NCBI GenBank assembly: GCA_021404565.1
Contig: JAAWWF010000002.1
Span: 62,001 to 126,000, forward strand
DNA length: 64,000 nt
Reading direction: 5' to 3'
Origin: Roseivirga sp.
GTDB taxonomy: Bacteria > Bacteroidota > Bacteroidia > Cytophagales > Cyclobacteriaceae
The notes beneath the pieces are model-generated. The model did no database searches. It saw only the letters and a program-made list of their open reading frames with translations, and was not told the DNA's origin. The first letter of the stretch is position 1. Each line of letters starts with the position of its first letter. This document shows, one piece after another, positions 1-64,000 of the stretch. Position numbers and translations under genes: made by a program.

Positions 1-2167
1 CTTCTTGGGTTTGACCGGGGGGCGTTTTTACCATGATGATACCAAAATTGAGATTCTCTTTTACGTCCACGATCAGGGGTTTGATTTTCTCATGAAGGGA
101 TGAAATATGGTAGTCTTTGAGAATACCTATGATGTGCCCTTGCTTGCGCCAGGCCGAAATACGTTTGCCCAATGGGTTTTCCATACCCATCTGCGTCAGG
201 GCGGTTTCATTTACCATAAAGGCTGATGTATCGGTGGCAAAATCTTTCGAAAAGCTGCGACCTTCCACCACTTCCAGTCCCATCATATCCACAAAATCAA
301 AACCCACCGAAGTAGGCTTAAAGCTCACAGCCTGGCCCTCTTGCTGCCCTTCCCAGGTAAAAGGTGAAGACATTTCAAAGCCCATGTTATGAGGCGCCTC
401 GCTACTACGGTCTACCATGGAGATGCCTGGAAGCGTAAGCAGGCGCTCTTTCAAGACAGCATATTTGCGGTTCAGGTCACCCTCGATGCGCAGGTATATG
501 ATGTTTTCCTTGTCATAACCCAGGTGCTTGTTCTGGACAAAGTCCGTTTGACGTGATACCACCAGCGTGCCAATAAGCAAGAGTATGGACAAACTGAACT
601 GAAATACTGCCAGCCCTTTCCTAAACCAAAGCGCTGATTTGCTGAAACGGGTAAGCCCCTTTAGCACCCGTACCGGCCGCAGCGAGGAAAGAAAAAGCGC
701 TGGGTAGCTTCCGGACGCCAGTCCTGCGGCTACGGTTAACCCGATTAAGAAAAGCCAATAATTACTTTTTTCCAGGGGCAATGCCATTTGCTTGCCGGAA
801 AAGTCATTGAAAAAGGGCAGGAGCAGACTTACCAACACAAGCGCGCAGATCAAAGCTATAAAAGAGAGTAAGAGAGACTCACCCAGAAACTGGCCGATCA
901 GGTAGCCTCGGCTGGACCCAATTACCTTTCTTACCCCCACTTCCCTGGCTCTTTTGAGAGACTTGGCGGTAGCCAGGTTCATAAAATTGACACAGGCGAT
1001 GATCAAGATGAAAATGGCCACACCACTAAAGATATTTACATACTCCTTGCGGCCTTCCGCAGGCGCTCCATTCACAAAGTTTGAACTGAGATAACGATCA
1101 CCGAAGGGCTGAATTCCAAGGTCTACCTGATAGTTTTCAGGATAGTCGGAGCGCTGATTCTGAAAATCCCTGAGCTTTTCGGCAAAGGCCGCTGGGTCAG
1201 TATTTTCTTTAAGTTGTATATAGGTCGGGAATTTATTATCAGACCTTAGTATCTCACCTTTCACAGTATTTTTCCAACTGATCAGGTAATCAAACTGCAG
1301 CGAGCTTTGCTGGTCGGTATCTTTGAATACTGCTCTGACTACGAAGTCACGGAAGTTTTCGTAACGTAGCACCTTACCCAGGGCCTCTTCAGGGCTGTCA
1401 AAGAACATGCGGGCCATCTTCTCAGATATCGCTACCGTATTAATTTCATCCAGGGCAGAGGCTGCCTTACCTGCAACCAGCTCATAGGAAAACATCTTGA
1501 AAAAGTCCTCACCTGCTGTGCTTCCCTTTATTTTGTGCTTGATATCTCCGTATTGAAAGGTACAGGGGTAGCCCCATGGCAGGTCGTAGGAGGTGGCATA
1601 GTTGGTGGCATAAAGCACCTCAGGAAAATTGACTTTCAGCTCATCGGCCAGTACGGGCTCATCCTGACCGTTTCTGTTGCCATACCAGTTGGGAATATCA
1701 TATCCCCCAAATACGTTACCATTGCTCTCAGTGGTATGGTAGAGCGTATAGAGGCGCTCGTTGTTCTTGTGAAAATTGTCAACCACCTTTTCATCTGCTA
1801 CCCACAGAAAGATCAGCAGAAAGCAGGTCATACCAAGGGCAAGACCCAGCACATTGATGATTGAAAAAGCCTTGTTTCTAACGGTGTTTCTAAAGGCGGT
1901 AAGAAAATAATGTCGGACCATGGTGATAGGATGTGGTGTTGTGTTTTGAGTTGTTTTTTTGAAAAAGGACGGTCGCATATAGGCAAGTGCTTCACGCCAG
2001 TACCTTCGTTTGGCTTTACTTTCGCCAAGCCTGGCTATACTAAGCTGATAGCGCTCGTACAGGTCGCCCAGAATTTCTTCCTGCAAGTGAGAAGCGCAAA
2101 AACGGCTAATAAGACGATCTACCCATTGAGGTGGAGTATAGGAGGGACGTTGGTCTACAGGCCTCAT
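1..2167 (-). CDS. ABC transporter permease with N-terminal permease-prefix domain (3' end outside window)
   Basis: About 722 residues are visible, read on the minus strand from ATG at 2167; the reading frame stays open to the left edge, so the C-terminus is missing. Residues 1-70 form a soluble prefix with PPQWVDRLISRFC and LQEEILGDLYERY, which I recognise as the permease-prefix domain found in Bacteroidota next to PadR regulators. A MacB/FtsX permease follows: a first membrane helix (FSIINVLGLALGMTCFLLIF), a periplasmic MacB-type domain, a three-helix FtsX block with coupling helix REVGVRKVIGSSR, then the second periplasmic domain. The start is one base after the PadR stop (TAA-g-ATG), so the two are very likely co-translated. 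It is expected to sit in the inner membrane and to need a separate ATPase. Substrate unknown. It lies on the other strand from, and has different architecture to, the array at 19026-48384. Confidence 0.88.
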   Translation of the reverse strand, partial: MRPVDQRPSYTPPQWVDRLISRFCASHLQEEILGDLYERYQLSIARLGESKAKRRYWREALAYMRPSFFKKTTQNTTPHPITMVRHYFLTAFRNTVRNKAFSIINVLGLALGMTCFLLIFLWVADEKVVDNFHKNNERLYTLYHTTESNGNVFGGYDIPNWYGNRNGQDEPVLADELKVNFPEVLYATNYATSYDLPWGYPCTFQYGDIKHKIKGSTAGEDFFKMFSYELVAGKAASALDEINTVAISEKMARMFFDSPEEALGKVLRYENFRDFVVRAVFKDTDQQSSLQFDYLISWKNTVKGEILRSDNKFPTYIQLKENTDPAAFAEKLRDFQNQRSDYPENYQVDLGIQPFGDRYLSSNFVNGAPAEGRKEYVNIFSGVAIFILIIACVNFMNLATAKSLKRAREVGVRKVIGSSRGYLIGQFLGESLLLSFIALICALVLVSLLLPFFNDFSGKQMALPLEKSNYWLFLIGLTVAAGLASGSYPALFLSSLRPVRVLKGLTRFSKSALWFRKGLAVFQFSLSILLLIGTLVVSRQTDFVQNKHLGYDKENIIYLRIEGDLNRKYAVLKERLLTLPGISMVDRSSEAPHNMGFEMSSPFTWEGQQEGQAVSFKPTSVGFDFVDMMGLEVVEGRSFSKDFATDTSAFMVNETALTQMGMENPLGKRISAWRKQGHIIGILKDYHISSLHEKIKPLIVDVKENLNFGIIMVKTPPGQTQE

Positions 2168-2168
2168 C

Positions 2169-2510
2169 TTAGCTAATATTGATTTGTGGCATGCCTTGTG
2201 GCGTCACACGACTCCAGAGGTTATCGCGTACAGCTTTTACCTCATGTAAAATCTTGCTGCCAGCTACTGTTACAGTAAAGAGCCTTTTGCGCCTGCCACC
2301 ACGAGCCGCAGTAGCTTCGCCCATTTCGGAGGTTAGAAAACCTTTCTTTTCCAGTCGTTGCAGAGCAGAATGCACAGCCCCGGTGGTTACGGTTTTTCCT
2401 GTTTGCTGCTCCAACTCTTCTGCGATCATTACGCTATAGGCTGCCGGATTCAGTACCGCCACGGTCAGGAGCACTATCTCCTCAAATTCTCCTAAATCAC
2501 TTCTTCTCAT
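2169..2510 (-). CDS. PadR family transcriptional regulator
   Basis: This 113-residue protein has the PadR winged-helix layout: LGEFEEIVLLTVAVL near the N-terminus, a recognition region TGAVHSALQRLEKKGFLTSE, and the basic wing ARGGRRKRLFTVT. PadR proteins are usually ligand-responsive repressors of nearby transport genes. It stops one base before the prefix-domain permease, so it probably represses its own operon. Unusually for this genome an AGGAGG sequence lies about 12 bases before the ATG. A 20-bp inverted repeat (TAGGCG-N8-CGCCTA) lies 38-57 bases upstream of the start and is a candidate operator. Family assignment is firm; the effector is unknown. Confidence 0.9.
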   Translation of the reverse strand: MRRSDLGEFEEIVLLTVAVLNPAAYSVMIAEELEQQTGKTVTTGAVHSALQRLEKKGFLTSEMGEATAARGGRRKRLFTVTVAGSKILHEVKAVRDNLWSRVTPQGMPQINIS

Positions 2511-2918
2511 AGTTTTCTTATTCCTCCTATTTCACCTTCATTCATGGTAGGCGAGATATTACGCCTATAGCCTTGTTTAGCAGCCGAGCTACATACGGGT
2601 TGATTTATCCACGATAGTCCTGGAGAAGGTTGATTTATCCATCAAAGCTATAGCGTAGATGTATTACTTCTATTTCGGTATAACAAATAAGAGGCCAAGA
2701 GTGAAAATTGTATTATAAAGGCATTAGGGGACGTTTTGCTCTCCGGGAGGGAAAGGAGTTCGTGCGGAATCGTACAGAATTCTATCCGGTTTTGGTACAG
2801 TCAGGACTCGAATTGTTGATCGTTCCGATATTCGCATGCTGTTCTGGAACACAGATTTATGCAATCGGTCAATAGGTTAAATCATTCTTTCCTATCTTTT
2901 GGCAAACAACCGCTTCCT
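2511..2918. other. Intergenic region between divergent PadR and Asp-box genes
   Basis: This 408-base gap must hold the divergent promoters of the PadR operon and the gene at 2919. Besides the inverted repeat at 2548-2567 it contains a 14-bp direct repeat, GGTTGATTTATCCA, at 2598-2611 and 2628-2641 (30-bp period). No convincing coding sequence or RNA gene was seen. An in-frame ATG at 2859 precedes the chosen start of the next gene but would add a non-signal-like N-terminus. Confidence 0.5.
2548..2567. promoter_or_regulatory. Inverted repeat upstream of PadR gene, candidate operator
   Basis: TAGGCG at 2548-2553 and CGCCTA at 2562-2567 form a perfect 6-bp inverted repeat with an 8-base A/T-rich centre. 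It lies just upstream of the PadR start on the minus strand. PadR proteins bind such dyads near their own promoters; the assignment here is inference from position only. Confidence 0.35.
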
Positions 2919-5900
2919 ATGAATTCCACAATCCGCATAGTATGTACTATACTACTATTATCTCTCTTTACTTTTAACGCTGAAGCCCAGAGAAAAAAGA
3001 AGAAGAAAAGCAAAAACCCTGAAAAGCAGGAATGGCTGAAACCAGCCGATTACGCCTCTCTGAACTATCGCTATATAGGCCCTGATGGCAATAGGGTAAT
3101 TGCGGTAACCGGAGAGCCGGGCAATCCAATGGTGGTTTATGCGGGAGCAGCCTCAGGAGGTATTTTTAAATCAAAAGACGGAGGAGTAAGCTGGAATCCT
3201 GTTTTTGACGGTCAGGACGTATCCTCTATTGGTGCGCTGGCCATAGCACCCTCAGATCACAATATTGTATGGGCAGGTACAGGCGAGACTTTTATCAGAA
3301 GCAATATCTCCATTGGCAAGGGTATTTATAAATCTACCGATGCAGGCGAAACCTGGCAGTCGATGGGGCTTGAGAATACCGGCAGGATCGGGCGTATTGT
3401 TATCGATCCCAGAGATGCCAATGTGGTTTATGCAGCGGCACTTGGCCATAGCTATGGTCCACAGCAGGAGCGGGGAGTCTATAAAAGCACCGATGGTGGA
3501 GAAACCTGGTCACAAGTACTTTTTGTGGATGAAAACACCGGAGCCTCTGACATCGCCCTGGATATAAATAACCCTGACATTCTAATAGCCGGTATGTGGC
3601 AGCTGGAAATCAGCACCTGGCTTAGAAATTCTGGCGGCCCCGGTAGTGGCTTGTATATCTCCAAAGATGCTGGTGAAAGCTGGGATAAGCTGGCAGGCAG
3701 AGGCCTGCCCAAAATGCCCTGGGGTAAAATAGCGGTAGGCATTGCCCCGAGTAACTCTGAAAGAATTTATGCGCTGATAGAAACGGCCCAGTACGATTTT
3801 GATGGTGTGCTTTTCAGATCTGATAACGGAGGCAGTAACTGGCAACTGGTCAGCCATGATCAGGAGTATACCCAGCGACCTCACTATTACTCAAGGCTCA
3901 CCATATCACCACAGGACGATGAAGAGGTATACTTTATGGCCCATGGAGTCTGGAAAACCACCGATGCCGGTGCCGGAGCTTCACGCTTGCCGGGAGTGGG
4001 TGGTGACGACCATGATATGTGGATAGACCCGGAAAACCCCGACCGCCTGATTGTGGGGAACGATGGAGGTATTGCCATTTCTCTCAACCGCGGGCAAACC
4101 TGGCTGAGACCACAACTGCCCACCGGACAGATGTACCATGTAGCCGTAGACAATCAGATTCCCTATAATGTATATGGGAACCGTCAGGATGGACCTTCTA
4201 CCATGGGGCCAAGTAACAGCCGCATGGGTGGTGGTATCAATATCGGTTTGTGGCATCCCGTGGGTGGAGGAGAAAGTGGTTTTACCTATCCTGATCCGGT
4301 TGATCCGAATATCATCTGGTCGGCTAGTTATGACGCCAGCCTTACCCGATATAACCGTGCAACGGGGCATTCCAGAGAGGTGAGAGTCTGGCCGGATGAG
4401 CCCATGGGCTGGGGACCGGCCTCGCTTAAATACCGTTTCAACTGGACCTTCCCGATTCATATTTCTCCGCACGATCATAACAAGGTCTATGTAGGCAGTC
4501 AGTTTGTGCATGTGACTACTAATGGTGGACAAAGCTGGAATGAGATCAGCCCCGACCTTACTACTAATGATAAGTCTAAGCAGGTAACCTCAGGTGGCCT
4601 GACCATTGATAATATCGGTGTTGAGTTTGGGAGCACGCTCTTTGCTATAGCTGAATCGCCCCTGGAAGAAGGAGTCATCTGGACAGGTAGCAACGATGGC
4701 CTGGTATATGTATCCAGGGACGGGGGCGACTCATGGACCAATGTGACTGCGAATATTCCCGACCTTCCTGTATGGGGCACTATCAGTAATATTGAGCCCT
4801 CACAATTCAAAGGAGGCAAGGCCTATATCTCGGTTGATTTTCATCAAATGAACAATCGTGATCCATTTGCCTATAAAACAGAAGATTATGGTCAAAGCTG
4901 GGAGCTTATCACCAACGGCATTCCCAAAAGTCAGCTCAGCTATATACATGTGATCAGGGAAGACCCGACCCGTGAAGGGTTACTTTACCTGGGGACTGAA
5001 AATGCTGTGTATTTCAGCTATGACGATGGCAATAACTGGATGACCTTACAGAACAACCTGCCGCATGCTCCGGTACACTGGCTTACCGTTCAAAAGGACT
5101 TCAAAGACCTGGTGATCGCCACCTATGGTCGTGGTTTCTGGATCATGGACGATATCTCTGCCTTGCAGCAGATGAATGAGAAGGGGGCAAAAAGTAGTTT
5201 TCATTTATTCGAACAGAGAGATGCCTGGCGTTTTCAGAACATTAGCGGCCCGGGCCGTGGAAAGGGAACGGCTGCAGATGGCAGAAACCCTCGCTATGGT
5301 GCTTCTATCAATTATTGGGTAGGAGAGCTGCCTGAAGATGCCAAAGTGAATATCGAAATCGTCAATGGTGCCGGAGAGGTAGTAAGAGAGCTGAAGGGCT
5401 CAACCAGGGCGGGGCTCAACCGGACCCAATGGGACCTGAGACATGAAAGGGCTACCGAGCCTAAGTTGAGAACATTGCCCTTGGGTATGCCAAATGACAA
5501 GGCGCTTCCTGAAAGACTCAGACCGGATGAAAAAGGCTGGAGACCTCTGATTACCTGGGGCTATGGAGGTTTTGTTGGTCCCCTGGTAAACCCCGGTACT
5601 TATACGGTAAGAGTGACAGTAGGTGAGCAAACCTATGAACAAGCTCTCTCGGTAAAGAAAGACCCCAATACAGAAGGAACAGCAGCTGAGATCGCTCTGC
5701 AGAATACTCGAGCTTTGGGTATCAGAGATGATATTTCGACAGTGGCTGAAATGGTAAATAAGTCTGAGTGGATGAGAAAGCAAATTGACGACTTGCAGGA
5801 ATTGTTGAAAGAGCAGGAAAACGAAGCAGTAGAAGAGGCTCTGAAAAATCTCGATGAGAGCATTATTGAAGTAGAAGCCAAACTCTTCCAGCTAACCCTG

Positions 5901-6167
5901 ACAGGTACTTTTGCCGATGATTTGCGGGGACCGACCATGCTCTATTCTAAGCTGATGAACCTGGCCGGTCAGGTACAGCAAGGTGATTTTAAACCCACTG
6001 ATCAGCAAATAGCCGTTCATGAGATGCATCGCGAAAGCCTTAGCGAATATCAACAAATGCTGGATAAGGTATTGGCTGAATTGTTGCCCGCCAGTAATGA
6101 AATACTCAGAACTAATAATTTTCCTGAGGTGGTTGTTCTGAAGGAAAAAGAGGATGGAGCTATGTGA
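2919..6167 (+). CDS. Exported Asp-box (BNR/VPS10-like) beta-propeller protein
   Basis: This 1082-residue protein starts at the ATG at 2919, which gives a clean signal peptide (MNSTIRIVCTILLLSLFTFNAEAQ) followed by a very basic stretch RKKKKKSKN. An upstream in-frame ATG at 2859 would bury the signal. About ten Asp-box-like repeats run through the first 750 residues (examples: DAGETWQSMG, DGGETWSQV, DAGESWDKL, NGGQSWNEIS, DGGDSWTNV, DGNNWMTL), as in sortilin/VPS10 and sialidase-like propellers. The last 300 residues hold an Ig-like region (VNIEIVNGAGEVVRELKG) and a helical segment near residues 930-1000. Such proteins in Bacteroidota are often labelled glycosyl hydrolase, but no catalytic residues can be named here. 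Probably periplasmic or surface-exposed; substrate unknown. Confidence 0.87.
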   Translation: MNSTIRIVCTILLLSLFTFNAEAQRKKKKKSKNPEKQEWLKPADYASLNYRYIGPDGNRVIAVTGEPGNPMVVYAGAASGGIFKSKDGGVSWNPVFDGQDVSSIGALAIAPSDHNIVWAGTGETFIRSNISIGKGIYKSTDAGETWQSMGLENTGRIGRIVIDPRDANVVYAAALGHSYGPQQERGVYKSTDGGETWSQVLFVDENTGASDIALDINNPDILIAGMWQLEISTWLRNSGGPGSGLYISKDAGESWDKLAGRGLPKMPWGKIAVGIAPSNSERIYALIETAQYDFDGVLFRSDNGGSNWQLVSHDQEYTQRPHYYSRLTISPQDDEEVYFMAHGVWKTTDAGAGASRLPGVGGDDHDMWIDPENPDRLIVGNDGGIAISLNRGQTWLRPQLPTGQMYHVAVDNQIPYNVYGNRQDGPSTMGPSNSRMGGGINIGLWHPVGGGESGFTYPDPVDPNIIWSASYDASLTRYNRATGHSREVRVWPDEPMGWGPASLKYRFNWTFPIHISPHDHNKVYVGSQFVHVTTNGGQSWNEISPDLTTNDKSKQVTSGGLTIDNIGVEFGSTLFAIAESPLEEGVIWTGSNDGLVYVSRDGGDSWTNVTANIPDLPVWGTISNIEPSQFKGGKAYISVDFHQMNNRDPFAYKTEDYGQSWELITNGIPKSQLSYIHVIREDPTREGLLYLGTENAVYFSYDDGNNWMTLQNNLPHAPVHWLTVQKDFKDLVIATYGRGFWIMDDISALQQMNEKGAKSSFHLFEQRDAWRFQNISGPGRGKGTAADGRNPRYGASINYWVGELPEDAKVNIEIVNGAGEVVRELKGSTRAGLNRTQWDLRHERATEPKLRTLPLGMPNDKALPERLRPDEKGWRPLITWGYGGFVGPLVNPGTYTVRVTVGEQTYEQALSVKKDPNTEGTAAEIALQNTRALGIRDDISTVAEMVNKSEWMRKQIDDLQELLKEQENEAVEEALKNLDESIIEVEAKLFQLTLTGTFADDLRGPTMLYSKLMNLAGQVQQGDFKPTDQQIAVHEMHRESLSEYQQMLDKVLAELLPASNEILRTNNFPEVVVLKEKEDGAM

Positions 6168-6253
6168 TGTAGACTAAGGGATACCTTTTCTTGCTCTATT
6201 TTCTTTTATCACTGAATGAGATGGTATTGGCAATTAATTAGACTTTGCCCATA

Positions 6254-6280
6254 AAAAAGCCGATTGAAAACCGGCTTTTT
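6254..6280. terminator. Bidirectional intrinsic terminator
   Basis: AAAAAGCCG (6254-6262) pairs perfectly with CGGCTTTTT (6272-6280) across a 9-base loop. The T and A runs make it usable on both strands, and it sits between the convergent genes at 2919-6167 and 6296-6847. Confidence 0.85.
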
Positions 6281-6295
6281 GCTTCTAAGCGTTTC

Positions 6296-6847
6296 TTAAA
6301 ATAGTTTTTCAGGAGGAGGGGCTATACCCAGCATTCTCAGGTAAATAGTGGTTTGTCCTCTGTGATGTGTCTGATGCTCAAAGGCTTTCTTGATCCACTC
6401 AATTCTCGGTAGGCTTTGGTCGAAAGCTTCCGTAAGCTCAGTGCTTTTAGACACATCCATGCCCTTGACCGCATCAATCGCGAAGTCATAAGCCTTAATC
6501 ACGGTCTCACGCACTTTGGCCTTGGTATTCAGACTGGCGTCCGCTTCTACGCGTCCGGCAAAGGGCCCCGCATTTCCTGTAGCAATACCAATAATTCCGG
6601 CATTGGCATCAGCAATGTGCAGCATTTGCCCGGCAAAGGTTCGGATGCCTTTTGTCGGAGATTTGAAAAAGCCTTCTTCAGACATGGCATCGATATATTC
6701 CAGGGTGTAGGCTTTGGCACGTTCCCAGTCAGCAATCATAGCCTCTTTTTCTTCATCGGGAGTAGTACCGGCAACTGCCTGCGCCATAAGTACAAAGGCC
6801 ATCATTGCGGTGAACAGAATCTTGTTTATAGTCTTCATAGTTTTCAT
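6296..6847 (-). CDS. Exported DinB-like four-helix protein
   Basis: This 183-residue protein resembles the DinB/YfiT-like family: paired helices, AGQMLHIADAN in the middle, and a C-terminal HQTHHRGQTTIYLRMLGI segment that carries the usual metal-binding histidines. The ATG at 6847 is preferred because it gives a signal peptide (MKTINKILFTAMMAFVLMAQAVAG); an upstream in-frame start would precede it with a poor N-terminus. Most DinB proteins are cytosolic thiol transferases or metal proteins, so export is a notable variation, though seen in Bacteroidota. It is divergent from a second DinB-like gene at 7037. Function not determined. Confidence 0.82.
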   Translation of the reverse strand: MKTMKTINKILFTAMMAFVLMAQAVAGTTPDEEKEAMIADWERAKAYTLEYIDAMSEEGFFKSPTKGIRTFAGQMLHIADANAGIIGIATGNAGPFAGRVEADASLNTKAKVRETVIKAYDFAIDAVKGMDVSKSTELTEAFDQSLPRIEWIKKAFEHQTHHRGQTTIYLRMLGIAPPPEKLF

Positions 6848-7036
6848 GGTTTGTATAAAAAAATCTAAATATGTGTACGCTTGTGCAAGTGCAAAGGGTA
6901 TACAATGAATTGTTAAAAATGTGAATGAACTGTTAAGAAAGACTATTTCCATTCACATCCTTCATTGTCAGCCAGATCAATCTTAAAGATTTTCGTGCAA
7001 GCCTGGCGTTTGCCTTTAAAACATCAGAATTTAATT

Positions 7037-7561
7037 ATGAAGAAAATCACAATTATTGCATCGCTGTGTCTGCTGGCTACGGCTTTGCAAGGCCAATCTT
7101 TGAAAACCGACCGGCTGCTATATTCCTGGAAGAACATGAAGAATATGGTAGTGAACAGTGCAAAGGCAATGCCCGAGGAGCACTACAGCTATGTTCCGGT
7201 AGAAGGGGTGAGGGGCTATGCCGATCAGGTAAAACATATCACTACCTCCAACCGATACTTTATCACCATGGTTTCAGGTGGTAACCCTGCTGATATTGGA
7301 GCTGACAACCAAAAGACACAAGGCCTGCAGAGCAAGGCTGAGATTATTGCTGATCTGGAGCAGTCCTTTGACTACGTCATCTCGAAGATTCCTGAGATTC
7401 AGGGTTATGACAATGAGTTTGATCTGTTCGGGCAAAAAGTTACACGCACAGAGGGGCTTATGCTGATGGAGCATCACCTGCACAGAGAGCAGGGCAAAAT
7501 CATCTTTTTAATGAGAATGAAGGGAGTAGCTCCGGCAAAATCTACCAGCTGGCTGCTATAG
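7037..7561 (+). CDS. Exported DinB-like four-helix protein
   Basis: This 174-residue protein begins at the ATG at 7037, giving the signal peptide MKKITIIASLCLLATALQG; a longer reading from a TTG at 6965 is less likely. The body follows the DinB-like pattern: LLYSWKNMKNMVVNSAKAMP, VRGYADQVKHITTSNRYF, and a C-terminal MLMEHHLHREQGKIIFLMRMKGV segment with the histidines of the putative metal site. It is a diverged paralog of the gene at 6296-6847, transcribed away from it out of a shared 190-base intergenic region. Substrate unknown. Confidence 0.82.
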   Translation: MKKITIIASLCLLATALQGQSLKTDRLLYSWKNMKNMVVNSAKAMPEEHYSYVPVEGVRGYADQVKHITTSNRYFITMVSGGNPADIGADNQKTQGLQSKAEIIADLEQSFDYVISKIPEIQGYDNEFDLFGQKVTRTEGLMLMEHHLHREQGKIIFLMRMKGVAPAKSTSWLL

Positions 7562-7604
7562 GCCATTAAATGAGGAAGGATGGTTTTTCCTTTTCATGTG
7601 TTGG

Positions 7605-7636
7605 GCTGCCGTGGTGAGTCGCGGCAGCTGTTTTTT
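7605..7636 (+). terminator. Intrinsic terminator after DinB-like gene
   Basis: GCTGCCG (7605-7611) pairs with CGGCAGC (7622-7628), followed by TGTTTTTT. It lies 44 bases past the stop of the DinB-like gene at 7037-7561. The rest of the gap up to 7850 holds no gene, only a short CCAATAA tandem repeat near 7758-7780. Confidence 0.75.
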
Positions 7637-7850
7637 GCTCCATCCGTATTGGCACTTTTCGGCCCATTCCACCAGTTTCCCCAATCACTCCTTCCACAGA
7701 ATTCCCAATCTGACATGCCGTCCCGATCTTAACCCTGATTAAAGTTTCTCGTCTTCCCAATAACCAATAACCAATAACTCAAACCCGGTAAGCTCCACCG
7801 TCTGATCTGCGATGCTGACGGAACACCCGTACCAATCAACTGAAATCTAA

Positions 7851-8612
7851 TTATTCCCCCAACCGGTGCATAATTTCTGCTTTGTACGAGCGACTGGAAA
7901 GCAGGGCTTTGCCATTATTCATCATAAACTTATAGGTGTTGTTATTCTGGTAGCTGGTTTTAGAAATATGTCTGGTATTGAGGATGAGCGAGCGGTGGAT
8001 TCTCAGGAATTCAGAAGAAAGCTGCTTATCGAGTAAATTGAGTGCTACTCTGTACAGATGTCGTTCGTTTTGTGTGTGTAACTCGGCATATACGGAGTTT
8101 GCTTCAATCCAAATGATATCGGTTGCCTTGATCACTTTTTCAAAACCCCTTTCCTTAATCACGAACTCGGTAAGCTGGGGCGACCGGGCATCCTGAAAGT
8201 CACGATAGAGCCCAATCATTTTCTGGTGAAAGTCTGCTTCCTTTCTCAATTCAATCTGCTCCTTCACTCTGTCCAGAGATTTAGTCAGCCGCTGGTTATC
8301 AAAAGGTTTAAGTAAATAGTCCATGGCAGAGGCCTCAAAGGCAGTAATCGCATACTGGTCATAGGCCGTAGTGAATACGATAAACCGAGAGCTGCCCTCA
8401 GGCATTTGCTGCATTACCTCAAGCCCATTGATACCGGGCATATGGATGTCAAGAAAAATCAGATCGACCTCATGAGCTTCCAGGTAGGCCAGGGCCTCTC
8501 TGCCATTTTTGAGTTCTTCCAGCAGCTCAATCTCCTCATCTTTGCGAAGCAGGTCACCTAAGTATCTGCGTGCATGGGGTTCGTCATCTACTATAATCGT
8601 TTTAATGTTCAT
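7851..8612 (-). CDS. LytTR family response regulator
   Basis: This 253-residue regulator has a receiver domain at residues 1-120 (acidic pocket VDDEPHARR, phospho-acceptor D55 in LIFLDIHMPG, lysine in LLKPFD) and a LytTR DNA-binding domain at about 150-253 (KVIKATDIIWIEANSVYAELHT, RIHRSLILNTRHI). Its first 11 bases overlap the 3' end of the histidine kinase gene, so the pair is translationally coupled and forms one two-component system. LytTR proteins bind short direct repeats, often upstream of their own or membrane-protein genes. Targets cannot be told from the window. Confidence 0.93.
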   Translation of the reverse strand: MNIKTIIVDDEPHARRYLGDLLRKDEEIELLEELKNGREALAYLEAHEVDLIFLDIHMPGINGLEVMQQMPEGSSRFIVFTTAYDQYAITAFEASAMDYLLKPFDNQRLTKSLDRVKEQIELRKEADFHQKMIGLYRDFQDARSPQLTEFVIKERGFEKVIKATDIIWIEANSVYAELHTQNERHLYRVALNLLDKQLSSEFLRIHRSLILNTRHISKTSYQNNNTYKFMMNNGKALLSSRSYKAEIMHRLGE

Positions 8613-9681
8613 AACTCAGAGGAATGATAATTTTTACACTGAATTGAGCGGTCAGCTCCTTTGTTTCGAGACTGAAACTTTGTTGGTAGAGCTGTTCCAG
8701 CCTTTTTTCCAGATTGGCAAGACCTATCCCAGTTCCATGAGTGGGAGAGGCTTGCTTTTCGTTCATAGAGTTGGTCATGACTAATTCCAGCCTATTAGAA
8801 TCAAGTTGTCGGATATGCAGGTTGATTTCACCAGGTTCTTCCATGGGAGAGATGCCATGCTTTAGGGCATTCTCTGCCAGGGGTTGCAGCAGCAGGCTCG
8901 GCACAAGAGTGGTCAGCATCAGCTCTTCCACATGATAGTGTACCTGTAATCTGTCATGAAAACGTTCCTGTTCTATATCCAGATAGTCCTTCAGGTAATT
9001 AAGCTCATCATTCAGGCTGATCAGTTGCTTTTCTCCCAGTTCCAGAATTTTTCTAAGCAGGTTACTGATTTTCAGAAGCATCGAGCGCGCCTTATCATTA
9101 TCGTAGCCAATCATGGAGTGGATGGCATGCAGGGAATTGAAAAGAAAATGTGGATTGAGCTGCATCTTAAGAGCTTCCAGCCTTGTATGGGTGAGCACAG
9201 ATTCCAACTCAGCGACTGCCAGCTTTTGCTCATTAAGCTTTCTGTAATTGCTCAAAGCCCTGAGTATCCCCACGATTACAATAAAGTCTATCAAACGGCT
9301 GGCCCATGCTTTGATAAATACCTGGGTGAAACTCCTGACCATACTGTCAAACGGGAAACCGTCTAATGCAGCCAGTACCGCATAATAAATAATGTTCGAG
9401 AGCACGAGCTGAATTGCGGATATTGCCAGGGCTATGAATACCAATCGGATGGCTTCTTTTCGCCAATTATTTCCACCAAAGTTGAGATTTGAAGTATACT
9501 GATGAACCCAGCTCAAACCGATGGCCCAGGTGAGGTAGTTGGCGGCAAATAGGATGATACGGTTAAGGTTGATCGTAAGCCCGTCACCTCCCGGGTCACT
9601 TGTTTGTATCACCATCAGCAAGGTGAGTATCAGGGCCGCCAGGTAGGCATACTTAGGATGTATCGGAAGCTTACTTTTCAA
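8602..9681 (-). CDS. LytS/YehU-type sensor histidine kinase
   Basis: This protein of about 359 residues has four predicted membrane helices in the first 145 residues, a short coiled linker, then the His_kinase domain with LKMQLNPHFLFNSLHAIHSMIG (phospho-acceptor H178) and an HATPase domain (LLLQPLAENALKHGI, GTGIGLANLEKRL). The first possible codon used here is TTG at 9681; no in-frame ATG lies close upstream and the next internal ATG falls inside the first membrane helix, so the exact start is uncertain. It lacks an extracellular sensor domain, so the membrane part probably senses the signal. It pairs with the overlapping LytTR regulator. Confidence 0.9.
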   Translation of the reverse strand: MKSKLPIHPKYAYLAALILTLLMVIQTSDPGGDGLTINLNRIILFAANYLTWAIGLSWVHQYTSNLNFGGNNWRKEAIRLVFIALAISAIQLVLSNIIYYAVLAALDGFPFDSMVRSFTQVFIKAWASRLIDFIVIVGILRALSNYRKLNEQKLAVAELESVLTHTRLEALKMQLNPHFLFNSLHAIHSMIGYDNDKARSMLLKISNLLRKILELGEKQLISLNDELNYLKDYLDIEQERFHDRLQVHYHVEELMLTTLVPSLLLQPLAENALKHGISPMEEPGEINLHIRQLDSNRLELVMTNSMNEKQASPTHGTGIGLANLEKRLEQLYQQSFSLETKELTAQFSVKIIIPLSYEH

Positions 9682-9772
9682 ATCGGTTTGTGTAGAAATA
9701 CAAATTAACGATTCTAGCGGATTGAAGGTGGTAAAAGAGGGGGCTTAAGTTTTGCGGTTTGGATCATATATT

Positions 9773-9791
9773 GTCAGCTGTAACAGCTGAC
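9773..9791. promoter_or_regulatory. Perfect palindrome in divergent control region
   Basis: GTCAGCTG-TAA-CAGCTGAC is a perfect 8-bp inverted repeat with a 3-base centre. It lies between the divergent LytS kinase gene and the FG-GAP gene at 9840. It could be a protein-binding site or a hairpin in the leader of the latter; there is no T run, so it is not a terminator. Confidence 0.4.
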
Positions 9792-9839
9792 TGCCTGAAA
9801 GGAACGACTGAAGGGTATTCCTGATCAAATAATGTTTTA

Positions 9840-11009
9840 ATGAAAGAGGTAAACCCTAATAAACTCGGAATAGTCTACTCACTTGTAGTGCTCGGCTTTC
9901 TGCCCATGAGCCTTACAGCACAGGTCAGTTATACAGATGTTACTGATACTCATCTAAAAGGTGGACCGGTGGGAAACACCATGGATGGCCACAGCATAGA
10001 TATAGATAAAGATGGTGATCTGGATTTGATCCTGGCTATGGAGTTTGGTCCGAATAAGCTGCTGATTAATGATGGAAAGGGAGTATTGACTGATGAAAGT
10101 GATCAACGATTCCCTCGGCAGAATCATGATTCGGAAGATATCGCCATAGCAGATTTTGACGGAGATGGAGATGCCGATATCGTCTTTGTAAGCGAAGATG
10201 ACCGGGTCAACGAATTCTATCTGAATGATGGGAAAGGCTTCTTTACGGCCATTGAGGGTAATATTCCTGTAACCGGTACATCCAATGCCGTTGAAGCCGC
10301 TGACCTGGACAATGATGGTGACTGGGACCTTGTGATTGGTAATGCGGGTCAGAATTTTGTACTAATCAACAACGGCCAGGGAGTCTTTACGGATGAAAGC
10401 CAAAGCCGCTATGACCAGAATAACTTTACCACCCAGGATATTGAACTGGCAGATGTAGACCTGGATGGTGACCTGGATATACTGGAAGCCAATGAAGCGG
10501 CAAACCGACTAATGATTAACAATGGTATGGGCTACTTCACAGATGCATCTGCTAAACGCCTGCCGGTAGTAAATGATCAAACACGTGAAGCAGACTTTGG
10601 AGACATAGATGGAGATGGTGATCCCGATATTTTCTTTGCCAATGTAGACTTTGGGGGTTTCGGAGACCCTCAGAATCGACTGTTATTGAACGATGGTAAG
10701 GGATATTTTAAGGAGGCTACTGACTTACTTCCCAAAAGTGCGTTCAGAACGGTAGATGCCGACTTTACAGACCTCAATCGGGATGGTCACCTGGACCTGC
10801 TTGTGGGCAACCGGTTTAACGGCATGGAAATGATAGCACTGATCAATGATGGAAAGCTGAACTTCTCGGACCGCACGCGGCAGATATTTCCCGAAATGAA
10901 CATGTACCCCTTTGATTTCCAGGTAGCAGACTTTAACGGGGATGGCATTCCTGATATATTCGTCTGTGGCTTTCGCGGTCCTGATAAGCTTCTTTTTGGT
11001 AAGAAATAA
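9840..11009 (+). CDS. Exported FG-GAP/VCBS repeat protein
   Basis: This 389-residue protein has an N-terminal hydrophobic signal (LGIVYSLVVLGFLPMSLTAQ) and seven FG-GAP/VCBS-type repeats, each with a calcium-binding D-x-D-x-D-G-D loop: DIDKDGDLDLI, DFDGDGDADIV, DLDNDGDWDLV, DVDLDGDLDIL, DIDGDGDPDIF, DLNRDGHLDLL, DFNGDGIPDIF. That number suits a single seven-bladed beta-propeller resembling an integrin alpha head. No enzyme domain or type IX sorting tail is visible. Likely a periplasmic or surface binding protein; ligand unknown. Confidence 0.9.
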   Translation: MKEVNPNKLGIVYSLVVLGFLPMSLTAQVSYTDVTDTHLKGGPVGNTMDGHSIDIDKDGDLDLILAMEFGPNKLLINDGKGVLTDESDQRFPRQNHDSEDIAIADFDGDGDADIVFVSEDDRVNEFYLNDGKGFFTAIEGNIPVTGTSNAVEAADLDNDGDWDLVIGNAGQNFVLINNGQGVFTDESQSRYDQNNFTTQDIELADVDLDGDLDILEANEAANRLMINNGMGYFTDASAKRLPVVNDQTREADFGDIDGDGDPDIFFANVDFGGFGDPQNRLLLNDGKGYFKEATDLLPKSAFRTVDADFTDLNRDGHLDLLVGNRFNGMEMIALINDGKLNFSDRTRQIFPEMNMYPFDFQVADFNGDGIPDIFVCGFRGPDKLLFGKK

Positions 11010-11264
11010 AGCCGATGAAGAAATAATTTCTGCTTCTCGGTTCCTTCTGTTGGTTGCACCAACCCTTCCTAATTGCGACTCTTAGTCCACTTTTTGAGTT
11101 TCTACGGCTATTCCTGACAAGCTTACACCCCTTGTTACAACTTGTGACATTCCTTTACCCACCCATGACAAACCTGTTTGAAACCTGCCGTTAATTTGAA
11201 TAACAATCGCTGGTAAGGTCATCAGCGAGGACTTATGAAGAACAAAAACTCAAACACAACAACA

Positions 11265-11858
11265 ATGAAAACTCAAATCACAAAAATCATCGCAGCGGTT
11301 TTATTATTGACTGCAGGTACTGCATTGAATGCTAACAATGAAAATGCAGGAAGAAGCATTAAGGTTTCTACAGAAAATCAAAAAGCAGTTGTCTTACAGC
11401 TTGATAATCTGGCTGCTGGAACGGAGATTTCTCTTAAAAACGAGGAAGGTTTCATTCTCTTTCAGGACGAGGTAAACGAGGCGGAATACGCTAAGGTATT
11501 CAACCTGAAATCACTGGAGAAAGGGGAGGTTTATCTTGAAATTGAAAGTGATGAACAGTTGGAGATCTTGCCTATTAAAATCACGGATACGGCAGCATAT
11601 CTGAAGAAATCGTCAGAGATTATTATCGAAAAGGCGATTGTAAAAGTACAGGGGGATATGGCCAAGGTATTTTTCGGACATAATGAAGGAAGCACCAAAG
11701 TAACCTTGTTCGATTCTACTAATGATGTGGTTTACCGACACAATGCTGAGAACGGAGGCGTTAAAACCTATGATCTTTCAAAACTGGCAGTCGGTACTTA
11801 CAATTTCCAGTTCAAATCAGGTGGTAAAACATTTTACCACAGTGTTACCATCAAATAA
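11265..11858 (+). CDS. Small exported beta-rich protein, DUF3244-like
   Basis: The start at 11265 gives a 197-residue protein with signal peptide MKTQITKIIAAVLLLTAGTALNA; an ATG 30 bases upstream in frame is possible. The mature part has two similar halves, each with an Ig-like strand pattern (VVLQLDNLAAGTEISLKNEEG..., then AKVFFGHNEGSTKVTLFDSTNDVVY...) and a closing GTYNFQFKSGGKTFYHSVTIK that looks like the last strands of Bacteroidota C-terminal Ig-like modules. I did not recognise a function. It is followed by two intrinsic terminators and is probably monocistronic. Confidence 0.72.
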   Translation: MKTQITKIIAAVLLLTAGTALNANNENAGRSIKVSTENQKAVVLQLDNLAAGTEISLKNEEGFILFQDEVNEAEYAKVFNLKSLEKGEVYLEIESDEQLEILPIKITDTAAYLKKSSEIIIEKAIVKVQGDMAKVFFGHNEGSTKVTLFDSTNDVVYRHNAENGGVKTYDLSKLAVGTYNFQFKSGGKTFYHSVTIK

Positions 11859-11882
11859 AGCAACAAGCAAAATATTGAATAC

Positions 11883-11904
11883 GGGCGTCTCAGGACGCCC
11901 TTTT
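11883..11904 (+). terminator. Intrinsic terminator
   Basis: GGGCGT (11883-11888) pairs with ACGCCC (11895-11900), followed by TTTT. It lies 25 bases beyond the stop of the small exported protein. Confidence 0.75.
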
Positions 11905-11925
11905 CATTTATTGTTGTATGAGTAA

Positions 11926-11950
11926 GCCGGGCGAAAGCCCGGCTTTTTTT
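11926..11950 (+). terminator. Strong intrinsic terminator
   Basis: GCCGGGC, a GAAA tetraloop and GCCCGGC form a perfect stem, followed by seven T residues. It is the second terminator in tandem after 11858 and separates this gene from the convergent M61 peptidase gene. Confidence 0.9.
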
Positions 11951-12006
11951 GTTATCCGTAGCGTGCTACCTTGGCGCGCTTCTCCGAACCGTGCCTTATT
12001 CGTCCC

Positions 12007-13911
12007 TTAATTTGATGGCTCCAGCCATACTTTTCTCAAAGCAAGCTGAGCATCGGTGGCCTCAGGATCAAAAGAAATATTAAAAGGTGCGGGCACTTCA
12101 ATCTGCTTGTTTTCAGCGCTTAGCTCTATTTCTCTTTTCGCGCCGTCAACTTCTCTCAATACTACATAGGTGAAGTTTTCCAGATTGGGTAGGTTTTGCA
12201 TCTGCTCACCGATAAACCCCTGAATAGCACTAAGGTCCGGGATTTCCTTTCCATTCATTTTATAGAGGATGTCACCATTTTGCAGGCCCAGAGCTTTTCC
12301 CATCTCATCCAGAGACTGAGCATTGGCAATGGCCAGCATTTGCTTGCCTTCGTGCTGCGCAATGGTAATGTTGGTCTGGCCAATACCCAACGAGTAGGTT
12401 TTGATCATACCAGATTCCTCGAAATTCACACCAACTTCTTTAAAGAGTTCAGCATAGGGCAGGGGCTCATTACCGGCCACGTGCTTCGCGAAAAACTTAC
12501 CAATTTCAGGATAGGTCATTTCTGTGATCACACCAAAGAGCTCATCATCCTGAAAAGCCGCATTCTTACCAAAACGCTCAGATAGCTGAGCCATCAGGTT
12601 CTGTGTACCATAAGCTCCATCAGAAAGCTTGCGAAGCTTGATGTCAAGGGCCATACCGATCAAAGCACCTTTTTGATAAACATTGCCATATTGCCCGGCA
12701 TGCTCGTCCAGCGTACCCTTACTCATTACTGTAAAGGGCAGTGTATCATTATACTGATTGGCCTGCAGGATTTTTCCTCGCAGTACATTCAGGTATTGGT
12801 CCGGAGTAATCAAGCCATGCTTTACCTGCACATTGCCGGCAAAGTATTCGGTCATGCCTTCATACATCCAAAGGTGCTGCGACATTTTCGGTTCGTTAAA
12901 ATCGAAGTTGTCAATCTCTTCTGAGTGCACATTAAGTGGCGTAACAATGTGGAAGAATTCGTGAGCTGCAAAGTTCCGAAGCTGCTGATTCATTTGAGCA
13001 ATAGGGGCCTCAGGCATATAGTAGAGCGAGCTGTAAGAGTGCTCCAGGGCGCCATATGAGGTCACAGGCTTATCAGTGAAGTAGAAGATAAAGGCGTATT
13101 TATCTACGGGCAATTTACCACCCAGGTATTTAAACTGCGCTTCCAATACCTCTTTCATGGTACCGGCAATTTCTTTGGCAGTTACTACATTATTAGGCGA
13201 GTAGCTGGCCACCAGCACATCCGTATTACCCACTCTTACAATGGCTGTATCTGCCTTGCTGTACATCAGAGGGGCATCAACCAATTTATCATAATCTCCA
13301 GCCGAGAAGCGATCCACAGCACTGTTATCTGCAGATGGTTTGGTAGCCTCCAGAGAGATTTTACCGGAGAGCATCCCTCCCTCAGAAAGGGGCTGCATCC
13401 CAGTGGCACCATAAAAACCCTTTGGACGAACAAAGTTCAGCTCAAACTCTTTCTTCTTCATTCCTTCGAAGTAGCCAAAGAAGCCACTGGTGTTGATTAC
13501 AAAGTTTTTGCCCTCCTCAATATTGGTCCCGGCTGGCTGGAAAATATTAGGGCCATCTTTTTCAGTATCGAAGGTGTCTTCAACCCAATAGCCGATTTTT
13601 GCCAATTTTTTGGCATTCTTGATCTTCCAGGAGTTGTCATCCAGGCGTTCAATTTCCATCTCGCGACCCTTTTTATCATAGGCCTTCAGGTCAGATACCA
13701 TGCGTCCATAATCTGCAATAGCATAGGTGCCCGGAACAATCTTGGGAAGGTAAAAGACAATTTCCTTCTTCCTGATTTTTGGTGGATCAAGCTCAACATA
13801 CACTTTGTCCTCAGAGACATTAGTAATATCTACCGTGTATTTATATGGATCTGTTGCCAGCAACATCGTAGAGATGATCATGCCTGACAATACCAATTTG
13901 ATTTTATTCAT
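12007..13911 (-). CDS. M61 family metallopeptidase with C-terminal PDZ domain
   Basis: This 634-residue exported peptidase (signal peptide MNKIKLVLSGMIISTMLLA) is of the M61 glycyl-aminopeptidase type. The beta-rich N-domain spans about residues 25-210. The gluzincin domain carries HEFFH (H317, E318, H321) followed by IVTPLNVHSEE, with the third zinc ligand in the downstream MYEGMTEYF. A PDZ domain lies at about 500-590 (LGLQNGDILYKMNGKEI). It has a paralog at 50592-52109 lacking the PDZ domain. A well-formed -24/-12 promoter lies about 70-80 bases upstream of the ATG, suggesting sigma-54 control. It probably degrades or trims peptides in the periplasm. Confidence 0.92.
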   Translation of the reverse strand: MNKIKLVLSGMIISTMLLATDPYKYTVDITNVSEDKVYVELDPPKIRKKEIVFYLPKIVPGTYAIADYGRMVSDLKAYDKKGREMEIERLDDNSWKIKNAKKLAKIGYWVEDTFDTEKDGPNIFQPAGTNIEEGKNFVINTSGFFGYFEGMKKKEFELNFVRPKGFYGATGMQPLSEGGMLSGKISLEATKPSADNSAVDRFSAGDYDKLVDAPLMYSKADTAIVRVGNTDVLVASYSPNNVVTAKEIAGTMKEVLEAQFKYLGGKLPVDKYAFIFYFTDKPVTSYGALEHSYSSLYYMPEAPIAQMNQQLRNFAAHEFFHIVTPLNVHSEEIDNFDFNEPKMSQHLWMYEGMTEYFAGNVQVKHGLITPDQYLNVLRGKILQANQYNDTLPFTVMSKGTLDEHAGQYGNVYQKGALIGMALDIKLRKLSDGAYGTQNLMAQLSERFGKNAAFQDDELFGVITEMTYPEIGKFFAKHVAGNEPLPYAELFKEVGVNFEESGMIKTYSLGIGQTNITIAQHEGKQMLAIANAQSLDEMGKALGLQNGDILYKMNGKEIPDLSAIQGFIGEQMQNLPNLENFTYVVLREVDGAKREIELSAENKQIEVPAPFNISFDPEATDAQLALRKVWLEPSN

Positions 13912-13978
13912 ATCATTCTTGTAGTTTAGATTCCTAACGAAGACTCAGTCTAAAGACTCAATCCCGTCAAGCTATGTT

Positions 13979-13992
13979 GCAGTTTTTGTGCC
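13979..13992 (-). promoter_or_regulatory. Candidate sigma-54 (-24/-12) promoter of the M61-PDZ gene
   Basis: On the minus strand the sequence reads TGGCACAAAAACTGCA. The GG at 13992-13991 and GC at 13980-13979 are separated by exactly 10 bases, as required for -24/-12 elements, and the match to TGGCAC-N5-TTGC is close. Transcription would start near 13968, giving a 5' leader of about 57 bases before the ATG at 13911. Confidence 0.62.
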
Positions 13993-14096
13993 ACAAAGAT
14001 GGGACTATTTCAGTTTTCATCCTCTATAGACTGTCGAATCCATAAGTGAGTTTTGCGAAATATTTGTTCTGTCAACGATATTGTGGACTTGAAAAC

Positions 14097-14144
14097 AAAA
14101 AAATGAGGTGGCATCAAGTCTCTGTTGACCCTTGATACCACCTC
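14097..14144 (-). terminator. Intrinsic terminator of the flavin oxidase gene
   Basis: Read on the minus strand, GAGGTGGTATCAAG (14144-14131) pairs with CTTGATGCCACCTC (14118-14105) with one mismatch, followed by a T-rich run. It lies 30 bases beyond the stop at 14175 and separates the oxidase from the M61-PDZ gene. Confidence 0.82.
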
Positions 14145-14174
14145 TATGGCAATTTATTTTAAGCTACCATCGAA

Positions 14175-15959
14175 TCAGGAACCCCAAAGTCCCATTTTGG
14201 GCATAACTGTAGCTTTGTCCTTCGATCCCTTTTTCTTCTTGGTTTTGTCTTCACAAGGATCATCGGGCATAGGTGCAAGTCCAAAGTGTTCCAACACCAG
14301 ATTGGTGGAGCGTAAAGAACCGTTCACCCAGCCCTGCATATCTGAGATAGCCTCATTACAGAAATGGATATTTTCCAGGGGGTGAGACATATAAGCTCTT
14401 ACCTTCCTGTCGTCTACATTGAGTTGCCATTGATGATAGGCATACTCAAAATCATTTTCACCATTCCAGAGGCGATAGCTGGTCAGCATTGGTTCAGGCA
14501 CCCAGTTGGTTCCGAACAGGGCCTGAAGCTGCTTCTTGGCCTCGTCTACCACAGCCCTGGAAGCAGGGTAGAGGGTTTGAGGCTTTTTACTGTTCTGTAC
14601 TTCCTGCAATTCTGAGGTGAACTTAGGGCCTATATTCTGAAGGCCTTTCCAGAAGTTGGTGTTGTTGAAGTCGCAATAGATGGTCAGCGCTGCGGCTGCA
14701 TCCCGAATGGCAGGCGTACTTTTAGCCGCTTTTAATAGCTCTGGCGGTGGCTCTGTTCCTTCCGGTAGGGAGTAAAACGGATATACCGCATTGACAGGCA
14801 GGTTAGTGAAATTAGGACCAAACTGTACCGGAGGTCTCCCGGTTTGTCCGTTCTCCCACCAGGGTTTGTCAAAATAGAGATTGATCTTCATGAGCTTCAT
14901 ACCCATGGCCATATTTATGTTCTCCCAGAGTTTACGGGATCCGGCTTGTCTGTTAAGGGCAGGAGAGGAGGCGAAAAGGTTCTGCATTCCCTTGGTCGCT
15001 GCCGCAACTACCAGCTTTTCGGCATTGAGCATTTTAGGCCGTCCTCCGGGAATAAAATGCTGTGAATCCAGCTCGTCCGGGGCCTTGGTCATGTTCAGGG
15101 TAAAGCGACCGTTCCTGTTCTTTAAAATGCTGTCTACATTGGTACTCAGGAAGATATGCACATTGTCTTTATACTTGGTTGTCAGTTCTTTGGCAATGGC
15201 CCTTGGTAGTGTGCTGAAGCCAAATTTGAAGGTGAAATAGTGTGGGTCAGCGGGGAAGTCTGCTAAAATCTGGAAGGCATCTCCGGCATTGGCCAATGAC
15301 TTGAAAGGCCCGGCAAATCCAATGGTTTCGGAGAGCATTTGAATACATTCCTCCGAATAATTCATGTCTCTCAATAATCCCCATAGCTGCCATTCATTCA
15401 AGGCCTTGCCCTTCCAGGTGAACTTGTTTCGGAACTTTGTCCAGAATTTGGGCTGACGCGGCTTATAGCTTGCGCCATTGGCAAAAAGCACATTTTTATA
15501 AGCATTGGTTACCAGGGCGGTAGGGCTCAGACCCTGCTCTTCGGGTTTCAGGTCATAGAGCTCGCTCCAGATCATATTGCCGGTAGCATTGGCTTCCTGC
15601 ACGGTGAAATTATGTCCTCTGACAAGAAACCTGTTGGTATCATTGGCACTGCCCATGGGAAAGGGCACAATCTCATCGCAAAGCTTCAGGGCTTTGTTGA
15701 GGTTCATCAGCTCCATCATGCCATAATCAAAGCGCATACCACCCTCTTCTTCTCTAACGTATTGGTCGTTGGCCACCTTTATGATATCGGTATCGAGTCG
15801 ACCACCAATGCGATTGAGGCGCTCGACAATGGCAATTTTACGTTTGGGGTTATCTCTTATTAATCTCCAGGCACAATACAGGCCTGAGATACCGGCCCCG
15901 ACAACGGCAATATCGTATTGGCTTCGGGATCTGTAGTTTTTGAATTCAAGAAAACTCAT
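14175..15959 (-). CDS. Flavin monoamine-oxidase-like FAD oxidoreductase
   Basis: This 594-residue protein has an N-terminal Rossmann motif DIAVVGAGISGLYCAWRL (residues 16-35), the E of IVERL that binds the ribose, and RIGGRLDT, together the signature of the flavin amine oxidase superfamily. Near the C-terminus SHPLENIHFCNEAISDMQGWVNGS corresponds to the second FAD-contact region, and the tail is lysine-rich (KTKKKKGSKDK). There is no signal peptide, so it is probably cytosolic. Substrate (amine, carotenoid or other) cannot be deduced. It appears to be monocistronic, ending in the terminator at 14097-14144. Confidence 0.87.
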   Translation of the reverse strand: MSFLEFKNYRSRSQYDIAVVGAGISGLYCAWRLIRDNPKRKIAIVERLNRIGGRLDTDIIKVANDQYVREEEGGMRFDYGMMELMNLNKALKLCDEIVPFPMGSANDTNRFLVRGHNFTVQEANATGNMIWSELYDLKPEEQGLSPTALVTNAYKNVLFANGASYKPRQPKFWTKFRNKFTWKGKALNEWQLWGLLRDMNYSEECIQMLSETIGFAGPFKSLANAGDAFQILADFPADPHYFTFKFGFSTLPRAIAKELTTKYKDNVHIFLSTNVDSILKNRNGRFTLNMTKAPDELDSQHFIPGGRPKMLNAEKLVVAAATKGMQNLFASSPALNRQAGSRKLWENINMAMGMKLMKINLYFDKPWWENGQTGRPPVQFGPNFTNLPVNAVYPFYSLPEGTEPPPELLKAAKSTPAIRDAAAALTIYCDFNNTNFWKGLQNIGPKFTSELQEVQNSKKPQTLYPASRAVVDEAKKQLQALFGTNWVPEPMLTSYRLWNGENDFEYAYHQWQLNVDDRKVRAYMSHPLENIHFCNEAISDMQGWVNGSLRSTNLVLEHFGLAPMPDDPCEDKTKKKKGSKDKATVMPKMGLWGS

Positions 15960-16144
15960 AATGTCTGTTTAAATCTGAAAATGAAATAAGGCAAATCGGA
16001 TAAAAAATGTGAATTAATATAGTGAAAAATTACGAACTGACGCTGTGATTTATCAGATCGTGTTAGGTATACAATGGCATTTAAAGACAAGTGGTTTTCT
16101 TAAACCAGAATAAGAACCTCAAAAGTAAAAGTATGAAGGGATAC

Positions 16145-17479
16145 TTAGAATTTCAGCTCAAAGCTGGTGCCTTCCCCTATGTTGGAATGTACGGTAATAT
16201 TGCCCCGATGCAAGCGCATGATCTGCCGGGACAGAGAAAGGCCGATTCCGGAACCGCTCTCTTTGGTAGTGTAAAAGGGCACAAAGATGTTTTCGAGAAT
16301 CTCTTCTGAAATACCCGGACCATTGTCACGAATTTGCAAAGTAACGCCTTCGCTGCCCTTAGCTGCGGTAATGCGAATCAGGCCATTGGTTTGATCTTCA
16401 AGAGCTTCCATGGCGTTTTTTACCAGATTGATCAGAATCTGATCTATCAAATCCGGGTCAGCCTGTATCTCTAGTTTTTCAGGGCTGAAAAGATGCATGC
16501 GGATATTACGATGTTCCAGATCAGGCTTGAATAGGTTTTGCACCCGCTCAATCATTTTACCTACGTCTACGGTTTGAAATTCAGGCTGTGGCAGCTTGGT
16601 AAGCTGGTCATAAGTGGTTACAAAGCTTGCCAGTCCTTTGCTACGGGTCTCAATGGTTTCAAGGCCTCCGATCAGGTCCTCTACGGATTCTTCATCGAGT
16701 TTGCTCAGGTCGGGTGTTTCATCACCGTCTTTTATCATTTGCAGAATAACATCCGAGAGGGTAGAGATGGGGATTACCGAGTTTTTAATCTCATGGGTCA
16801 AAACGCGGATCAGCTTTTGCCAGGAGTCCAGTTCTTTTTCTTCCAGCTCACTTTTGATGTCCTGAAAGGAGACCAGCTTGAAAGTCTCGCCTTTGAGCTT
16901 AAACGTGGTGGCCAGTACCGAAAGGTTGTTCAACCTTCCCCCAATTTGTACCTTGATCAGCTCACGTTCACCCGATTCCATGGCCTGGATTTTACTCACT
17001 ACCTGGGGTGATACAATCTCAAGAGAATTCACTGAGGTAAGGTGGGGCCTTTGAAAAAGCTCTCTTGCGGCTTTGTTTACCAGCTGTACTTTATAGTCAG
17101 CATCAAAGCAGAGCACGGCTACACGCACATGTTCTACCACGGTTTGCAGATAGAGCAGGTTCGATGCCTTCTCATTCCGCAGGTCTTTCATTACCGTGTT
17201 AATCTCATGAAAGGCATAGTTGAGGTCGCTTTGCTTTTTGTAATGATAGGTGTTCGTAAAATCGCCCTGCTTGATCGCGAGCAGAAAGTAAGCAAGCTCC
17301 CTTCTCGATCGCTCAACATATTTCACCAGGTTTATAAGGGTAATCACCAGGGCCAGTGCCAGCCAGAATGAAACCAGCCAAAAATGAGTTTGGGTCAGTA
17401 CATACACTGCTGCGTAGCCCAAAACCAATATAATGGCAATGCGTACTACAACATTCCAGCGAAAGTACTTGTACTCCAT
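16145..17479 (-). CDS. NtrY-like sensor histidine kinase
   Basis: This 444-residue kinase has two membrane helices at residues about 10-28 and 33-52, with almost no periplasmic loop. A linker follows, then a PAS-like region (about 105-205), a HisKA-type helix with LTHEIKNSVIPISTL (H229), and an HATPase domain (N box NLVKNAMEAL, G1 DNGPGIS, G2 SGSGIGLSLSRQI). It pairs with the NtrC-like regulator just upstream: the regulator's TAA shares one base with the kinase ATG (TAATG), so they are translationally coupled. In Bacteroidota this pair commonly accompanies MacB-like ABC permease operons, which fits the divergent array at 19026. The signal is unknown. Confidence 0.92.
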   Translation of the reverse strand: MEYKYFRWNVVVRIAIILVLGYAAVYVLTQTHFWLVSFWLALALVITLINLVKYVERSRRELAYFLLAIKQGDFTNTYHYKKQSDLNYAFHEINTVMKDLRNEKASNLLYLQTVVEHVRVAVLCFDADYKVQLVNKAARELFQRPHLTSVNSLEIVSPQVVSKIQAMESGERELIKVQIGGRLNNLSVLATTFKLKGETFKLVSFQDIKSELEEKELDSWQKLIRVLTHEIKNSVIPISTLSDVILQMIKDGDETPDLSKLDEESVEDLIGGLETIETRSKGLASFVTTYDQLTKLPQPEFQTVDVGKMIERVQNLFKPDLEHRNIRMHLFSPEKLEIQADPDLIDQILINLVKNAMEALEDQTNGLIRITAAKGSEGVTLQIRDNGPGISEEILENIFVPFYTTKESGSGIGLSLSRQIMRLHRGNITVHSNIGEGTSFELKF

Positions 17480-18852
17480 TAAAGCTGGTATTTGGTCATT
17501 TTTCGGTAGAGCGTGCTGCGGCCAAAACCAAGCTCTTTGGCGGCCTGAGTAAGGTTGCCACCGGCCTTACGAATTGCATTTTGAATAGCAGCCTTTTCCA
17601 TCTCTTCAAGATTGAGCGTATTCGTGGCAATTACATTTTCAGAAGGTTCGTCTCTAAGTAGAAAATCTTCAGGAGCCAGCAAGTGAGAGTTGGCCATAAT
17701 AACCGCGCGTTCCATTGAATGCTGTAGCTCACGGATATTTCCCGGCCAGCTATACGACCTTAGCTTGCTAAGCGTGGTTTCGTTCAATCGCATTTTATCC
17801 TTCTGGTACTTTTTGGCATACATAGAGAGGAAATGCCTGGCCAGAGGTTCTATATCTTCGGGCCGCTCACGCAACGGAGGTAATTTGATTTCAACCGTAT
17901 TGATACGATAGAGCAAATCCTGCCTGAATTCATTTTCAGCCACCATATCATACAACGGCATATTGGTAGCGCAAACCAACCTGATGTCCAATGGAATCAC
18001 CTTGTTGCTTCCCACTCTGGTAATTTGCTTAAACTGAAGGGCAGTCAATAGCTTGGCCTGAAGTGGGAGGGAGAGGTTCCCGATTTCATCAAGAAACAGG
18101 CTTCCTCCTGAGGCAATCTCAAAGCGTCCGGGGCGATCTTCTTTCGCATCGGTAAAGGCGCCTTTTTTATGACCGAATAGTTCCGAGTCAAAGAGGGTTT
18201 CATGCACGGCACCAAGGTCTACCTTGATAAAGTTTTCTGCCTTGCGGGGCGACTCGTTGTGAATGGCGCGTGCGATCAGCTCTTTCCCGGTACCATTTTC
18301 GCCCAAAATAAGTACATTAGCATCGGTAGCGGCCACTTTTTCTATGGCATGAAACACCGGTTTCATAGCATCGCTAATGCTAACGATATCGTCATATTCA
18401 CGTTGGGAATCTTTGACGAGAATTTTCTGACTGGTCTTTAATTCCTCAACCTGTCTCTTGGTTTGGCTCAGTTCAAAAATGGACTGTACCGTTGCCAGCA
18501 GTTTTTCCTTTTGCCATGGCTTCACCAGAAAGTCTACGGCTCCTTCTTTCATGGCTTCTACAGCGATGTCAATATCGCCATAGGCAGTATTCATCAGTAC
18601 ATGAGCATGTGGGTCTTTTTCCCTTATTTTCCGCAGTAGTTTGATGCCTTCCTGTCCGCTGGTAAGGCCATAAGAGAAGTTCATATCCAGCACAATGACA
18701 TCGTATTTATGCTGGTTGAGCAAAAAATCCAGCTTAGCAGGATCTTTTTCCGTGATCACCAGCTCAAAGTGCTGTTTGAGAATCATTTTGGCAGTATAAA
18801 GAACGCCCTGGTCGTCATCCAGTACCAGGATTTTGCCATCGATTTTCGACAT
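17479..18852 (-). CDS. NtrC-like sigma-54-dependent response regulator
   Basis: This 457-residue activator has a receiver domain with D56 as phospho-acceptor (VIVLDMNFS) and K112 in FLVKPW. The AAA+ domain has Walker A GENGTGKE (184-191), the sigma-54 contact loop GAFTDA (231-236) and Walker B SLFLDEIG. A Fis-type helix-turn-helix ends the protein (NLTQAAKELGFGRSTLYRKM). The loop is a GAFTGA variant with Asp at the fifth position. The gene is the first of a two-gene operon with the NtrY-like kinase. A well-formed -24/-12 promoter sits directly upstream and two 15-bp near-palindromes lie between it and the divergent permease array, so it probably regulates itself and that array. Confidence 0.93.
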   Translation of the reverse strand: MSKIDGKILVLDDDQGVLYTAKMILKQHFELVITEKDPAKLDFLLNQHKYDVIVLDMNFSYGLTSGQEGIKLLRKIREKDPHAHVLMNTAYGDIDIAVEAMKEGAVDFLVKPWQKEKLLATVQSIFELSQTKRQVEELKTSQKILVKDSQREYDDIVSISDAMKPVFHAIEKVAATDANVLILGENGTGKELIARAIHNESPRKAENFIKVDLGAVHETLFDSELFGHKKGAFTDAKEDRPGRFEIASGGSLFLDEIGNLSLPLQAKLLTALQFKQITRVGSNKVIPLDIRLVCATNMPLYDMVAENEFRQDLLYRINTVEIKLPPLRERPEDIEPLARHFLSMYAKKYQKDKMRLNETTLSKLRSYSWPGNIRELQHSMERAVIMANSHLLAPEDFLLRDEPSENVIATNTLNLEEMEKAAIQNAIRKAGGNLTQAAKELGFGRSTLYRKMTKYQL

Positions 18853-18869
18853 TGTGTTTGAGGGTTAGA

Positions 18870-18883
18870 GCTTGAATTGTGCC
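18870..18883 (-). promoter_or_regulatory. Candidate sigma-54 (-24/-12) promoter of the NtrC/NtrY operon
   Basis: Read on the minus strand: TTTGGCACAATTCAAGCTC. GG (18883-18882) and GC (18871-18870) are separated by exactly 10 bases, and the -24 half TGGCACA matches the consensus. Transcription would start near 18858, only about 6 bases before the regulator ATG at 18852. Confidence 0.65.
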
Positions 18884-18896
18884 AAATGTAGCAATC

Positions 18897-18936
18897 GTGT
18901 CATTATGAGACAAGTGTTTGTGTCATTATGAGACAA
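18897..18936. promoter_or_regulatory. Two tandem 15-bp near-palindromes, candidate NtrC-type activator sites
   Basis: The 17-mer GTGTCATTATGAGACAA occurs exactly twice, at 18897-18913 and 18920-18936, with a 23-bp period, close to two helical turns. Each copy contains TGTC-N7-GACA, a dyad suited to a Fis-type helix-turn-helix dimer. The sites lie about 65-100 bases upstream of the possible -24 element for P1 and about 15-55 bases upstream of that for the regulator operon. This is the usual arrangement of enhancer sites for sigma-54 activators; binding by the adjacent regulator is inferred. Confidence 0.65.
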
Positions 18937-18998
18937 ATCACAAGTTCAATCAGTTAGTTGTCGCTGTAATGTGTTGTTTTACAGTGATTTATGTTTCC

Positions 18999-19012
18999 GG
19001 CACGGTTATAGA
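18999..19012 (+). promoter_or_regulatory. Possible weak sigma-54 promoter of the permease array
   Basis: CGGCACG at 18998-19004 is a good -24 element, but the -12 position reads TAGAC rather than TTGCA (GG-N10-GA instead of GG-N10-GC). Transcription would start only a few bases before the P1 ATG at 19026. Position relative to the two upstream dyads supports it; the poor -12 box argues against it. Confidence 0.35.
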
Positions 19013-19025
19013 CTTTTATAGGACA

Positions 19026-21446
19026 ATGTGGTACTACAGTTTCAAGCTTTTTTACCGAAATCTCATCAGGCATAAGTTTCTGTCTCTTTTTAACATGCTT
19101 GGGCTAGGAGTAGCGATGGGCGCATTTCTGCTTATCCTCTTTTATGTACGGTACGAAACGAGCTTTGACGATTTTCATCAGGATAATGATCGAATTTATC
19201 GGTTGATCATGACCCGCTACACCGATGGAGAGTACACCAGCAAACGCCCCGATACCTATCCGGCCATGGCCAGGGTCATCAAAGAGAGCTATGCAGAGGT
19301 AGAAGCAATCAGTAAGGTGATCTATAATTCCAGGGGAGGTACCCTCACCGAATTCGAAGTGGGCGGGAAAAGTATATTGCGGGATGACCTCAAGACCCTT
19401 TTCGCGGCTTCTGATTTTTTTGACATATTCTCGCTTCCACTGGTAGAAGGAGACATAGGCACCCTGGATCAACCATTTATGGCCATGGTGTCTGATCAGT
19501 TTGCCACTGCGATGTACGGAACTGAAAACCCGGTAGGACAAACCTTTAAAGAAGATGACGGTCGTGATTATCTGATTACAGGAATCTTTAAAAAGTGGAA
19601 ACGCAATTCGCACCTGGATTTCGATCTAATCAAATCTTTTGAAACCATAGGAGCGAGGCACAATCGCACCGATCATCAGGACTCCTGGCACTGGAGCCGG
19701 ATGAAAACCTATGTGAAGCTCAATGCTGAGGTTGACCCTGATCTTTTCGAGTCGCAGGTGGCACAGGTGGTTAATGATAACAAGCCCCGTTCTGGAGATG
19801 TGGTACTGGATGAGACCATTTCACTTCAGCTTCTTAACGATATCCGGCTTGGATCGGATTTTGAAAGCAGCACCTTTGATAGCGCCAGGTCTGGTGTTTA
19901 TGGCTTTCTGCTGATTGGGTTTGTGATATTAGCCATGGGTTGGCTCAACTTTATTAACCTGAGCATTGCCCGTGGTTTGGACAGAACGAAGGAGGCAGGT
20001 ATTAAAAAGGTATTGGGGGCAGGCCGTGTCCACCTTATAAAACAACAGTTTATCGAGGCTTTTCAGGTAAACCTCTTTGCCTTTATTATAGGCATGAGTC
20101 TTTACCAGTTACTCCTGCCTCAGCTCAGAACCTATGCGGATATTCCCAGTCACTTTAACCCGGGAATTACCCTGATGTACTGGACTGTGGGAGGTTTGCT
20201 TATTGGGAGCTTTCTATCCGGGGCTTATCCTGCAATGGCCTTAAGCAAGGTCAATGTCATTCTGGCTATGAAGAATAAGCTGTCTGGTGGCAGAGGTTCT
20301 TTGAAAAATACCCGTACAGCACTTACGGCTATACAGTTTACCATCTCCCTGAGTTTGCTTATTGCCGTAACGGTCATTTATAAGCAGCTCAACCTGCTGA
20401 GGTCAGTTGATTTGGGTACCAGAATAGAAGGCGTTTTAGTGGTGAAAGGACCTCGTAATTTTGATTATGATGCTTTTTCCGCCAATCCTGATGTGCTGAA
20501 AAATGAATGGAAGCGTATACCTGGGGTAGAGCAAATAGCCAGCTCATATGCCGTACCGGGAGGAAGCATTTACCCCTATCAGATCAAGCGGGCTGATCAA
20601 CCTGATGCTCCCTGGGTTTACATACCGGAGCATCAGATTGATCACGGTTTTGTTTCTTTATATGGGCTTGAGCTGATAGCCGGTCGCAGCTTTGATAAAA
20701 ACATTATGACCGATGATAGCGCGGCTGTGATCAATGAAAGTGCATTAAAAGCTCTGGGTTTTGAGTCGGCTCAGCAGGCTTTGGGCAAGCCAATCACCTC
20801 ACCGGAAAATGAATTCATCCGCCATGTCGTGGGTGTTATTAAAGACTTTCATCAGCTTTCGCCAGCCACGGCAAGGCAACCCTTGATTCTGGCCCTTGAT
20901 ACCGAGAGCCGTGGGTACTATTCCATTCACTATAATACGGCTGACCTTTCTCAACTTCAGGCATCGGTAGCATCCACCTTTGATAAGGTATTTCCGGGAA
21001 ATATTTATCACTCTTTTTTCCTTGACGATTATTTTGCAGAACAATACAAGGCCGATGAAAGGCTTGGTACTTTGCTATCGGTATTTTCTGTGGTGGCCAT
21101 TTCACTGGCTGCTATGGGCCTTATCAGCATGACCTATTTCAGTGCTGTCAGGCGCATGAAAGAAATGAGTATTCGTAAGGTTTTGGGTGCAGGTTTTACC
21201 AATCTGGTAAGACTACTTTCGTCCAATGGCAACCTGAGCTTTTTGCTTGGAAGCCTGTTGGCCATTCCGGCCATCTACTTTTTACTCGATCGCTGGCTGG
21301 CCGGTTACCACAGCCGCATCTCATTGCAACTGTTTGACTTCGCCTTACCGATGCTGGCCCTGTATACGCTTGCGCTGGTAGCCATGGTATTGGTCATGTT
21401 GCGCATTGTTCACGTCAATCCTGTTAAATCTCTTAGAGAAGAATAA
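19026..21446 (+). CDS. ABC transporter permease, MacB/FtsX type (P1, first of array)
   Basis: This 806-residue permease starts at the ATG at 19026; an upstream in-frame TTG at 18918 lies inside the operator and is rejected. Order: membrane helix 1 (about 20-42), periplasmic MacB-type domain, three helices (about 287-310, 347-367, 382-405), helix 5 (429-452), second periplasmic domain, and helices 6-8 (679-704, 734-758, 772-795), i.e. two fused FtsX units. Coupling helices are KEAGIKKVLGAG (from 322) and KEMSIRKVLGAG (from 712); the end is HVNPVKSLREE. The second periplasmic domain holds the loop SSYAVPGGSIYP. No ATPase domain is present, so it must pair with a separate nucleotide-binding subunit. 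The next gene follows after one base. Confidence 0.92.
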   Translation: MWYYSFKLFYRNLIRHKFLSLFNMLGLGVAMGAFLLILFYVRYETSFDDFHQDNDRIYRLIMTRYTDGEYTSKRPDTYPAMARVIKESYAEVEAISKVIYNSRGGTLTEFEVGGKSILRDDLKTLFAASDFFDIFSLPLVEGDIGTLDQPFMAMVSDQFATAMYGTENPVGQTFKEDDGRDYLITGIFKKWKRNSHLDFDLIKSFETIGARHNRTDHQDSWHWSRMKTYVKLNAEVDPDLFESQVAQVVNDNKPRSGDVVLDETISLQLLNDIRLGSDFESSTFDSARSGVYGFLLIGFVILAMGWLNFINLSIARGLDRTKEAGIKKVLGAGRVHLIKQQFIEAFQVNLFAFIIGMSLYQLLLPQLRTYADIPSHFNPGITLMYWTVGGLLIGSFLSGAYPAMALSKVNVILAMKNKLSGGRGSLKNTRTALTAIQFTISLSLLIAVTVIYKQLNLLRSVDLGTRIEGVLVVKGPRNFDYDAFSANPDVLKNEWKRIPGVEQIASSYAVPGGSIYPYQIKRADQPDAPWVYIPEHQIDHGFVSLYGLELIAGRSFDKNIMTDDSAAVINESALKALGFESAQQALGKPITSPENEFIRHVVGVIKDFHQLSPATARQPLILALDTESRGYYSIHYNTADLSQLQASVASTFDKVFPGNIYHSFFLDDYFAEQYKADERLGTLLSVFSVVAISLAAMGLISMTYFSAVRRMKEMSIRKVLGAGFTNLVRLLSSNGNLSFLLGSLLAIPAIYFLLDRWLAGYHSRISLQLFDFALPMLALYTLALVAMVLVMLRIVHVNPVKSLREE

Positions 21447-21447
21447 T

Positions 21448-23850
21448 ATGCTTTACAATCATCTTAAAATTGCCTGGAGGGTTTTTTCAAAGCGCAAGCT
21501 TTATGGTATCATCAACCTACTGGGACTGTCTGTGGCCATGGCCTTTTGCTTGTTGGTATCGCTATACGTCAAAGATGAGTTTAGCTATGACAAGTTCCAT
21601 GAAAAGGGAGATCGCCTTTATCTGCTTTACGATATCAGCTTTAAATCAGATGATCTGCAGGTGGAGCCGGGATTACTGGATGTGAAGCCCAACCCACTGG
21701 TTCGCAAGAGTATTTCTCAGACCATTCCCTTTGCAAATCTTATCGAAGAGCGGATTCCTGAAATAGAAATGCTTATCAGAACGGAGGGCAATGGCACAGA
21801 GATAGCGAAGGATGGCAAGCTGATTTCTGAATCGGTGAGATATGCCGACAAGGACTTCTTTATGGCATTCAGTTTTAACTTTTTATATGGTTCACCCGAA
21901 ACCGCCCTGGAAGATCTGGATGATATTGTGATCACCGATGAGGTGGCCATGAAGTACTTCGGCAGAACAGACGTTTATGGAGAAAATATACAGTTTGGTG
22001 GTGCAGACGGACCTGTCAGAACCATTGCAGGAGTCATTGAGAAACCCAAAAACTCAAGTATAAGTCTGAATATAGTTTTTCGTTATGAGCATTCTTACCC
22101 CTATAGAAAAGCCCGTGAAGACTGGGGCTATGCTGCCGTAGCTCCGTTTGTTCTTCTAAAAGAAGGTGCAGATCCAGAGGCTATCTCTAAAAAGATAGAA
22201 GCTATTTATAAGGAGCGTTTTGCCGAAAATATTGAAAATCACCGCACCCGTCTCGGGCTCTCAGCCGACAATCCGGTACTAACCTATGGCTTAAAAAAAG
22301 TAGAAGATTTATACCTGGACCCAACAGTTCGCTTTGGTAAGAGCTCGAGCAAGCTATATTCATACATTCTACTCAGTGTGGCCGCGATCATGATTGTGAT
22401 TGCCTGCATCAATTACACCGCTATCAGTATTTCTCTCTCCAGTGCCCGCTCGTCAGAGGTAGCCTTGCGCAAGGTAATGGGCTCATCCAGAAAGCAGCTG
22501 ATCAGCCAATTCTATACAGAATCCTTCCTGATGGGGATTGCAGCGGTTATTGGGGGCTATTCTCTTATGCAGCTCACGCTGCCTGTATTCAGCGAGTTGA
22601 CTGACAAAACCTATGACCTGACTATTACCGACCAACTGAGTGCGGTGGGTATAGGGCTGGCAATCACCCTGTTTCTAAGCCTTGTTTCCGGGGCCTATCC
22701 GGCTCGCTTTATGTCAGGACTTAAGATCGTCCAGGGTATTAAATCACAGACCACCCATAAAATCAAGCCCGTGCTGATTCGCGGCATGGTGGTATTCCAG
22801 TTTACCCTGTGTATCTTCTTTATGGGACTTGGCCTGGGTATGCACAAGCAGTTCAAATACATCAGCAACATGGACCTGGGCTTTGACAAAGACCAGGTAG
22901 TGTATCTGACAGGAGCCTGGGGAGTAACAGACAAAATCAAGCAGGAGCTTGACAAAGAACCTTCGATCATCAGTTCGGTAGGAGCAGGGGGAATATTCGG
23001 CTCGGGCCGTAGCATGGGCCGCCTGACTTCTCTCGGGGTAGATTATACTACGCTCAGAGTGCATACCGATTACGATTTCTTCAAAACCATGGGAATAGAA
23101 TTGGTCAGCGGCAGGTTCTTTGACCCAACGCGAAACCGGGAACTCGAGCAGAAAAAGACCATCGTGAACGAAACCTACTATAAACTACTGAAGCAGGACA
23201 CTCTTATGAAAAGCAGATTGGACAACATCATAGGGGTTGTAAAAGACTTTCATTTCGAATCCCTCAATCAGCAAATCGGGCCGATGGAATTCGGGCTTTC
23301 CGAAACACAGTTCATCTCTGTTATGTATGCAAAACTCAATGGCCAAAACCTGGAAGAAGGAATAGCCGCCATGGAACGGGCCTGGGATGCCGTGGTACCC
23401 AACCGTACGATGGACCTGAAGTTTCTTGACGAATATCTGGCCAGCAATTATAAGGACTCACAGCGTTGGGGTCGCATTGTCGATGTTTCGGCTATACTGG
23501 CCGTGTTGATTGCCTGCTCCGGCCTGTTTGGACTAACGGCCATCAACGCAATGAACCGCACCAAAGAAATCGGTATCAGAAAAGTACTTGGGGCAAACTT
23601 CTCGTCCATTGTGATCTTACTCAACAAACAGAATATCTGGTTGATTCTCATCTCCATGGCCATTGCACTTCCACTGTGGTATTACTTCGTTAACCAATGG
23701 GTTGAGGGTTTTGCCTATCATACCTCGATAGGTTTCGATTTGTTTGCTCTTGCGGGCATGTTATGCTTTCTCATTGTGGTTATCACGGTGAGCTTCCATA
23801 GTCTGAGAACTTCCCGTATCAACCCAACCACACTGCTAAGAACAGAATAG
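21448..23850 (+). CDS. ABC transporter permease, MacB/FtsX type, divergent subtype (P2)
   Basis: This 800-residue protein starts at the ATG at 21448, one base after the P1 stop; a longer in-frame reading overlapping P1 is unlikely. Architecture is the duplicated FtsX form. Coupling helices are SEVALRKVMGSS (from 336) and KEIGIRKVLGAN (from 706); the end is RINPTTLLRTE. It differs from most neighbours: the helix before the first coupling helix reads NYTAISIS rather than NYxNLST, and the second periplasmic domain has GAGGIFGSGRSMG in place of the usual proline-glycine loop. It shares both features with P6. Probably an inner-membrane subunit of the same transport systems. Confidence 0.9.
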   Translation: MLYNHLKIAWRVFSKRKLYGIINLLGLSVAMAFCLLVSLYVKDEFSYDKFHEKGDRLYLLYDISFKSDDLQVEPGLLDVKPNPLVRKSISQTIPFANLIEERIPEIEMLIRTEGNGTEIAKDGKLISESVRYADKDFFMAFSFNFLYGSPETALEDLDDIVITDEVAMKYFGRTDVYGENIQFGGADGPVRTIAGVIEKPKNSSISLNIVFRYEHSYPYRKAREDWGYAAVAPFVLLKEGADPEAISKKIEAIYKERFAENIENHRTRLGLSADNPVLTYGLKKVEDLYLDPTVRFGKSSSKLYSYILLSVAAIMIVIACINYTAISISLSSARSSEVALRKVMGSSRKQLISQFYTESFLMGIAAVIGGYSLMQLTLPVFSELTDKTYDLTITDQLSAVGIGLAITLFLSLVSGAYPARFMSGLKIVQGIKSQTTHKIKPVLIRGMVVFQFTLCIFFMGLGLGMHKQFKYISNMDLGFDKDQVVYLTGAWGVTDKIKQELDKEPSIISSVGAGGIFGSGRSMGRLTSLGVDYTTLRVHTDYDFFKTMGIELVSGRFFDPTRNRELEQKKTIVNETYYKLLKQDTLMKSRLDNIIGVVKDFHFESLNQQIGPMEFGLSETQFISVMYAKLNGQNLEEGIAAMERAWDAVVPNRTMDLKFLDEYLASNYKDSQRWGRIVDVSAILAVLIACSGLFGLTAINAMNRTKEIGIRKVLGANFSSIVILLNKQNIWLILISMAIALPLWYYFVNQWVEGFAYHTSIGFDLFALAGMLCFLIVVITVSFHSLRTSRINPTTLLRTE

Positions 23851-23851
23851 T

Positions 23852-26290
23852 ATGCTCAGAAACTATCTCAAAACCATCATCCGGAGTATCAGGCGCAACA
23901 GAACTTTCACACTGATCAATGTTGTGGGTTTGTCCCTGGGACTGGCTGCTTTTATAGCCATTACCGAATATGTAAGGTTTGAGAAAAGCTATGATACCTA
24001 TCACAAGGGATATGAGAATATTGTCAGGGTTGGTATTGATGTCAACTTTGGTGATGGCGACCTGAGCATCGCGTATATGGGGGCTCCGGGTACCAAACAA
24101 ATCAGCGCTGATTTTCCACAGGTGACGGATGCGACCCGGCTCTATTATAGCTTCAGGAGAGACTTTTTTGTAAAAGTGGGGGAAAGGGAGTTTAAGCAAA
24201 AGCCCATGACCCGCATGATGGCCGATGAAAACTTCTTCAGTTTTTTCTCCATTCCGCTTATTCAGGGAAATCCCGATGAGGTACTGAATGGCCCCAACAA
24301 AGTGGTGCTAACGGCTTCTACGGCAGAGCGCTATTTCGGTAATGATTGGCAGGCCCAAACCATAGTGGGGAGCACCATTGAACTGGGTGAGGATCTGAAA
24401 CTGCTGATCTCAGGCATTTGCGAAGATGTGCCAGACAATACACATTTTGATTTTGAGCTGCTGGTATCAATGAAAACAGTGCCGGAGGCAGAAGACAACT
24501 TTTGGCTGAGCAACTCCTTTTATCACTATTTCCGATTGAGAGACGACAGCCCGAAAGAGGAATTTTTAACTCAACTCAACAGCAAGGCGGGAGACTATCT
24601 CAACAATGATATCAATGAGTTTCTGGGAAAAGATTATAGCGATTTGTTTTCAGCAGAGGGCAACTACTTCAGGTTCTATTATCAGCCAATAGCTGATATT
24701 CATTTGGGCTCTCATCGTGAGTTGGAAATTCAGGTCAATGGTGAACAGGAATATGTAGATATTTTTACGGCTGTTTCGGTTTTGGTACTGCTCATGGCAG
24801 CTATCAATTTTATGAACCTGAGCACCGTATCAGGGCTTAAAAGGCACAAAGAGGTAGGAATCAGAAAGGTTCTGGGCTCCCTCAAGGGCCAGGTGATCTT
24901 TCAGTTTCTACTCGAATCGGTCATGATTGTGCTTTTTTCCCTGGTCTTCGCGGTTACCCTTATTCAGTTGCTGGCCCCTACCATCAATGCTTTTTTCGGA
25001 GCTGAGCTTATCAGACCCTTGGCGGCACTCTTTGTAACTATAGGCTGGCTTGTGCTTGGAGCGGTTGGTCTGGGAGTGTTGTCTGGTATCTACCCTGCCT
25101 GGACCCTGTCCTCGATCAATCCCAGCGCTTCCATTAAAGGAGTACATCAGCGTAGTGGCAAGGTGGGCTTTTTCCGTAATCTGCTGATTGTCTTCCAATT
25201 TGCCATTTCCCTGTTGCTTATCATCGGGGTTTGGGGCATTCAACAGCAGCTCAGCTATATGAAAACCCGCGACCTGGGCTATCAGAAAGATCAGGTCATG
25301 ATCATTGAAGATACCAACGAGCTGGGAGAGCAGGCAAAAACTTTCAGAGACAGACTGGCCGCAAGTCCCTTGGTAAACAGCGCTACCGTAGCTGGTTTTG
25401 TTCCTATTGGCAGCGATGAATACGGTACCACCGGTTTCAATCTGGTAGACGGCAGCAGCGACCTTACGCTTCGCCTCAGGTTTGCCACGGTCGATGAGTA
25501 CTATATTGATACTTATGGACTGGAATTGATCTCAGGCCGCAATTTCTCAACCGATTTTGGTGATGAGTCGGCCAACATCATTGTCAACGAATCTGTTATC
25601 AAATCATGGGGCTGGTCACCCGAAGAGGCGCTGGGACAAAAAGTGCGGAGCGCAGGAGATCAGAGTATCGGTACCATTATCGGGGTGATGAAGGACTTCC
25701 AGACCTTCTCTATGAAGAGCAGAAACGATCCCTTTTTTCTGGCCTATGAATTTGATAATCAGAATATTTCAGTACGGTTTACAGCCACTGACTGGACTGC
25801 CGCAAGAGAGCTGGCTTCCACCACCTGGTCTGAATTCACTGATAAGCCTTTTTCGTACAGCATGGCTGATGCCCTTTTTGAATCTACCTTTGCCAATGAA
25901 GAGAAGGCAGGACAACTCTTCACCGTATTTTCTTCACTCGCGCTGTTCATCGGCTGTCTTGGCTTATTAGGGGTGGCCTCTTATGTAATCGTACAGCGCT
26001 CTAAAGAAGTAGGCATTCGCAAGGTACTGGGAGCTTCGATCACGCAGCTTTTCGGGGTGCTTTCCAAAGATTTTATCTGGCTAATACTTATAGCCGGGGT
26101 CGTTTCCGTTCCTGCCGCTTACTATTTTTTAGGTAGCTGGCTCGATCAATATGCCTATCAGGTTGGTCTTACCTGGTGGCTGTTTGTGGTTCCTTTTCTC
26201 TTTGTGGGCTTGCTGGCCTTCGGCATCATTGGTGCGCAAATCTGGAAGGTGGCCATTATCAATCCTATCAAATCCCTTCGCTACGAATAA
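23852..26290 (+). CDS. ABC transporter permease, MacB/FtsX type (P3)
   Basis: This 812-residue permease has its ATG one base after the P2 stop, indicating tight co-translation. It has the duplicated FtsX architecture with N-terminal helix at about 20-40 and two periplasmic domains. Coupling helices are KEVGIRKVLGS (from 333) and KEVGIRKVLGAS (from 718); the C-terminus is IINPIKSLRYE. The second periplasmic domain carries VAGFVPIGSDEYG where most paralogs have VPG. The motif NFMNLSTVSGL precedes the first coupling helix. It is a canonical member of the array; substrate unknown. Confidence 0.91.
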   Translation: MLRNYLKTIIRSIRRNRTFTLINVVGLSLGLAAFIAITEYVRFEKSYDTYHKGYENIVRVGIDVNFGDGDLSIAYMGAPGTKQISADFPQVTDATRLYYSFRRDFFVKVGEREFKQKPMTRMMADENFFSFFSIPLIQGNPDEVLNGPNKVVLTASTAERYFGNDWQAQTIVGSTIELGEDLKLLISGICEDVPDNTHFDFELLVSMKTVPEAEDNFWLSNSFYHYFRLRDDSPKEEFLTQLNSKAGDYLNNDINEFLGKDYSDLFSAEGNYFRFYYQPIADIHLGSHRELEIQVNGEQEYVDIFTAVSVLVLLMAAINFMNLSTVSGLKRHKEVGIRKVLGSLKGQVIFQFLLESVMIVLFSLVFAVTLIQLLAPTINAFFGAELIRPLAALFVTIGWLVLGAVGLGVLSGIYPAWTLSSINPSASIKGVHQRSGKVGFFRNLLIVFQFAISLLLIIGVWGIQQQLSYMKTRDLGYQKDQVMIIEDTNELGEQAKTFRDRLAASPLVNSATVAGFVPIGSDEYGTTGFNLVDGSSDLTLRLRFATVDEYYIDTYGLELISGRNFSTDFGDESANIIVNESVIKSWGWSPEEALGQKVRSAGDQSIGTIIGVMKDFQTFSMKSRNDPFFLAYEFDNQNISVRFTATDWTAARELASTTWSEFTDKPFSYSMADALFESTFANEEKAGQLFTVFSSLALFIGCLGLLGVASYVIVQRSKEVGIRKVLGASITQLFGVLSKDFIWLILIAGVVSVPAAYYFLGSWLDQYAYQVGLTWWLFVVPFLFVGLLAFGIIGAQIWKVAIINPIKSLRYE

Positions 26291-26302
26291 ACAACAACGG
26301 TC

Positions 26303-28735
26303 ATGCTTAAAAACTATATCAAAATAACTTTTAGAACGCTGATGAGGAAACGTGTATTCTCATTAGTCAATGTACTGGGCCTTTCGGTCGGACTAGCTTC
26401 TGTGCTGATTATTTCGGCCTATCTTATCAGTGAGCTCAGGTTTGACTCTATGCATGCCGATGGTGATCAGATCTATAGGGTTGTACAGAGGGTAGAAGGA
26501 GGTAGCCAACCTACCCTGAATAGCACTGAAGTAGCAGGTGCTGTGGGCGTTTTCAGCAAGTCAGACCTTGCCGGTGTTACCGAGTCGGTACGCATCAGGC
26601 GAATGGGCGGACTGAGCCTGAAATATGAAGACAAAGAACTGGTAGAAGACTACCTGAGTGCTGATGCCAATTTCTTCTCCTTTTTTGATTTCCCCTTGCT
26701 GTCAGGTACACCCGAAGGAGTTTTTAAAGATCCCTATAATGTGGTGCTGACAGAAAGCCTGGCCAGGAAGTTTTTCGGAGAAGATGACCCCATTGGCAAG
26801 ATGATCGGCACGAAGATCCGCCAAAATGAATATCAGCTTAAGGTATCCGGAGTGATGGCTGATATGCCTGAGAATTCACACCTGAATATAGACATGTTGC
26901 TGGCACATAATACAGCCGATCAGTTCTTCAATGGGTTTAGTGCCTATTACGACAACGACTGGGGCTCACTTGATAATACGACCTACCTGAAACTGGAAGA
27001 GGGGGTAAATGCGGATGGAATCACTGCCGGACTGAATGATCTGGGAGCTAAAAACAGAACAAGGAATGATGAAAGAACCCATACATATAGCCTTCAGGCA
27101 CTCGGAGATGTCCATTTTGGTTCAGAGGCGTTGGACGATGCGCTGAATTACAGAGAAGGAAGCCTGAACTATGTATACATTTTTGCCTGCATAGGCTTTA
27201 TCATCATGGCCGTTGCCTTTACCAATTATGTCAACCTGTCTATTATTAAGGCGACTGACCGGATCAAAGAAATTGGCCTTCGCAGGGCCATCGGAGCCAA
27301 TAAAAAGCAACTCCTTTTTCAGTTTATGAGCGAATCAGTACTCATATCACTCATATCGCTGGGGCTGGCATTTACATTACTACAGTTTTCCACTCCTTTA
27401 GTCACCCTGCTCTTCGGTAGCAATGTTATCGGTTTTATTTACCTGCCGGAGTATATGGCATTGCTGGTCGCTTCTGTACTCGTTTTAGGCATTTTGGCAG
27501 GGCTTTATCCGGCCTTTACGGTGCTCAGGGCCAGCACAGTGGGAGCGCTTAAAAACCAAATAGCAGGTACCAGGCGCCAGACTTTCTTCAAAGGGGTAGT
27601 GCTTTTTCAATTTGTTATTTCATTGGTGATGATCACAGCTACTCTGGTAGTCTATAATCAGCTGGGTTATATGAGTGATAAAGATCTTGGCTATGATAAA
27701 GAGGCGGTAGCCATTATTGAGGTGAGCAGCGATGATGCCAGGATAAACCAGGAACTAATTGTTTCCGGTTTTAAAAACGACCCGAGTGTGATAGAGGCTT
27801 CAGCCGTAAGCCGCGTACCGGCTGAGTGGAAAAACTACAATGAACTTTCTGTTCAGGACCTTAAGGGACAAGAGTATCATGGCATTCCATTCATTGGGGT
27901 GGATGAGAATTTTCTATCAGCTTTTAACATTGACCTGCTCTCAGGTCGCAATTTCAGGCCCGGATCAGGAGATTCATTAAGAGTGTTTGTCAACGAGACC
28001 ATGGCAGCTCAGCTGGGCTTTCAGGAGGTAGACGGACAAGTGGTTGAGCTGACCAAGATAAAATGGGGTACCCAGGTAAGTGAGGCTCAGGTGCGCCCGC
28101 GCTTCGAAGTTGTGGGAATCGTCAAAGACTTTCATTTTCAATCGCTGAGGGAAGAAATCCCACCAATGATGTTTGGCTATAAAAAGAATCCGATTCAGAG
28201 AATTGACTATTTCGTGGTGAAGCTCAATGCCCGTGATATGGGGCAAACCATGGCTCGTTTGAAGGGAGTAATGAAAGAGTTTGATCAAAGCCCTTTTGAC
28301 TACAACTTTCTGGACGACAAGCTGGAGCGCTACTATGTAGAGGATGCACGCAGAAGCAAACTCTTTTTCATTGCTTCTTCCATAGCGGTACTCATCGCTT
28401 TTATTGGCCTCTTTGCCCTGGTTCATTTTGCTCTGCAAAAGCGCATGAAAGAAATGAGTGTCAGAAAGGTTTTGGGAGCCAACATACGATCATTGATCAT
28501 GCTGCTTTCCAAAGATTACCTCAAGCTGCTGCTGATAGCCATGGCTTTGGCGGCTCCGCTTTCTTACTGGGGTATGTCTGGCTGGCTCAACGAATTTGTA
28601 TACCGTACCTCGGTAAGCTGGTGGATTTTCGCTCTCGCGCTACTGGTATGCCTGGGTATAACGGCCATCACTGCACTTACACAAATCAATAAAACCGCCA
28701 GGCGCAATCCGGCAGAAATTCTCCGTCAGGAATAA
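26303..28735 (+). CDS. ABC transporter permease, MacB/FtsX type (P4)
   Basis: This 810-residue permease lies 12 bases after P3. Coupling helices are KEIGLRRAIGAN (from 322) and KEMSVRKVLGAN (from 716); the end is RRNPAEILRQE. The second periplasmic domain has SAVSRVPAEWKNY, with Pro-Ala replacing Pro-Gly, and a longer insert near VVELTKIKWGTQVSEAQVRP than its neighbours. The second coupling helix with Met-Ser (KEMSVRK) resembles that of P1 and P8, suggesting these three share ancestry in the C-terminal half. No ATPase domain. Confidence 0.91.
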   Translation: MLKNYIKITFRTLMRKRVFSLVNVLGLSVGLASVLIISAYLISELRFDSMHADGDQIYRVVQRVEGGSQPTLNSTEVAGAVGVFSKSDLAGVTESVRIRRMGGLSLKYEDKELVEDYLSADANFFSFFDFPLLSGTPEGVFKDPYNVVLTESLARKFFGEDDPIGKMIGTKIRQNEYQLKVSGVMADMPENSHLNIDMLLAHNTADQFFNGFSAYYDNDWGSLDNTTYLKLEEGVNADGITAGLNDLGAKNRTRNDERTHTYSLQALGDVHFGSEALDDALNYREGSLNYVYIFACIGFIIMAVAFTNYVNLSIIKATDRIKEIGLRRAIGANKKQLLFQFMSESVLISLISLGLAFTLLQFSTPLVTLLFGSNVIGFIYLPEYMALLVASVLVLGILAGLYPAFTVLRASTVGALKNQIAGTRRQTFFKGVVLFQFVISLVMITATLVVYNQLGYMSDKDLGYDKEAVAIIEVSSDDARINQELIVSGFKNDPSVIEASAVSRVPAEWKNYNELSVQDLKGQEYHGIPFIGVDENFLSAFNIDLLSGRNFRPGSGDSLRVFVNETMAAQLGFQEVDGQVVELTKIKWGTQVSEAQVRPRFEVVGIVKDFHFQSLREEIPPMMFGYKKNPIQRIDYFVVKLNARDMGQTMARLKGVMKEFDQSPFDYNFLDDKLERYYVEDARRSKLFFIASSIAVLIAFIGLFALVHFALQKRMKEMSVRKVLGANIRSLIMLLSKDYLKLLLIAMALAAPLSYWGMSGWLNEFVYRTSVSWWIFALALLVCLGITAITALTQINKTARRNPAEILRQE

Positions 28736-28744
28736 AACACAAGC

Positions 28745-31195
28745 ATGCTTAAAAACTATCTAAAAACAACACTCCGGTCACTTAGAAAAAACAAAGTCTT
28801 TTCAGTGATTAATGTATTCGGACTAGCCGTAGGGCTGACGGCTGCTGTTTTTATTTTTCAATATGCGATTTTCGAACTCTCCTACGACTCCTTTCATGAG
28901 GAAAATGAGGAGGTCTATAGAGTAATCAATGACCGTTACCGTGATGGAGAGCTGATTCAAAGCAGCCCTATTACCTATTCAGGTGTAGGGCCTCAAATGG
29001 CAGCTGATTTTCCGGAGGTGGTTCTTCATACCACACTCAACCCAATGAATGAAACCAAACTCAAGGATGGTGAGAAGATATTGGGCGTAAAGAGCGGGCT
29101 GTTTGTCCATCAATCGTTTTTTGACATGTTTGATTTCAGACTTTTGGCCGGAGACAGAGGAAGTTTGGTGACCGACCTCTATAGCATTGTGCTGACTGAA
29201 TCAGTCGCCAGAAACCTGTTTAATGTCAATGGCAATGACTTTGATGCGATTATTGGTAAACTTATCTATGTTGATCAGGACAGCCAACCAACTGAAATTA
29301 CCGGGGTGATCGAAGACGCACCGGCCAACAGTCAGCTTCAGTTTGAAATACTCTCATCGCGTGAAACCCTGATAAGCGTCTGGCCTCGTGCCAGACCAAG
29401 GGCGCAATGGAGAGCTTCCAATTTCTACCACTATCTACAATTGGTACCGGGAACGGACGAGGCAGCTTTAGAGGCCAAGTTTGATGATTTCAGTAAAAGG
29501 CACCTCAGTGATGAAAAAGGTGACTCCAATGAAAGGTTTAGTCTTCAGGCGCTTACCGATGCTCATCTCTATTCTCAATACCAGTATGATTATATCAAAC
29601 TTGGAGATGGCAGAATGATTTGGGCACTCATCATTGTAGCACTGTTCATTCTGGTCATGGCCTGGATCAACTATGTAAACCTAAGCACATCAAGGGCACT
29701 GGAACGTGCCAAGGAGGTTGGGGTGAGAAAAGTCATAGGGGCCAGGAAAAGACAACTGATAGGTCAGTTTATGATGGAGGCCGTTGTTACCAATCTCATT
29801 GCGGTTTTGGGCGCTTTCACGCTGATACAAACTTTTCAGTCGAATTTCAATGCACTGGTGGACGAGCAACTCTCCATTGTTGAATTGCTGACATCCAGGG
29901 TTGCGGTATTTCCTTTCTGGGTATTGATTGTCGGTCTGCTGGTGCTGGGCATTTCCATGTCAGGCTTATACCCGGCCTTTGTACTATCATCATACAAGCC
30001 TTTGAATACACTAAAGGGCAATTTCAGAAACTCTGCTCAGGGAATCTGGCTCAAAAAAGTACTGGTAGTATTTCAGTTCTGTATTTCAACCTTACTGGTG
30101 GCCGGGACACTGCTGGTTTACCAACAAGTGAATTTTATGAGGCAGCAGGACCTGGGCATGGATATGGATCATGCTATGGTTTTAAATGGCCCCTCTTTGA
30201 CCGGGTTTGATTCAACCTCTGTCACCAGAGTCAGCAGCTTCAAGAGTGCATTAGCGGGTAACCCTAATGTCTTAGAGGTAGGTGTTTCGCATCATATTCC
30301 TGGTGAGAGACTGCCGAGAATATTCAATGTCAAATCTGAAGGGTCTGATGTGGGCTATGAACTCAGTCGGATCAATGCTGACTATGGTTTCATCAAGGCC
30401 TATGATATTGAGCTGGCCGCAGGTCGAAACTTCAGACTATCAGATCATCATGCAGATGAGGACAGGGTGAAAAACGTAATGATCAATCTCAAAGCAGCAA
30501 GGCAAATGGGTTTTTCAAAACCAGAAGAAGCTGTCGGTAAGAAGGTGAAATTTTGGGGAAGAGATTGGTTCATCATTGGCGTCACGGCCGATTTCCATTT
30601 CCGATCGCTCAAGGAGTCGATGGAGCCCATTCTGTTCGTTCCTTTTTATGACCTTCCCAGAGATCACTTTAGTATAAAGCTGGCAGGGCAAGACCTACAA
30701 GGGAGCCTCACATTCGTCAAGAGTATATATGAAGAACACTTCCCGGGAAATGTATTTGAGTTCAACTTTATTGATGACAGTTTCAATAGTCAATATCAAT
30801 CAGATGAGCGTTTTGGAACGGTGTTCAACTTTTTCGCACTATTGGCCATTCTTCTGGCCTCCTTAGGGCTTTTTGGATTAACCGGCTACAGCATGCTTCA
30901 ACGAGCGAAGGAGCTGGGCATTCGGAAAGTATTGGGGGCTACTGCCGGGAATATCGTTGCTATGCTGTCGAAGGATGTTCTCTGGCTAGTTGGTGCAGCG
31001 GTTGTTTTGGCCCTGCCCATTACCTTTTTAGGTGCACGAGTCTGGCTCTCCAATTATGCTTTCAGAACGGAAATAGGCCCGTGGTTATTTGTACCCCCCA
31101 TGGCCATTATCTTATCAGTAACCCTGATCACCATAGGCTACCATGTTTTAAAATCGGCAAGGAAAAACCCTGTTCATTCGCTCAGATGTGAATAA
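28745..31195 (+). CDS. ABC transporter permease, MacB/FtsX type (P5)
   Basis: This 816-residue permease lies 9 bases after P4. Coupling helices are KEVGVRKVIGAR (from 323) and KELGIRKVLGAT (from 722); the end is RKNPVHSLRCE. The periplasmic loop reads SHHIPGERLPR. It is most like P7: the first 20 residues are identical and much of both periplasmic domains aligns (DDFSKRHLSDEKGD / ADFSERHFKGEEV; FMRQQDLGMDMD / FMQSQDLGMDID). The codons differ at many synonymous positions, so the duplication is not recent. P6, of a different subtype, separates them. Confidence 0.91.
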   Translation: MLKNYLKTTLRSLRKNKVFSVINVFGLAVGLTAAVFIFQYAIFELSYDSFHEENEEVYRVINDRYRDGELIQSSPITYSGVGPQMAADFPEVVLHTTLNPMNETKLKDGEKILGVKSGLFVHQSFFDMFDFRLLAGDRGSLVTDLYSIVLTESVARNLFNVNGNDFDAIIGKLIYVDQDSQPTEITGVIEDAPANSQLQFEILSSRETLISVWPRARPRAQWRASNFYHYLQLVPGTDEAALEAKFDDFSKRHLSDEKGDSNERFSLQALTDAHLYSQYQYDYIKLGDGRMIWALIIVALFILVMAWINYVNLSTSRALERAKEVGVRKVIGARKRQLIGQFMMEAVVTNLIAVLGAFTLIQTFQSNFNALVDEQLSIVELLTSRVAVFPFWVLIVGLLVLGISMSGLYPAFVLSSYKPLNTLKGNFRNSAQGIWLKKVLVVFQFCISTLLVAGTLLVYQQVNFMRQQDLGMDMDHAMVLNGPSLTGFDSTSVTRVSSFKSALAGNPNVLEVGVSHHIPGERLPRIFNVKSEGSDVGYELSRINADYGFIKAYDIELAAGRNFRLSDHHADEDRVKNVMINLKAARQMGFSKPEEAVGKKVKFWGRDWFIIGVTADFHFRSLKESMEPILFVPFYDLPRDHFSIKLAGQDLQGSLTFVKSIYEEHFPGNVFEFNFIDDSFNSQYQSDERFGTVFNFFALLAILLASLGLFGLTGYSMLQRAKELGIRKVLGATAGNIVAMLSKDVLWLVGAAVVLALPITFLGARVWLSNYAFRTEIGPWLFVPPMAIILSVTLITIGYHVLKSARKNPVHSLRCE

Positions 31196-31207
31196 AAAAC
31201 TAAAGCT

Positions 31208-33619
31208 ATGTTAAGAAACTATCTTAAGACCGCCATACGCAATATCAACCGCAGAAAGCTCAATGCTTTGGTGGTCATGTCCGGTCTGGTAGTAAGCTTT
31301 ACTTTCTGCCTGTTAATGTTCCTGTATGTGGATGGTGCCCTGAGATGGGACAGAGAGCATCCGGATGCCGAAAGACTTCATCTGCTGAGTAGAGATATCT
31401 TTTCGAAAGATAATATGCCGGCTGAGTACAGCCTGTTCGATTTTTCGGAAAAAGCAGTAACCAGGGCCGGGTCTGTTTCATACATTCATGCCAAGGACTT
31501 CAGGGAAAACCTGCCGGAGTTTGCTAAGTCGGTCCTGGTATTTGATGTAAACTATCGCTCCAAAACCGATGTAAGAATAGGGGAGAAAGTTTTTAGCGAG
31601 TCACTGATGTCCGCTGAAGAAAACTTCTTTGATTTCTTCGCCCATGAGGTGATTAGTGGCAATGTAGCCCAGGCGCAGGCAGATCCCAGGAGCCTGGTTA
31701 TTTCCGAAGCCATGGCGGTAAAGTTTTTCGGAAATGAATCTGCCATAGGAGAGACCCTTACACTCTTCTTCAGGCAAGAGCAGAAAGAATTTAGGGTAGG
31801 AGCTGTGGTGAAATTCCCCGAGAAGTCCAGCATTAAATTCGACCTGCTGAGCAATCTGGAGGTCAACCCCAACATCACTAAAAACCTGTATGAGCTTCAA
31901 TCCAACAGCAGCTTCAGACTTTATGTCAAGCTGCCTGAGGGCACAGAACCGGAGCTGTTAGAGCAGAAGGTACAGGAGCGATTTACCACTGAGTTTTCTG
32001 AGCACCTGGCCTCGCAGCGTAATTTTTATCCCGAACTCAGCCCGGAAAGCCCCTTTATTGAAATGGGATTTGTTAAGGTAGAAGATATACATCTAGAACC
32101 TCTGCTTTTATGGTCCAATAAGGCCAATGTGCAGCATATCGCCCTGGTAGCCTTGTTTGCAGTGGTGCTCCTTATAGTCAGCGGGGTTAACTACTTACTC
32201 ATTACCATGGCCGTGCTCTCATCGCGTGTTACCGAGATTGGCATCAGAAGGGTAACCGGTGCCGGCAAAAGGCATGTACTGATCCAGTTTTGGATTGAAA
32301 ACAGCCTGACGATCATTGTTAGTCTGATGATGGCAGTATGCCTGCTTCAGCTGAGCGTTCCTTTTATTGAGGAGCAAACCGGGGTAGATATTATCTATTC
32401 TATTCCATTTCTATTGAAAGCCGCAGCGGTCACGGGTGTTATACTGTTGGCACTTAGTTTTCCCCTAAGCCTTTATCCTTCTCAGGTCATCACCCGTTTT
32501 AGCCTGACAAATACGCTCAAGGGCAATAGCACTTTCAAAATCAATACCCGATTTGTCGACTGGCTGGTGGCCATCCAGTTTGTGCTCTGCTTCGTATTCA
32601 TTGCTTCTGGCTTGATCATGAACAGGCAGATCAATTATGTATTGAACAAAGGCATGGGCTTCGATCAGGAGCAGGTGCTTTATATCCATGTCAATGATCA
32701 GGCTTTTCTGCAGGCATTAAAGTCCAGTCCTGAATTTGAGCATGTAGGCAGGGGAGGCGCCTGGCTTTTCGGTCAGGGGCGTATGGGCTTTCAGCAGCAG
32801 ATAAGTGGAGAAACGATGAACCTGATGCAACTGGATGCAGAAAGAGACCTTTTTGATGTGCTGGATCTGAAGATAAACTGGCTTGAAGAAAACCCCGGTG
32901 AGGGCAAGGTTGCCATCATCAATGGTGCTTTGGCCGATTTGATAGGCAGGGAAAACCTGTCGACAACTACCGTAGGCTTTCATCAGCGTATCATAGGAGT
33001 GGTTGAGGATGCACGGCTTACACCTTTTACCTCTGACGATGGAGACTATTATTTCATCAACCCCAATAGTGAGGAATTCAGACTTGGCCAGACATTTATA
33101 AAGATCAAAGAGGGCCAGCTGCTTAATGGTATGAAACGCATGGAGGAAATATGGTCAGAGGTTTTTCCCAATCGCCATTTTCAATATGAGTTTGTCGATG
33201 AGGTCATTGCCAGAAACTATAAATCCTATAGAATTTCAGCCAACCTGATTAACCTGATTGCCCTGCTCGGAATTGTGATTGCAGGTCTGGGATTGTTTGC
33301 GCTCAACGGCATCATTATTCAGAATCGACTCAAGGAAATAGGGATCAGAAAGGTACTGGGAGCCAGCGTCAAACAAATCATGATCCTGGTCAATCATCGT
33401 ATTTTTCTTATTCTGCTTGTAGCTACACTTGTTTCCATTCCCATTACCTCCTGGCTCACGAAAGATTGGCTTGGGAATTTTACGGATCGCGTGTCTATTG
33501 GCTGGCCTTATTTTGCCCTTACTGCACTCATAGGCCTTTTTATTTCCCTGCTGATGGTCAGTGGTCATACCATCAAGGCCGCACATGTCAATCCGGTAGA
33601 ACTGATCAAAAACGAATAA
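31208..33619 (+). CDS. ABC transporter permease, MacB/FtsX type, divergent subtype (P6)
   Basis: This 803-residue permease lies 12 bases after P5. Coupling helices are TEIGIRRVTGAG (from 342) and KEIGIRKVLGAS (from 709); the end is HVNPVELIKNE, the least conserved C-terminal motif of the set. As in P2, the NYxNLST motif is changed (NYLLITMA), and the second periplasmic domain has GRGGAWLFGQGRMG instead of a VPG loop. The second periplasmic domain is also shorter. P2 and P6 therefore form a separate subtype placed four genes apart. Confidence 0.9.
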   Translation: MLRNYLKTAIRNINRRKLNALVVMSGLVVSFTFCLLMFLYVDGALRWDREHPDAERLHLLSRDIFSKDNMPAEYSLFDFSEKAVTRAGSVSYIHAKDFRENLPEFAKSVLVFDVNYRSKTDVRIGEKVFSESLMSAEENFFDFFAHEVISGNVAQAQADPRSLVISEAMAVKFFGNESAIGETLTLFFRQEQKEFRVGAVVKFPEKSSIKFDLLSNLEVNPNITKNLYELQSNSSFRLYVKLPEGTEPELLEQKVQERFTTEFSEHLASQRNFYPELSPESPFIEMGFVKVEDIHLEPLLLWSNKANVQHIALVALFAVVLLIVSGVNYLLITMAVLSSRVTEIGIRRVTGAGKRHVLIQFWIENSLTIIVSLMMAVCLLQLSVPFIEEQTGVDIIYSIPFLLKAAAVTGVILLALSFPLSLYPSQVITRFSLTNTLKGNSTFKINTRFVDWLVAIQFVLCFVFIASGLIMNRQINYVLNKGMGFDQEQVLYIHVNDQAFLQALKSSPEFEHVGRGGAWLFGQGRMGFQQQISGETMNLMQLDAERDLFDVLDLKINWLEENPGEGKVAIINGALADLIGRENLSTTTVGFHQRIIGVVEDARLTPFTSDDGDYYFINPNSEEFRLGQTFIKIKEGQLLNGMKRMEEIWSEVFPNRHFQYEFVDEVIARNYKSYRISANLINLIALLGIVIAGLGLFALNGIIIQNRLKEIGIRKVLGASVKQIMILVNHRIFLILLVATLVSIPITSWLTKDWLGNFTDRVSIGWPYFALTALIGLFISLLMVSGHTIKAAHVNPVELIKNE

Positions 33620-33632
33620 ACAACTCAAGGCT

Positions 33633-36077
33633 ATGCTCAAAAACTATTTAAAAACCACACTCAGATCGCTCAGGAAGAATAAGGTATTTTCCTTTATCAA
33701 CATCTTCGGACTGGCCACAGGGCTCGCTGCGGCCATTTTTATCTTCCAGTACAGCTTTTTTGAGCTGGGTTTTGATCGTTTTCACGAAAACAATGATGAG
33801 CTCTATCGCGTGATTAACAAGCGCTATGAAGGAGACAGGTTGATCCAGGAAGGACAGATTACCTACTCTGCAGTGGGGCCTCAGCTCAAAGCGGAATTTC
33901 CCGAGGTAGTAGAGAATTGCCGGACTATGAACGATGATCGGAGCATCATTCGCAGAAATGGAGAGGTTACAGTGGTGGGCGAGTCTCTTTTTGCCGACCC
34001 TACTTTCTTCCCTATGTTTTCATTTAAACTGTTGGCAGGGGATCCCAATACGGCCCTGGAAGAGTTCCGGTCTATCGTGATTTCGGAAGATGTAGCGAGG
34101 CGTTTGTTCAGATATCAGGGCGATGATTTCGATCAGTTTATAGGCGAAATGGTACAGATTGGTACGGATGTTACGCTTTCGCAAATAACCGGTATTATGG
34201 AAGATGCTCCTGCCAATTCTTCTATCCAGGTAGAAATGCTGCAGTCCTACAATACTCTGATTAGATTTTACGAACAAGCTGATTTCAGCTGGAACAGCTC
34301 AGACTTTTTTCACTTCATACAGCTGACTCCTGAGGCTGATGTGGATGCATTACAGGCTAAACTCGCTGACTTTAGCGAAAGACATTTTAAAGGGGAGGAG
34401 GTCACCGGCACTTTCGAAGAGTTCTACCTTCAGCCTGTTAACGACATGCATTTGAACCGCGGTCTACAGTATGAATATATCGTTACTAATGATGGCACTA
34501 CGGTTTATATGCTGATTGTCGTAGCCATCTTTATCCTGTTGATGGCCTGGATCAATTATGTAAATCTCACTACTTCCCGTTCGCTGGAAAGAGCCAAAGA
34601 AGTAGGTCTTAGAAAAGTGATTGGAGCAGAAAGGAAACAACTCGTCTTCCAGTTTTTTGCGGAAGCCCTGATAATGAATGTCCTGGCGGCTATATTGGCT
34701 TTCACCTTTATTCAGCTGCTACAGGGCAGCTTCAATAACCTGGTAGAGCAGGAGCTTTCACTGTTTGAACTGGCCGCCAGCCAGGTCTTTGGTATCCCCG
34801 TCACCTTGCTCTTTGTAGCCCTGCTTTTGGTCGGCACTTTTACTTCGGGTTTATATCCGGCAGTTGTTTTATCAGGTTTCAGACCTATCAGCATACTGAA
34901 AGGCAATTTCAAGACTTCTGGTTCTGGTAACTGGCTGCGCAAGAGTCTGGTAGTATTTCAGTTCGCGATCTCTTCGTTGCTTATAGCCGGCACATTTACC
35001 GTGTACAAGCAAATCAGCTTTATGCAAAGCCAGGACCTGGGCATGGACATTGATCAAATGCTCATCCTGAATGGTCCGGAGCTCGTCAACTTTGACTCCA
35101 CCTACATAGGTAAGGTCAGAGATTTCAAAAACAGCCTGCTGCAAAACCCGCAGATTCTGTCAGCTTCCATGTCCAGAAATGTTCCGGGTGATCGCCTTGG
35201 ACGTGTTTTTAATGCTCGCAGAGTAGGTGCTGAGGAGACTTTTATGCTCAATCAAATGAATGTGGATTATGGCTTTGTAGATCAGTTTAAGATTGAAGTT
35301 TTGGCTGGCAGGAGTTTTGAATACAGAGACCATAACACAGATGGTAATCTGATTGACAGGCTGATGATCAACAAAACGGCCTGTGATATGTTAGGCTTTG
35401 AGAACCCGGAAAAGGCTGTTAACCAAAAAATTGAGCTTTATGGAAAAGCCTGGACGATCATAGGCATACTGAAAGACTTTCATCAGGAGGCCCTTAGAAA
35501 TGAAATTGAGCCTATCCTCTTTCGCCCATATTACAGTCCCATAGACAACCTGAATGTGAAAATTACGGGCAATGATGTACAGGCTACGCTCAGTTTTATC
35601 AAAGACCAATATGATAGCTTCTACCCCAATCATTCATTCGAGTATTCCTTTTTAGACGAACGCTATAATCGGCAGTATAAAAACGACCGGCTTTTTGGCA
35701 GAGTCTTCAACCTGTTTTCTATACTGGTGATCATCATAGCCAGTCTGGGCCTTTTCGGATTAGCCGCATATAACTCATTGCAGCGCAGTAAGGAAATAGG
35801 AGTGAGAAAAGTGTTGGGGGCTACAGTCGGGGACATTATAAACCTGCTATCAAAAGACTTTTTACTCTTGATTTTACTGGCAAACATGGTTGCACTGCCA
35901 CTCGTGTACCTGGGTGCGAAAAGCTGGCTGGCTGGTTACGCTTATGCCATCGATCTGGGGCTTTGGCTCTTTGTGATACCACTCTCGTTGGTATTTGTAG
36001 TGGCTATTGCCACGATCAGTGTGCAGACATTTAAATCTGCCCGAAGGAATCCTATAGACGCACTTAGATACGAATAA
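33633..36077 (+). CDS. ABC transporter permease, MacB/FtsX type (P7)
   Basis: This 814-residue permease lies 13 bases after P6. Coupling helices are KEVGLRKVIGAE (from 322) and KEIGVRKVLGAT (from 720); the end is RRNPIDALRYE. The second periplasmic domain carries SRNVPGDRLGR. It is the closest relative of P5 in the array, sharing the N-terminal 20 residues exactly and similar second periplasmic domains. Typical eight-helix duplicated FtsX topology; no ATPase domain. The next gene begins one base after its stop. Confidence 0.91.
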   Translation: MLKNYLKTTLRSLRKNKVFSFINIFGLATGLAAAIFIFQYSFFELGFDRFHENNDELYRVINKRYEGDRLIQEGQITYSAVGPQLKAEFPEVVENCRTMNDDRSIIRRNGEVTVVGESLFADPTFFPMFSFKLLAGDPNTALEEFRSIVISEDVARRLFRYQGDDFDQFIGEMVQIGTDVTLSQITGIMEDAPANSSIQVEMLQSYNTLIRFYEQADFSWNSSDFFHFIQLTPEADVDALQAKLADFSERHFKGEEVTGTFEEFYLQPVNDMHLNRGLQYEYIVTNDGTTVYMLIVVAIFILLMAWINYVNLTTSRSLERAKEVGLRKVIGAERKQLVFQFFAEALIMNVLAAILAFTFIQLLQGSFNNLVEQELSLFELAASQVFGIPVTLLFVALLLVGTFTSGLYPAVVLSGFRPISILKGNFKTSGSGNWLRKSLVVFQFAISSLLIAGTFTVYKQISFMQSQDLGMDIDQMLILNGPELVNFDSTYIGKVRDFKNSLLQNPQILSASMSRNVPGDRLGRVFNARRVGAEETFMLNQMNVDYGFVDQFKIEVLAGRSFEYRDHNTDGNLIDRLMINKTACDMLGFENPEKAVNQKIELYGKAWTIIGILKDFHQEALRNEIEPILFRPYYSPIDNLNVKITGNDVQATLSFIKDQYDSFYPNHSFEYSFLDERYNRQYKNDRLFGRVFNLFSILVIIIASLGLFGLAAYNSLQRSKEIGVRKVLGATVGDIINLLSKDFLLLILLANMVALPLVYLGAKSWLAGYAYAIDLGLWLFVIPLSLVFVVAIATISVQTFKSARRNPIDALRYE

Positions 36078-36078
36078 T

Positions 36079-38481
36079 ATGTTCAGAAGCTATCTCAATG
36101 CTGCTTTTCGCAACTTCTTAAGAAACAAGAAGCATACCGCCATCAACCTGCTTGGCCTTTCACTGGGCCTGGCGGCATTTATTGTCATTTTTCAATATGT
36201 AGCCTTTGAATACAGTTTTGATCAGTTTCATAAGGACGAAGATCGTATTCAGAGACTTACCCTCGGCAGGCTCGACAATGGAGTCGGTACCAGCTCGGTG
36301 AGTGCCGGGGTGATGGCACCCATCCTCTATGAAAACTATGCCGGTATTAAGTCTTTTGTGCGGCTTCGAAAATTCCCTTCATTGGTAGCCCATGGGGACA
36401 ACAGAATCCATGAAGACAAATTCTATTTCACCGATTCCACCTTCTTCCAGGTCTTCTCTTACGAACTGATTGAGGGCAATAAGGATCGCATCCTCCAGGA
36501 ACCGAATACACTTGTTTTGACTGAGACGGCTGCAGAAAGAATCTTTGGCAGGAGTAGCGACCTGTTGGGAGAGACCCTAAGAATTGATAATTATGCAGGC
36601 TATCGCATAGACGGAATCGTGAAAGACCCTCCGGCTAATGCGCATTTCAGCTTTGAATACCTGGCTTCTATAGCCTCTATAGCCACACACCCTAACGAGC
36701 CTTTGCGTACCTACCAGACCAATGAATGGTATGCGCACTACTATTATACCTTTTTACAGCTGGAGGATGGAGTCAATCCGGCCAATGTACGGGCACAGAT
36801 TCTGGAAGCTTCCAAGGTTCATTCCAACCCGGAGTATTACGAGCTTTACGGGGTCAACATGGGCCTCTTCCTGCAACCCATTACCGATATTCACCTCAAT
36901 CCGCTCTATGGCGAGCTCGAGCCACAGGGAAATGCTGATAACCTCTATATTCTCAGCAGCGCTGGTCTGATCATTCTGCTCCTGGCTATTGTCAATTACA
37001 CCAATCTGTCTACCGCTCAGTCTATTCGCAGGGTCAAAGAAGTGGCCTTGCGCAAAACCATGGGGGCAGAACGCAGACAACTGATCTTCCAGTTTTTAGG
37101 TGAGTCGATGGCCCTGAGTTTACTGGCTTTTATATTGGCCATTTCTTTGATTCAGCTCTTTCAATCAGACCTGCTTGAGCCGGTAGGCTTGCCTGCCAAT
37201 ATTTTCGATTCTTTCTATGAAACAAATATTTATTACCTGCTCGCAGTCACCCTGGCCACGGGCTTGATCGGAGGTCTGTATCCTGCATTGTACCTCTCGT
37301 CTTTTGGTCCCGGACATTTGTTCAAAGATGCTTTGAGTGGCGAGCGCAAATTCATCTTCCGCAAGGTGGTGGTGTTCCTTCAGTTCACCATTTCCATGCT
37401 GCTGATCTCCGGTACGGTCATTGTCTTTTCACAGGTACGGTTTATGCAAACCCAGGAGCTGGGCATAGACACAGAACAGATTCTGGTCCTGCCCACCTAT
37501 GGCAATGCCAATATTCATGAGGGCTATGAGCGCTTCAGGCAAGACTTATCCAGGATCACCGAGGTCTCATCATCTACCCTGGCCGAGCTGAGTCCAGGTG
37601 ACATTGCCTTTGGTATCGTGGGTAGATTTGAAGGGATGGAGGCCAACAAGAGTTTTACCACCACAGGGGTTGATCACGATTATCTTAAAACCTATGACCT
37701 GAAATTGATCGCAGGCCGGGACTTCTCCCGGGAAATCGCCAGCGATACTGAAGAGCGTATTATCATCAACAGAAAGCTTTGCGAAGAACGGGGCTGGACA
37801 CCTGAAGAAGCCATTGGCAAAACCTATGATTTTGGTGGTGATGGGGTCACTCCCGGTTTTGTGATAGGGGTGGTCGAGGATTTCCATTTCAATTCCCTGC
37901 GCAAAGAGATTTTTCCCATGGTGATGGCCATAGCTCCTAATTTTTATCAGAAGATAGCGGTGAAATTGAATGGCCCGAATCTGGCTCAAAGCATAGCGAA
38001 GGTGGAAGCAGCCTGGCAACAGGTCTATCCTGAGTACCCCTTCAACTATCAGCTGGTAGACCAGGAGTTTAATCGACAATACGCTGCTGAGCAGAGCTTT
38101 GGAGCACTCTTTTTCCAGTTTACCATATTGGGGCTGCTGATAGGCGCATTTGGTATTTACGGCCTTATTCAGCTTATGACAGAGTACAGACGAAAGGAAA
38201 TGAGCATTCGCAAAGTACTGGGGGCCCAGGTATGGCGACTTACTGTATTGATGACCCGGGAATACATGATTTTAATGGCCCTTGCCTTTTTAGTGGCGGC
38301 ACCGCTGGCATATATGTTCATGGACAACTGGCTGGCTGATTTTGCCTATGCAATTACCATCCAATGGTGGATGCTTGGTCTCTCACTGGTGGCGATTGCG
38401 CTGATTAGCTTTGGTACCATCGGAACCTCTGTTTTCAAAACTGCAAGGGCGAATCCCGTTGACTCTTTGCGCTACGAATAG
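36079..38481 (+). CDS. ABC transporter permease, MacB/FtsX type (P8)
   Basis: This 800-residue permease starts one base after P7. Coupling helices are KEVALRKTMGAE (from 320) and KEMSIRKVLGAQ (from 706); the end is RANPVDSLRYE. Its periplasmic loop is AELSPGDIAFG, with Ser-Pro-Gly in place of Val-Pro-Gly. A shorter first cytoplasmic region and the sequence MTEYRRKEMSIRK distinguish it. Canonical duplicated FtsX architecture, inner membrane, dependent on a separate ATPase. Confidence 0.91.
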   Translation: MFRSYLNAAFRNFLRNKKHTAINLLGLSLGLAAFIVIFQYVAFEYSFDQFHKDEDRIQRLTLGRLDNGVGTSSVSAGVMAPILYENYAGIKSFVRLRKFPSLVAHGDNRIHEDKFYFTDSTFFQVFSYELIEGNKDRILQEPNTLVLTETAAERIFGRSSDLLGETLRIDNYAGYRIDGIVKDPPANAHFSFEYLASIASIATHPNEPLRTYQTNEWYAHYYYTFLQLEDGVNPANVRAQILEASKVHSNPEYYELYGVNMGLFLQPITDIHLNPLYGELEPQGNADNLYILSSAGLIILLLAIVNYTNLSTAQSIRRVKEVALRKTMGAERRQLIFQFLGESMALSLLAFILAISLIQLFQSDLLEPVGLPANIFDSFYETNIYYLLAVTLATGLIGGLYPALYLSSFGPGHLFKDALSGERKFIFRKVVVFLQFTISMLLISGTVIVFSQVRFMQTQELGIDTEQILVLPTYGNANIHEGYERFRQDLSRITEVSSSTLAELSPGDIAFGIVGRFEGMEANKSFTTTGVDHDYLKTYDLKLIAGRDFSREIASDTEERIIINRKLCEERGWTPEEAIGKTYDFGGDGVTPGFVIGVVEDFHFNSLRKEIFPMVMAIAPNFYQKIAVKLNGPNLAQSIAKVEAAWQQVYPEYPFNYQLVDQEFNRQYAAEQSFGALFFQFTILGLLIGAFGIYGLIQLMTEYRRKEMSIRKVLGAQVWRLTVLMTREYMILMALAFLVAAPLAYMFMDNWLADFAYAITIQWWMLGLSLVAIALISFGTIGTSVFKTARANPVDSLRYE

Positions 38482-38486
38482 ATATC

Positions 38487-40925
38487 ATGCTGAAACATCT
38501 CACCATATCCATACTCAGAAGCCTGAAAAGAAACCGCGTCTTTACGGCTATTAATGTCGGAGGGCTGGCTATAGCCTTATTGGCAGCGATTACCATTCTG
38601 AGTCATGTGGCCTATGAATATAGCTTTGACGCCTATCAAAAGGACTTTGATGATGTTTACAGGCTATCGGTTTCCTATACTGACGTTGCGGGTAACTTTG
38701 GAGAACATGCAGGTATCTCCAATGATATTGCAGGGCGATTGAAAGCTGAAATGCCGGAGGTGCTTCAGGCCACTCGCATACATCCCCTTACGGGTAGTTT
38801 CCGCCATACAATCATGGCATCTGAAAACGAGCAGGGGCCGGTACAATTCAGTATCGAACAACTCTGGGCAGTGGATATAGATGCCTTTGACATTTTTACA
38901 TTTAATGTATTAAAGGGAAACAATGAGGATTTGATCAATACTATCGAGGGGATTGCTATCAGTGAATCGATGGCTATCAAGTTTTTTGGTAATGAAAATC
39001 CAATTGGAAAAACCATGAAATTAAATGGACAACTGGAATTTTCTGTCACTGTGGTGTTTGAAGACTGGCCCGATAATTCACATATTAACCCTGATATTCT
39101 TTTACAAAAAAGGGACTTGGAGCAGCGGGGAAATGACAGAGAGTTTCTTCATTTTCTTGGAAGTATCGACTATACGTACTTAAAATTGGCCCCGCAATCG
39201 AACCTGACAAGCCTGCAACGGAAGCTGGATGCATTTGTGGCTGCCAATAAACGACCTCAGGACATGGAGGACGCAAGGTTGAATCTAATGCGTGCCAGCG
39301 ACATCCACTTGGAAGCGGGGCATATGATGAGAGATATGGCCAGTGTAACCAATAAGGGCACGTTGACACTATTAATTGGCCTGGTAGCCCTTATACTGTC
39401 GATTGCCTGGTTCAATTATATCAATCTTAACACTTCATTGACCATTCGGAAAATCAAGGAAATCGCGGTACGAAGAATTCATGGAGCGGGCAAAGCAGAG
39501 CTGTTTGCACAACAACTGCTCAACACCTCTGTGTTCATCCTGTTGGCATTAGGCCTGGCATTTACTATTTACCAGGGAGCATATGGTTACCTGAATCGAA
39601 TCATCGGAACGGGAGGTCTTGATTACCTGGTAAGTGACCCCTGGCTTATGAGCGGCTTAGGCTTGTTCTTAATCGTGGCTGTGCTTATATCCGCTTTGTA
39701 CCCTACAGTTTTGCTAAATGGTCTGAAAAGCAGGGATATGATCAAAGGAAGTCTGGGCCGTATTGGCAAGGGAGACGGTCTGAAGAAGACGCTCGTAACG
39801 ACCCAATTTGCTATTACCATCGGGTTGCTTTTCGCTACACTTACTGTTATTTATCAATTGAGGCATCTCAAATCTGCTGAAACAAACCTGGAAATGGATC
39901 AGGTAGTGGTTATTAACGGACCAGGGGTCAGGAACAGCGATCATAAAAACTATGCGCAGGCTATCAATGCTTTTAAAAACGGACTTCTGGGGATTCCTGG
40001 AGTAAAAGCAATTGCTACCTCCAACCATGTACCTGGTTATAAAGTGACAATGACTGGCGGATTTTCAGACCCTCAGAACGAGGAGAACCCACCAATTTAT
40101 ATCAACAGAATATTCGCAGACGGAAACTATGCTGAAGTCTATGGCATAGAGGTAGTTGCCGGCCGTTTTTTTACGAATCAAATGGAAATCCAGGATATCA
40201 ACTCACGCCCATTGGTGTTAAATGAGTCGGCTGTAAAGCAACTGGGCTTTAAATCACCTGAAGAAATTGTTGGCAAAAAGGTGAAGTATTTTGGTGAACC
40301 AGTAGAAATAATCGGGGTGATGAAAGATTTCAGTATGGAGTCACCCGATGTAGCGATAACAGGCCTCATGTTTTATCCGGCCCTTGACTCTAAGTATTTT
40401 TCTGTGAGAGTGACTGGTGCACCCGGGCAGGAGATTATTGACAGAATTGAGAACTTGTTTAAGGAGGTCTATCCCGGAAACCCTTTCGATTACTTCTTCT
40501 CAGAAGCCAATTTCAATAAGCAGTTCCAGTCATTTGAACTGTTTGAAAAACAGCTGTCTATATTGGCTGTCTTGAGTATTTGTCTGGCCAGCCTTGGTTT
40601 GCTCGCACTGGCCTATGACAGTACCTATCAGCGGATTAAAGAAATCGGTGTTCGAAAGATTTTAGGCGCTAGCGTGGGCTCTATTATCCAACTGCTTTTA
40701 TCTGGCTACCTGCGTTTGATTGTGCTGGCTGCTATTATTATCACCCCTATCATTTATTACTCATTGCAAAACTGGCTCAATCAATATGCAAGTAGAATCT
40801 CCATTGGTGCAGATCTATTGATGTTGCCGGCATTAGGAACCATTGTACTTGCAGCGCTGATGGTTGGTTTTCAGTCTATGAAGACAGCCCGAATGAATCC
40901 GGTAGATACACTCAGACACGAATGA
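38487..40925 (+). CDS. ABC transporter permease, MacB/FtsX type, lower-GC member (P9)
   Basis: This 812-residue permease lies 5 bases after P8. Coupling helices are KEIAVRRIHGAG (from 324) and KEIGVRKILGAS (from 718); the end is RMNPVDTLRHE, and the loop is SNHVPGYKVTM. The N-terminus (MLKHLTISILRSLKRNR) differs from the usual MLKNYLKT start. Sampled stretches of the gene are about 35-38 % G+C against about 45-53 % in P8, so it looks compositionally distinct and may have been recombined into the array. The frame is intact and all conserved motifs are kept, so it is not decaying. Confidence 0.9.
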   Translation: MLKHLTISILRSLKRNRVFTAINVGGLAIALLAAITILSHVAYEYSFDAYQKDFDDVYRLSVSYTDVAGNFGEHAGISNDIAGRLKAEMPEVLQATRIHPLTGSFRHTIMASENEQGPVQFSIEQLWAVDIDAFDIFTFNVLKGNNEDLINTIEGIAISESMAIKFFGNENPIGKTMKLNGQLEFSVTVVFEDWPDNSHINPDILLQKRDLEQRGNDREFLHFLGSIDYTYLKLAPQSNLTSLQRKLDAFVAANKRPQDMEDARLNLMRASDIHLEAGHMMRDMASVTNKGTLTLLIGLVALILSIAWFNYINLNTSLTIRKIKEIAVRRIHGAGKAELFAQQLLNTSVFILLALGLAFTIYQGAYGYLNRIIGTGGLDYLVSDPWLMSGLGLFLIVAVLISALYPTVLLNGLKSRDMIKGSLGRIGKGDGLKKTLVTTQFAITIGLLFATLTVIYQLRHLKSAETNLEMDQVVVINGPGVRNSDHKNYAQAINAFKNGLLGIPGVKAIATSNHVPGYKVTMTGGFSDPQNEENPPIYINRIFADGNYAEVYGIEVVAGRFFTNQMEIQDINSRPLVLNESAVKQLGFKSPEEIVGKKVKYFGEPVEIIGVMKDFSMESPDVAITGLMFYPALDSKYFSVRVTGAPGQEIIDRIENLFKEVYPGNPFDYFFSEANFNKQFQSFELFEKQLSILAVLSICLASLGLLALAYDSTYQRIKEIGVRKILGASVGSIIQLLLSGYLRLIVLAAIIITPIIYYSLQNWLNQYASRISIGADLLMLPALGTIVLAALMVGFQSMKTARMNPVDTLRHE

Positions 40926-40934
40926 TCCCTGACT

Positions 40935-43361
40935 ATGATTAAGAACTACCTCAAAACTGCCTTCAGAAGCCTTGTCAAAAAAAAGGTGTTCACCCTGATC
41001 AACATCTTCGGCTTGTTTATAGGCCTGACGGCATTTCTTCTGATCTATTCCTATGTAAGCTTCGAAAAGAGCTATGACAGGTTTCATGCTGATGCGGATC
41101 GCATATACCGCGTGGTCACCGACAATGTAGTCAATGGCGTAACAGGAGCCAGAGATGCCATGTCTTTCAGTCCCCTGGGGAAGGCGATGAAAGAAGAACT
41201 GCCCGAGGTGGAAGAATATACCACTACCATGAAGCTTTATGAAGACCTGGTTTTCAAGAAAGGCGATGAGCTGATCAATGAAAGTGGTGTAGTAGCAGCT
41301 GATGAACGTTTCCTCGATATTTTTTCCTACCCGATCATTCATGGAGAAAAAGACCCCTTTAAAAACCCGAACTCCCTTATCCTGACTAAGTCAGGGGCCA
41401 TGCGGCTGTTTGGAACGGAAAACCCTGTTGGGCAAACCATCGATGTATTGGGTATTCACAGAGGGAGCTTTAAAGTCACCGCTGTGCTCGATGATATCCC
41501 CGGCAATACACATTACAAGTTTGAAGTCATGATTTCCTTTGCCACCATTCAGGACCGGGCCGATGAAGATGGCTGGCGCGGTTATAACTTCTATACTTAT
41601 GTAAAGCTTAGCGAAGAAGCCGAGAAGGAGGCCGTTCAGGCGAAATTGATGAGTTTCCCAGACAAATATCTGAGAGAAGGTCTCACCCTGCAATTCACCA
41701 TGCAGTCTATGACGGACATTCATCTGACCAGCGGTTTTACCTATGAACCTGAAGCCAGTGGTAACAGCAAAACAATCAATTTCCTGCTCATCATTGCCGT
41801 GTTCATCATTGTCATCGCCTGGGTCAATTATATCAATCTTTCTACTGCCAAGGCCATGGACCGGGCCAGAGAAGTTGGGCTTCGCAAGGTAGTAGGAGCC
41901 GGTAAAGGTCAGCTCATTGCTCAGTTTATGATGGAGTCTCTTTTTATCAATGTACTGGCGGCTATTCTGGCATTGACGGCTGTTCAGGTACTGGGTCCCC
42001 TGTATAACAATTTGCTGGAGAAAGATCTGGTGAGCTTTGTCTGGACCAACAGCTCTCTGCTAACCCTGCTGATAGCGGTTACACTGGGCGGCACCTTTTT
42101 ATCAGGCTTTTATCCATCCCTGGTACTATCATCCTTCAGGCCCATTACGGTGCTCAAGGGAAAGCTCAGAAACTCCCGAAGCGGGCTGGTACTACGCAAG
42201 AGCCTCGTGGTCTTTCAATTTGTTTCTTCTCTGATTCTCATTGCCGGTACGGCCATAGTATACCTGCAGATAGAGTATATGAAGAACCGTGATTTAGGGG
42301 TGAGTATTGACCAGGTTTTGACGGTGAAAGTACCGGCTCACGATCCCGTAGACAGCAGTCTCTATGATCAGAAGTATAAACTTTTGAGGGCAGAGCTTAC
42401 CCGAAACCCTGCGATTCTGGAATTGGCGACAGCCTCATCTATTCCTGGTGGAGGCAGGAGTAATATATCTTCTGCCGGTGGAGGGATCAGTATTGTAGGG
42501 GAGACCCTGATCGACAATTCAACGATCTATATCACCACCATTGATGAACGCTTTTTCCCGACTCTGGAAGTAGGGATGATAGCCGGCAGGAACTATACCG
42601 ATAACCGGGCAGCCGAAGCAAAAAATGTAATTATCAACAAAGCAATGCTAACGAAACTCGGTTTTGCAGATGGGCCAGAATCCGTACTGAATAAACGCCT
42701 GCGTATGGGCAATGAAAGCAGCGATCGTATTTTCAATATCATTGGAGTGGTCGCTGATTATAATCGCAGGTCTTTAAAAGATGAAATTGAGCCCACCGCT
42801 TACTTTTTGGGTTATGATGGCTTTACGACCCACATCGTGATCAAACTTTCTTCTGATAACCTAAGTGCCACTTTAGGCGAGGTGGAAGAAAATTGGCTCA
42901 GGGTATTCCCCGAAGTACCGTTTGAATACAGCTTCATGGATCAGAAATTCGAAGAGGCCTACCGGGAGGATCAGCAGTTTGGTTCCCTCTTCGGAGTATT
43001 TTCAATATTAGCCATGGCCATAGCAGGTCTGGGCTTGTTTGGCTTGTCATCTTTTATTGCTTTACAACGCGCTAAGGAAATAGGGGTCAGAAAAGTGCTG
43101 GGTGCTTCGGTGATCAATATCGTGAGACTGATCTCAAGAGATTTCCTCAATCTCGTTGTGGTCGCCTTTTTACTTGGCTCGCCATTGGTTTATTTCATAA
43201 TGGACGGTTGGCTGAATAACTATGCTTTCCGCATCGATTTGCCCGTATGGGTACTTCCGGTGGCCGGTATCACCCTTTTGTTCATCACCTTTCTTACGGT
43301 TGGTTATCAAACAGCACGCGCTGCCCGGGCCAATCCTGTAGACACCCTCAGGTCAGAATAA
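40935..43361 (+). CDS. ABC transporter permease, MacB/FtsX type (P10)
   Basis: This 808-residue permease lies 9 bases after P9. Coupling helices are REVGLRKVVGAG (from 312) and KEIGVRKVLGAS (from 714); the end is RANPVDTLRSE. The periplasmic loop is ASSIPGGGRSN, with a glycine-rich continuation (SSAGGGIS). Its first periplasmic domain is about ten residues shorter than in P5/P7, which it otherwise resembles in the membrane part (NYINLSTAKAMDRAREVG). Canonical duplicated FtsX topology. Confidence 0.91.
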   Translation: MIKNYLKTAFRSLVKKKVFTLINIFGLFIGLTAFLLIYSYVSFEKSYDRFHADADRIYRVVTDNVVNGVTGARDAMSFSPLGKAMKEELPEVEEYTTTMKLYEDLVFKKGDELINESGVVAADERFLDIFSYPIIHGEKDPFKNPNSLILTKSGAMRLFGTENPVGQTIDVLGIHRGSFKVTAVLDDIPGNTHYKFEVMISFATIQDRADEDGWRGYNFYTYVKLSEEAEKEAVQAKLMSFPDKYLREGLTLQFTMQSMTDIHLTSGFTYEPEASGNSKTINFLLIIAVFIIVIAWVNYINLSTAKAMDRAREVGLRKVVGAGKGQLIAQFMMESLFINVLAAILALTAVQVLGPLYNNLLEKDLVSFVWTNSSLLTLLIAVTLGGTFLSGFYPSLVLSSFRPITVLKGKLRNSRSGLVLRKSLVVFQFVSSLILIAGTAIVYLQIEYMKNRDLGVSIDQVLTVKVPAHDPVDSSLYDQKYKLLRAELTRNPAILELATASSIPGGGRSNISSAGGGISIVGETLIDNSTIYITTIDERFFPTLEVGMIAGRNYTDNRAAEAKNVIINKAMLTKLGFADGPESVLNKRLRMGNESSDRIFNIIGVVADYNRRSLKDEIEPTAYFLGYDGFTTHIVIKLSSDNLSATLGEVEENWLRVFPEVPFEYSFMDQKFEEAYREDQQFGSLFGVFSILAMAIAGLGLFGLSSFIALQRAKEIGVRKVLGASVINIVRLISRDFLNLVVVAFLLGSPLVYFIMDGWLNNYAFRIDLPVWVLPVAGITLLFITFLTVGYQTARAARANPVDTLRSE

Positions 43362-43381
43362 CCACTCAAAACTCAAAAACA

Positions 43382-45796
43382 ATGCTTAGAAACTACTTTA
43401 AAACCGCGATGAGAAACCTCTCCAAGAGCAAGGTATTCTCCTTTATCAACATCACAGGTTTGGCCGTAGGGCTCGGAGCCTTCCTGCTCATCTTTCAGTT
43501 TGTAAGCTTTGAGCAAAGCTTCGATAACTTTCATGAAGATACTGATCAGCTTTACCGGGTACAGTTCGAGCGTGTCTATACAGACAAACACGATAAAAGT
43601 GCTGGCCTGACTGCTGGTGCAGGGCCCGCCTTAAAAGAAGACTTTCCTGAAGTAGAGGAGTTTACCAAGCTTTGGTCAGCTGGTTTTATGTCAAATCTGC
43701 TGACCATTGAAGATGAGGTTTTTAACGAGAAAAAGCTCTTCTATGCCGATGAGTCTTTCTTTCGCCTGTTCAGCTTTGGCTTGGTTCAGGGAAGCTCCGA
43801 TCAGATTTTGAAAGAAGCCAATACCATGGCTATTTCCGAAACCAGGGCTATTAATTACTTTGGATCTACTGATGTCATTGGAAAAGGCATCAGAGTGAAT
43901 AATGGCATGGGAGATGAGCTTTATAGCGTCTCCGGAGTCTTCAAAGACTTGCCCCGCAATACGCATTTTGATTTTGATGTCCTTTTGTCTTTTAAAACCC
44001 TGGAAAATGCTACCGAAGGAAGTGCCGCAACTTCTTTTGGGTGGAACGCTTTTCCCACCTACCTGAAGCTGGCACCGGGTACTGATTTTAAGACACTGGA
44101 ATCCAAGTTTCCTGAGTGGACTAAAGGACGTTATGCCTCCCTGATTGAAGATGGCGTTGAACCAAGACTGTATCTGCAACCCTTGGAAAGCATTTACCTG
44201 GAGTCTGATCTCAGGTTTGAGGTGGGACCTACCGGAAATGCGCGGATTGTACAGATTCTTACTGGTGTAGCACTTTTTATCCTGATTCTTGCTTATTTCA
44301 ACTACGTTAATCTGTCTACCTCAAAATCTCTGGAACGTACCAAAGAGATTGGGGTGAGAAAAGTAAATGGAGCCAGTAGAACTAGTCTGATCAAGCAGTT
44401 TCTTATCGAATCGTTTGTTGTAAACCTGATAGGAATCGTTTTGGGCTTTACGCTTATGCAAATATCTATCCCCTTTTTCGAGCAAGCCCTCGACCGTCCC
44501 TTGAGTGAGATGGTTGTGGTCAATCAACCCTTCATTGTACTTATTTTGGTACTCCTCACTTCGGGTACTCTGCTTTCTGGTTTTTACCCTGCCTGGATTC
44601 TTTCTCGCTTCAAGACCATTCGTGTGCTCAAAGGGCAGAGGTCTGGTGCGGGATCTGATGGAGTGGTGAGAAAAGGTCTGGTCATTTTACAGTTCGCGAT
44701 CTTGTGCTTCCTGTTGGTGGGCAGTTTGGCCGTGCGTAGTCAGATTGACTATATGCTCAATTCCGACTGGGGTTTTGACTCTGACCAGATGGTGGTAGTG
44801 GCCGGGCCGTCATTATCTCAGGATGAGGCGGATAAATTGACCACTTTTAAAAATGAGCTCCGTTTACAAGCCAATATTGCAGAGGTGTCTAATACTACCA
44901 TGGTACCGGGTAATGAGATTAAATGGGTCAACAATGGTGTAAGACTTACAACCAGTCCCGCTAACGAGATCACTTCTATTCCCTTTTTAGGAATTGATGA
45001 CACCTATATCAGCAATCTTTCGCTGGAAATCCTGGCAGGAAGAAGCTTTGACAAGGATTTGGCCAATGAGGCAGAGAGCCTGCTGTTGAGTCGTGCCGCA
45101 GCCGAGCAATTCGGCTTTCCGAATCCTGAAGATGCTCTTAATCAAAGAATTACTGATGGAGGACAAGAATATAAGGTCATCGGAGTGGTAGAAAATTTTC
45201 TACAGAAGTCATTCAAGAGTGGATATGACCCTATTATGTATCGTCATATTCCCAATGCCAATAACTATCTCTGTATAAGGGTAGAAGGTGGTGATTATGA
45301 GCATGTTCTTACGGATATCGAATCACAATACATCAGCCATTTCCCCGGCAGTACCTTTTCATACTTCTTCCTGGACGAGTACTTCGAACGTCAGTTTACG
45401 GAAGACCGCATCTTTGGTAAAGTATTCAATTTCTTCACCCTGCTGGGCATCTGGATTTCCATCCTGGGGCTCTTTGGCCTTACCTCATATGCTGTATTGC
45501 AGCGTAGAAAAGAGATTGGTATCCGCAAGGTTCTGGGCGCCTCTGTCGGCAGTGTCGTTTTGTTGATTTCAAAACGTTTTATCTACCTGACCCTGATAGC
45601 CATAGCACTGGCCATACCAGTAGCCTTCTATGCGACAAACAGTTGGCTCGATAGTTACTCCTTTGCTACGGGCATGAAAGCTTATGTGTTTGTAGTACCC
45701 GTGGTGGCGCTGCTGAGCATCACATTATTGACAACCGGCTTGCTTTCTATGAAATCGGCCACCAATAACCCTGTCGACTCACTGAGGTATGAGTAA
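43382..45796 (+). CDS. ABC transporter permease, MacB/FtsX type (P11)
   Basis: The start at 43382 (MLRNYFKTAMRNLSKSKVFS) matches the N-terminus of the other paralogs; an upstream in-frame start overlapping P10 would add 45 unrelated residues and is rejected. The protein has 804 residues. Coupling helices are KEIGVRKVNGAS (from 321) and KEIGIRKVLGAS (from 710); the end is NNPVDSLRYE. The periplasmic loop is TTMVPGNEIKW. The stop codon lies within the left arm of a perfect 16-bp inverted repeat (45795-45838), after which the first gap larger than 25 bases in the array appears. Confidence 0.91.
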   Translation: MLRNYFKTAMRNLSKSKVFSFINITGLAVGLGAFLLIFQFVSFEQSFDNFHEDTDQLYRVQFERVYTDKHDKSAGLTAGAGPALKEDFPEVEEFTKLWSAGFMSNLLTIEDEVFNEKKLFYADESFFRLFSFGLVQGSSDQILKEANTMAISETRAINYFGSTDVIGKGIRVNNGMGDELYSVSGVFKDLPRNTHFDFDVLLSFKTLENATEGSAATSFGWNAFPTYLKLAPGTDFKTLESKFPEWTKGRYASLIEDGVEPRLYLQPLESIYLESDLRFEVGPTGNARIVQILTGVALFILILAYFNYVNLSTSKSLERTKEIGVRKVNGASRTSLIKQFLIESFVVNLIGIVLGFTLMQISIPFFEQALDRPLSEMVVVNQPFIVLILVLLTSGTLLSGFYPAWILSRFKTIRVLKGQRSGAGSDGVVRKGLVILQFAILCFLLVGSLAVRSQIDYMLNSDWGFDSDQMVVVAGPSLSQDEADKLTTFKNELRLQANIAEVSNTTMVPGNEIKWVNNGVRLTTSPANEITSIPFLGIDDTYISNLSLEILAGRSFDKDLANEAESLLLSRAAAEQFGFPNPEDALNQRITDGGQEYKVIGVVENFLQKSFKSGYDPIMYRHIPNANNYLCIRVEGGDYEHVLTDIESQYISHFPGSTFSYFFLDEYFERQFTEDRIFGKVFNFFTLLGIWISILGLFGLTSYAVLQRRKEIGIRKVLGASVGSVVLLISKRFIYLTLIAIALAIPVAFYATNSWLDSYSFATGMKAYVFVVPVVALLSITLLTTGLLSMKSATNNPVDSLRYE

Positions 45797-45838
45797 CTGT
45801 ATCACTTTGAGACGTTAACGAATCAAAGTGATACAGTT
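45795..45838. repeat. Perfect 16-bp inverted repeat between P11 and P12
   Basis: AACTGTATCACTTTGA (45795-45810) is the exact reverse complement of 45823-45838, across a 12-base loop containing GTTAAC. The left arm overlaps the last two bases of the P11 stop codon. There is no T run afterwards, so a classical terminator is unlikely. Its centre lies about 85 bases before the -24 element of P12. The segment TATCACTTTGAGACG matches the upstream dyad TGTCATTATGAGACA at 11 of 15 positions. Confidence 0.6.
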
Positions 45839-45900
45839 GATTAGCCTAAAACCATGTAGTGTTTTGTGTAAATGGCTTATATTCAGTGCTTTAAAGTTTA

Positions 45901-45914
45901 GGCATAGTTGTAGC
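45901..45914 (+). promoter_or_regulatory. Candidate sigma-54 (-24/-12) promoter of P12
   Basis: The sequence AGGCATAGTTGTAGCA has GG (45901-45902) and GC (45913-45914) separated by exactly 10 bases. The -24 half fits GGYAYR, and the -12 half TAGCA differs by one base from TTGCA. Transcription would start near 45926, leaving a leader of about 38 bases before the ATG at 45964. Confidence 0.55.
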
Positions 45915-45963
45915 ATAAGTAGGGCATACCCAAAAAGGTATTTGAGCCCAAACAAGAAAACTC

Positions 45964-48384
45964 ATGGTTAAAAACAACATCATTCTCGCTTTCAGACAGC
46001 TCAAAAGAAACAGAGTATTTTCCTTCGTCAATGTACTGGGGCTTTCCCTGTCAATGGTAGCCTGTCTGCTTATTTTTAAATACATTTCTTTTGAAAAGAG
46101 CTACGACAACTACCATTCAGATGTAGACAATATCTATCGCATATACCGTCACTCAGAGCGTGCTCAATACGGAGATGATGATGTAGTCCCCATCTTTCCG
46201 GCTATTGGTCCGCTAACCAAAACTGATATTCCTGAGTTTGTGCAGACCAGTCGCTTTATAGGTTCTGAGAAAATGTTCCAGTCTTTTGCACTGAGCTATT
46301 TTCCGAAAGAAGGAGCTGCCAAAACCTTCAACATCACAAAAGGCTACTTTGCTGATCATGATGCTATCAACATATTGGGTTTCGACTGGACAGATGAAAG
46401 TATGCAACCTTCCCTGGACAACCCGAATGAGGTGGTGATTTCACGTTCTACAGCTAATAAATTTTTTGGTAATGAGCCTGCTGTGGGTAAGGTACTTCGC
46501 TTCAAAAACAGGGGAGTGAATATGAAAGTGACAGGAGTTTTTGAAGACTTGCCTGAGAATACACATTTCAAATTTGAGCTACTTTGTTCCTTTCAGTCTC
46601 TGCCGGCAGAATGGAAGCTGGATGAGGATTTTGGCTGGGGTAATTTTTACACTTATGCACGCATAAGTGATGGTGCCGACCTTGCAACAGTAGAGTACAA
46701 GCTCAACGAACTGCTTAAAGACCGGGAAACCTGGTATGCTGAGGAGCAGATTGTGTTCAAGCTGCAGCCGATCAAAGATATTCACCTGAAATCTGACAAG
46801 GTATTTGAGTTGGAAGCCAACGGAAATGAAAGAACGGTTTTCTTTATGACCATCATAGGCTTCTTTATCATGCTTATTGCCTGGGTCAATTATATCAACC
46901 TAAGCACCTCGAAGCTGATCGACAGAGCTAAAGAGGTGGGTGTAAGAAAAGTGCTGGGTAGCTACCGCAGCCAGTTGATGAATCAGTTTATAACGGAATC
47001 GGTGGTCATGAACTTCCTGTCCATTGTGCTTTCCCTTACCGTATTGCAGGTTACCATTAGCTTCTTCGAATCACTTTTGGGCATTCCAATCGCCTTTTTT
47101 ACTAAAGAAGCATTGCCCGTAACCATACAGTTTGTAGGACTTTTTACCCTGGGTGCTTTGCTCTTTGGCTTTTACCCGGCACTGCTGTTTTCTAAACAAA
47201 AAGTAACCAGCGTCTTAAAGGGAAGAAGCAGAAGCAGCAAATCTGGTCTGCTATTACGCAGGGTGCTAACGGTTTTTCAGTTTGCCATTGCATTGGTACT
47301 CATCATTGGCACCTTCACGGTTTATAGTCAGCTTCAGTTTATGCAGAACCAATCGTTGGGTATGACCATCGATCAGACCCTGATTGTAAGAAAGCCCTTT
47401 ACCGAGTCTGCGAGCAGAGCCTCAAGCGAAGCTGCGTTTGTTAACGGAGCAAGGCAGCTCAGTGGAGTACAGGCTGTGAGCGCTACCTCTGAGATACCGG
47501 GCTATGAAATTACACGCATGCGCTGGATAGCATTGGGCCCTAATCAGGGAGACCAGGCACTCTATGCTAAGGATATAGCCATAGATGAGTATTTCACCGA
47601 CCTCTATGATATTGATGTGATCCACGGTCGCAGCTTTGCACCTGAGTTTGAAGATGCTACCGGGGTAGTACTCAACCTATCAGCGGCCAGAGATCTGCTG
47701 GGAGCAGAGGCTGATCTGGCCGACTGGGTAAATAAAACCATTTACTATGAGACAGCGCCCTTTACGCTCATTGGTATCATCGATGACATCAGCCAGCAAT
47801 CGCTTAAAAACTCAGCGGAGGCGCATATTTATACCAAGCGCAACCGGGTTAAGTTTTACTCTGTCAAAGTAAATACTGCGGACATTAACAAAACCATAAG
47901 CGAGCTGGAAACCGTGTTTGGCGGCAGCTTTGCCAGCAGTCACTTTGACTACTTCTTTCTGGATGAATACTTCGACAGACAGTATCGCTCTGACCGAATG
48001 TTCGGACAGATCTTTACCTTCTTTTCTGTACTGGCTATTATGATCACTGTGCTGGGCCTATTTGGCCTGTCTATCTACAACATTGGTCAAAGGGCCAAAG
48101 AGGTGAGCATTCGCAGGGTACTGGGGGCCTCCTTCAACAGTATTTCATTGTTGCTTACCAAGGATTACTTCCTGCTGATTTTTATTGCCGCTGTGGTGGC
48201 AGTACCGCTGGGCTATCTTATGATAGAACAGTGGCTTGCCAACTTTGCCAATCACTTGGAAATAGGGCTTATGCTCTTTGTATTGCCCATAGTACTGGTA
48301 TTGGTGCTCACGCTGTTGACAGTCGGCTATCAGGTAATCAAGGCTGCTGTGGCCAATCCCGCAGAAACACTCAGGTGGGAGTGA
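45964..48384 (+). CDS. ABC transporter permease, MacB/FtsX type (P12, last of array)
   Basis: This 806-residue permease is separated from P11 by 167 bases, the only sizeable gap in the array, with its own candidate -24/-12 promoter. Coupling helices are KEVGVRKVLGSY (from 323) and KEVSIRRVLGAS (from 712); the end is VANPAETLRWE. The periplasmic loop is TSEIPGYEITR, and the first periplasmic domain has an insert around FQSFALSYFPKEGAAK. Canonical duplicated FtsX topology. A strong terminator 16 bases downstream closes the array. Confidence 0.91.
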   Translation: MVKNNIILAFRQLKRNRVFSFVNVLGLSLSMVACLLIFKYISFEKSYDNYHSDVDNIYRIYRHSERAQYGDDDVVPIFPAIGPLTKTDIPEFVQTSRFIGSEKMFQSFALSYFPKEGAAKTFNITKGYFADHDAINILGFDWTDESMQPSLDNPNEVVISRSTANKFFGNEPAVGKVLRFKNRGVNMKVTGVFEDLPENTHFKFELLCSFQSLPAEWKLDEDFGWGNFYTYARISDGADLATVEYKLNELLKDRETWYAEEQIVFKLQPIKDIHLKSDKVFELEANGNERTVFFMTIIGFFIMLIAWVNYINLSTSKLIDRAKEVGVRKVLGSYRSQLMNQFITESVVMNFLSIVLSLTVLQVTISFFESLLGIPIAFFTKEALPVTIQFVGLFTLGALLFGFYPALLFSKQKVTSVLKGRSRSSKSGLLLRRVLTVFQFAIALVLIIGTFTVYSQLQFMQNQSLGMTIDQTLIVRKPFTESASRASSEAAFVNGARQLSGVQAVSATSEIPGYEITRMRWIALGPNQGDQALYAKDIAIDEYFTDLYDIDVIHGRSFAPEFEDATGVVLNLSAARDLLGAEADLADWVNKTIYYETAPFTLIGIIDDISQQSLKNSAEAHIYTKRNRVKFYSVKVNTADINKTISELETVFGGSFASSHFDYFFLDEYFDRQYRSDRMFGQIFTFFSVLAIMITVLGLFGLSIYNIGQRAKEVSIRRVLGASFNSISLLLTKDYFLLIFIAAVVAVPLGYLMIEQWLANFANHLEIGLMLFVLPIVLVLVLTLLTVGYQVIKAAVANPAETLRWE

Positions 48385-48400
48385 GAGCGAATTTATAGAT

Positions 48401-48449
48401 AGAAAAAGAAATGCCCATCAGCCATTAGCCGATGGGCATTTCTTTTTCT
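48401..48449 (+). terminator. Strong intrinsic terminator closing the permease array
   Basis: AGAAAAAGAAATGCCCATC (48401-48419) pairs perfectly with 48431-48449 across an 11-base loop: a 19-bp stem whose distal half ends TTTCTTTTTCT. It may also work on the minus strand because the arms carry A and T runs. Confidence 0.85.
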
Positions 48450-48479
48450 GTTCCACGCTAAGGACGAACTGTTAAATCC

Positions 48480-48498
48480 AGTCGTCCAACGGACGACT
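48480..48498. promoter_or_regulatory. Palindrome upstream of the hexosaminidase gene
   Basis: AGTCGTCC-AAC-GGACGACT is a perfect 8-bp inverted repeat with a 3-base centre, 66 bases before the ATG at 48564. A related GGACGAACT lies just upstream at about 48462. It is a plausible repressor or activator site; no T run follows it. Confidence 0.4.
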
Positions 48499-48563
48499 TC
48501 GAATGTAAGACTACTTATCAATTTTCAATAAGTATTCTTAATTTAGTGCAACCCAAGACTATT

Positions 48564-50144
48564 ATGAAAGCTGCCCCCTGTTCGCTGAGGCTCCTGATGT
48601 TGTTATCAATTTGCCTTACTACTGTTTTTTCTTGTGACGAAGCCACTCCCAAAGACCTGAATGCCGAGGCGATCATCCCCAAACCGGCTTCCGTAATTGC
48701 GACAGGCAGCTCTTTTACTATTAAATCATCGACTACCATTTCTTCTGGCAGCGAAGCTTTGGCAGCCAGTGAGTTTCTGGTAGATATGTTAAATCCGGCA
48801 ACAGGATTTGAACTAAAGCCGGAGCTGGTGGAAGGCAAGGCTTCCAGAGGCATCTATCTTTCCCTGATCAACGATTCAGAACTGGGGGAGGAAGGTTACG
48901 AGCTGGACATCACCGAGAAACTCGTCAGTCTGAATGCTCAGACCGAAGCTGGCCTGCTACGAGGCATCCAGACCATCAGACAATTATTACCTCCTACAAT
49001 CGAATCGAAAACTAAAGTTGAGGAGCCCTGGGAGATTGCCACCGGTACCGTGACCGATATACCGCAGTTTTCCTACCGTGGGGCGATGCTCGATGTCTCC
49101 AGACATTTCTTCGGTGTCGAAGATGTGAAAAAGTACATCGACTACCTGGCCTTTTTTAAAATGAATGCCCTGCACCTTCATCTTTCCGATGATCAGGGAT
49201 GGAGAATTGAGATTAAAAGCTGGCCAAAACTCACCACCATAGGTGGTGCTACCCAGGTAGGTGGGGGTGAAGGTGGTTTTTACACCCAGGAAGATTACAG
49301 GGAAATTGTGGCATACGCGGCCAGAAGACATATTATGATTATCCCGGAAATTGATATGCCCGGCCATACCAATGCCGCTCTGGCATCTTATGCCGAGCTT
49401 AATTGTGATGGCAAAGCCACGGAATTGTATACCGGTACCAAGGTGGGTTTTAGTACCTTTTGTACCGATAAAGAAATCACCTATACCTTCATCAATGATG
49501 TGATTCGGGAGCTGGCGGCTATGACACCCGGCCCGTATATCCATATTGGTGGCGATGAGAGCCATGTAACGGAATTGGAGGACTATATTCCCTTTGTAAA
49601 CCGAGTAAAGGACATCGTTACCTCCCATGGTAAATCGATGATTGGCTGGGACGAAGTAGCTCAGGCCAATCTGGATGAGCAATCTGTGGTGCAACTTTGG
49701 AATAGTCCCGATTTTGCCCGAATGGCCGTAAAGAAGGGCAGTAAGGTTATCATGTCTCCTGCCAAGAGAGCCTACCTCGATATGCAGTATGACTCTACCA
49801 CCCAATTGGGATTGCACTGGGCTGCCTATATAGAAGTGGATGACGGTTACAACTGGGATCCCGAGCTTTTTGCAAGAGGTGTTGACAAAGAGTCGATACT
49901 GGGGGTTGAAAGTCCGCTGTGGTCAGAAACGGTGACCAATATGGACGAGATAGAATACATGATCTTCCCTCGCCTGGCCGGCTACTCAGAGATTGGATGG
50001 TCGGGCAGCGACCGCAACTGGGATGAATATAAAACCAGACTTGCTAAGTTCGAAACCCGCTTTGAAGTAATGGATATCAACTATTATCGCTCACGAAGAG
50101 TCTGGGGAAAAGATTCAGACCTGCAACTGGTAGATAACAAGTAG
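48564..50144 (+). CDS. GH20 beta-N-acetylhexosaminidase, lipoprotein
   Basis: The ATG at 48564 gives a 526-residue protein with a lipoprotein signal (LLMLLSICLTTVFSC) whose cysteine precedes DEA; an in-frame GTG 18 bases upstream is less likely. A GH20b-like domain occupies about residues 30-150. The catalytic barrel begins at FSYRGAMLDVSRHFFGVEDVKKYIDYLAFFKMNALHLH and carries the acid/base pair D331-E332 in HIGGDESH. Later IGWDEV and VVQLWN match the substrate-binding loops of the family. It cleaves terminal N-acetylhexosamine from chitin, peptidoglycan or glycan fragments at the outer membrane or in the periplasm. Confidence 0.94.
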   Translation: MKAAPCSLRLLMLLSICLTTVFSCDEATPKDLNAEAIIPKPASVIATGSSFTIKSSTTISSGSEALAASEFLVDMLNPATGFELKPELVEGKASRGIYLSLINDSELGEEGYELDITEKLVSLNAQTEAGLLRGIQTIRQLLPPTIESKTKVEEPWEIATGTVTDIPQFSYRGAMLDVSRHFFGVEDVKKYIDYLAFFKMNALHLHLSDDQGWRIEIKSWPKLTTIGGATQVGGGEGGFYTQEDYREIVAYAARRHIMIIPEIDMPGHTNAALASYAELNCDGKATELYTGTKVGFSTFCTDKEITYTFINDVIRELAAMTPGPYIHIGGDESHVTELEDYIPFVNRVKDIVTSHGKSMIGWDEVAQANLDEQSVVQLWNSPDFARMAVKKGSKVIMSPAKRAYLDMQYDSTTQLGLHWAAYIEVDDGYNWDPELFARGVDKESILGVESPLWSETVTNMDEIEYMIFPRLAGYSEIGWSGSDRNWDEYKTRLAKFETRFEVMDINYYRSRRVWGKDSDLQLVDNK

Positions 50145-50591
50145 CCAGGTCAGTTTTCAGTCGATGGTCCATGGCCCCGTCAGCAGCGAAGCTCAGACGG
50201 ATGAGGTTTGAGCAGTCAGGTTATCAGTGATTAGTTATCGGGAAATCAGGCTATAAACAGAGCCTTTTTATGCTGATCACAAGGGGTATCCAGGGTGACT
50301 TTAAGTAGCTGTTCCATACCCAGCTCACCACCAATGATGTCAGACGGTTATGGGCAAACCCGCCTGAAGTAGATACCGATCAACCCTCCATGTAACTCGG
50401 TGGTTCCCCGTGTCCTCTGTGCTATAACCACCGTCAGACCATTGCAGGAAAAATACAAAACTCCCCAAATCCGCATATCGAAAAGCCCGATTAATTATTA
50501 ATTTCGGCCCTTGTATCTGATTCGGCATGGGAATTGAAAGCTTAGGTTTAGGCGGCATGCCCGATAAAGGATAACAACAAAAGGTCTGAAC
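50145..50591. other. Intergenic region with inverted repeats and weak terminator
   Basis: This 447-base gap contains a weak hairpin (AGGCT at 50248-50252 with AGCCT at 50261-50265, then TTTTT) that may end the hexosaminidase transcript. It also has a longer imperfect inverted repeat, GTCAGACGGTTAT at 50339-50351 against ATAACCACCGTCAGAC at 50424-50439. CGGCATG at 50523-50529 followed by TTGAA resembles a -24/-12 promoter with an imperfect -12 box, 55 bases before the next gene. No coding sequence was convincing. Confidence 0.45.
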
Positions 50592-52109
50592 ATGAGAAAA
50601 TTATCACTGATTGCCATTTTGGTTTTTATGGTTAACCTGCTTTCAGCACAGAAACTGCCTGAAATGCGCTACACCATAGACATGACCCAAAGTACCGATA
50701 CTTTCAACATTACGCTGTATCCGGGAAAGCTCAAAGAAGCGAGCACTTTTCAGTTTGCCTCAACAGCACCTGGTACCTATCAGACAATGAATATCGGCCG
50801 ACTGGTAAGTGGTTTTGCCGCTTTTGATAAAAAGGGAAGAGCCATTGAAGTAGAAAAACTCTCAGTCAACCAATACAAAATAAGCAACTCCAAAAAGGTG
50901 CATAAGCTTAGCTATCAGGTAGCTGAAACCTTTGATACCCGGTTGTCCGAATACCCCATTTACCCCATGGCAGGCTCTTCTTTGGAAGAAGACCATGCAC
51001 TGATCAATGCACATACCCTACTTGGCTATTTTCATGGATTTCAGAAGAGCCCCCTTAGCTTAACACTCAAGGGCCGAGCTGGCTGGGAGATCGGTACAGC
51101 CCTTAATGCCGATAATGGCATTTACAAAGCCACCGATTACGATCACGCTGTGGACTCACCCATTCTGCTGGGAAAGCTCACAAAGGCCAGCACAAAGATC
51201 GCGGATACCCAGGTAGAGATTTATACTTACTCGCAAAACGATAAAATCTCTTCTGAGCGCTTGTTGGAGAGCATGAGCAGCATGTTGCAGGCGACCAAAG
51301 ATTTTCTCATCGATTTGCCAGTGGATCGCTATACCTTCCTATACCACTTTGCGCCCGACACCAGGGGAGCTACCGGTGCCTGGGAGCACTCATATAGCTC
51401 GGAATACACCCTGATTGAAAATGACTTTAATACACCACAGCAGGTGCAGGCAGTGACCGATATTGCCTCTCATGAGTTTTTTCATATCGTGACACCACTC
51501 AACATCCATAGTGAAATTGTAGAAGAGTTTAATTTCGTAAAACCTACTCCCTCCGTTCATCTATGGCTTTATGAGGGAGTGACTGAATGGGCCTCAAATA
51601 TGCTGCTGTATAGGGCAGGGGAGCTCTCTTTGGAAGAATATCTACTCGGTAGCGTTCGACAGAAGATTCTCGTGAATCAACAAGTGTTCAACTCTGACTG
51701 GAGTCTGAAGAAACTGGCAGAGGAGTCCTTTAATGCCGAGGGGTCAAAGCAATATGGTAATATCTATTTCAAAGGCTCTCTCATCGGCAATCTGCTGGAT
51801 ATTCGCCTGCTCGAGCTGTCTGATGGTAAAATGGGCTTACGCGAACTGCTGCTCGACCTTATTGTAGAATATGGTAAGGGCAAGCCTGTGTCTGAGGCCA
51901 CCTTCTTCGATGACCTCGCTGCGATGACCTACCCGGAAATCAGAGAGTTTTTTGACGACTATGTATTGGACAACAAGGAGTTGCCACTGGCCGAGTATTT
52001 TGCTAAAGTAGGCATAGAAATAGCCGGGACTGAGGTGAAAAAGATAGAGGAGATGACGCCTCAGCAACAGAAGCTGTTCGAGGTCTGGAGCAAGAACCTG
52101 AAGCGTTGA
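50592..52109 (+). CDS. M61 family metallopeptidase without PDZ domain
   Basis: This 505-residue exported protein (signal MRKLSLIAILVFMVNLLSAQ) is a paralog of the peptidase at 12007-13911. It has the N-terminal beta domain, then HEFFH (H294, E295, H298) with IVTPLNIHSE, and the downstream WLYEGVTEW carrying the expected third zinc ligand. It ends about 130 residues earlier than its paralog, after the helical region, without a PDZ domain. Catalytic residues are complete, so it should be active. It is probably periplasmic; natural substrate unknown. Confidence 0.9.
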   Translation: MRKLSLIAILVFMVNLLSAQKLPEMRYTIDMTQSTDTFNITLYPGKLKEASTFQFASTAPGTYQTMNIGRLVSGFAAFDKKGRAIEVEKLSVNQYKISNSKKVHKLSYQVAETFDTRLSEYPIYPMAGSSLEEDHALINAHTLLGYFHGFQKSPLSLTLKGRAGWEIGTALNADNGIYKATDYDHAVDSPILLGKLTKASTKIADTQVEIYTYSQNDKISSERLLESMSSMLQATKDFLIDLPVDRYTFLYHFAPDTRGATGAWEHSYSSEYTLIENDFNTPQQVQAVTDIASHEFFHIVTPLNIHSEIVEEFNFVKPTPSVHLWLYEGVTEWASNMLLYRAGELSLEEYLLGSVRQKILVNQQVFNSDWSLKKLAEESFNAEGSKQYGNIYFKGSLIGNLLDIRLLELSDGKMGLRELLLDLIVEYGKGKPVSEATFFDDLAAMTYPEIREFFDDYVLDNKELPLAEYFAKVGIEIAGTEVKKIEEMTPQQQKLFEVWSKNLKR

Positions 52110-52327
52110 GTTAAACAGCTTAAATTTTCCGCAGTCCTGGCCTTCGCAAAAACGTGATAGGGTTCACTGATATATACTAATCTAGAGGAAACCTCTCGAT
52201 AACTATCGCATAGAGTACAATCAATATCTTTTTTGAAGCAGGTATAAGCCTGTCATATTCTCAGGATTCGTTACTTTGGTTTCTGTATTAATTCCACCTA
52301 CTGTTTTATCAACCAGACACTAATCCT

Positions 52328-53710
52328 ATGACCACCTCTTTTGACGCTATCGTAATTGGCACCGGCCAGGCAGGCCCCTCGTTAGCCGCCCGACTTGCAG
52401 CCTCCGGTATGAAAACCGCCATTATAGAACGAAAGCTTTTTGGGGGTACTTGTGTGAATACGGGCTGTACGCCCACCAAAGCCCTGGTGGCCAGTGCCAG
52501 AACAGCGCATGTGGCCCGTCAGGCGGCTAATTGGGGAGTAGAGATTTCCGGTGACATCAAGGTGGACATGAAGAAAGTAAAGGCCCGTAAGGATGCTATC
52601 GTCAATGCCTCTACTACGGGTGTTGAAAACTGGCTGAAGGGTCTGGAGAATGTAACTGTCTATGAGGGCCATGGCCGTTTTGAAAGCCAAACCACGGTTC
52701 GGGTGGGAGAAGAACTGCTGGAGGCACCTAAAATCTTTATCAACGTGGGAGGCCGGGCCTTTGTGCCAGACAATGCGAAAGAGGGAGACGTGCCATATTG
52801 GACCAATACGGATATGATGGAAGTAGATTTTGTACCAGAACACCTCATTGTTGTCGGGGGGAGCTATATCGGCCTGGAATTTGGCCAGATGTTCAGGCGA
52901 TTTGGCAGTAAGGTCACCATTATAGAAAAGCACGATCGCATTGTGAGCAGAGAAGATGAAGATGTGTCAACCGCACTGACTGAAAAACTGGAATCGGAGG
53001 GCATTGAGTTCAGAACACAGGCAGAGTGCATCAGCGCGAAAATGGACGGAGACGAAATTTTTGTGGATGTCATCTGCAAAAAGGGCGGCCCTGGTGTGAG
53101 AGGCACACATTTGCTTTATGCCATCGGGCGTAGTCCGAACACGCATGATCTGGGCCTGGATAAGGCAGGTGTCAAGGTTAATCAGCGTGGCTTTATTGAG
53201 GTAGATGATCAACTTAAAACAAGTGTAGAGGGCATATGGGCCATGGGCGACTGTAATGGAAGGGGAGCCTTTACCCATACGGCCTACAACGACTATGAGA
53301 TTGTAGCAGCCAATTTACTGGATAATGACCCGAGGCGCGTGAGCGATAGAATTCTCTGCTACGGGCTCTACACAGATCCACCATTGGCGAGGATAGGTAT
53401 GTCGGAAACTGAGGCGCTGGCTTCAGGGAAAAGGGTATTGAAAGGCTTTAGGGAAATGAAGCGTATAGCCCGCGCCAAAGAACGGGGTGAAACTACGGGT
53501 TTTATGAAGGTGATGGTAGATGCCGATACGGAAGAGATTTTAGGAGCCACGATTTACGGCATCGATGGAGACGAAATTATCCACTCCATGCTAGATCTTA
53601 TGTATGCTAAAAAACCCTACACAGTAATCAGTCGGGCCGTTCATATCCACCCCACCGTTTCTGAGCTGATTCCCACCATGCTGCAAGGACTAAGACCTCT
53701 GAATTTTTAA
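52328..53710 (+). CDS. FAD-dependent pyridine nucleotide-disulfide oxidoreductase (mercuric-reductase-like)
   Basis: This 460-residue cytosolic flavoprotein has GTGQAG at 11-16 for FAD, the redox-active pair C42/C47 in GTCVNTGCTPTK, an NAD(P) motif VVGGSYIGLEFGQMFRRFG near residue 180, a second FAD contact IWAMGDCNG, and the C-terminal HPTVSE dyad. These are the features of dihydrolipoamide dehydrogenase/mercuric reductase relatives. The C-terminal cysteine pair and N-terminal metal-binding domain of true mercuric reductase are absent and no mer genes are nearby, so mercury reduction is unlikely. The disulfide substrate is unknown. Confidence 0.91.
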   Translation: MTTSFDAIVIGTGQAGPSLAARLAASGMKTAIIERKLFGGTCVNTGCTPTKALVASARTAHVARQAANWGVEISGDIKVDMKKVKARKDAIVNASTTGVENWLKGLENVTVYEGHGRFESQTTVRVGEELLEAPKIFINVGGRAFVPDNAKEGDVPYWTNTDMMEVDFVPEHLIVVGGSYIGLEFGQMFRRFGSKVTIIEKHDRIVSREDEDVSTALTEKLESEGIEFRTQAECISAKMDGDEIFVDVICKKGGPGVRGTHLLYAIGRSPNTHDLGLDKAGVKVNQRGFIEVDDQLKTSVEGIWAMGDCNGRGAFTHTAYNDYEIVAANLLDNDPRRVSDRILCYGLYTDPPLARIGMSETEALASGKRVLKGFREMKRIARAKERGETTGFMKVMVDADTEEILGATIYGIDGDEIIHSMLDLMYAKKPYTVISRAVHIHPTVSELIPTMLQGLRPLNF

Positions 53711-53829
53711 GACATTGTAGGTCGGAGCGATTTCCTTAGCTCATATTCACCACACCAGTCGCTCGCGTCCTCCGTGATTACCCATGCGAGAGTCAGTCAT
53801 ACATAGGTGACCCTTTGCGTCCTGTTTCA

Positions 53830-53856
53830 TCAGAGTCATCGCTTGCGAGACTCTGA
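53830..53856. repeat. Inverted repeat downstream of the oxidoreductase gene
   Basis: TCAGAGTC (53830-53837) and GACTCTGA (53849-53856) form a perfect 8-bp stem around an 11-base loop. There is no T run, so it is either a weak terminator or an unrelated structure. The rest of the 285-base gap (53711-53995) shows no gene. Confidence 0.35.
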
Positions 53857-53995
53857 GCAACCCAACCGGATTCACCCTTACGGCATTTCCGCCCCATATA
53901 GCGATAAATCGGGTTAATTCCGATTAGTTGTTACTACTACAGCCCATTTTAAAGGAGTTTGCGCAGGGGCTGAGTTTTCTTCACGGGAAAAAAAG

Positions 53996-55648
53996 ATGGT
54001 CCGTAAACTCACTGTTTTATCATTACTAATCAGCTTACTTTTTACTTCCCAGCTCCGGGGGCAGGAAGATGTCCTTAAAACCATTCTGGAAACCGATGAT
54101 CTTTCAGCATTTCAGAAATTTGACAAAACAAGTTATCAGGAGTTTGAGCTCTTTCAACACAGCCTTAATCGGGGTGCAGTCAAAGTGGCCTCATACCTCA
54201 TAGATAGGGGCATTGATGTCAATATGTATTTTGAGGGTGGGGCCACTCCCTTGATCACCGCGGTGAGTTCCAATCAACCGGCTATTGTTGAGCTACTTTT
54301 GGCTAAAAAAGCTGATCCGAAAAAACAGGAAGAGGCAGGCCTGGAAGGAACAGCCCTGATGTATGCTTCGTCTCGCAACGATATCACCATCCCCGAGCTG
54401 CTGGTCAATGCAGGGGCCGATGTAAACAAGCTGGATGTCAACGGAGATCCTGCAATCAACTGGGCAACCTATTATGGGAATGTAAATACCATGAAGTGGC
54501 TGATTGCTCAGGGGGCAGATCTCAACATTAAAAGCAAGCATGGTATGCCCGCAGATGTAGGTTTGAGGCTCTGGCATGCCGATTCGGTCCTGGAGGTATT
54601 CCGTCATACTTCAGTCAATCAGACATTGTCTAAACCAGCATCGCGTATATACACTGCTGTACAAGCCAATGACCTCAAATCAGCCGGTAAATTGATCAAA
54701 GGTGCCGCTGAGGCTAATGGTAAAGATGGCCTGGGAACTCCCATCCTGCAACTGGCGGTCCAGCAGGGTAATGATGATATGGTTGAGTTGTTGTTGGAGA
54801 GGGGAGCCGACCCGAATTTTATGAACCGTGTGGGCATGGTGCCACTGGCCTTTGCTGCTCGATTTGGCCATACCCGATGTGTGGAACTTTTGCTACAGGC
54901 AGGGGCCGATCCGAATATGACAGGAGAGACCTACCAGCTTACCGCCATGATGGGGGCTGCTGTCAGTGGGGATCTGGGCATTGCTCAACGACTTTTCAGG
55001 GCAGGAGCAGATATGGAAGTTATAGATAAGGTAAATCAGGGAGGAGCCATCATGTGGTCTATGTTTTATGGCCATCAGGACCTTGCACTCTGGATGCTGG
55101 AGAATGGAACGGACTTCAAATCAAAGATTCTGGGAGGTACTCAGACCATGCGCTCTCTTTCAGTATTGCTGGGGGCTGATAAGGTAGTTGACTGGATTGA
55201 CAGAAAACTGGAGTCCGAGAACCATTTGACAGGCTCGTGGAAGTTAAAGGAGATTCACTACATTCAGGCCGATACCACCGTTAAGGTAAATCCGGTACAT
55301 GGCGGCAGGATTTCATTCTCTGAAGACCATTATCACCTGCTGTATAACCCTTGGGTGAATCCACGAACACCTTTTGAAAAGCTATCTCAACCAACTGAAA
55401 AAGAGATGATTAATGCATTTCAAACCCTGGTATTCAACTCCGGTAGCTATGTTTATACCGACAGTACGGTGGTAACCACAGCAGATATTGCCAAGGTGCC
55501 AGGATTTGAAGGGGGCGTTCAGTACTATCGCTATAAGCTAAAAGAGAATGAACTGGAGCTGACCATGTATGATGAAACCTACCCTGACGGGAATAAGCCG
55601 GATTGGTATCAAAAATTAAAAGTCCTTTTTAAATTAGTGAGAGAGTAA
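53996..55648 (+). CDS. Exported ankyrin-repeat protein with C-terminal lipocalin-like domain
   Basis: This 550-residue protein has a signal peptide (MVRKLTVLSLLISLLFTSQLRGQ), then ankyrin repeats to about residue 400 in two blocks (examples: GATPLITAVSSNQPAIVELLLAK, GTPILQLAVQQGNDDMVELL, MVPLAFAARFGHTRCVELLL). The last 140 residues (from LTGSWKLKEIHYIQ through GGRISFSEDHYHLL to YRYKLKENELEL) resemble the lipocalin-like small barrel fold. I have not seen this fusion described, but cannot exclude it. It ends 15 bases before a membrane AraC-type regulator, so the two are probably one operon. Confidence 0.8.
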   Translation: MVRKLTVLSLLISLLFTSQLRGQEDVLKTILETDDLSAFQKFDKTSYQEFELFQHSLNRGAVKVASYLIDRGIDVNMYFEGGATPLITAVSSNQPAIVELLLAKKADPKKQEEAGLEGTALMYASSRNDITIPELLVNAGADVNKLDVNGDPAINWATYYGNVNTMKWLIAQGADLNIKSKHGMPADVGLRLWHADSVLEVFRHTSVNQTLSKPASRIYTAVQANDLKSAGKLIKGAAEANGKDGLGTPILQLAVQQGNDDMVELLLERGADPNFMNRVGMVPLAFAARFGHTRCVELLLQAGADPNMTGETYQLTAMMGAAVSGDLGIAQRLFRAGADMEVIDKVNQGGAIMWSMFYGHQDLALWMLENGTDFKSKILGGTQTMRSLSVLLGADKVVDWIDRKLESENHLTGSWKLKEIHYIQADTTVKVNPVHGGRISFSEDHYHLLYNPWVNPRTPFEKLSQPTEKEMINAFQTLVFNSGSYVYTDSTVVTTADIAKVPGFEGGVQYYRYKLKENELELTMYDETYPDGNKPDWYQKLKVLFKLVRE

Positions 55649-55663
55649 CCGGAATACTATTGA

Positions 55664-56716
55664 ATGACCGTTCTTAGATTTTTACTGCTTTTTTACGCCC
55701 TTGCCACCATTTTTATTTCGGGTGGACTGTTCTTCAAAAGAGCTGGTCTTAGCTATATCCTGCTGTCTTTTTTTGGTTTGTTGTTCGGCCTCGAAATACT
55801 GGACTTTCTGTTTGGTACGAGCGAAATGGTTTTTATTCATCCTGAATGGTCCGGGTATTATCATATACCCATTGGCTTTCTCTATGGTCCTGTGTTATGG
55901 TTTCATTTTCAGGCTTTTCTAAAACCTGATTTCAGCTTTAAACCGATTCATTTACTGCATTTGCTTCCTTTTGTGCTGGTAATCATCACCTTATCGGATA
56001 TTTATATCATGCCTGGAAGCGAGCGAATAGAGTATATGTGGATGAATTTTTTCAACCGCATTATGCCTTACAACTATGCGAGGAGCTGGCATATCCTGAC
56101 TTACGGAGCAGCTATCGGCTATTTGGTTTATCAACACTTTTCCAGCCTTGCCGGTAAGAAACGGCTGTATGCGATCGCCATTTGTACCATCTATTTTCTC
56201 ACAGCCGTTTTGCTCTCCTGGCTCGTGGGCTATGCCAGTGGCTGGCGTCAGTTTATCTACTATTACCTTCTGGTATCTACCATGGTATTTATCATAGGTT
56301 ATATCCTCTACCGTGACCCTCAGTTTCTTAAACAAATCGCCCGAAAATACCTGCACTCGGCTCTGGCTAAAGATGATATGGAGCAGATTGCAAAGAAAAT
56401 TGAGACAAGCCTGAAGGATGAAAAAATCTTTCTGCGCAAAGACCTGACCCTGAGAAAGCTTTCAGAGGAGATAGGGGAGAAACCCCATAAAATATCCCAG
56501 ACCCTGTCAGAGTTGATGAAAGAAGGATTCAATGACCTTGTAAACAGGGCCCGGGTGGACCACGCCAAGGAGATGTTGCTGGATGCAAGTTTTAATCACT
56601 ATAAGATCGAAGCCATTGCCCTGGAGTCTGGTTTCAATAACAAAGTCACCTTTCACAAGGCCTTCCAGAAGTTTGAATCAGTAACTCCGTCCACTTACAG
56701 GTCACTCAATGTATGA
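55664..56716 (+). CDS. Membrane-anchored AraC family transcriptional regulator
   Basis: This 350-residue protein has about seven hydrophobic helices in its first 225 residues (beginning MTVLRFLLLFYALATIFISGG), then a cytoplasmic AraC-type double helix-turn-helix (RKLSEEIGEKPHKISQTLSELM, then YKIEAIALESGFNNKVTFHKAFQKFESVTPSTYRS). Such 7TM-AraC proteins are common in Bacteroidota and link a membrane-sensed signal directly to transcription. It follows the ankyrin/lipocalin-like gene by 15 bases, which may deliver its ligand or be its target. Confidence 0.9.
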   Translation: MTVLRFLLLFYALATIFISGGLFFKRAGLSYILLSFFGLLFGLEILDFLFGTSEMVFIHPEWSGYYHIPIGFLYGPVLWFHFQAFLKPDFSFKPIHLLHLLPFVLVIITLSDIYIMPGSERIEYMWMNFFNRIMPYNYARSWHILTYGAAIGYLVYQHFSSLAGKKRLYAIAICTIYFLTAVLLSWLVGYASGWRQFIYYYLLVSTMVFIIGYILYRDPQFLKQIARKYLHSALAKDDMEQIAKKIETSLKDEKIFLRKDLTLRKLSEEIGEKPHKISQTLSELMKEGFNDLVNRARVDHAKEMLLDASFNHYKIEAIALESGFNNKVTFHKAFQKFESVTPSTYRSLNV

Positions 56717-56796
56717 TAGCACTGAAAATGATATTCAAAATACCAAGGGAGCCGTTTTTTAACTGCAAATGCATCACAGACTAAACCATAACGATT

Positions 56797-57081
56797 ATGC
56801 CTGAAGAAACAATCATGACCCTACATCCCCAGGGAAAGCAGGGAGTAAACATTTCGAAAGCCAAATACGATCAGGTAAGAGAGGTGATATTAAGGGTGAT
56901 TGAGTCTGAACAACCCATCTCATTTACCTATATGGCCGAGCTATCGAAAGAGATATTGACAGACGAAAAATTCGATGGTAAGCCTCTCTGGTATATCACA
57001 ACCGTCAAGCTTGACCTGGAAGCCAGAAAACTGGTAGTGCGGATTCCTAAAACCAGTCCTCATGAGCTTAAACTGACCTAA
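56797..57081 (+). CDS. Small conserved protein, DUF6958-like
   Basis: This 94-residue protein (LHPQGKQGVNISKAKYDQVREVIL, GKPLWYITTVKLDLEARKLV, and a basic end KTSPHELKLT) matches what I recall of the DUF6958 family. The layout suggests a small winged-helix-like fold, though no DNA-binding evidence exists. It begins 80 bases after the AraC gene and may be in the same transcript. Function unknown. Confidence 0.72.
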   Translation: MPEETIMTLHPQGKQGVNISKAKYDQVREVILRVIESEQPISFTYMAELSKEILTDEKFDGKPLWYITTVKLDLEARKLVVRIPKTSPHELKLT

Positions 57082-57106
57082 GGCCATAGCCGTCAGTTTA
57101 ATCGTC

Positions 57107-57230
57107 TCCCACACTTACCACTGGCCCCTGAAGCAGGACCTTCCAGCATTTAGTTTGGCTCGTGAGCTTCCCTTTCTCGCCTATGCGTAGCCGCTCTGGC
57201 GAAGCAAGAAGGGAATAAAAGGGTGTGGGA
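57107..57230. repeat. Nested inverted repeats in convergent intergenic region
   Basis: Outer arms TCCCACAC (57107-57114) and GTGTGGGA (57223-57230) pair perfectly. Inside, TTCCCTTTCTCGCC (57168-57181) pairs imperfectly with GGCGAAGCAAGAAGGGAA (57198-57215). The structure lies between convergent genes ending at 57081 and 57269 and could act as a terminator or be a remnant of a small repeat element. Confidence 0.4.
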
Positions 57231-57268
57231 AAAGTAAAAGATTCCTGGCCTTATGGCCATGGATCTGG

Positions 57269-57796
57269 CTAGTCATCATCGTCATCATCATCGTCACCTC
57301 CGAGCTCAAAGTAGTCAGAAGGGTCGAAGGGAATATCTTCATCCGGGTCTTTGTCAAAAGGTCCTACCCCGGGTGGGTTGAACAGCCCCCAGCGGTCTAT
57401 ATAGTAGTTTCCGGTATCGAAAGAGTCTACCCAGTCTATAAAGAGCAATCTGAACTCCTCAATAGCATCTCTTATAAGCTGGTAATAGTGTACCTCCTTA
57501 AAGCCGAAGGTGCGCAGGCTATGTACATGTAGCGAGAGGTCGCGGGCTGATTTACGAATGATAGCCGCGCATTCCATACGTATATCGTAAATATCACCAC
57601 CTTCCGCACCGGCTATTTTAGCACAAATCATACTGGCATCTTCAAGCATAAAGCCCTTGGTACTTTCCAGCATCTCGTTGTCTTCCGGTATCAGGTCGGC
57701 CACCTGCCGCGTTAGATCGTATATTTCTTCCCCTTTTTTATAGATAGGCAGAGACCTGGGGTCTCTCATTTCCTCATCATCATCCTCATCAAACAT
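57269..57796 (-). CDS. Hypothetical protein with poly-aspartate tail
   Basis: The ATG at 57796 (MFDEDDDEEMRD) gives a 175-residue protein; an in-frame TTG 33 bases upstream is less likely. The middle (about 20-120) is helical (LTRQVADLIPEDNEMLESTKGFMLEDASMICAKIAG, then MECAAIIRKSARDLSLHVHSL) and resembles in pattern, not firmly in sequence, the four-helix bundle S23-like family. The protein is acidic at both ends and finishes in eight consecutive Asp residues. It lies downstream of the PqiA-domain gene on the same strand and may be co-transcribed. Function unknown. Confidence 0.7.
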   Translation of the reverse strand: MFDEDDDEEMRDPRSLPIYKKGEEIYDLTRQVADLIPEDNEMLESTKGFMLEDASMICAKIAGAEGGDIYDIRMECAAIIRKSARDLSLHVHSLRTFGFKEVHYYQLIRDAIEEFRLLFIDWVDSFDTGNYYIDRWGLFNPPGVGPFDKDPDEDIPFDPSDYFELGGDDDDDDDD

Positions 57797-57849
57797 ACTT
57801 ATGTCCTTTTGCGCTCGAATATTAAGCAATTATTGAATGCGCTGCCTGA

Positions 57850-59163
57850 CTATTTTTCAGAACTATCTTCCGCGGGTGAAATGCTGTCTTTTTCTGTAGC
57901 AGCCCTATCCTGCTCAGCAAACTTCAGGCTGTATTGCATACGGTGTGAAATCAGCAGGCTCATTACGGCAAAGGCCGTGAAAAGGAAGAATCCAATTTGA
58001 AGCTGCGTCTGGTTGGTGGTAAGAATTTCCACAGATTGAGCCAGGCCTCCGAGGTGACTGAGTTGCTCCGTAAGAATACCGGAAAAGCCGATATAGGCCA
58101 TAAAAATGGCAATTACCATCACATCGGCCATGGACCATTTTCCCGATCTGAAGACTATGAAACGAACGAACTTGCTGGCTCTCAATCTTTCTACATAAAG
58201 ATAAATACAAGAGCAGATCAACTTTGATAACGGGAAAAGCACACTGAAAAGCAAAACGAGCAGCCCCACAATCAACACATCAAACTTGCCTTGTGATAAC
58301 ATGAGGGAAACAATTTCCAGAATGCTCTTGCTCTTGAAATAGAGCACCTGATCGCTGAAATTGATGCTTTCTCCCAGCAGGGTGAAGTTCATCTCAGAGA
58401 TGCGCGCATCAATATCAATCATCGGCAGGGAAAGGCCTGAAATCAGCAGCACCAGGCTCATTACGGTTAGCAGACTAAACTCTGCCACGGTGGGTGTTTT
58501 TAAAAACATGACCAATAACCCGGTGCCTATGATAATACCGAAGAGCAGGGCTCTGTTACCTGCAATACTATCATCCACTGCATCAATTTCCTGCTTCATA
58601 CCAATCATGGCCTCTTTGCCGCTTGGGTAACCATGAATGGACAGGATATTGTCGCGCACTGAATAGTCCATTTCAGAAAAAGTATCATCGGCATAGCCGC
58701 TCAGCTCTTTGAGCATATAAGCCCTGATTTGCTCCTTGTTTTCCGGGTCGTCAAGAAAATTCACAATGTCCTCTGTGAAAATGGGGATATCCTTTTTCAT
58801 CTCACCGAAAATATTGGTGACAGAAGCAACTCCTCTTTTGAGCAGGCCACCAATCCCACGATTGTTTCTCTTAAACCGGTCTTCAAAGTCGCTAATGGTA
58901 GTATAGAGGAATGCCGAAACCCTGCGGTTGAGGTCGTCCTTGTTTCCCTTGGTCAGGTCAAAGTCCTGCACTTTTTTGGCAACGACATCGGCCAGAATTG
59001 CCGTCCATTGGTCCACATTGAACATACCGTACTTGATGTCGGATAGCTCAATCAGATCTTCGGTAAGGTGACGCTTTTTTTGCTCCTTGTTATATACCTC
59101 CAGTGCCGAAAATACCATCATGGCACAGAGCAGGGAAAGGGCAAAGATTCTGAGGACTTTCAC
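57850..59163 (-). CDS. Membrane protein with PqiA-like C-terminal domain
   Basis: This protein of about 437 residues starts at a GTG codon at 59163, chosen because it includes the whole first hydrophobic helix (MKVLRIFALSLLCAMMVF). A long extracytoplasmic region of about 190 residues follows. The C-terminal half has several membrane helices and FPLSKLICSC ... GKWSMADVMVIAIFMAY, which matches the paraquat-inducible protein A core. PqiA-type proteins work with MCE proteins in lipid traffic between membranes; no MCE gene is visible here. The N-terminal region was not recognised. Confidence 0.78.
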   Translation of the reverse strand: MKVLRIFALSLLCAMMVFSALEVYNKEQKKRHLTEDLIELSDIKYGMFNVDQWTAILADVVAKKVQDFDLTKGNKDDLNRRVSAFLYTTISDFEDRFKRNNRGIGGLLKRGVASVTNIFGEMKKDIPIFTEDIVNFLDDPENKEQIRAYMLKELSGYADDTFSEMDYSVRDNILSIHGYPSGKEAMIGMKQEIDAVDDSIAGNRALLFGIIIGTGLLVMFLKTPTVAEFSLLTVMSLVLLISGLSLPMIDIDARISEMNFTLLGESINFSDQVLYFKSKSILEIVSLMLSQGKFDVLIVGLLVLLFSVLFPLSKLICSCIYLYVERLRASKFVRFIVFRSGKWSMADVMVIAIFMAYIGFSGILTEQLSHLGGLAQSVEILTTNQTQLQIGFFLFTAFAVMSLLISHRMQYSLKFAEQDRAATEKDSISPAEDSSEK

Positions 59164-59254
59164 TGGGAGTAATAGGGTTTACGATCGACTCTTTATCAAT
59201 CAAGACTCACCAATTTATCAATTTGTAACGTGGAAACCAGTTTTTTTTAAGCAG

Positions 59255-59326
59255 GAAGCACCCAATACTCACTACCCTCTACTCACTACCCAATACACAT
59301 TACTCACTACCCTCTACTCCCAACTA
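59255..59326. repeat. Low-complexity tandem repeat in intergenic region
   Basis: Variants of ACTCACTACCCTCT and ACCCAATAC repeat over about 70 bases between the TolC gene and the PqiA-domain gene. It is not coding. Degenerate repeats of this kind occur between genes in Bacteroidota; no function is known to me. Confidence 0.6.
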
Positions 59327-60649
59327 CTAAAACTCCGCCTGCTGTATATCTCCCACAAGCTGAAAGATGAGCAATTCGGCAAGCTTGGCATCATACTTCG
59401 CTGTATTCAGGCTTATCTGTGCTCTGAGGAGGTTGCTTTGTGCTGTTCTGAAATCAATGGAGCTTACCTGACCCAGTTTATATTGTTCCTGCGTTCTCTC
59501 AAAGTTCTGCTGGTTAGTGCTTAGGTTGTTTTCCTGTGCGTTGACGATAAAACGCTTGTTTTCATAGTCTGCCCATGCATTTTCAAAGTTCACCTGAATC
59601 TGCTGTGTCAGCTGTTCTACTGTATAGTTTTGCAGCTCTTCGTTCACTTTTGCATTCTGAGTAGCCGTACGGGTGCCGCCTCCGTCAAATATATTCCAAC
59701 CCAAAGAAACACCCCCGGTAATTCCGTTGCTGGTGTTGGAGGCCAGGAAAGACGCACTGTTGTTATTGCCTTTGCGATAGTTGTATCCCGCTGAAGCACT
59801 CAGGGTAGGAAAGTAGTTAGACTTGCTGATGCGTGAGTCGTAGCGACTCAGGTTTTGGTCAGCACGGGCAATCAGCAAGGTTACATTTTCTCTCAGCACC
59901 TGCTCTTTCAGCACATCTTTATCGCTAAGCTGAGCAAAACCCAGTCCTGTATCTACGTCAAAGTCAATAGAAGCCTCTCTTTTACCCATCAGGAAATTAA
60001 GGTTACGTTTTGCATTGTACAGTCCTTGCGCGGCATTCAGATAGTTTATGCTATCTGTATTTACGTCAACCTGGGCGTTCGATACATCCAGTCTGCTGTT
60101 CTGGCCATATTCAAAGCCGTATTGTGCACGTGTCAGACGCTCTTTCGATACTGCCAACGTTTGTGAGAGGCTTTTCAGGTTCTCCTGAGTCTGTGCTACT
60201 TCGTAGTACGCATTGAACAGGTTGGTAAGTGCCGTCTCCAGTATAGATCGGGCATTGAGCTGTGCACGATTAAGGCTTTCGGCATTGCGCTGCACATTAT
60301 ATTTACGATTAAAGCCGTTAAAGAGCACATAGTTCAAGTTCAGATTAGCCGTTTTGCTATCGGAAGTAGCCCCATCCAGTTCGTTTACCCGACCGTCCTG
60401 AAACTCTACTTTTAGATTATCCCTGTTGTAATTGATACCGGCAGACCCGGTAACGGTAGGCAGGTAGCCCGTGTTATATATGCTCGTATTGTTCTCGGCT
60501 ATCTCAATGCTCTTTTTGGAAATCACCACATTGAAGTTATTGGCCATAATTTCGCTGATGGCTTCACCCTTACTCAGAATCTCCTGTGCCTGGAGCTGTA
60601 AGCCAATTGCCAGGCTTAGCAGCAGAAAAATATATCGTTGCCTAATCAT
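59327..60649 (-). CDS. TolC family outer membrane efflux protein
   Basis: This 440-residue protein has a signal peptide (MIRQRYIFLLLSLAIGLQLQAQ) and the internally duplicated TolC/OEP pattern: long helical hairpins (LTNLFNAYYEVAQTQENLKSLSQTLAVSKERL and IQVNFENAWADYENKRFIVNAQENN) alternating with beta strands. It forms the outer-membrane channel of the tripartite pump. It overlaps the 3' end of the RND pump gene by 8 bases, showing an adaptor-pump-channel operon order. Confidence 0.93.
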   Translation of the reverse strand: MIRQRYIFLLLSLAIGLQLQAQEILSKGEAISEIMANNFNVVISKKSIEIAENNTSIYNTGYLPTVTGSAGINYNRDNLKVEFQDGRVNELDGATSDSKTANLNLNYVLFNGFNRKYNVQRNAESLNRAQLNARSILETALTNLFNAYYEVAQTQENLKSLSQTLAVSKERLTRAQYGFEYGQNSRLDVSNAQVDVNTDSINYLNAAQGLYNAKRNLNFLMGKREASIDFDVDTGLGFAQLSDKDVLKEQVLRENVTLLIARADQNLSRYDSRISKSNYFPTLSASAGYNYRKGNNNSASFLASNTSNGITGGVSLGWNIFDGGGTRTATQNAKVNEELQNYTVEQLTQQIQVNFENAWADYENKRFIVNAQENNLSTNQQNFERTQEQYKLGQVSSIDFRTAQSNLLRAQISLNTAKYDAKLAELLIFQLVGDIQQAEF

Positions 60650-63600
60650 TGTATTCTGAGTTTAATTCAATTACCGCTCTTTCCACAGTCTCTTCTTTTA
60701 CCTTATTGCCGGTTAGCAGCCATTTAAGCCAAACCTTCAATGAATTACTCAAAGAAAGGTAGATGGGTAAGATTACCAGGGTAAGCAAAGTGGCTACACC
60801 AATGCCATAAGCAATGGATATGGCCATCGGAATCAGGAATTGCGCCTGTCGACTGGTTTCCATAATCAGGGGAGCCAAACCGGCTATGGTAGTCAGTGAG
60901 GTAAGAAAAATGGCCCTGAACCTCGATCGGGCTGCTTCATACAAAGCTTCCTGGTAGCTCATGCCTTCTTTCAAAAAGATGTTGAACTTACCAATCAGCA
61001 CCAGCCCGTCATTGACCATAATACCGACAAGAGCAATGATGCCCAGCCAGGAAAGAATGTTGATGGGGAATCCATGGATGTAATGGCCCCAGCCGACACC
61101 AATCAAACTCAAAGGAATTAACAGCAGGAGAATAATAGGCTGGCTATAAGACCTGAAGGTGAAAGCGATGGTAATATAAATCAGGATCAGCACCACCGTA
61201 ATGACCCCGTTGAGTGAGGCTCTCAGTTTATTGGCCTCCCGGTTTTGTCCATCATAAAAAGCCGAAACTGTGGGGTAGCGGGTTTGAATATCAGGTACAA
61301 TGTTGTTCCTGATGTCTGCTACAATATCCGTTGGACTCACCGATGGGTTGATCACATCAGCCGTAATCTGTACCTCTCTGCGGCCGTCAATATGATTGAT
61401 GGAGACTTCGCCACGCTCTATGCTGTAAGAGGCTATTTCTGCAAAAGGGATGCGCGAACCATCGGGAGCCGCAATTTTCATCAGGTCAAGCTTGTTGATG
61501 CTCGAGCGTTCTTCCTCATCATAACGTACCCATACCCGTATTTCATCCTGACCACGCTGGAAACGCTGCGCCTGAAAGCCGAAGAAGGCATTTCGCACCT
61601 GCGCCATGATATCTCGTGTGTTAAGTCCCAGCAGGTAAGCCTTGTCCTTCAGTTCTATTTTGATCTCTTTAATTCCCTGAGGATCATTATCGCTGATATC
61701 TTTCAGCAAAGCATTGTTCTTCAGGGTTTCTTTGAGCTCGTTTTTGGCAGCTTTGAGCTGGGCAATGTTGCCACCCCTCAAGGATATGGATATAGGACTG
61801 CCTCCAAAGTTTCGGCCACCACCATAGGTGAGGGACTCTACGCCATATACAGGCCCCATCAGTTTTCTGATAGCACCCCCGATTACATCCGAGCCAAACT
61901 CGTTGTTTCTGAGCTCACCAGGCAGCAGGTTGATGCTAAGGCTGCCATTGGCACTACCGGGCCCGATTCTCTTGATCACATTCTCAATTACCTGTCGGTT
62001 GTCATCCTGTCGCTCTGTAAAGTCTTCATTGGCAAGCCAGGTTTTCTCCTCCAGTAAGGTGAGAATAGAGTCGGTAATGGCCACATTGGTGCCTTCGGGC
62101 ATCTTCAGGTTTATGGATACCTGGTCACTTGCTAGTCTGGGAAAGAATGCGGTACGTATGGTTCCACCGCCAATACCTCCGATGGTAAGAATCAGAATGG
62201 CGAAGAAAATTGATAAAGTCAGAAAACGATTATTCAAGGCAAATTTGAGCAGGGGAGAGTAAGTCTTGTCCCTCAGGAAAGAAATAATCCTGTCTCCCAG
62301 GGCATTGATGTTTCTCAGCTTTGAAAAGAAGTATTTGATACCGGTCTTTTTTACGGTTTTGTCTTCTTTGACCAGCGCCTTTGAGTGGGCAATGTGAGCG
62401 GGGAGAATAATCAGCGCCTCTATCAGCGATATAGAAAGGGTGAGTATTACGACTACCGATACCTCTCCGAAGAATTCACCAATCCGTCCATCCAGAAACA
62501 GAAAAGTACTGAAGGCAATGAGTGTGGTAAGAATAGCCGATACAATGGGAGGAATTACTTCCATTGTACCATCTATAGCCGCCTGAACCCGGGTTTTGCC
62601 CTTTTCATAGTGGTGGTAAATGTTTTCCGCGATTACAATTCCGTCATCCACCAAAATGCCAATCACGATGATCATGCCGAAAAGCGAAAGTACGTTGATA
62701 GTGACATCCATTTCCGGGGCGAAGATGAACATGCCCAGGAAGGCCACGGGAATGCCTATGGCTACCCAAAAGGCAAGTCGTGTATTCAAAAACAGTGACA
62801 GGAATATCAAAACCAGAAATACTCCCATGCCGGCATTTTCAATCAGCAGGTTGGTACGCTGTACCAGGGTAATGGAGCGGTCGCTGATTACGTCCAACTG
62901 TACATTGGTATAGCGTTGATTGAAGTCTGTGGCATAGTTACGCACATTTTCTGCAGTGGAAATAAGGTCTTCATCATTGGTGTTGCTGATACCCACATTC
63001 ACAGAGAGATTGCCATTAAAGTAGCTGGCATTCGGGCTGTCAGCAAAGCGATCGCGCACTTCAGCGATGTCTCTGAGCCTGATTACATTACCGTTGGGGT
63101 CCGCTCGCACGATCAGATAATCGAGCTCACGGGCAAGGTAAGAGCGACTATTGGCTCTGATCAGGTACTCTTCCAGATCGGTCTTGATGTTACCACCGGT
63201 TACGAGTATGTTTTCGCGAGACACGGCCTGGGCCACATCGTCAAAGGTGAGGTTATAGGCCAGCAAATCTTTTTCCCTCACGGCTATCTCAATCTCCTCA
63301 TCGGGGTAGCCCGTAATTTCTACCTGGGATATGCCTTCAATGCCACGCAACTCATCTTCTATAAGTCTGGCTATTTCTTTCAGGGTGCCTAATTCTAGCT
63401 CCTCACCACTTACAGCAAAAGAAATGGTGGGCCTGAGGTTTTCCTGCTTGCTGGTCACCAGGGGTTCCATGCCGGTAGGGAAGGAGGGCACCCGGTCAAC
63501 CGCATTTTTCACCTTGGCCAGCATCACATCTATATCCTGACCTTTTTCTATCTCTACCGTGAGCCGGGCCGAATTTTCGTTACTGATGGAGGTTACCCGG

Positions 63601-63836
63601 TCAATGCCTGCAAGGCCCTTCAGGTTGTCTTCAATTTTCAGTACAATGCCTTCTTCTATTTCCTGTGGAGAAGCTCCGGGATACGTAGCACTGATGGTAA
63701 TGTTCCGGGTTTCATTCAATGGAAAGAACGAAGATTTCATCTTCAGAGCCCCAAGAATCCCAAATACCATGATGGCAATCATCAACACATTGACGGCTAC
63801 CGGGTATTTGATAAAATAGCTGATCAGTTTTCTCAT
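60642..63836 (-). CDS. RND efflux pump, AcrB/hydrophobe-amphiphile type
   Basis: This 1064-residue inner-membrane transporter has the RND layout: an N-terminal helix (YFIKYPVAVNVLMIAIMVFGI), a first porter/docking domain, a TM block containing GILVDDGIVIAENIYHHYEKGKTRVQAA with the conserved aspartate pair, a second helix and porter domain, and a C-terminal TM block (ILSWLGIIALVGIMVNDGLVLIGKFN). It drives proton-linked export from the periplasm through the TolC channel. The adaptor's stop codon overlaps its ATG (ATGA) and it overlaps the TolC start by 8 bases. Substrate unknown. Confidence 0.95.
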   Translation of the reverse strand: MRKLISYFIKYPVAVNVLMIAIMVFGILGALKMKSSFFPLNETRNITISATYPGASPQEIEEGIVLKIEDNLKGLAGIDRVTSISNENSARLTVEIEKGQDIDVMLAKVKNAVDRVPSFPTGMEPLVTSKQENLRPTISFAVSGEELELGTLKEIARLIEDELRGIEGISQVEITGYPDEEIEIAVREKDLLAYNLTFDDVAQAVSRENILVTGGNIKTDLEEYLIRANSRSYLARELDYLIVRADPNGNVIRLRDIAEVRDRFADSPNASYFNGNLSVNVGISNTNDEDLISTAENVRNYATDFNQRYTNVQLDVISDRSITLVQRTNLLIENAGMGVFLVLIFLSLFLNTRLAFWVAIGIPVAFLGMFIFAPEMDVTINVLSLFGMIIVIGILVDDGIVIAENIYHHYEKGKTRVQAAIDGTMEVIPPIVSAILTTLIAFSTFLFLDGRIGEFFGEVSVVVILTLSISLIEALIILPAHIAHSKALVKEDKTVKKTGIKYFFSKLRNINALGDRIISFLRDKTYSPLLKFALNNRFLTLSIFFAILILTIGGIGGGTIRTAFFPRLASDQVSINLKMPEGTNVAITDSILTLLEEKTWLANEDFTERQDDNRQVIENVIKRIGPGSANGSLSINLLPGELRNNEFGSDVIGGAIRKLMGPVYGVESLTYGGGRNFGGSPISISLRGGNIAQLKAAKNELKETLKNNALLKDISDNDPQGIKEIKIELKDKAYLLGLNTRDIMAQVRNAFFGFQAQRFQRGQDEIRVWVRYDEEERSSINKLDLMKIAAPDGSRIPFAEIASYSIERGEVSINHIDGRREVQITADVINPSVSPTDIVADIRNNIVPDIQTRYPTVSAFYDGQNREANKLRASLNGVITVVLILIYITIAFTFRSYSQPIILLLLIPLSLIGVGWGHYIHGFPINILSWLGIIALVGIMVNDGLVLIGKFNIFLKEGMSYQEALYEAARSRFRAIFLTSLTTIAGLAPLIMETSRQAQFLIPMAISIAYGIGVATLLTLVILPIYLSLSNSLKVWLKWLLTGNKVKEETVERAVIELNSEYND

Positions 63837-64000
63837 GGTGTGGTCTCAGGTTTGTTTGAGCCGGGAGCAACTTTCACAAGCATACCACTATAAGCTCCGG
63901 GAATAGGACGGTTGATCAGCTGAGTGCCATCGGGCAAGCCTCTGATAATGGCGGTCTTGTTGGTGAAATGAACAGGTTCTACACGCTTGATCGCGAGTTT
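63833..64000 (-). CDS. RND periplasmic adaptor (membrane fusion protein), C-terminal fragment
   Basis: About 55 C-terminal residues are visible (VEPVHFTNKTAIIRGLPDGTQLINRPIPGAYSGMLVKVA); the rest lies beyond the right edge. The segment is the membrane-proximal end of an HlyD/AcrA-type adaptor. Its TGA overlaps the ATG of the RND pump (ATGA), so the three genes are translationally coupled. Identification rests partly on gene order. Confidence 0.8.
   Translation of the reverse strand, partial: KLAIKRVEPVHFTNKTAIIRGLPDGTQLINRPIPGAYSGMLVKVAPGSNKPETTP

Follow-up and report, generated by a model that had tools for sequence, protein, structure and literature searches.

Results

Twelve duplicated permeases stand beside a divergent two-component pair

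The DNA analysed here, referred to below as the window, is a 64-kb stretch (G000:C81:62001-126000, where C81 is our contig label) of a genome, G000, of 8.57 Mb in 81 contigs. Between positions 19026 and 48384 its plus strand carries twelve duplicated MacB/FtsX permeases of 800-816 aa, p1 to p12, the frames of which are free of internal stops, and directly before the p1 side of this array a kinase/regulator pair is encoded in the divergent direction. The features of the locus are:

16145..17479, minus strand, sensor histidine kinase of the array (Pfam HATPase_c)
17479..18852, minus strand, NtrC-type sigma-54 activator response regulator (Pfam Response_reg, Sigma54_activat and HTH_8)
18898..18912, unstranded, palindrome TGTCATTATGAGACA, copy 1, resembling a regulator-binding site, between the regulator and p1
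18921..18935, unstranded, palindrome TGTCATTATGAGACA, copy 2, 23 bp away from the first
18999..19012, plus strand, imperfect sigma-54 -24/-12-like element GGCACGGTTATAGA before p1, identified by eye, the strict pattern not being matched
19026..21446, plus strand, permease p1, 806 aa
21448..23850, plus strand, permease p2, 800 aa
23852..26290, plus strand, permease p3, 812 aa
26303..28735, plus strand, permease p4, 810 aa
28745..31195, plus strand, permease p5, 816 aa
31208..33619, plus strand, permease p6, 803 aa, the most divergent, with 23% identity to p7
33633..36077, plus strand, permease p7, 814 aa, predicted structure with mean pLDDT 89.8
36079..38481, plus strand, permease p8, 800 aa
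38487..40925, plus strand, permease p9, 812 aa
40935..43361, plus strand, permease p10, 808 aa
43382..45796, plus strand, permease p11, 804 aa
45795..45838, unstranded, 16-bp inverted repeat with a 12-bp spacer in the p11-p12 gap, identified by eye
45901..45914, plus strand, sigma-54-like element GGCATAGTTGTAGC before p12 (pattern GG[CT]A-N8-GC)
45964..48384, plus strand, permease p12, 806 aa, perhaps transcribed from a separate promoter

Each permease frame starts with ATG at the first position listed, and the eleven intergenic gaps measure, in order from p1 to p12, 1, 1, 12, 9, 12, 13, 1, 5, 9, 20 and 167 bp. The first-pass annotation of this DNA had described twelve intact, tightly spaced, duplicated permeases of 800-816 residues on one strand with no ABC ATPase in the 64 kb, and both parts of that description are borne out. 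The frames, starts and gaps were re-read, and in all three permeases that were run against Pfam (p1, p5 and p11 of the twelve) MacB_PCD and FtsX each occur in two stretches above the curated cut-off, which makes these three members of the MacB superfamily; an ATPase domain is absent from the same three. None of the genome's 62 matches to the DarD profile falls in C81:62001-126000, and no window ORF of at least 60 aa carries both Walker A and LSGGQ/E. When eight of the twelve permeases were scanned with NCBIfam, ADOP (TIGR03434) came first with 154-271 bits, below its cut-off of 622.3, and DarB second with 65-138 bits, below its cut-off of 700. The permeases are diverse, with 23-50% identity to p7. 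An Rfam scan of the window gave zero matches at gathering level.

The array regulator and its putative sites recur in relatives

The response regulator combines sigma-54 interaction and Fis-type HTH domains, as in NtrC-type operons. Its orthologues are found in 14 other genomes of the genus with 77-97% identity, in addition to a partial one (82%) in G011, and kinases adjoin the array regulators in relatives too. Similar arrays, which the first-pass annotation had proposed to look for, do accompany this regulator: it stands beside 1 to 13 permeases where read, and window-type arrays are adjoined by a regulator, nearly always together with a kinase.

The two copies of TGTCATTATGAGACA at the window locus are the only perfect ones in the whole genome. 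Palindromes of the form TGTN9ACA are present in 11 of 15 regulatory regions of the window array type, two of which are from the window and thirteen from relatives, compared with a mean of 1.3 and a maximum of 5 in single-base shuffles. The strict sigma-54 element (GG[CT]A-N8-GC) occurs in 5/15 regions, not before p1, with a mean of 0.8 and a maximum of 5 in single-base shuffles, and as promoter evidence this pattern is suggestive only. Both an inverted repeat and a sigma-54-like element stand in the 167-bp gap between p11 and p12, so that p12 may be transcribed as a unit of its own; judged by eye, the repeat is possibly a second regulator site, and a search of it for TGTN9ACA gave no match. 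Use of TGTCATTATGAGACA as a genome-wide regulon finder was rejected, as at up to three mismatches it gave 242 matches versus 248 for the reversed control.

The genome holds several regulator-linked arrays

First-look searches of the genome gave 544 candidates with the FtsX profile (150 scored, 150 matched) and 282 with the ADOP profile (67 scored), and we estimate the total of duplicated permeases at roughly 270-280. Five regulator-linked arrays were read, with 12 members in the window, 20 on C61, 17 on C14, 5 on C81 near 323 kb and 3 on C72, the last standing at a contig end, and together they hold 57 permeases; next to the C14 array a kinase was not found. The size of the window array, previously regarded as unusual, is thus not extreme in its own genome. 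Regulators matching that of the window at E <= 1e-120 number six in the genome; five of them belong to these arrays and the sixth to the hub operon described below. Other arrays contain a second permease class of 860-900 aa, and the one member scanned has the NCBIfam permease prefix domain 2. In a quick tree the regulator of the C61 array clusters with regulators of adaptor-ATPase operons of other genera (SH-aLRT 98), suggesting that the C61 array may be a remnant of an older adaptor-ATPase operon.

A permease-less operon carries an ATPase, adaptors and a TolC-like channel

The best DarD-type match in the genome (285 bits, cut-off 375) is an ATPase with intact Walker A and LSGGQ at C8:111143-111853, on a different contig from the array in this assembly of 81. 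The operon to which it belongs (locus L015), which we call the hub, consists of a kinase and a regulator on the minus strand followed by adaptor, adaptor, ATPase and TolC, and a permease is absent. The two adaptors, 85% identical to each other, are DarC-like with 164.5 and 162.6 bits (cut-off 450), DarC being the best NCBIfam profile for them as DarD is for the ATPase, and they are the only DarC-like adaptors above 58 bits in the genome, the next match reaching 57.8 bits. The nearest named relative of the ATPase, 80% identical, is from a Cyclobacteriaceae MAG. The hub regulator and kinase are paralogous to the pair in the window, with 59% and 39% identity, respectively. As the hub holds every part but the permease and the array holds permeases, and as their regulators are paralogous, we regard hub and array as complementary. 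They seem to use separate site types, since TGTCN7GACA is absent from seven of eight hub regions and occurs in the remaining one, L015, a single time and with a mismatch.

MacB/LolD-type ATPases lacking a nearby permease, for which the first-pass annotation had suggested a genome search, include the hub ATPase and a solitary MacB/LolD-like ATPase on C1 (239 bits with the DarD profile) that no permease adjoins. A further DarD-like ATPase, on C77, adjoins a single 799-aa permease of the window's family. The earlier proposal saw in the array a set of alternative permeases that share one or a few ATPases encoded elsewhere, and it was to be abandoned if each permease had its own ATPase and adaptor at another site. 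As far as DarC-like adaptors are concerned this is not so, the only two in the genome being those of the hub, and the proposal itself gains a concrete candidate in the permease-less operon on C8, which is conserved in the genus and the ATPase of which co-occurs with strong duplicated permeases.

In most relatives the ATPase and the permease are neighbours

The expectation that Bacteroidota operons ordinarily join a regulator pair, ATPase, adaptor and permeases agrees with the layout around 80 named proteins related to the hub ATPase, most of them from Bacteroidota. A permease of the window's family lies within 3 kb on the same strand in 64 of them; eight have no such permease with 3 kb read on both sides, and eight could not be called either way. 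Among the 64 permease-linked loci, an adaptor is found within 6 kb in 53 and a regulator within the locus in 43; in the 11 with no adaptor within 6 kb, five have the ATPase less than 3.4 kb from the locus start. The usual layout is thus a single operon of kinase/regulator, adaptor, ATPase and permeases.

The genus departs from this layout. The hub ATPase (E <= 1e-80) is present in 17 of its 19 genomes, all 17 hubs keep the order adaptor-ATPase-TolC with zero permeases in the 1.5-kb flanks, and in all eight loci read over ~20 kb the kinase/regulator is present and a permease absent. Two adaptors are found in the hubs of G000 and its sister species G009, and one in the other six read over 20 kb. 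Outside the genus, permease-less ATPase operons occur at L163 (both sides read) and L165, as well as at L021 and L162, where the contigs stop just before the adaptor; at L164 the nearest permease is ~6 kb off on the opposite strand. Some permeases of the genus, at G005:C4, G005:C38 and G000:C34, do exceed or approach the true ADOP cut-off.

The hub ATPase co-occurs with strong duplicated permeases

The comparison covered 39 genomes of the order, G000 among them, with the hub ATPase called at E <= 1e-80. Every one of the 29 genomes that have the ATPase shows a best ADOP E-value of 3e-77 or better, and of the 10 that lack it, nine reach 3.9e-39 or weaker, the boundary between strong and weak permeases having been set after these values were seen. 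The one exception, G017 (80% complete), has the hub regulator, the kinase and an adaptor that is cut by a contig end. First-look permease counts have a median of 69 with the ATPase versus 6 without. Fisher's test gives p 4.7e-8 by genome, which is overstated because the genomes are related, and by family the figures are 7/7 versus 0/8 (p 1.6e-4).

As an ATPase and a permease in cis are trivially linked, only the genomes in which they are split, and G008, bear on action in trans. G008, a genus member (84% complete), has no hub gene at the syntenic site, although its contig runs through it and still carries the FtsH-like and phosphoesterase-like neighbours (named by eye), and its first-look permease candidates are six, weak, with a best E-value of 4e-37.

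The predicted fold has two conserved docking segments

The predicted fold of p7 has eight long helices, two periplasmic domains and two coupling segments, with coupling-region helices at 288-330/334-371 and 719-727. Half 1 was aligned to MacB of 5LIL, and each half has its coupling helix segment between TM2 and TM3, so that each array permease is, on this model, a fused pseudo-dimer. The mixed heterodimers that the first-pass annotation had thought possible are therefore not required, as two halves, each with a coupling segment, are already joined in every protein. Among the twelve permeases the half-2 coupling segment ranks first of 798 windows in conservation and that of half 1 ranks 19th, and one E and one G of both segments, the glutamates being residues 323 and 721 of p7, do not vary across 114 sequences that include orphan as well as operon-linked permeases; in a tree the orphan permeases interleave with the operon-linked ones.

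The closest solved fold to the p7 model is E. coli YbbAP (9ge6, 9ge7), which on the strength of the model counts against a shared tripartite engine and would fit permeases that use another ATPase without adaptor or TolC, in the manner of YbbAP or LolCDE. The chief candidate for such a partner would be the C1 ATPase, with its 239 bits, no permease of its own and presence in 39/39 genomes, or else the C77 ATPase with its neighbour of the window's family. However, as the C1 ATPase is found in every genome, it does not track the permeases or explain the co-occurrence pattern, being equally present in nine genomes without strong duplicated permeases, G008 included, and the permease-linked relatives of the hub ATPase are accompanied by an adaptor in 53/64 loci. 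We consider this explanation unlikely, if the most serious of the alternatives.

BceAB is also among the structural matches of p7, and with no ATPase near and a regulator, nearly always with a kinase, adjoining the window-type arrays, the permeases might no longer transport at all, serving as ATPase-free sensors or scaffolds or as BceB-like sensing partners of the adjoining kinase; coevolution of BceAB-type transporters with two-component systems is described in PMC5985334. Yet both coupling segments rank with the best conserved stretches of the proteins, which is unexpected without ATPase docking, and 1-13 permeases beside one conserved regulator would be odd for a stoichiometric sensor. This reading appears improbable to us.

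The array is maintained under constraint

The sister species G009 has orthologues of all twelve permeases in the same order over two contigs, with 66-86% identity, the p5 orthologue being interrupted by contig ends, and it shares the regulator (97% identity) and kinase (92%); its array differs by an additional permease that follows p1 and precedes p2, and by a 430-aa frame that separates p7 from p8. Between the two genomes the permeases show pN of 0.08-0.22 and pS of 0.70-0.80, with p1, p5 and p6 entering over part of their length only; dN/dS was abandoned as a measure of selection, dS being undefined in 6/12 with synonymous sites saturated, and pN and pS were used instead. As pN lies far below a saturated pS, all twelve permeases are constrained, and together with the twelve orthologues in order this excludes chance as the origin of the array. 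That it is mostly unexpressed or a decaying product of duplication, as large paralogue numbers, array sizes that differ among species and the 430-aa frame might hint, is very improbable against twelve intact genes kept in order under such constraint, with regulator sites that recur in relatives.

A small RNA lies beside the hub

A conserved RNA of ~93 nt is located upstream of the hub adaptor, and in this upstream region Rfam gave matches only below the families' gathering scores. The loop of the RNA pairs better with the array start regions than with other gene starts (58 vs 213, p 3.8e-5), a result equalled by 2 of 200 shuffled loops in a comparison using 150 of the 213, and the loop also pairs better with the array starts than with permeases of other genera (43, 63 and 115 kept). 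When start regions were resampled synonymously with start-codon usage, 2/400 resamples were as good as the real ones in the own genome and 5/400 in other genus members, and the outcome was the reverse in other genera (398/400). Several points count against control by the RNA: in the same test 2/50 and 5/50 shuffled loops did as well, the sequences are paralogues, permeases without a recognised start motif were left out of both comparisons, so that 43, 63 and 112 were kept in the resampling, and G008 retains the RNA at its syntenic site despite having no hub and no strong permeases. Control of the permeases by the small RNA is at present a lead.

Discussion

As the permeases have docking elements in common, the hub has every other part, and hub and strong permeases are jointly absent from G008, we infer that the hub provides an engine and the permeases its exchangeable heads. 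It is likely, as judged from the genomes compared, that the arrays are regulated banks of such permeases, powered in trans by a single common engine whose genes lie apart. Each bank of MacB-superfamily permeases would stand under its own two-component, sigma-54-type regulator, and a signal that activates the local kinase and regulator would switch the array on. An expressed permease would then recruit a pair of ATPases on the cytoplasmic side and, on the periplasmic side, the adaptor/TolC duct, the shared engine being the C8 operon with its DarD-like ATPase, two DarC-like adaptors and TolC-like channel, and would expel the periplasmic substrate specific to it by mechanotransmission of the MacB type. 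In such a system the periplasmic domains would vary while the docking stays constant. The cargo may be peptides or other periplasmic compounds, a guess by analogy with MacB and darobactin. Against the shared engine, the C77 and C1 ATPases of the same genome could serve some of the members, and an ATPase without a near permease is seen also in 8/80 named loci and in loci of other genera; the 11/64 permease-linked loci with no adaptor within 6 kb and the C14 array, next to which no kinase was found, count on the same side.

In DarBCD (NF038008, NF038010, NF038007) permease, ATPase and adaptor are encoded in a single gene cluster, and as here a duplicated permease is combined with a separate ATPase and adaptor. 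Unlike DarBCD, the engine (C8) and the permeases (C81) are encoded apart with their own regulators, and all scores lie below the NCBIfam cut-offs (permeases 65-138/700, adaptors 163-165/450, ATPase 285/375 bits). ADOP (TIGR03434) is defined as a duplicated permease without an adjacent ABC ATPase gene, and the window permeases resemble it in their duplication, in the lack of an adjoining ATPase and in their large paralogous sets. They differ in scoring 154-271 bits against 622.3 in the eight of twelve scanned, in that their relatives are ATPase-linked in most named loci, and in now having a candidate engine. YbbA and its partner YbbP are encoded together, and to our knowledge YbbAP is not part of a tripartite pump, whereas here no ATPase adjoins and an adaptor/TolC set is implicated.

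MacAB-TolC shares the permease fold, the adaptor and TolC set and the coupling helix between TM2 and TM3, but MacB has a fused ATPase and dimerises (PMC5985334), whereas the window permeases would each be a fused pair with the ATPase encoded separately. According to the same source, the coupling helix of MacB is pushed when ATP binds to the NBDs, the periplasmic domains close, and this closure is proposed to drive substrate out via TolC (PMC5985334).

Duplicated orphan permeases are themselves known, and the lack of partners that had been singled out as unusual is not new by itself, as they form a named NCBIfam family (TIGR03434) with large copy numbers in published genomes. In the accessible parts of these reports, two Dyadobacter strains have 28 and 33 copies, annotated 'of unknown function' (PMC11573002), and an acidobacterial MAG encodes 102, of which 80 are transcribed (PMC10564751). 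What is new here is the split into a single permease-less hub and several regulated permease banks; in the openly accessible part of the literature we found no paper that names an engine of duplicated orphan permeases or proposes a shared ATPase for them.

More tentatively, it is possible that one ATPase-adaptor-TolC engine serves all 57 permeases of the five arrays, and perhaps most of the ~270-280 in the genome, that the two-component systems choose the head, and that the small RNA of the hub may also tune permease translation; we hold this wider form to be somewhat less likely than not. If true, it would describe a 'one motor, many heads' exporter, and the duplicated orphan permeases, which are numerous in some Acidobacteriota and Bacteroidota (PMC10564751 and PMC11573002, accessible parts), would gain their missing partner. 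A named candidate engine makes the question of what drives orphan permeases answerable with one gene, and if the shared engine is right, tripartite ABC exporters can be many exchangeable heads on a shared motor.

Conserved small RNA beside the hub operon

The permease-less hub operon on contig C8 of the genome under study (G000) is accompanied by a small RNA of conserved sequence, which lies upstream of the hub adaptor:

L015:7952-8052 (G000:C8:107952-108052), small RNA, about 93 nt

The RNA comprises a promoter-like box, two hairpins and a loop that hardly varies between genomes; compensatory changes, as judged by eye, are found in the terminator stem. Complementarity to start regions of permeases is seen in the loop. 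No family in Rfam reached gathering level with this RNA, which is present in all 19 genomes of the genus and is retained in G008, a member of the genus, despite the absence of the hub there. In a sister genus, a related small-RNA core (L256 on G022:C186, ~9988-10348) adjoins a further regulator/kinase pair of the hub type.

Other ATPases and transporters

Two further ATPase loci are found in G000:

L018:9554-12773 (contig C77), DarD-like ATPase (240 bits) directly adjoining one 799-aa permease
L017:14811-15542 (contig C1), solitary MacB/LolD-like ATPase

The 799-aa permease is of the same family as those of the array in this genome, and the solitary type of ATPase occurs in all 39 genomes of the order, as one copy in 38 and as two in G022.

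The window also carries an RND pump cluster and a further duplicated permease, all on the minus strand:

57850-63836, RND pump cluster
60642-63836, AcrB-type protein of the cluster, 1064 aa
59327-60649, TolC-like frame of the cluster (weak match, 50 bits)
57850-59163, PqiA-like protein of the cluster
1-2169, duplicated permease truncated at the edge of the window; its frame has 897 aa, and the profile matches at C81:61513-63897

By its size the truncated permease is of the longer class (860-900 aa). Three permeases score above or close to the true ADOP cut-off (TIGR03434, 622.3 bits):

G005:C4:4128-6539, permease, 758 bits
G005:C38:55184-57598, permease, 641 bits
G000:C34:226074-228470, permease, 605 bits

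Since the last reaches just 235 bits with the window profile, it probably belongs to a lineage other than that of the window permeases.

On contig C17 of G000 an array of ~870-aa permeases has a neighbour assigned by eye:

L010:7343-7696, PadR-like protein, 117 aa

Because it adjoins that array, this PadR-like protein suggests a second class of orphan permeases under different regulation.
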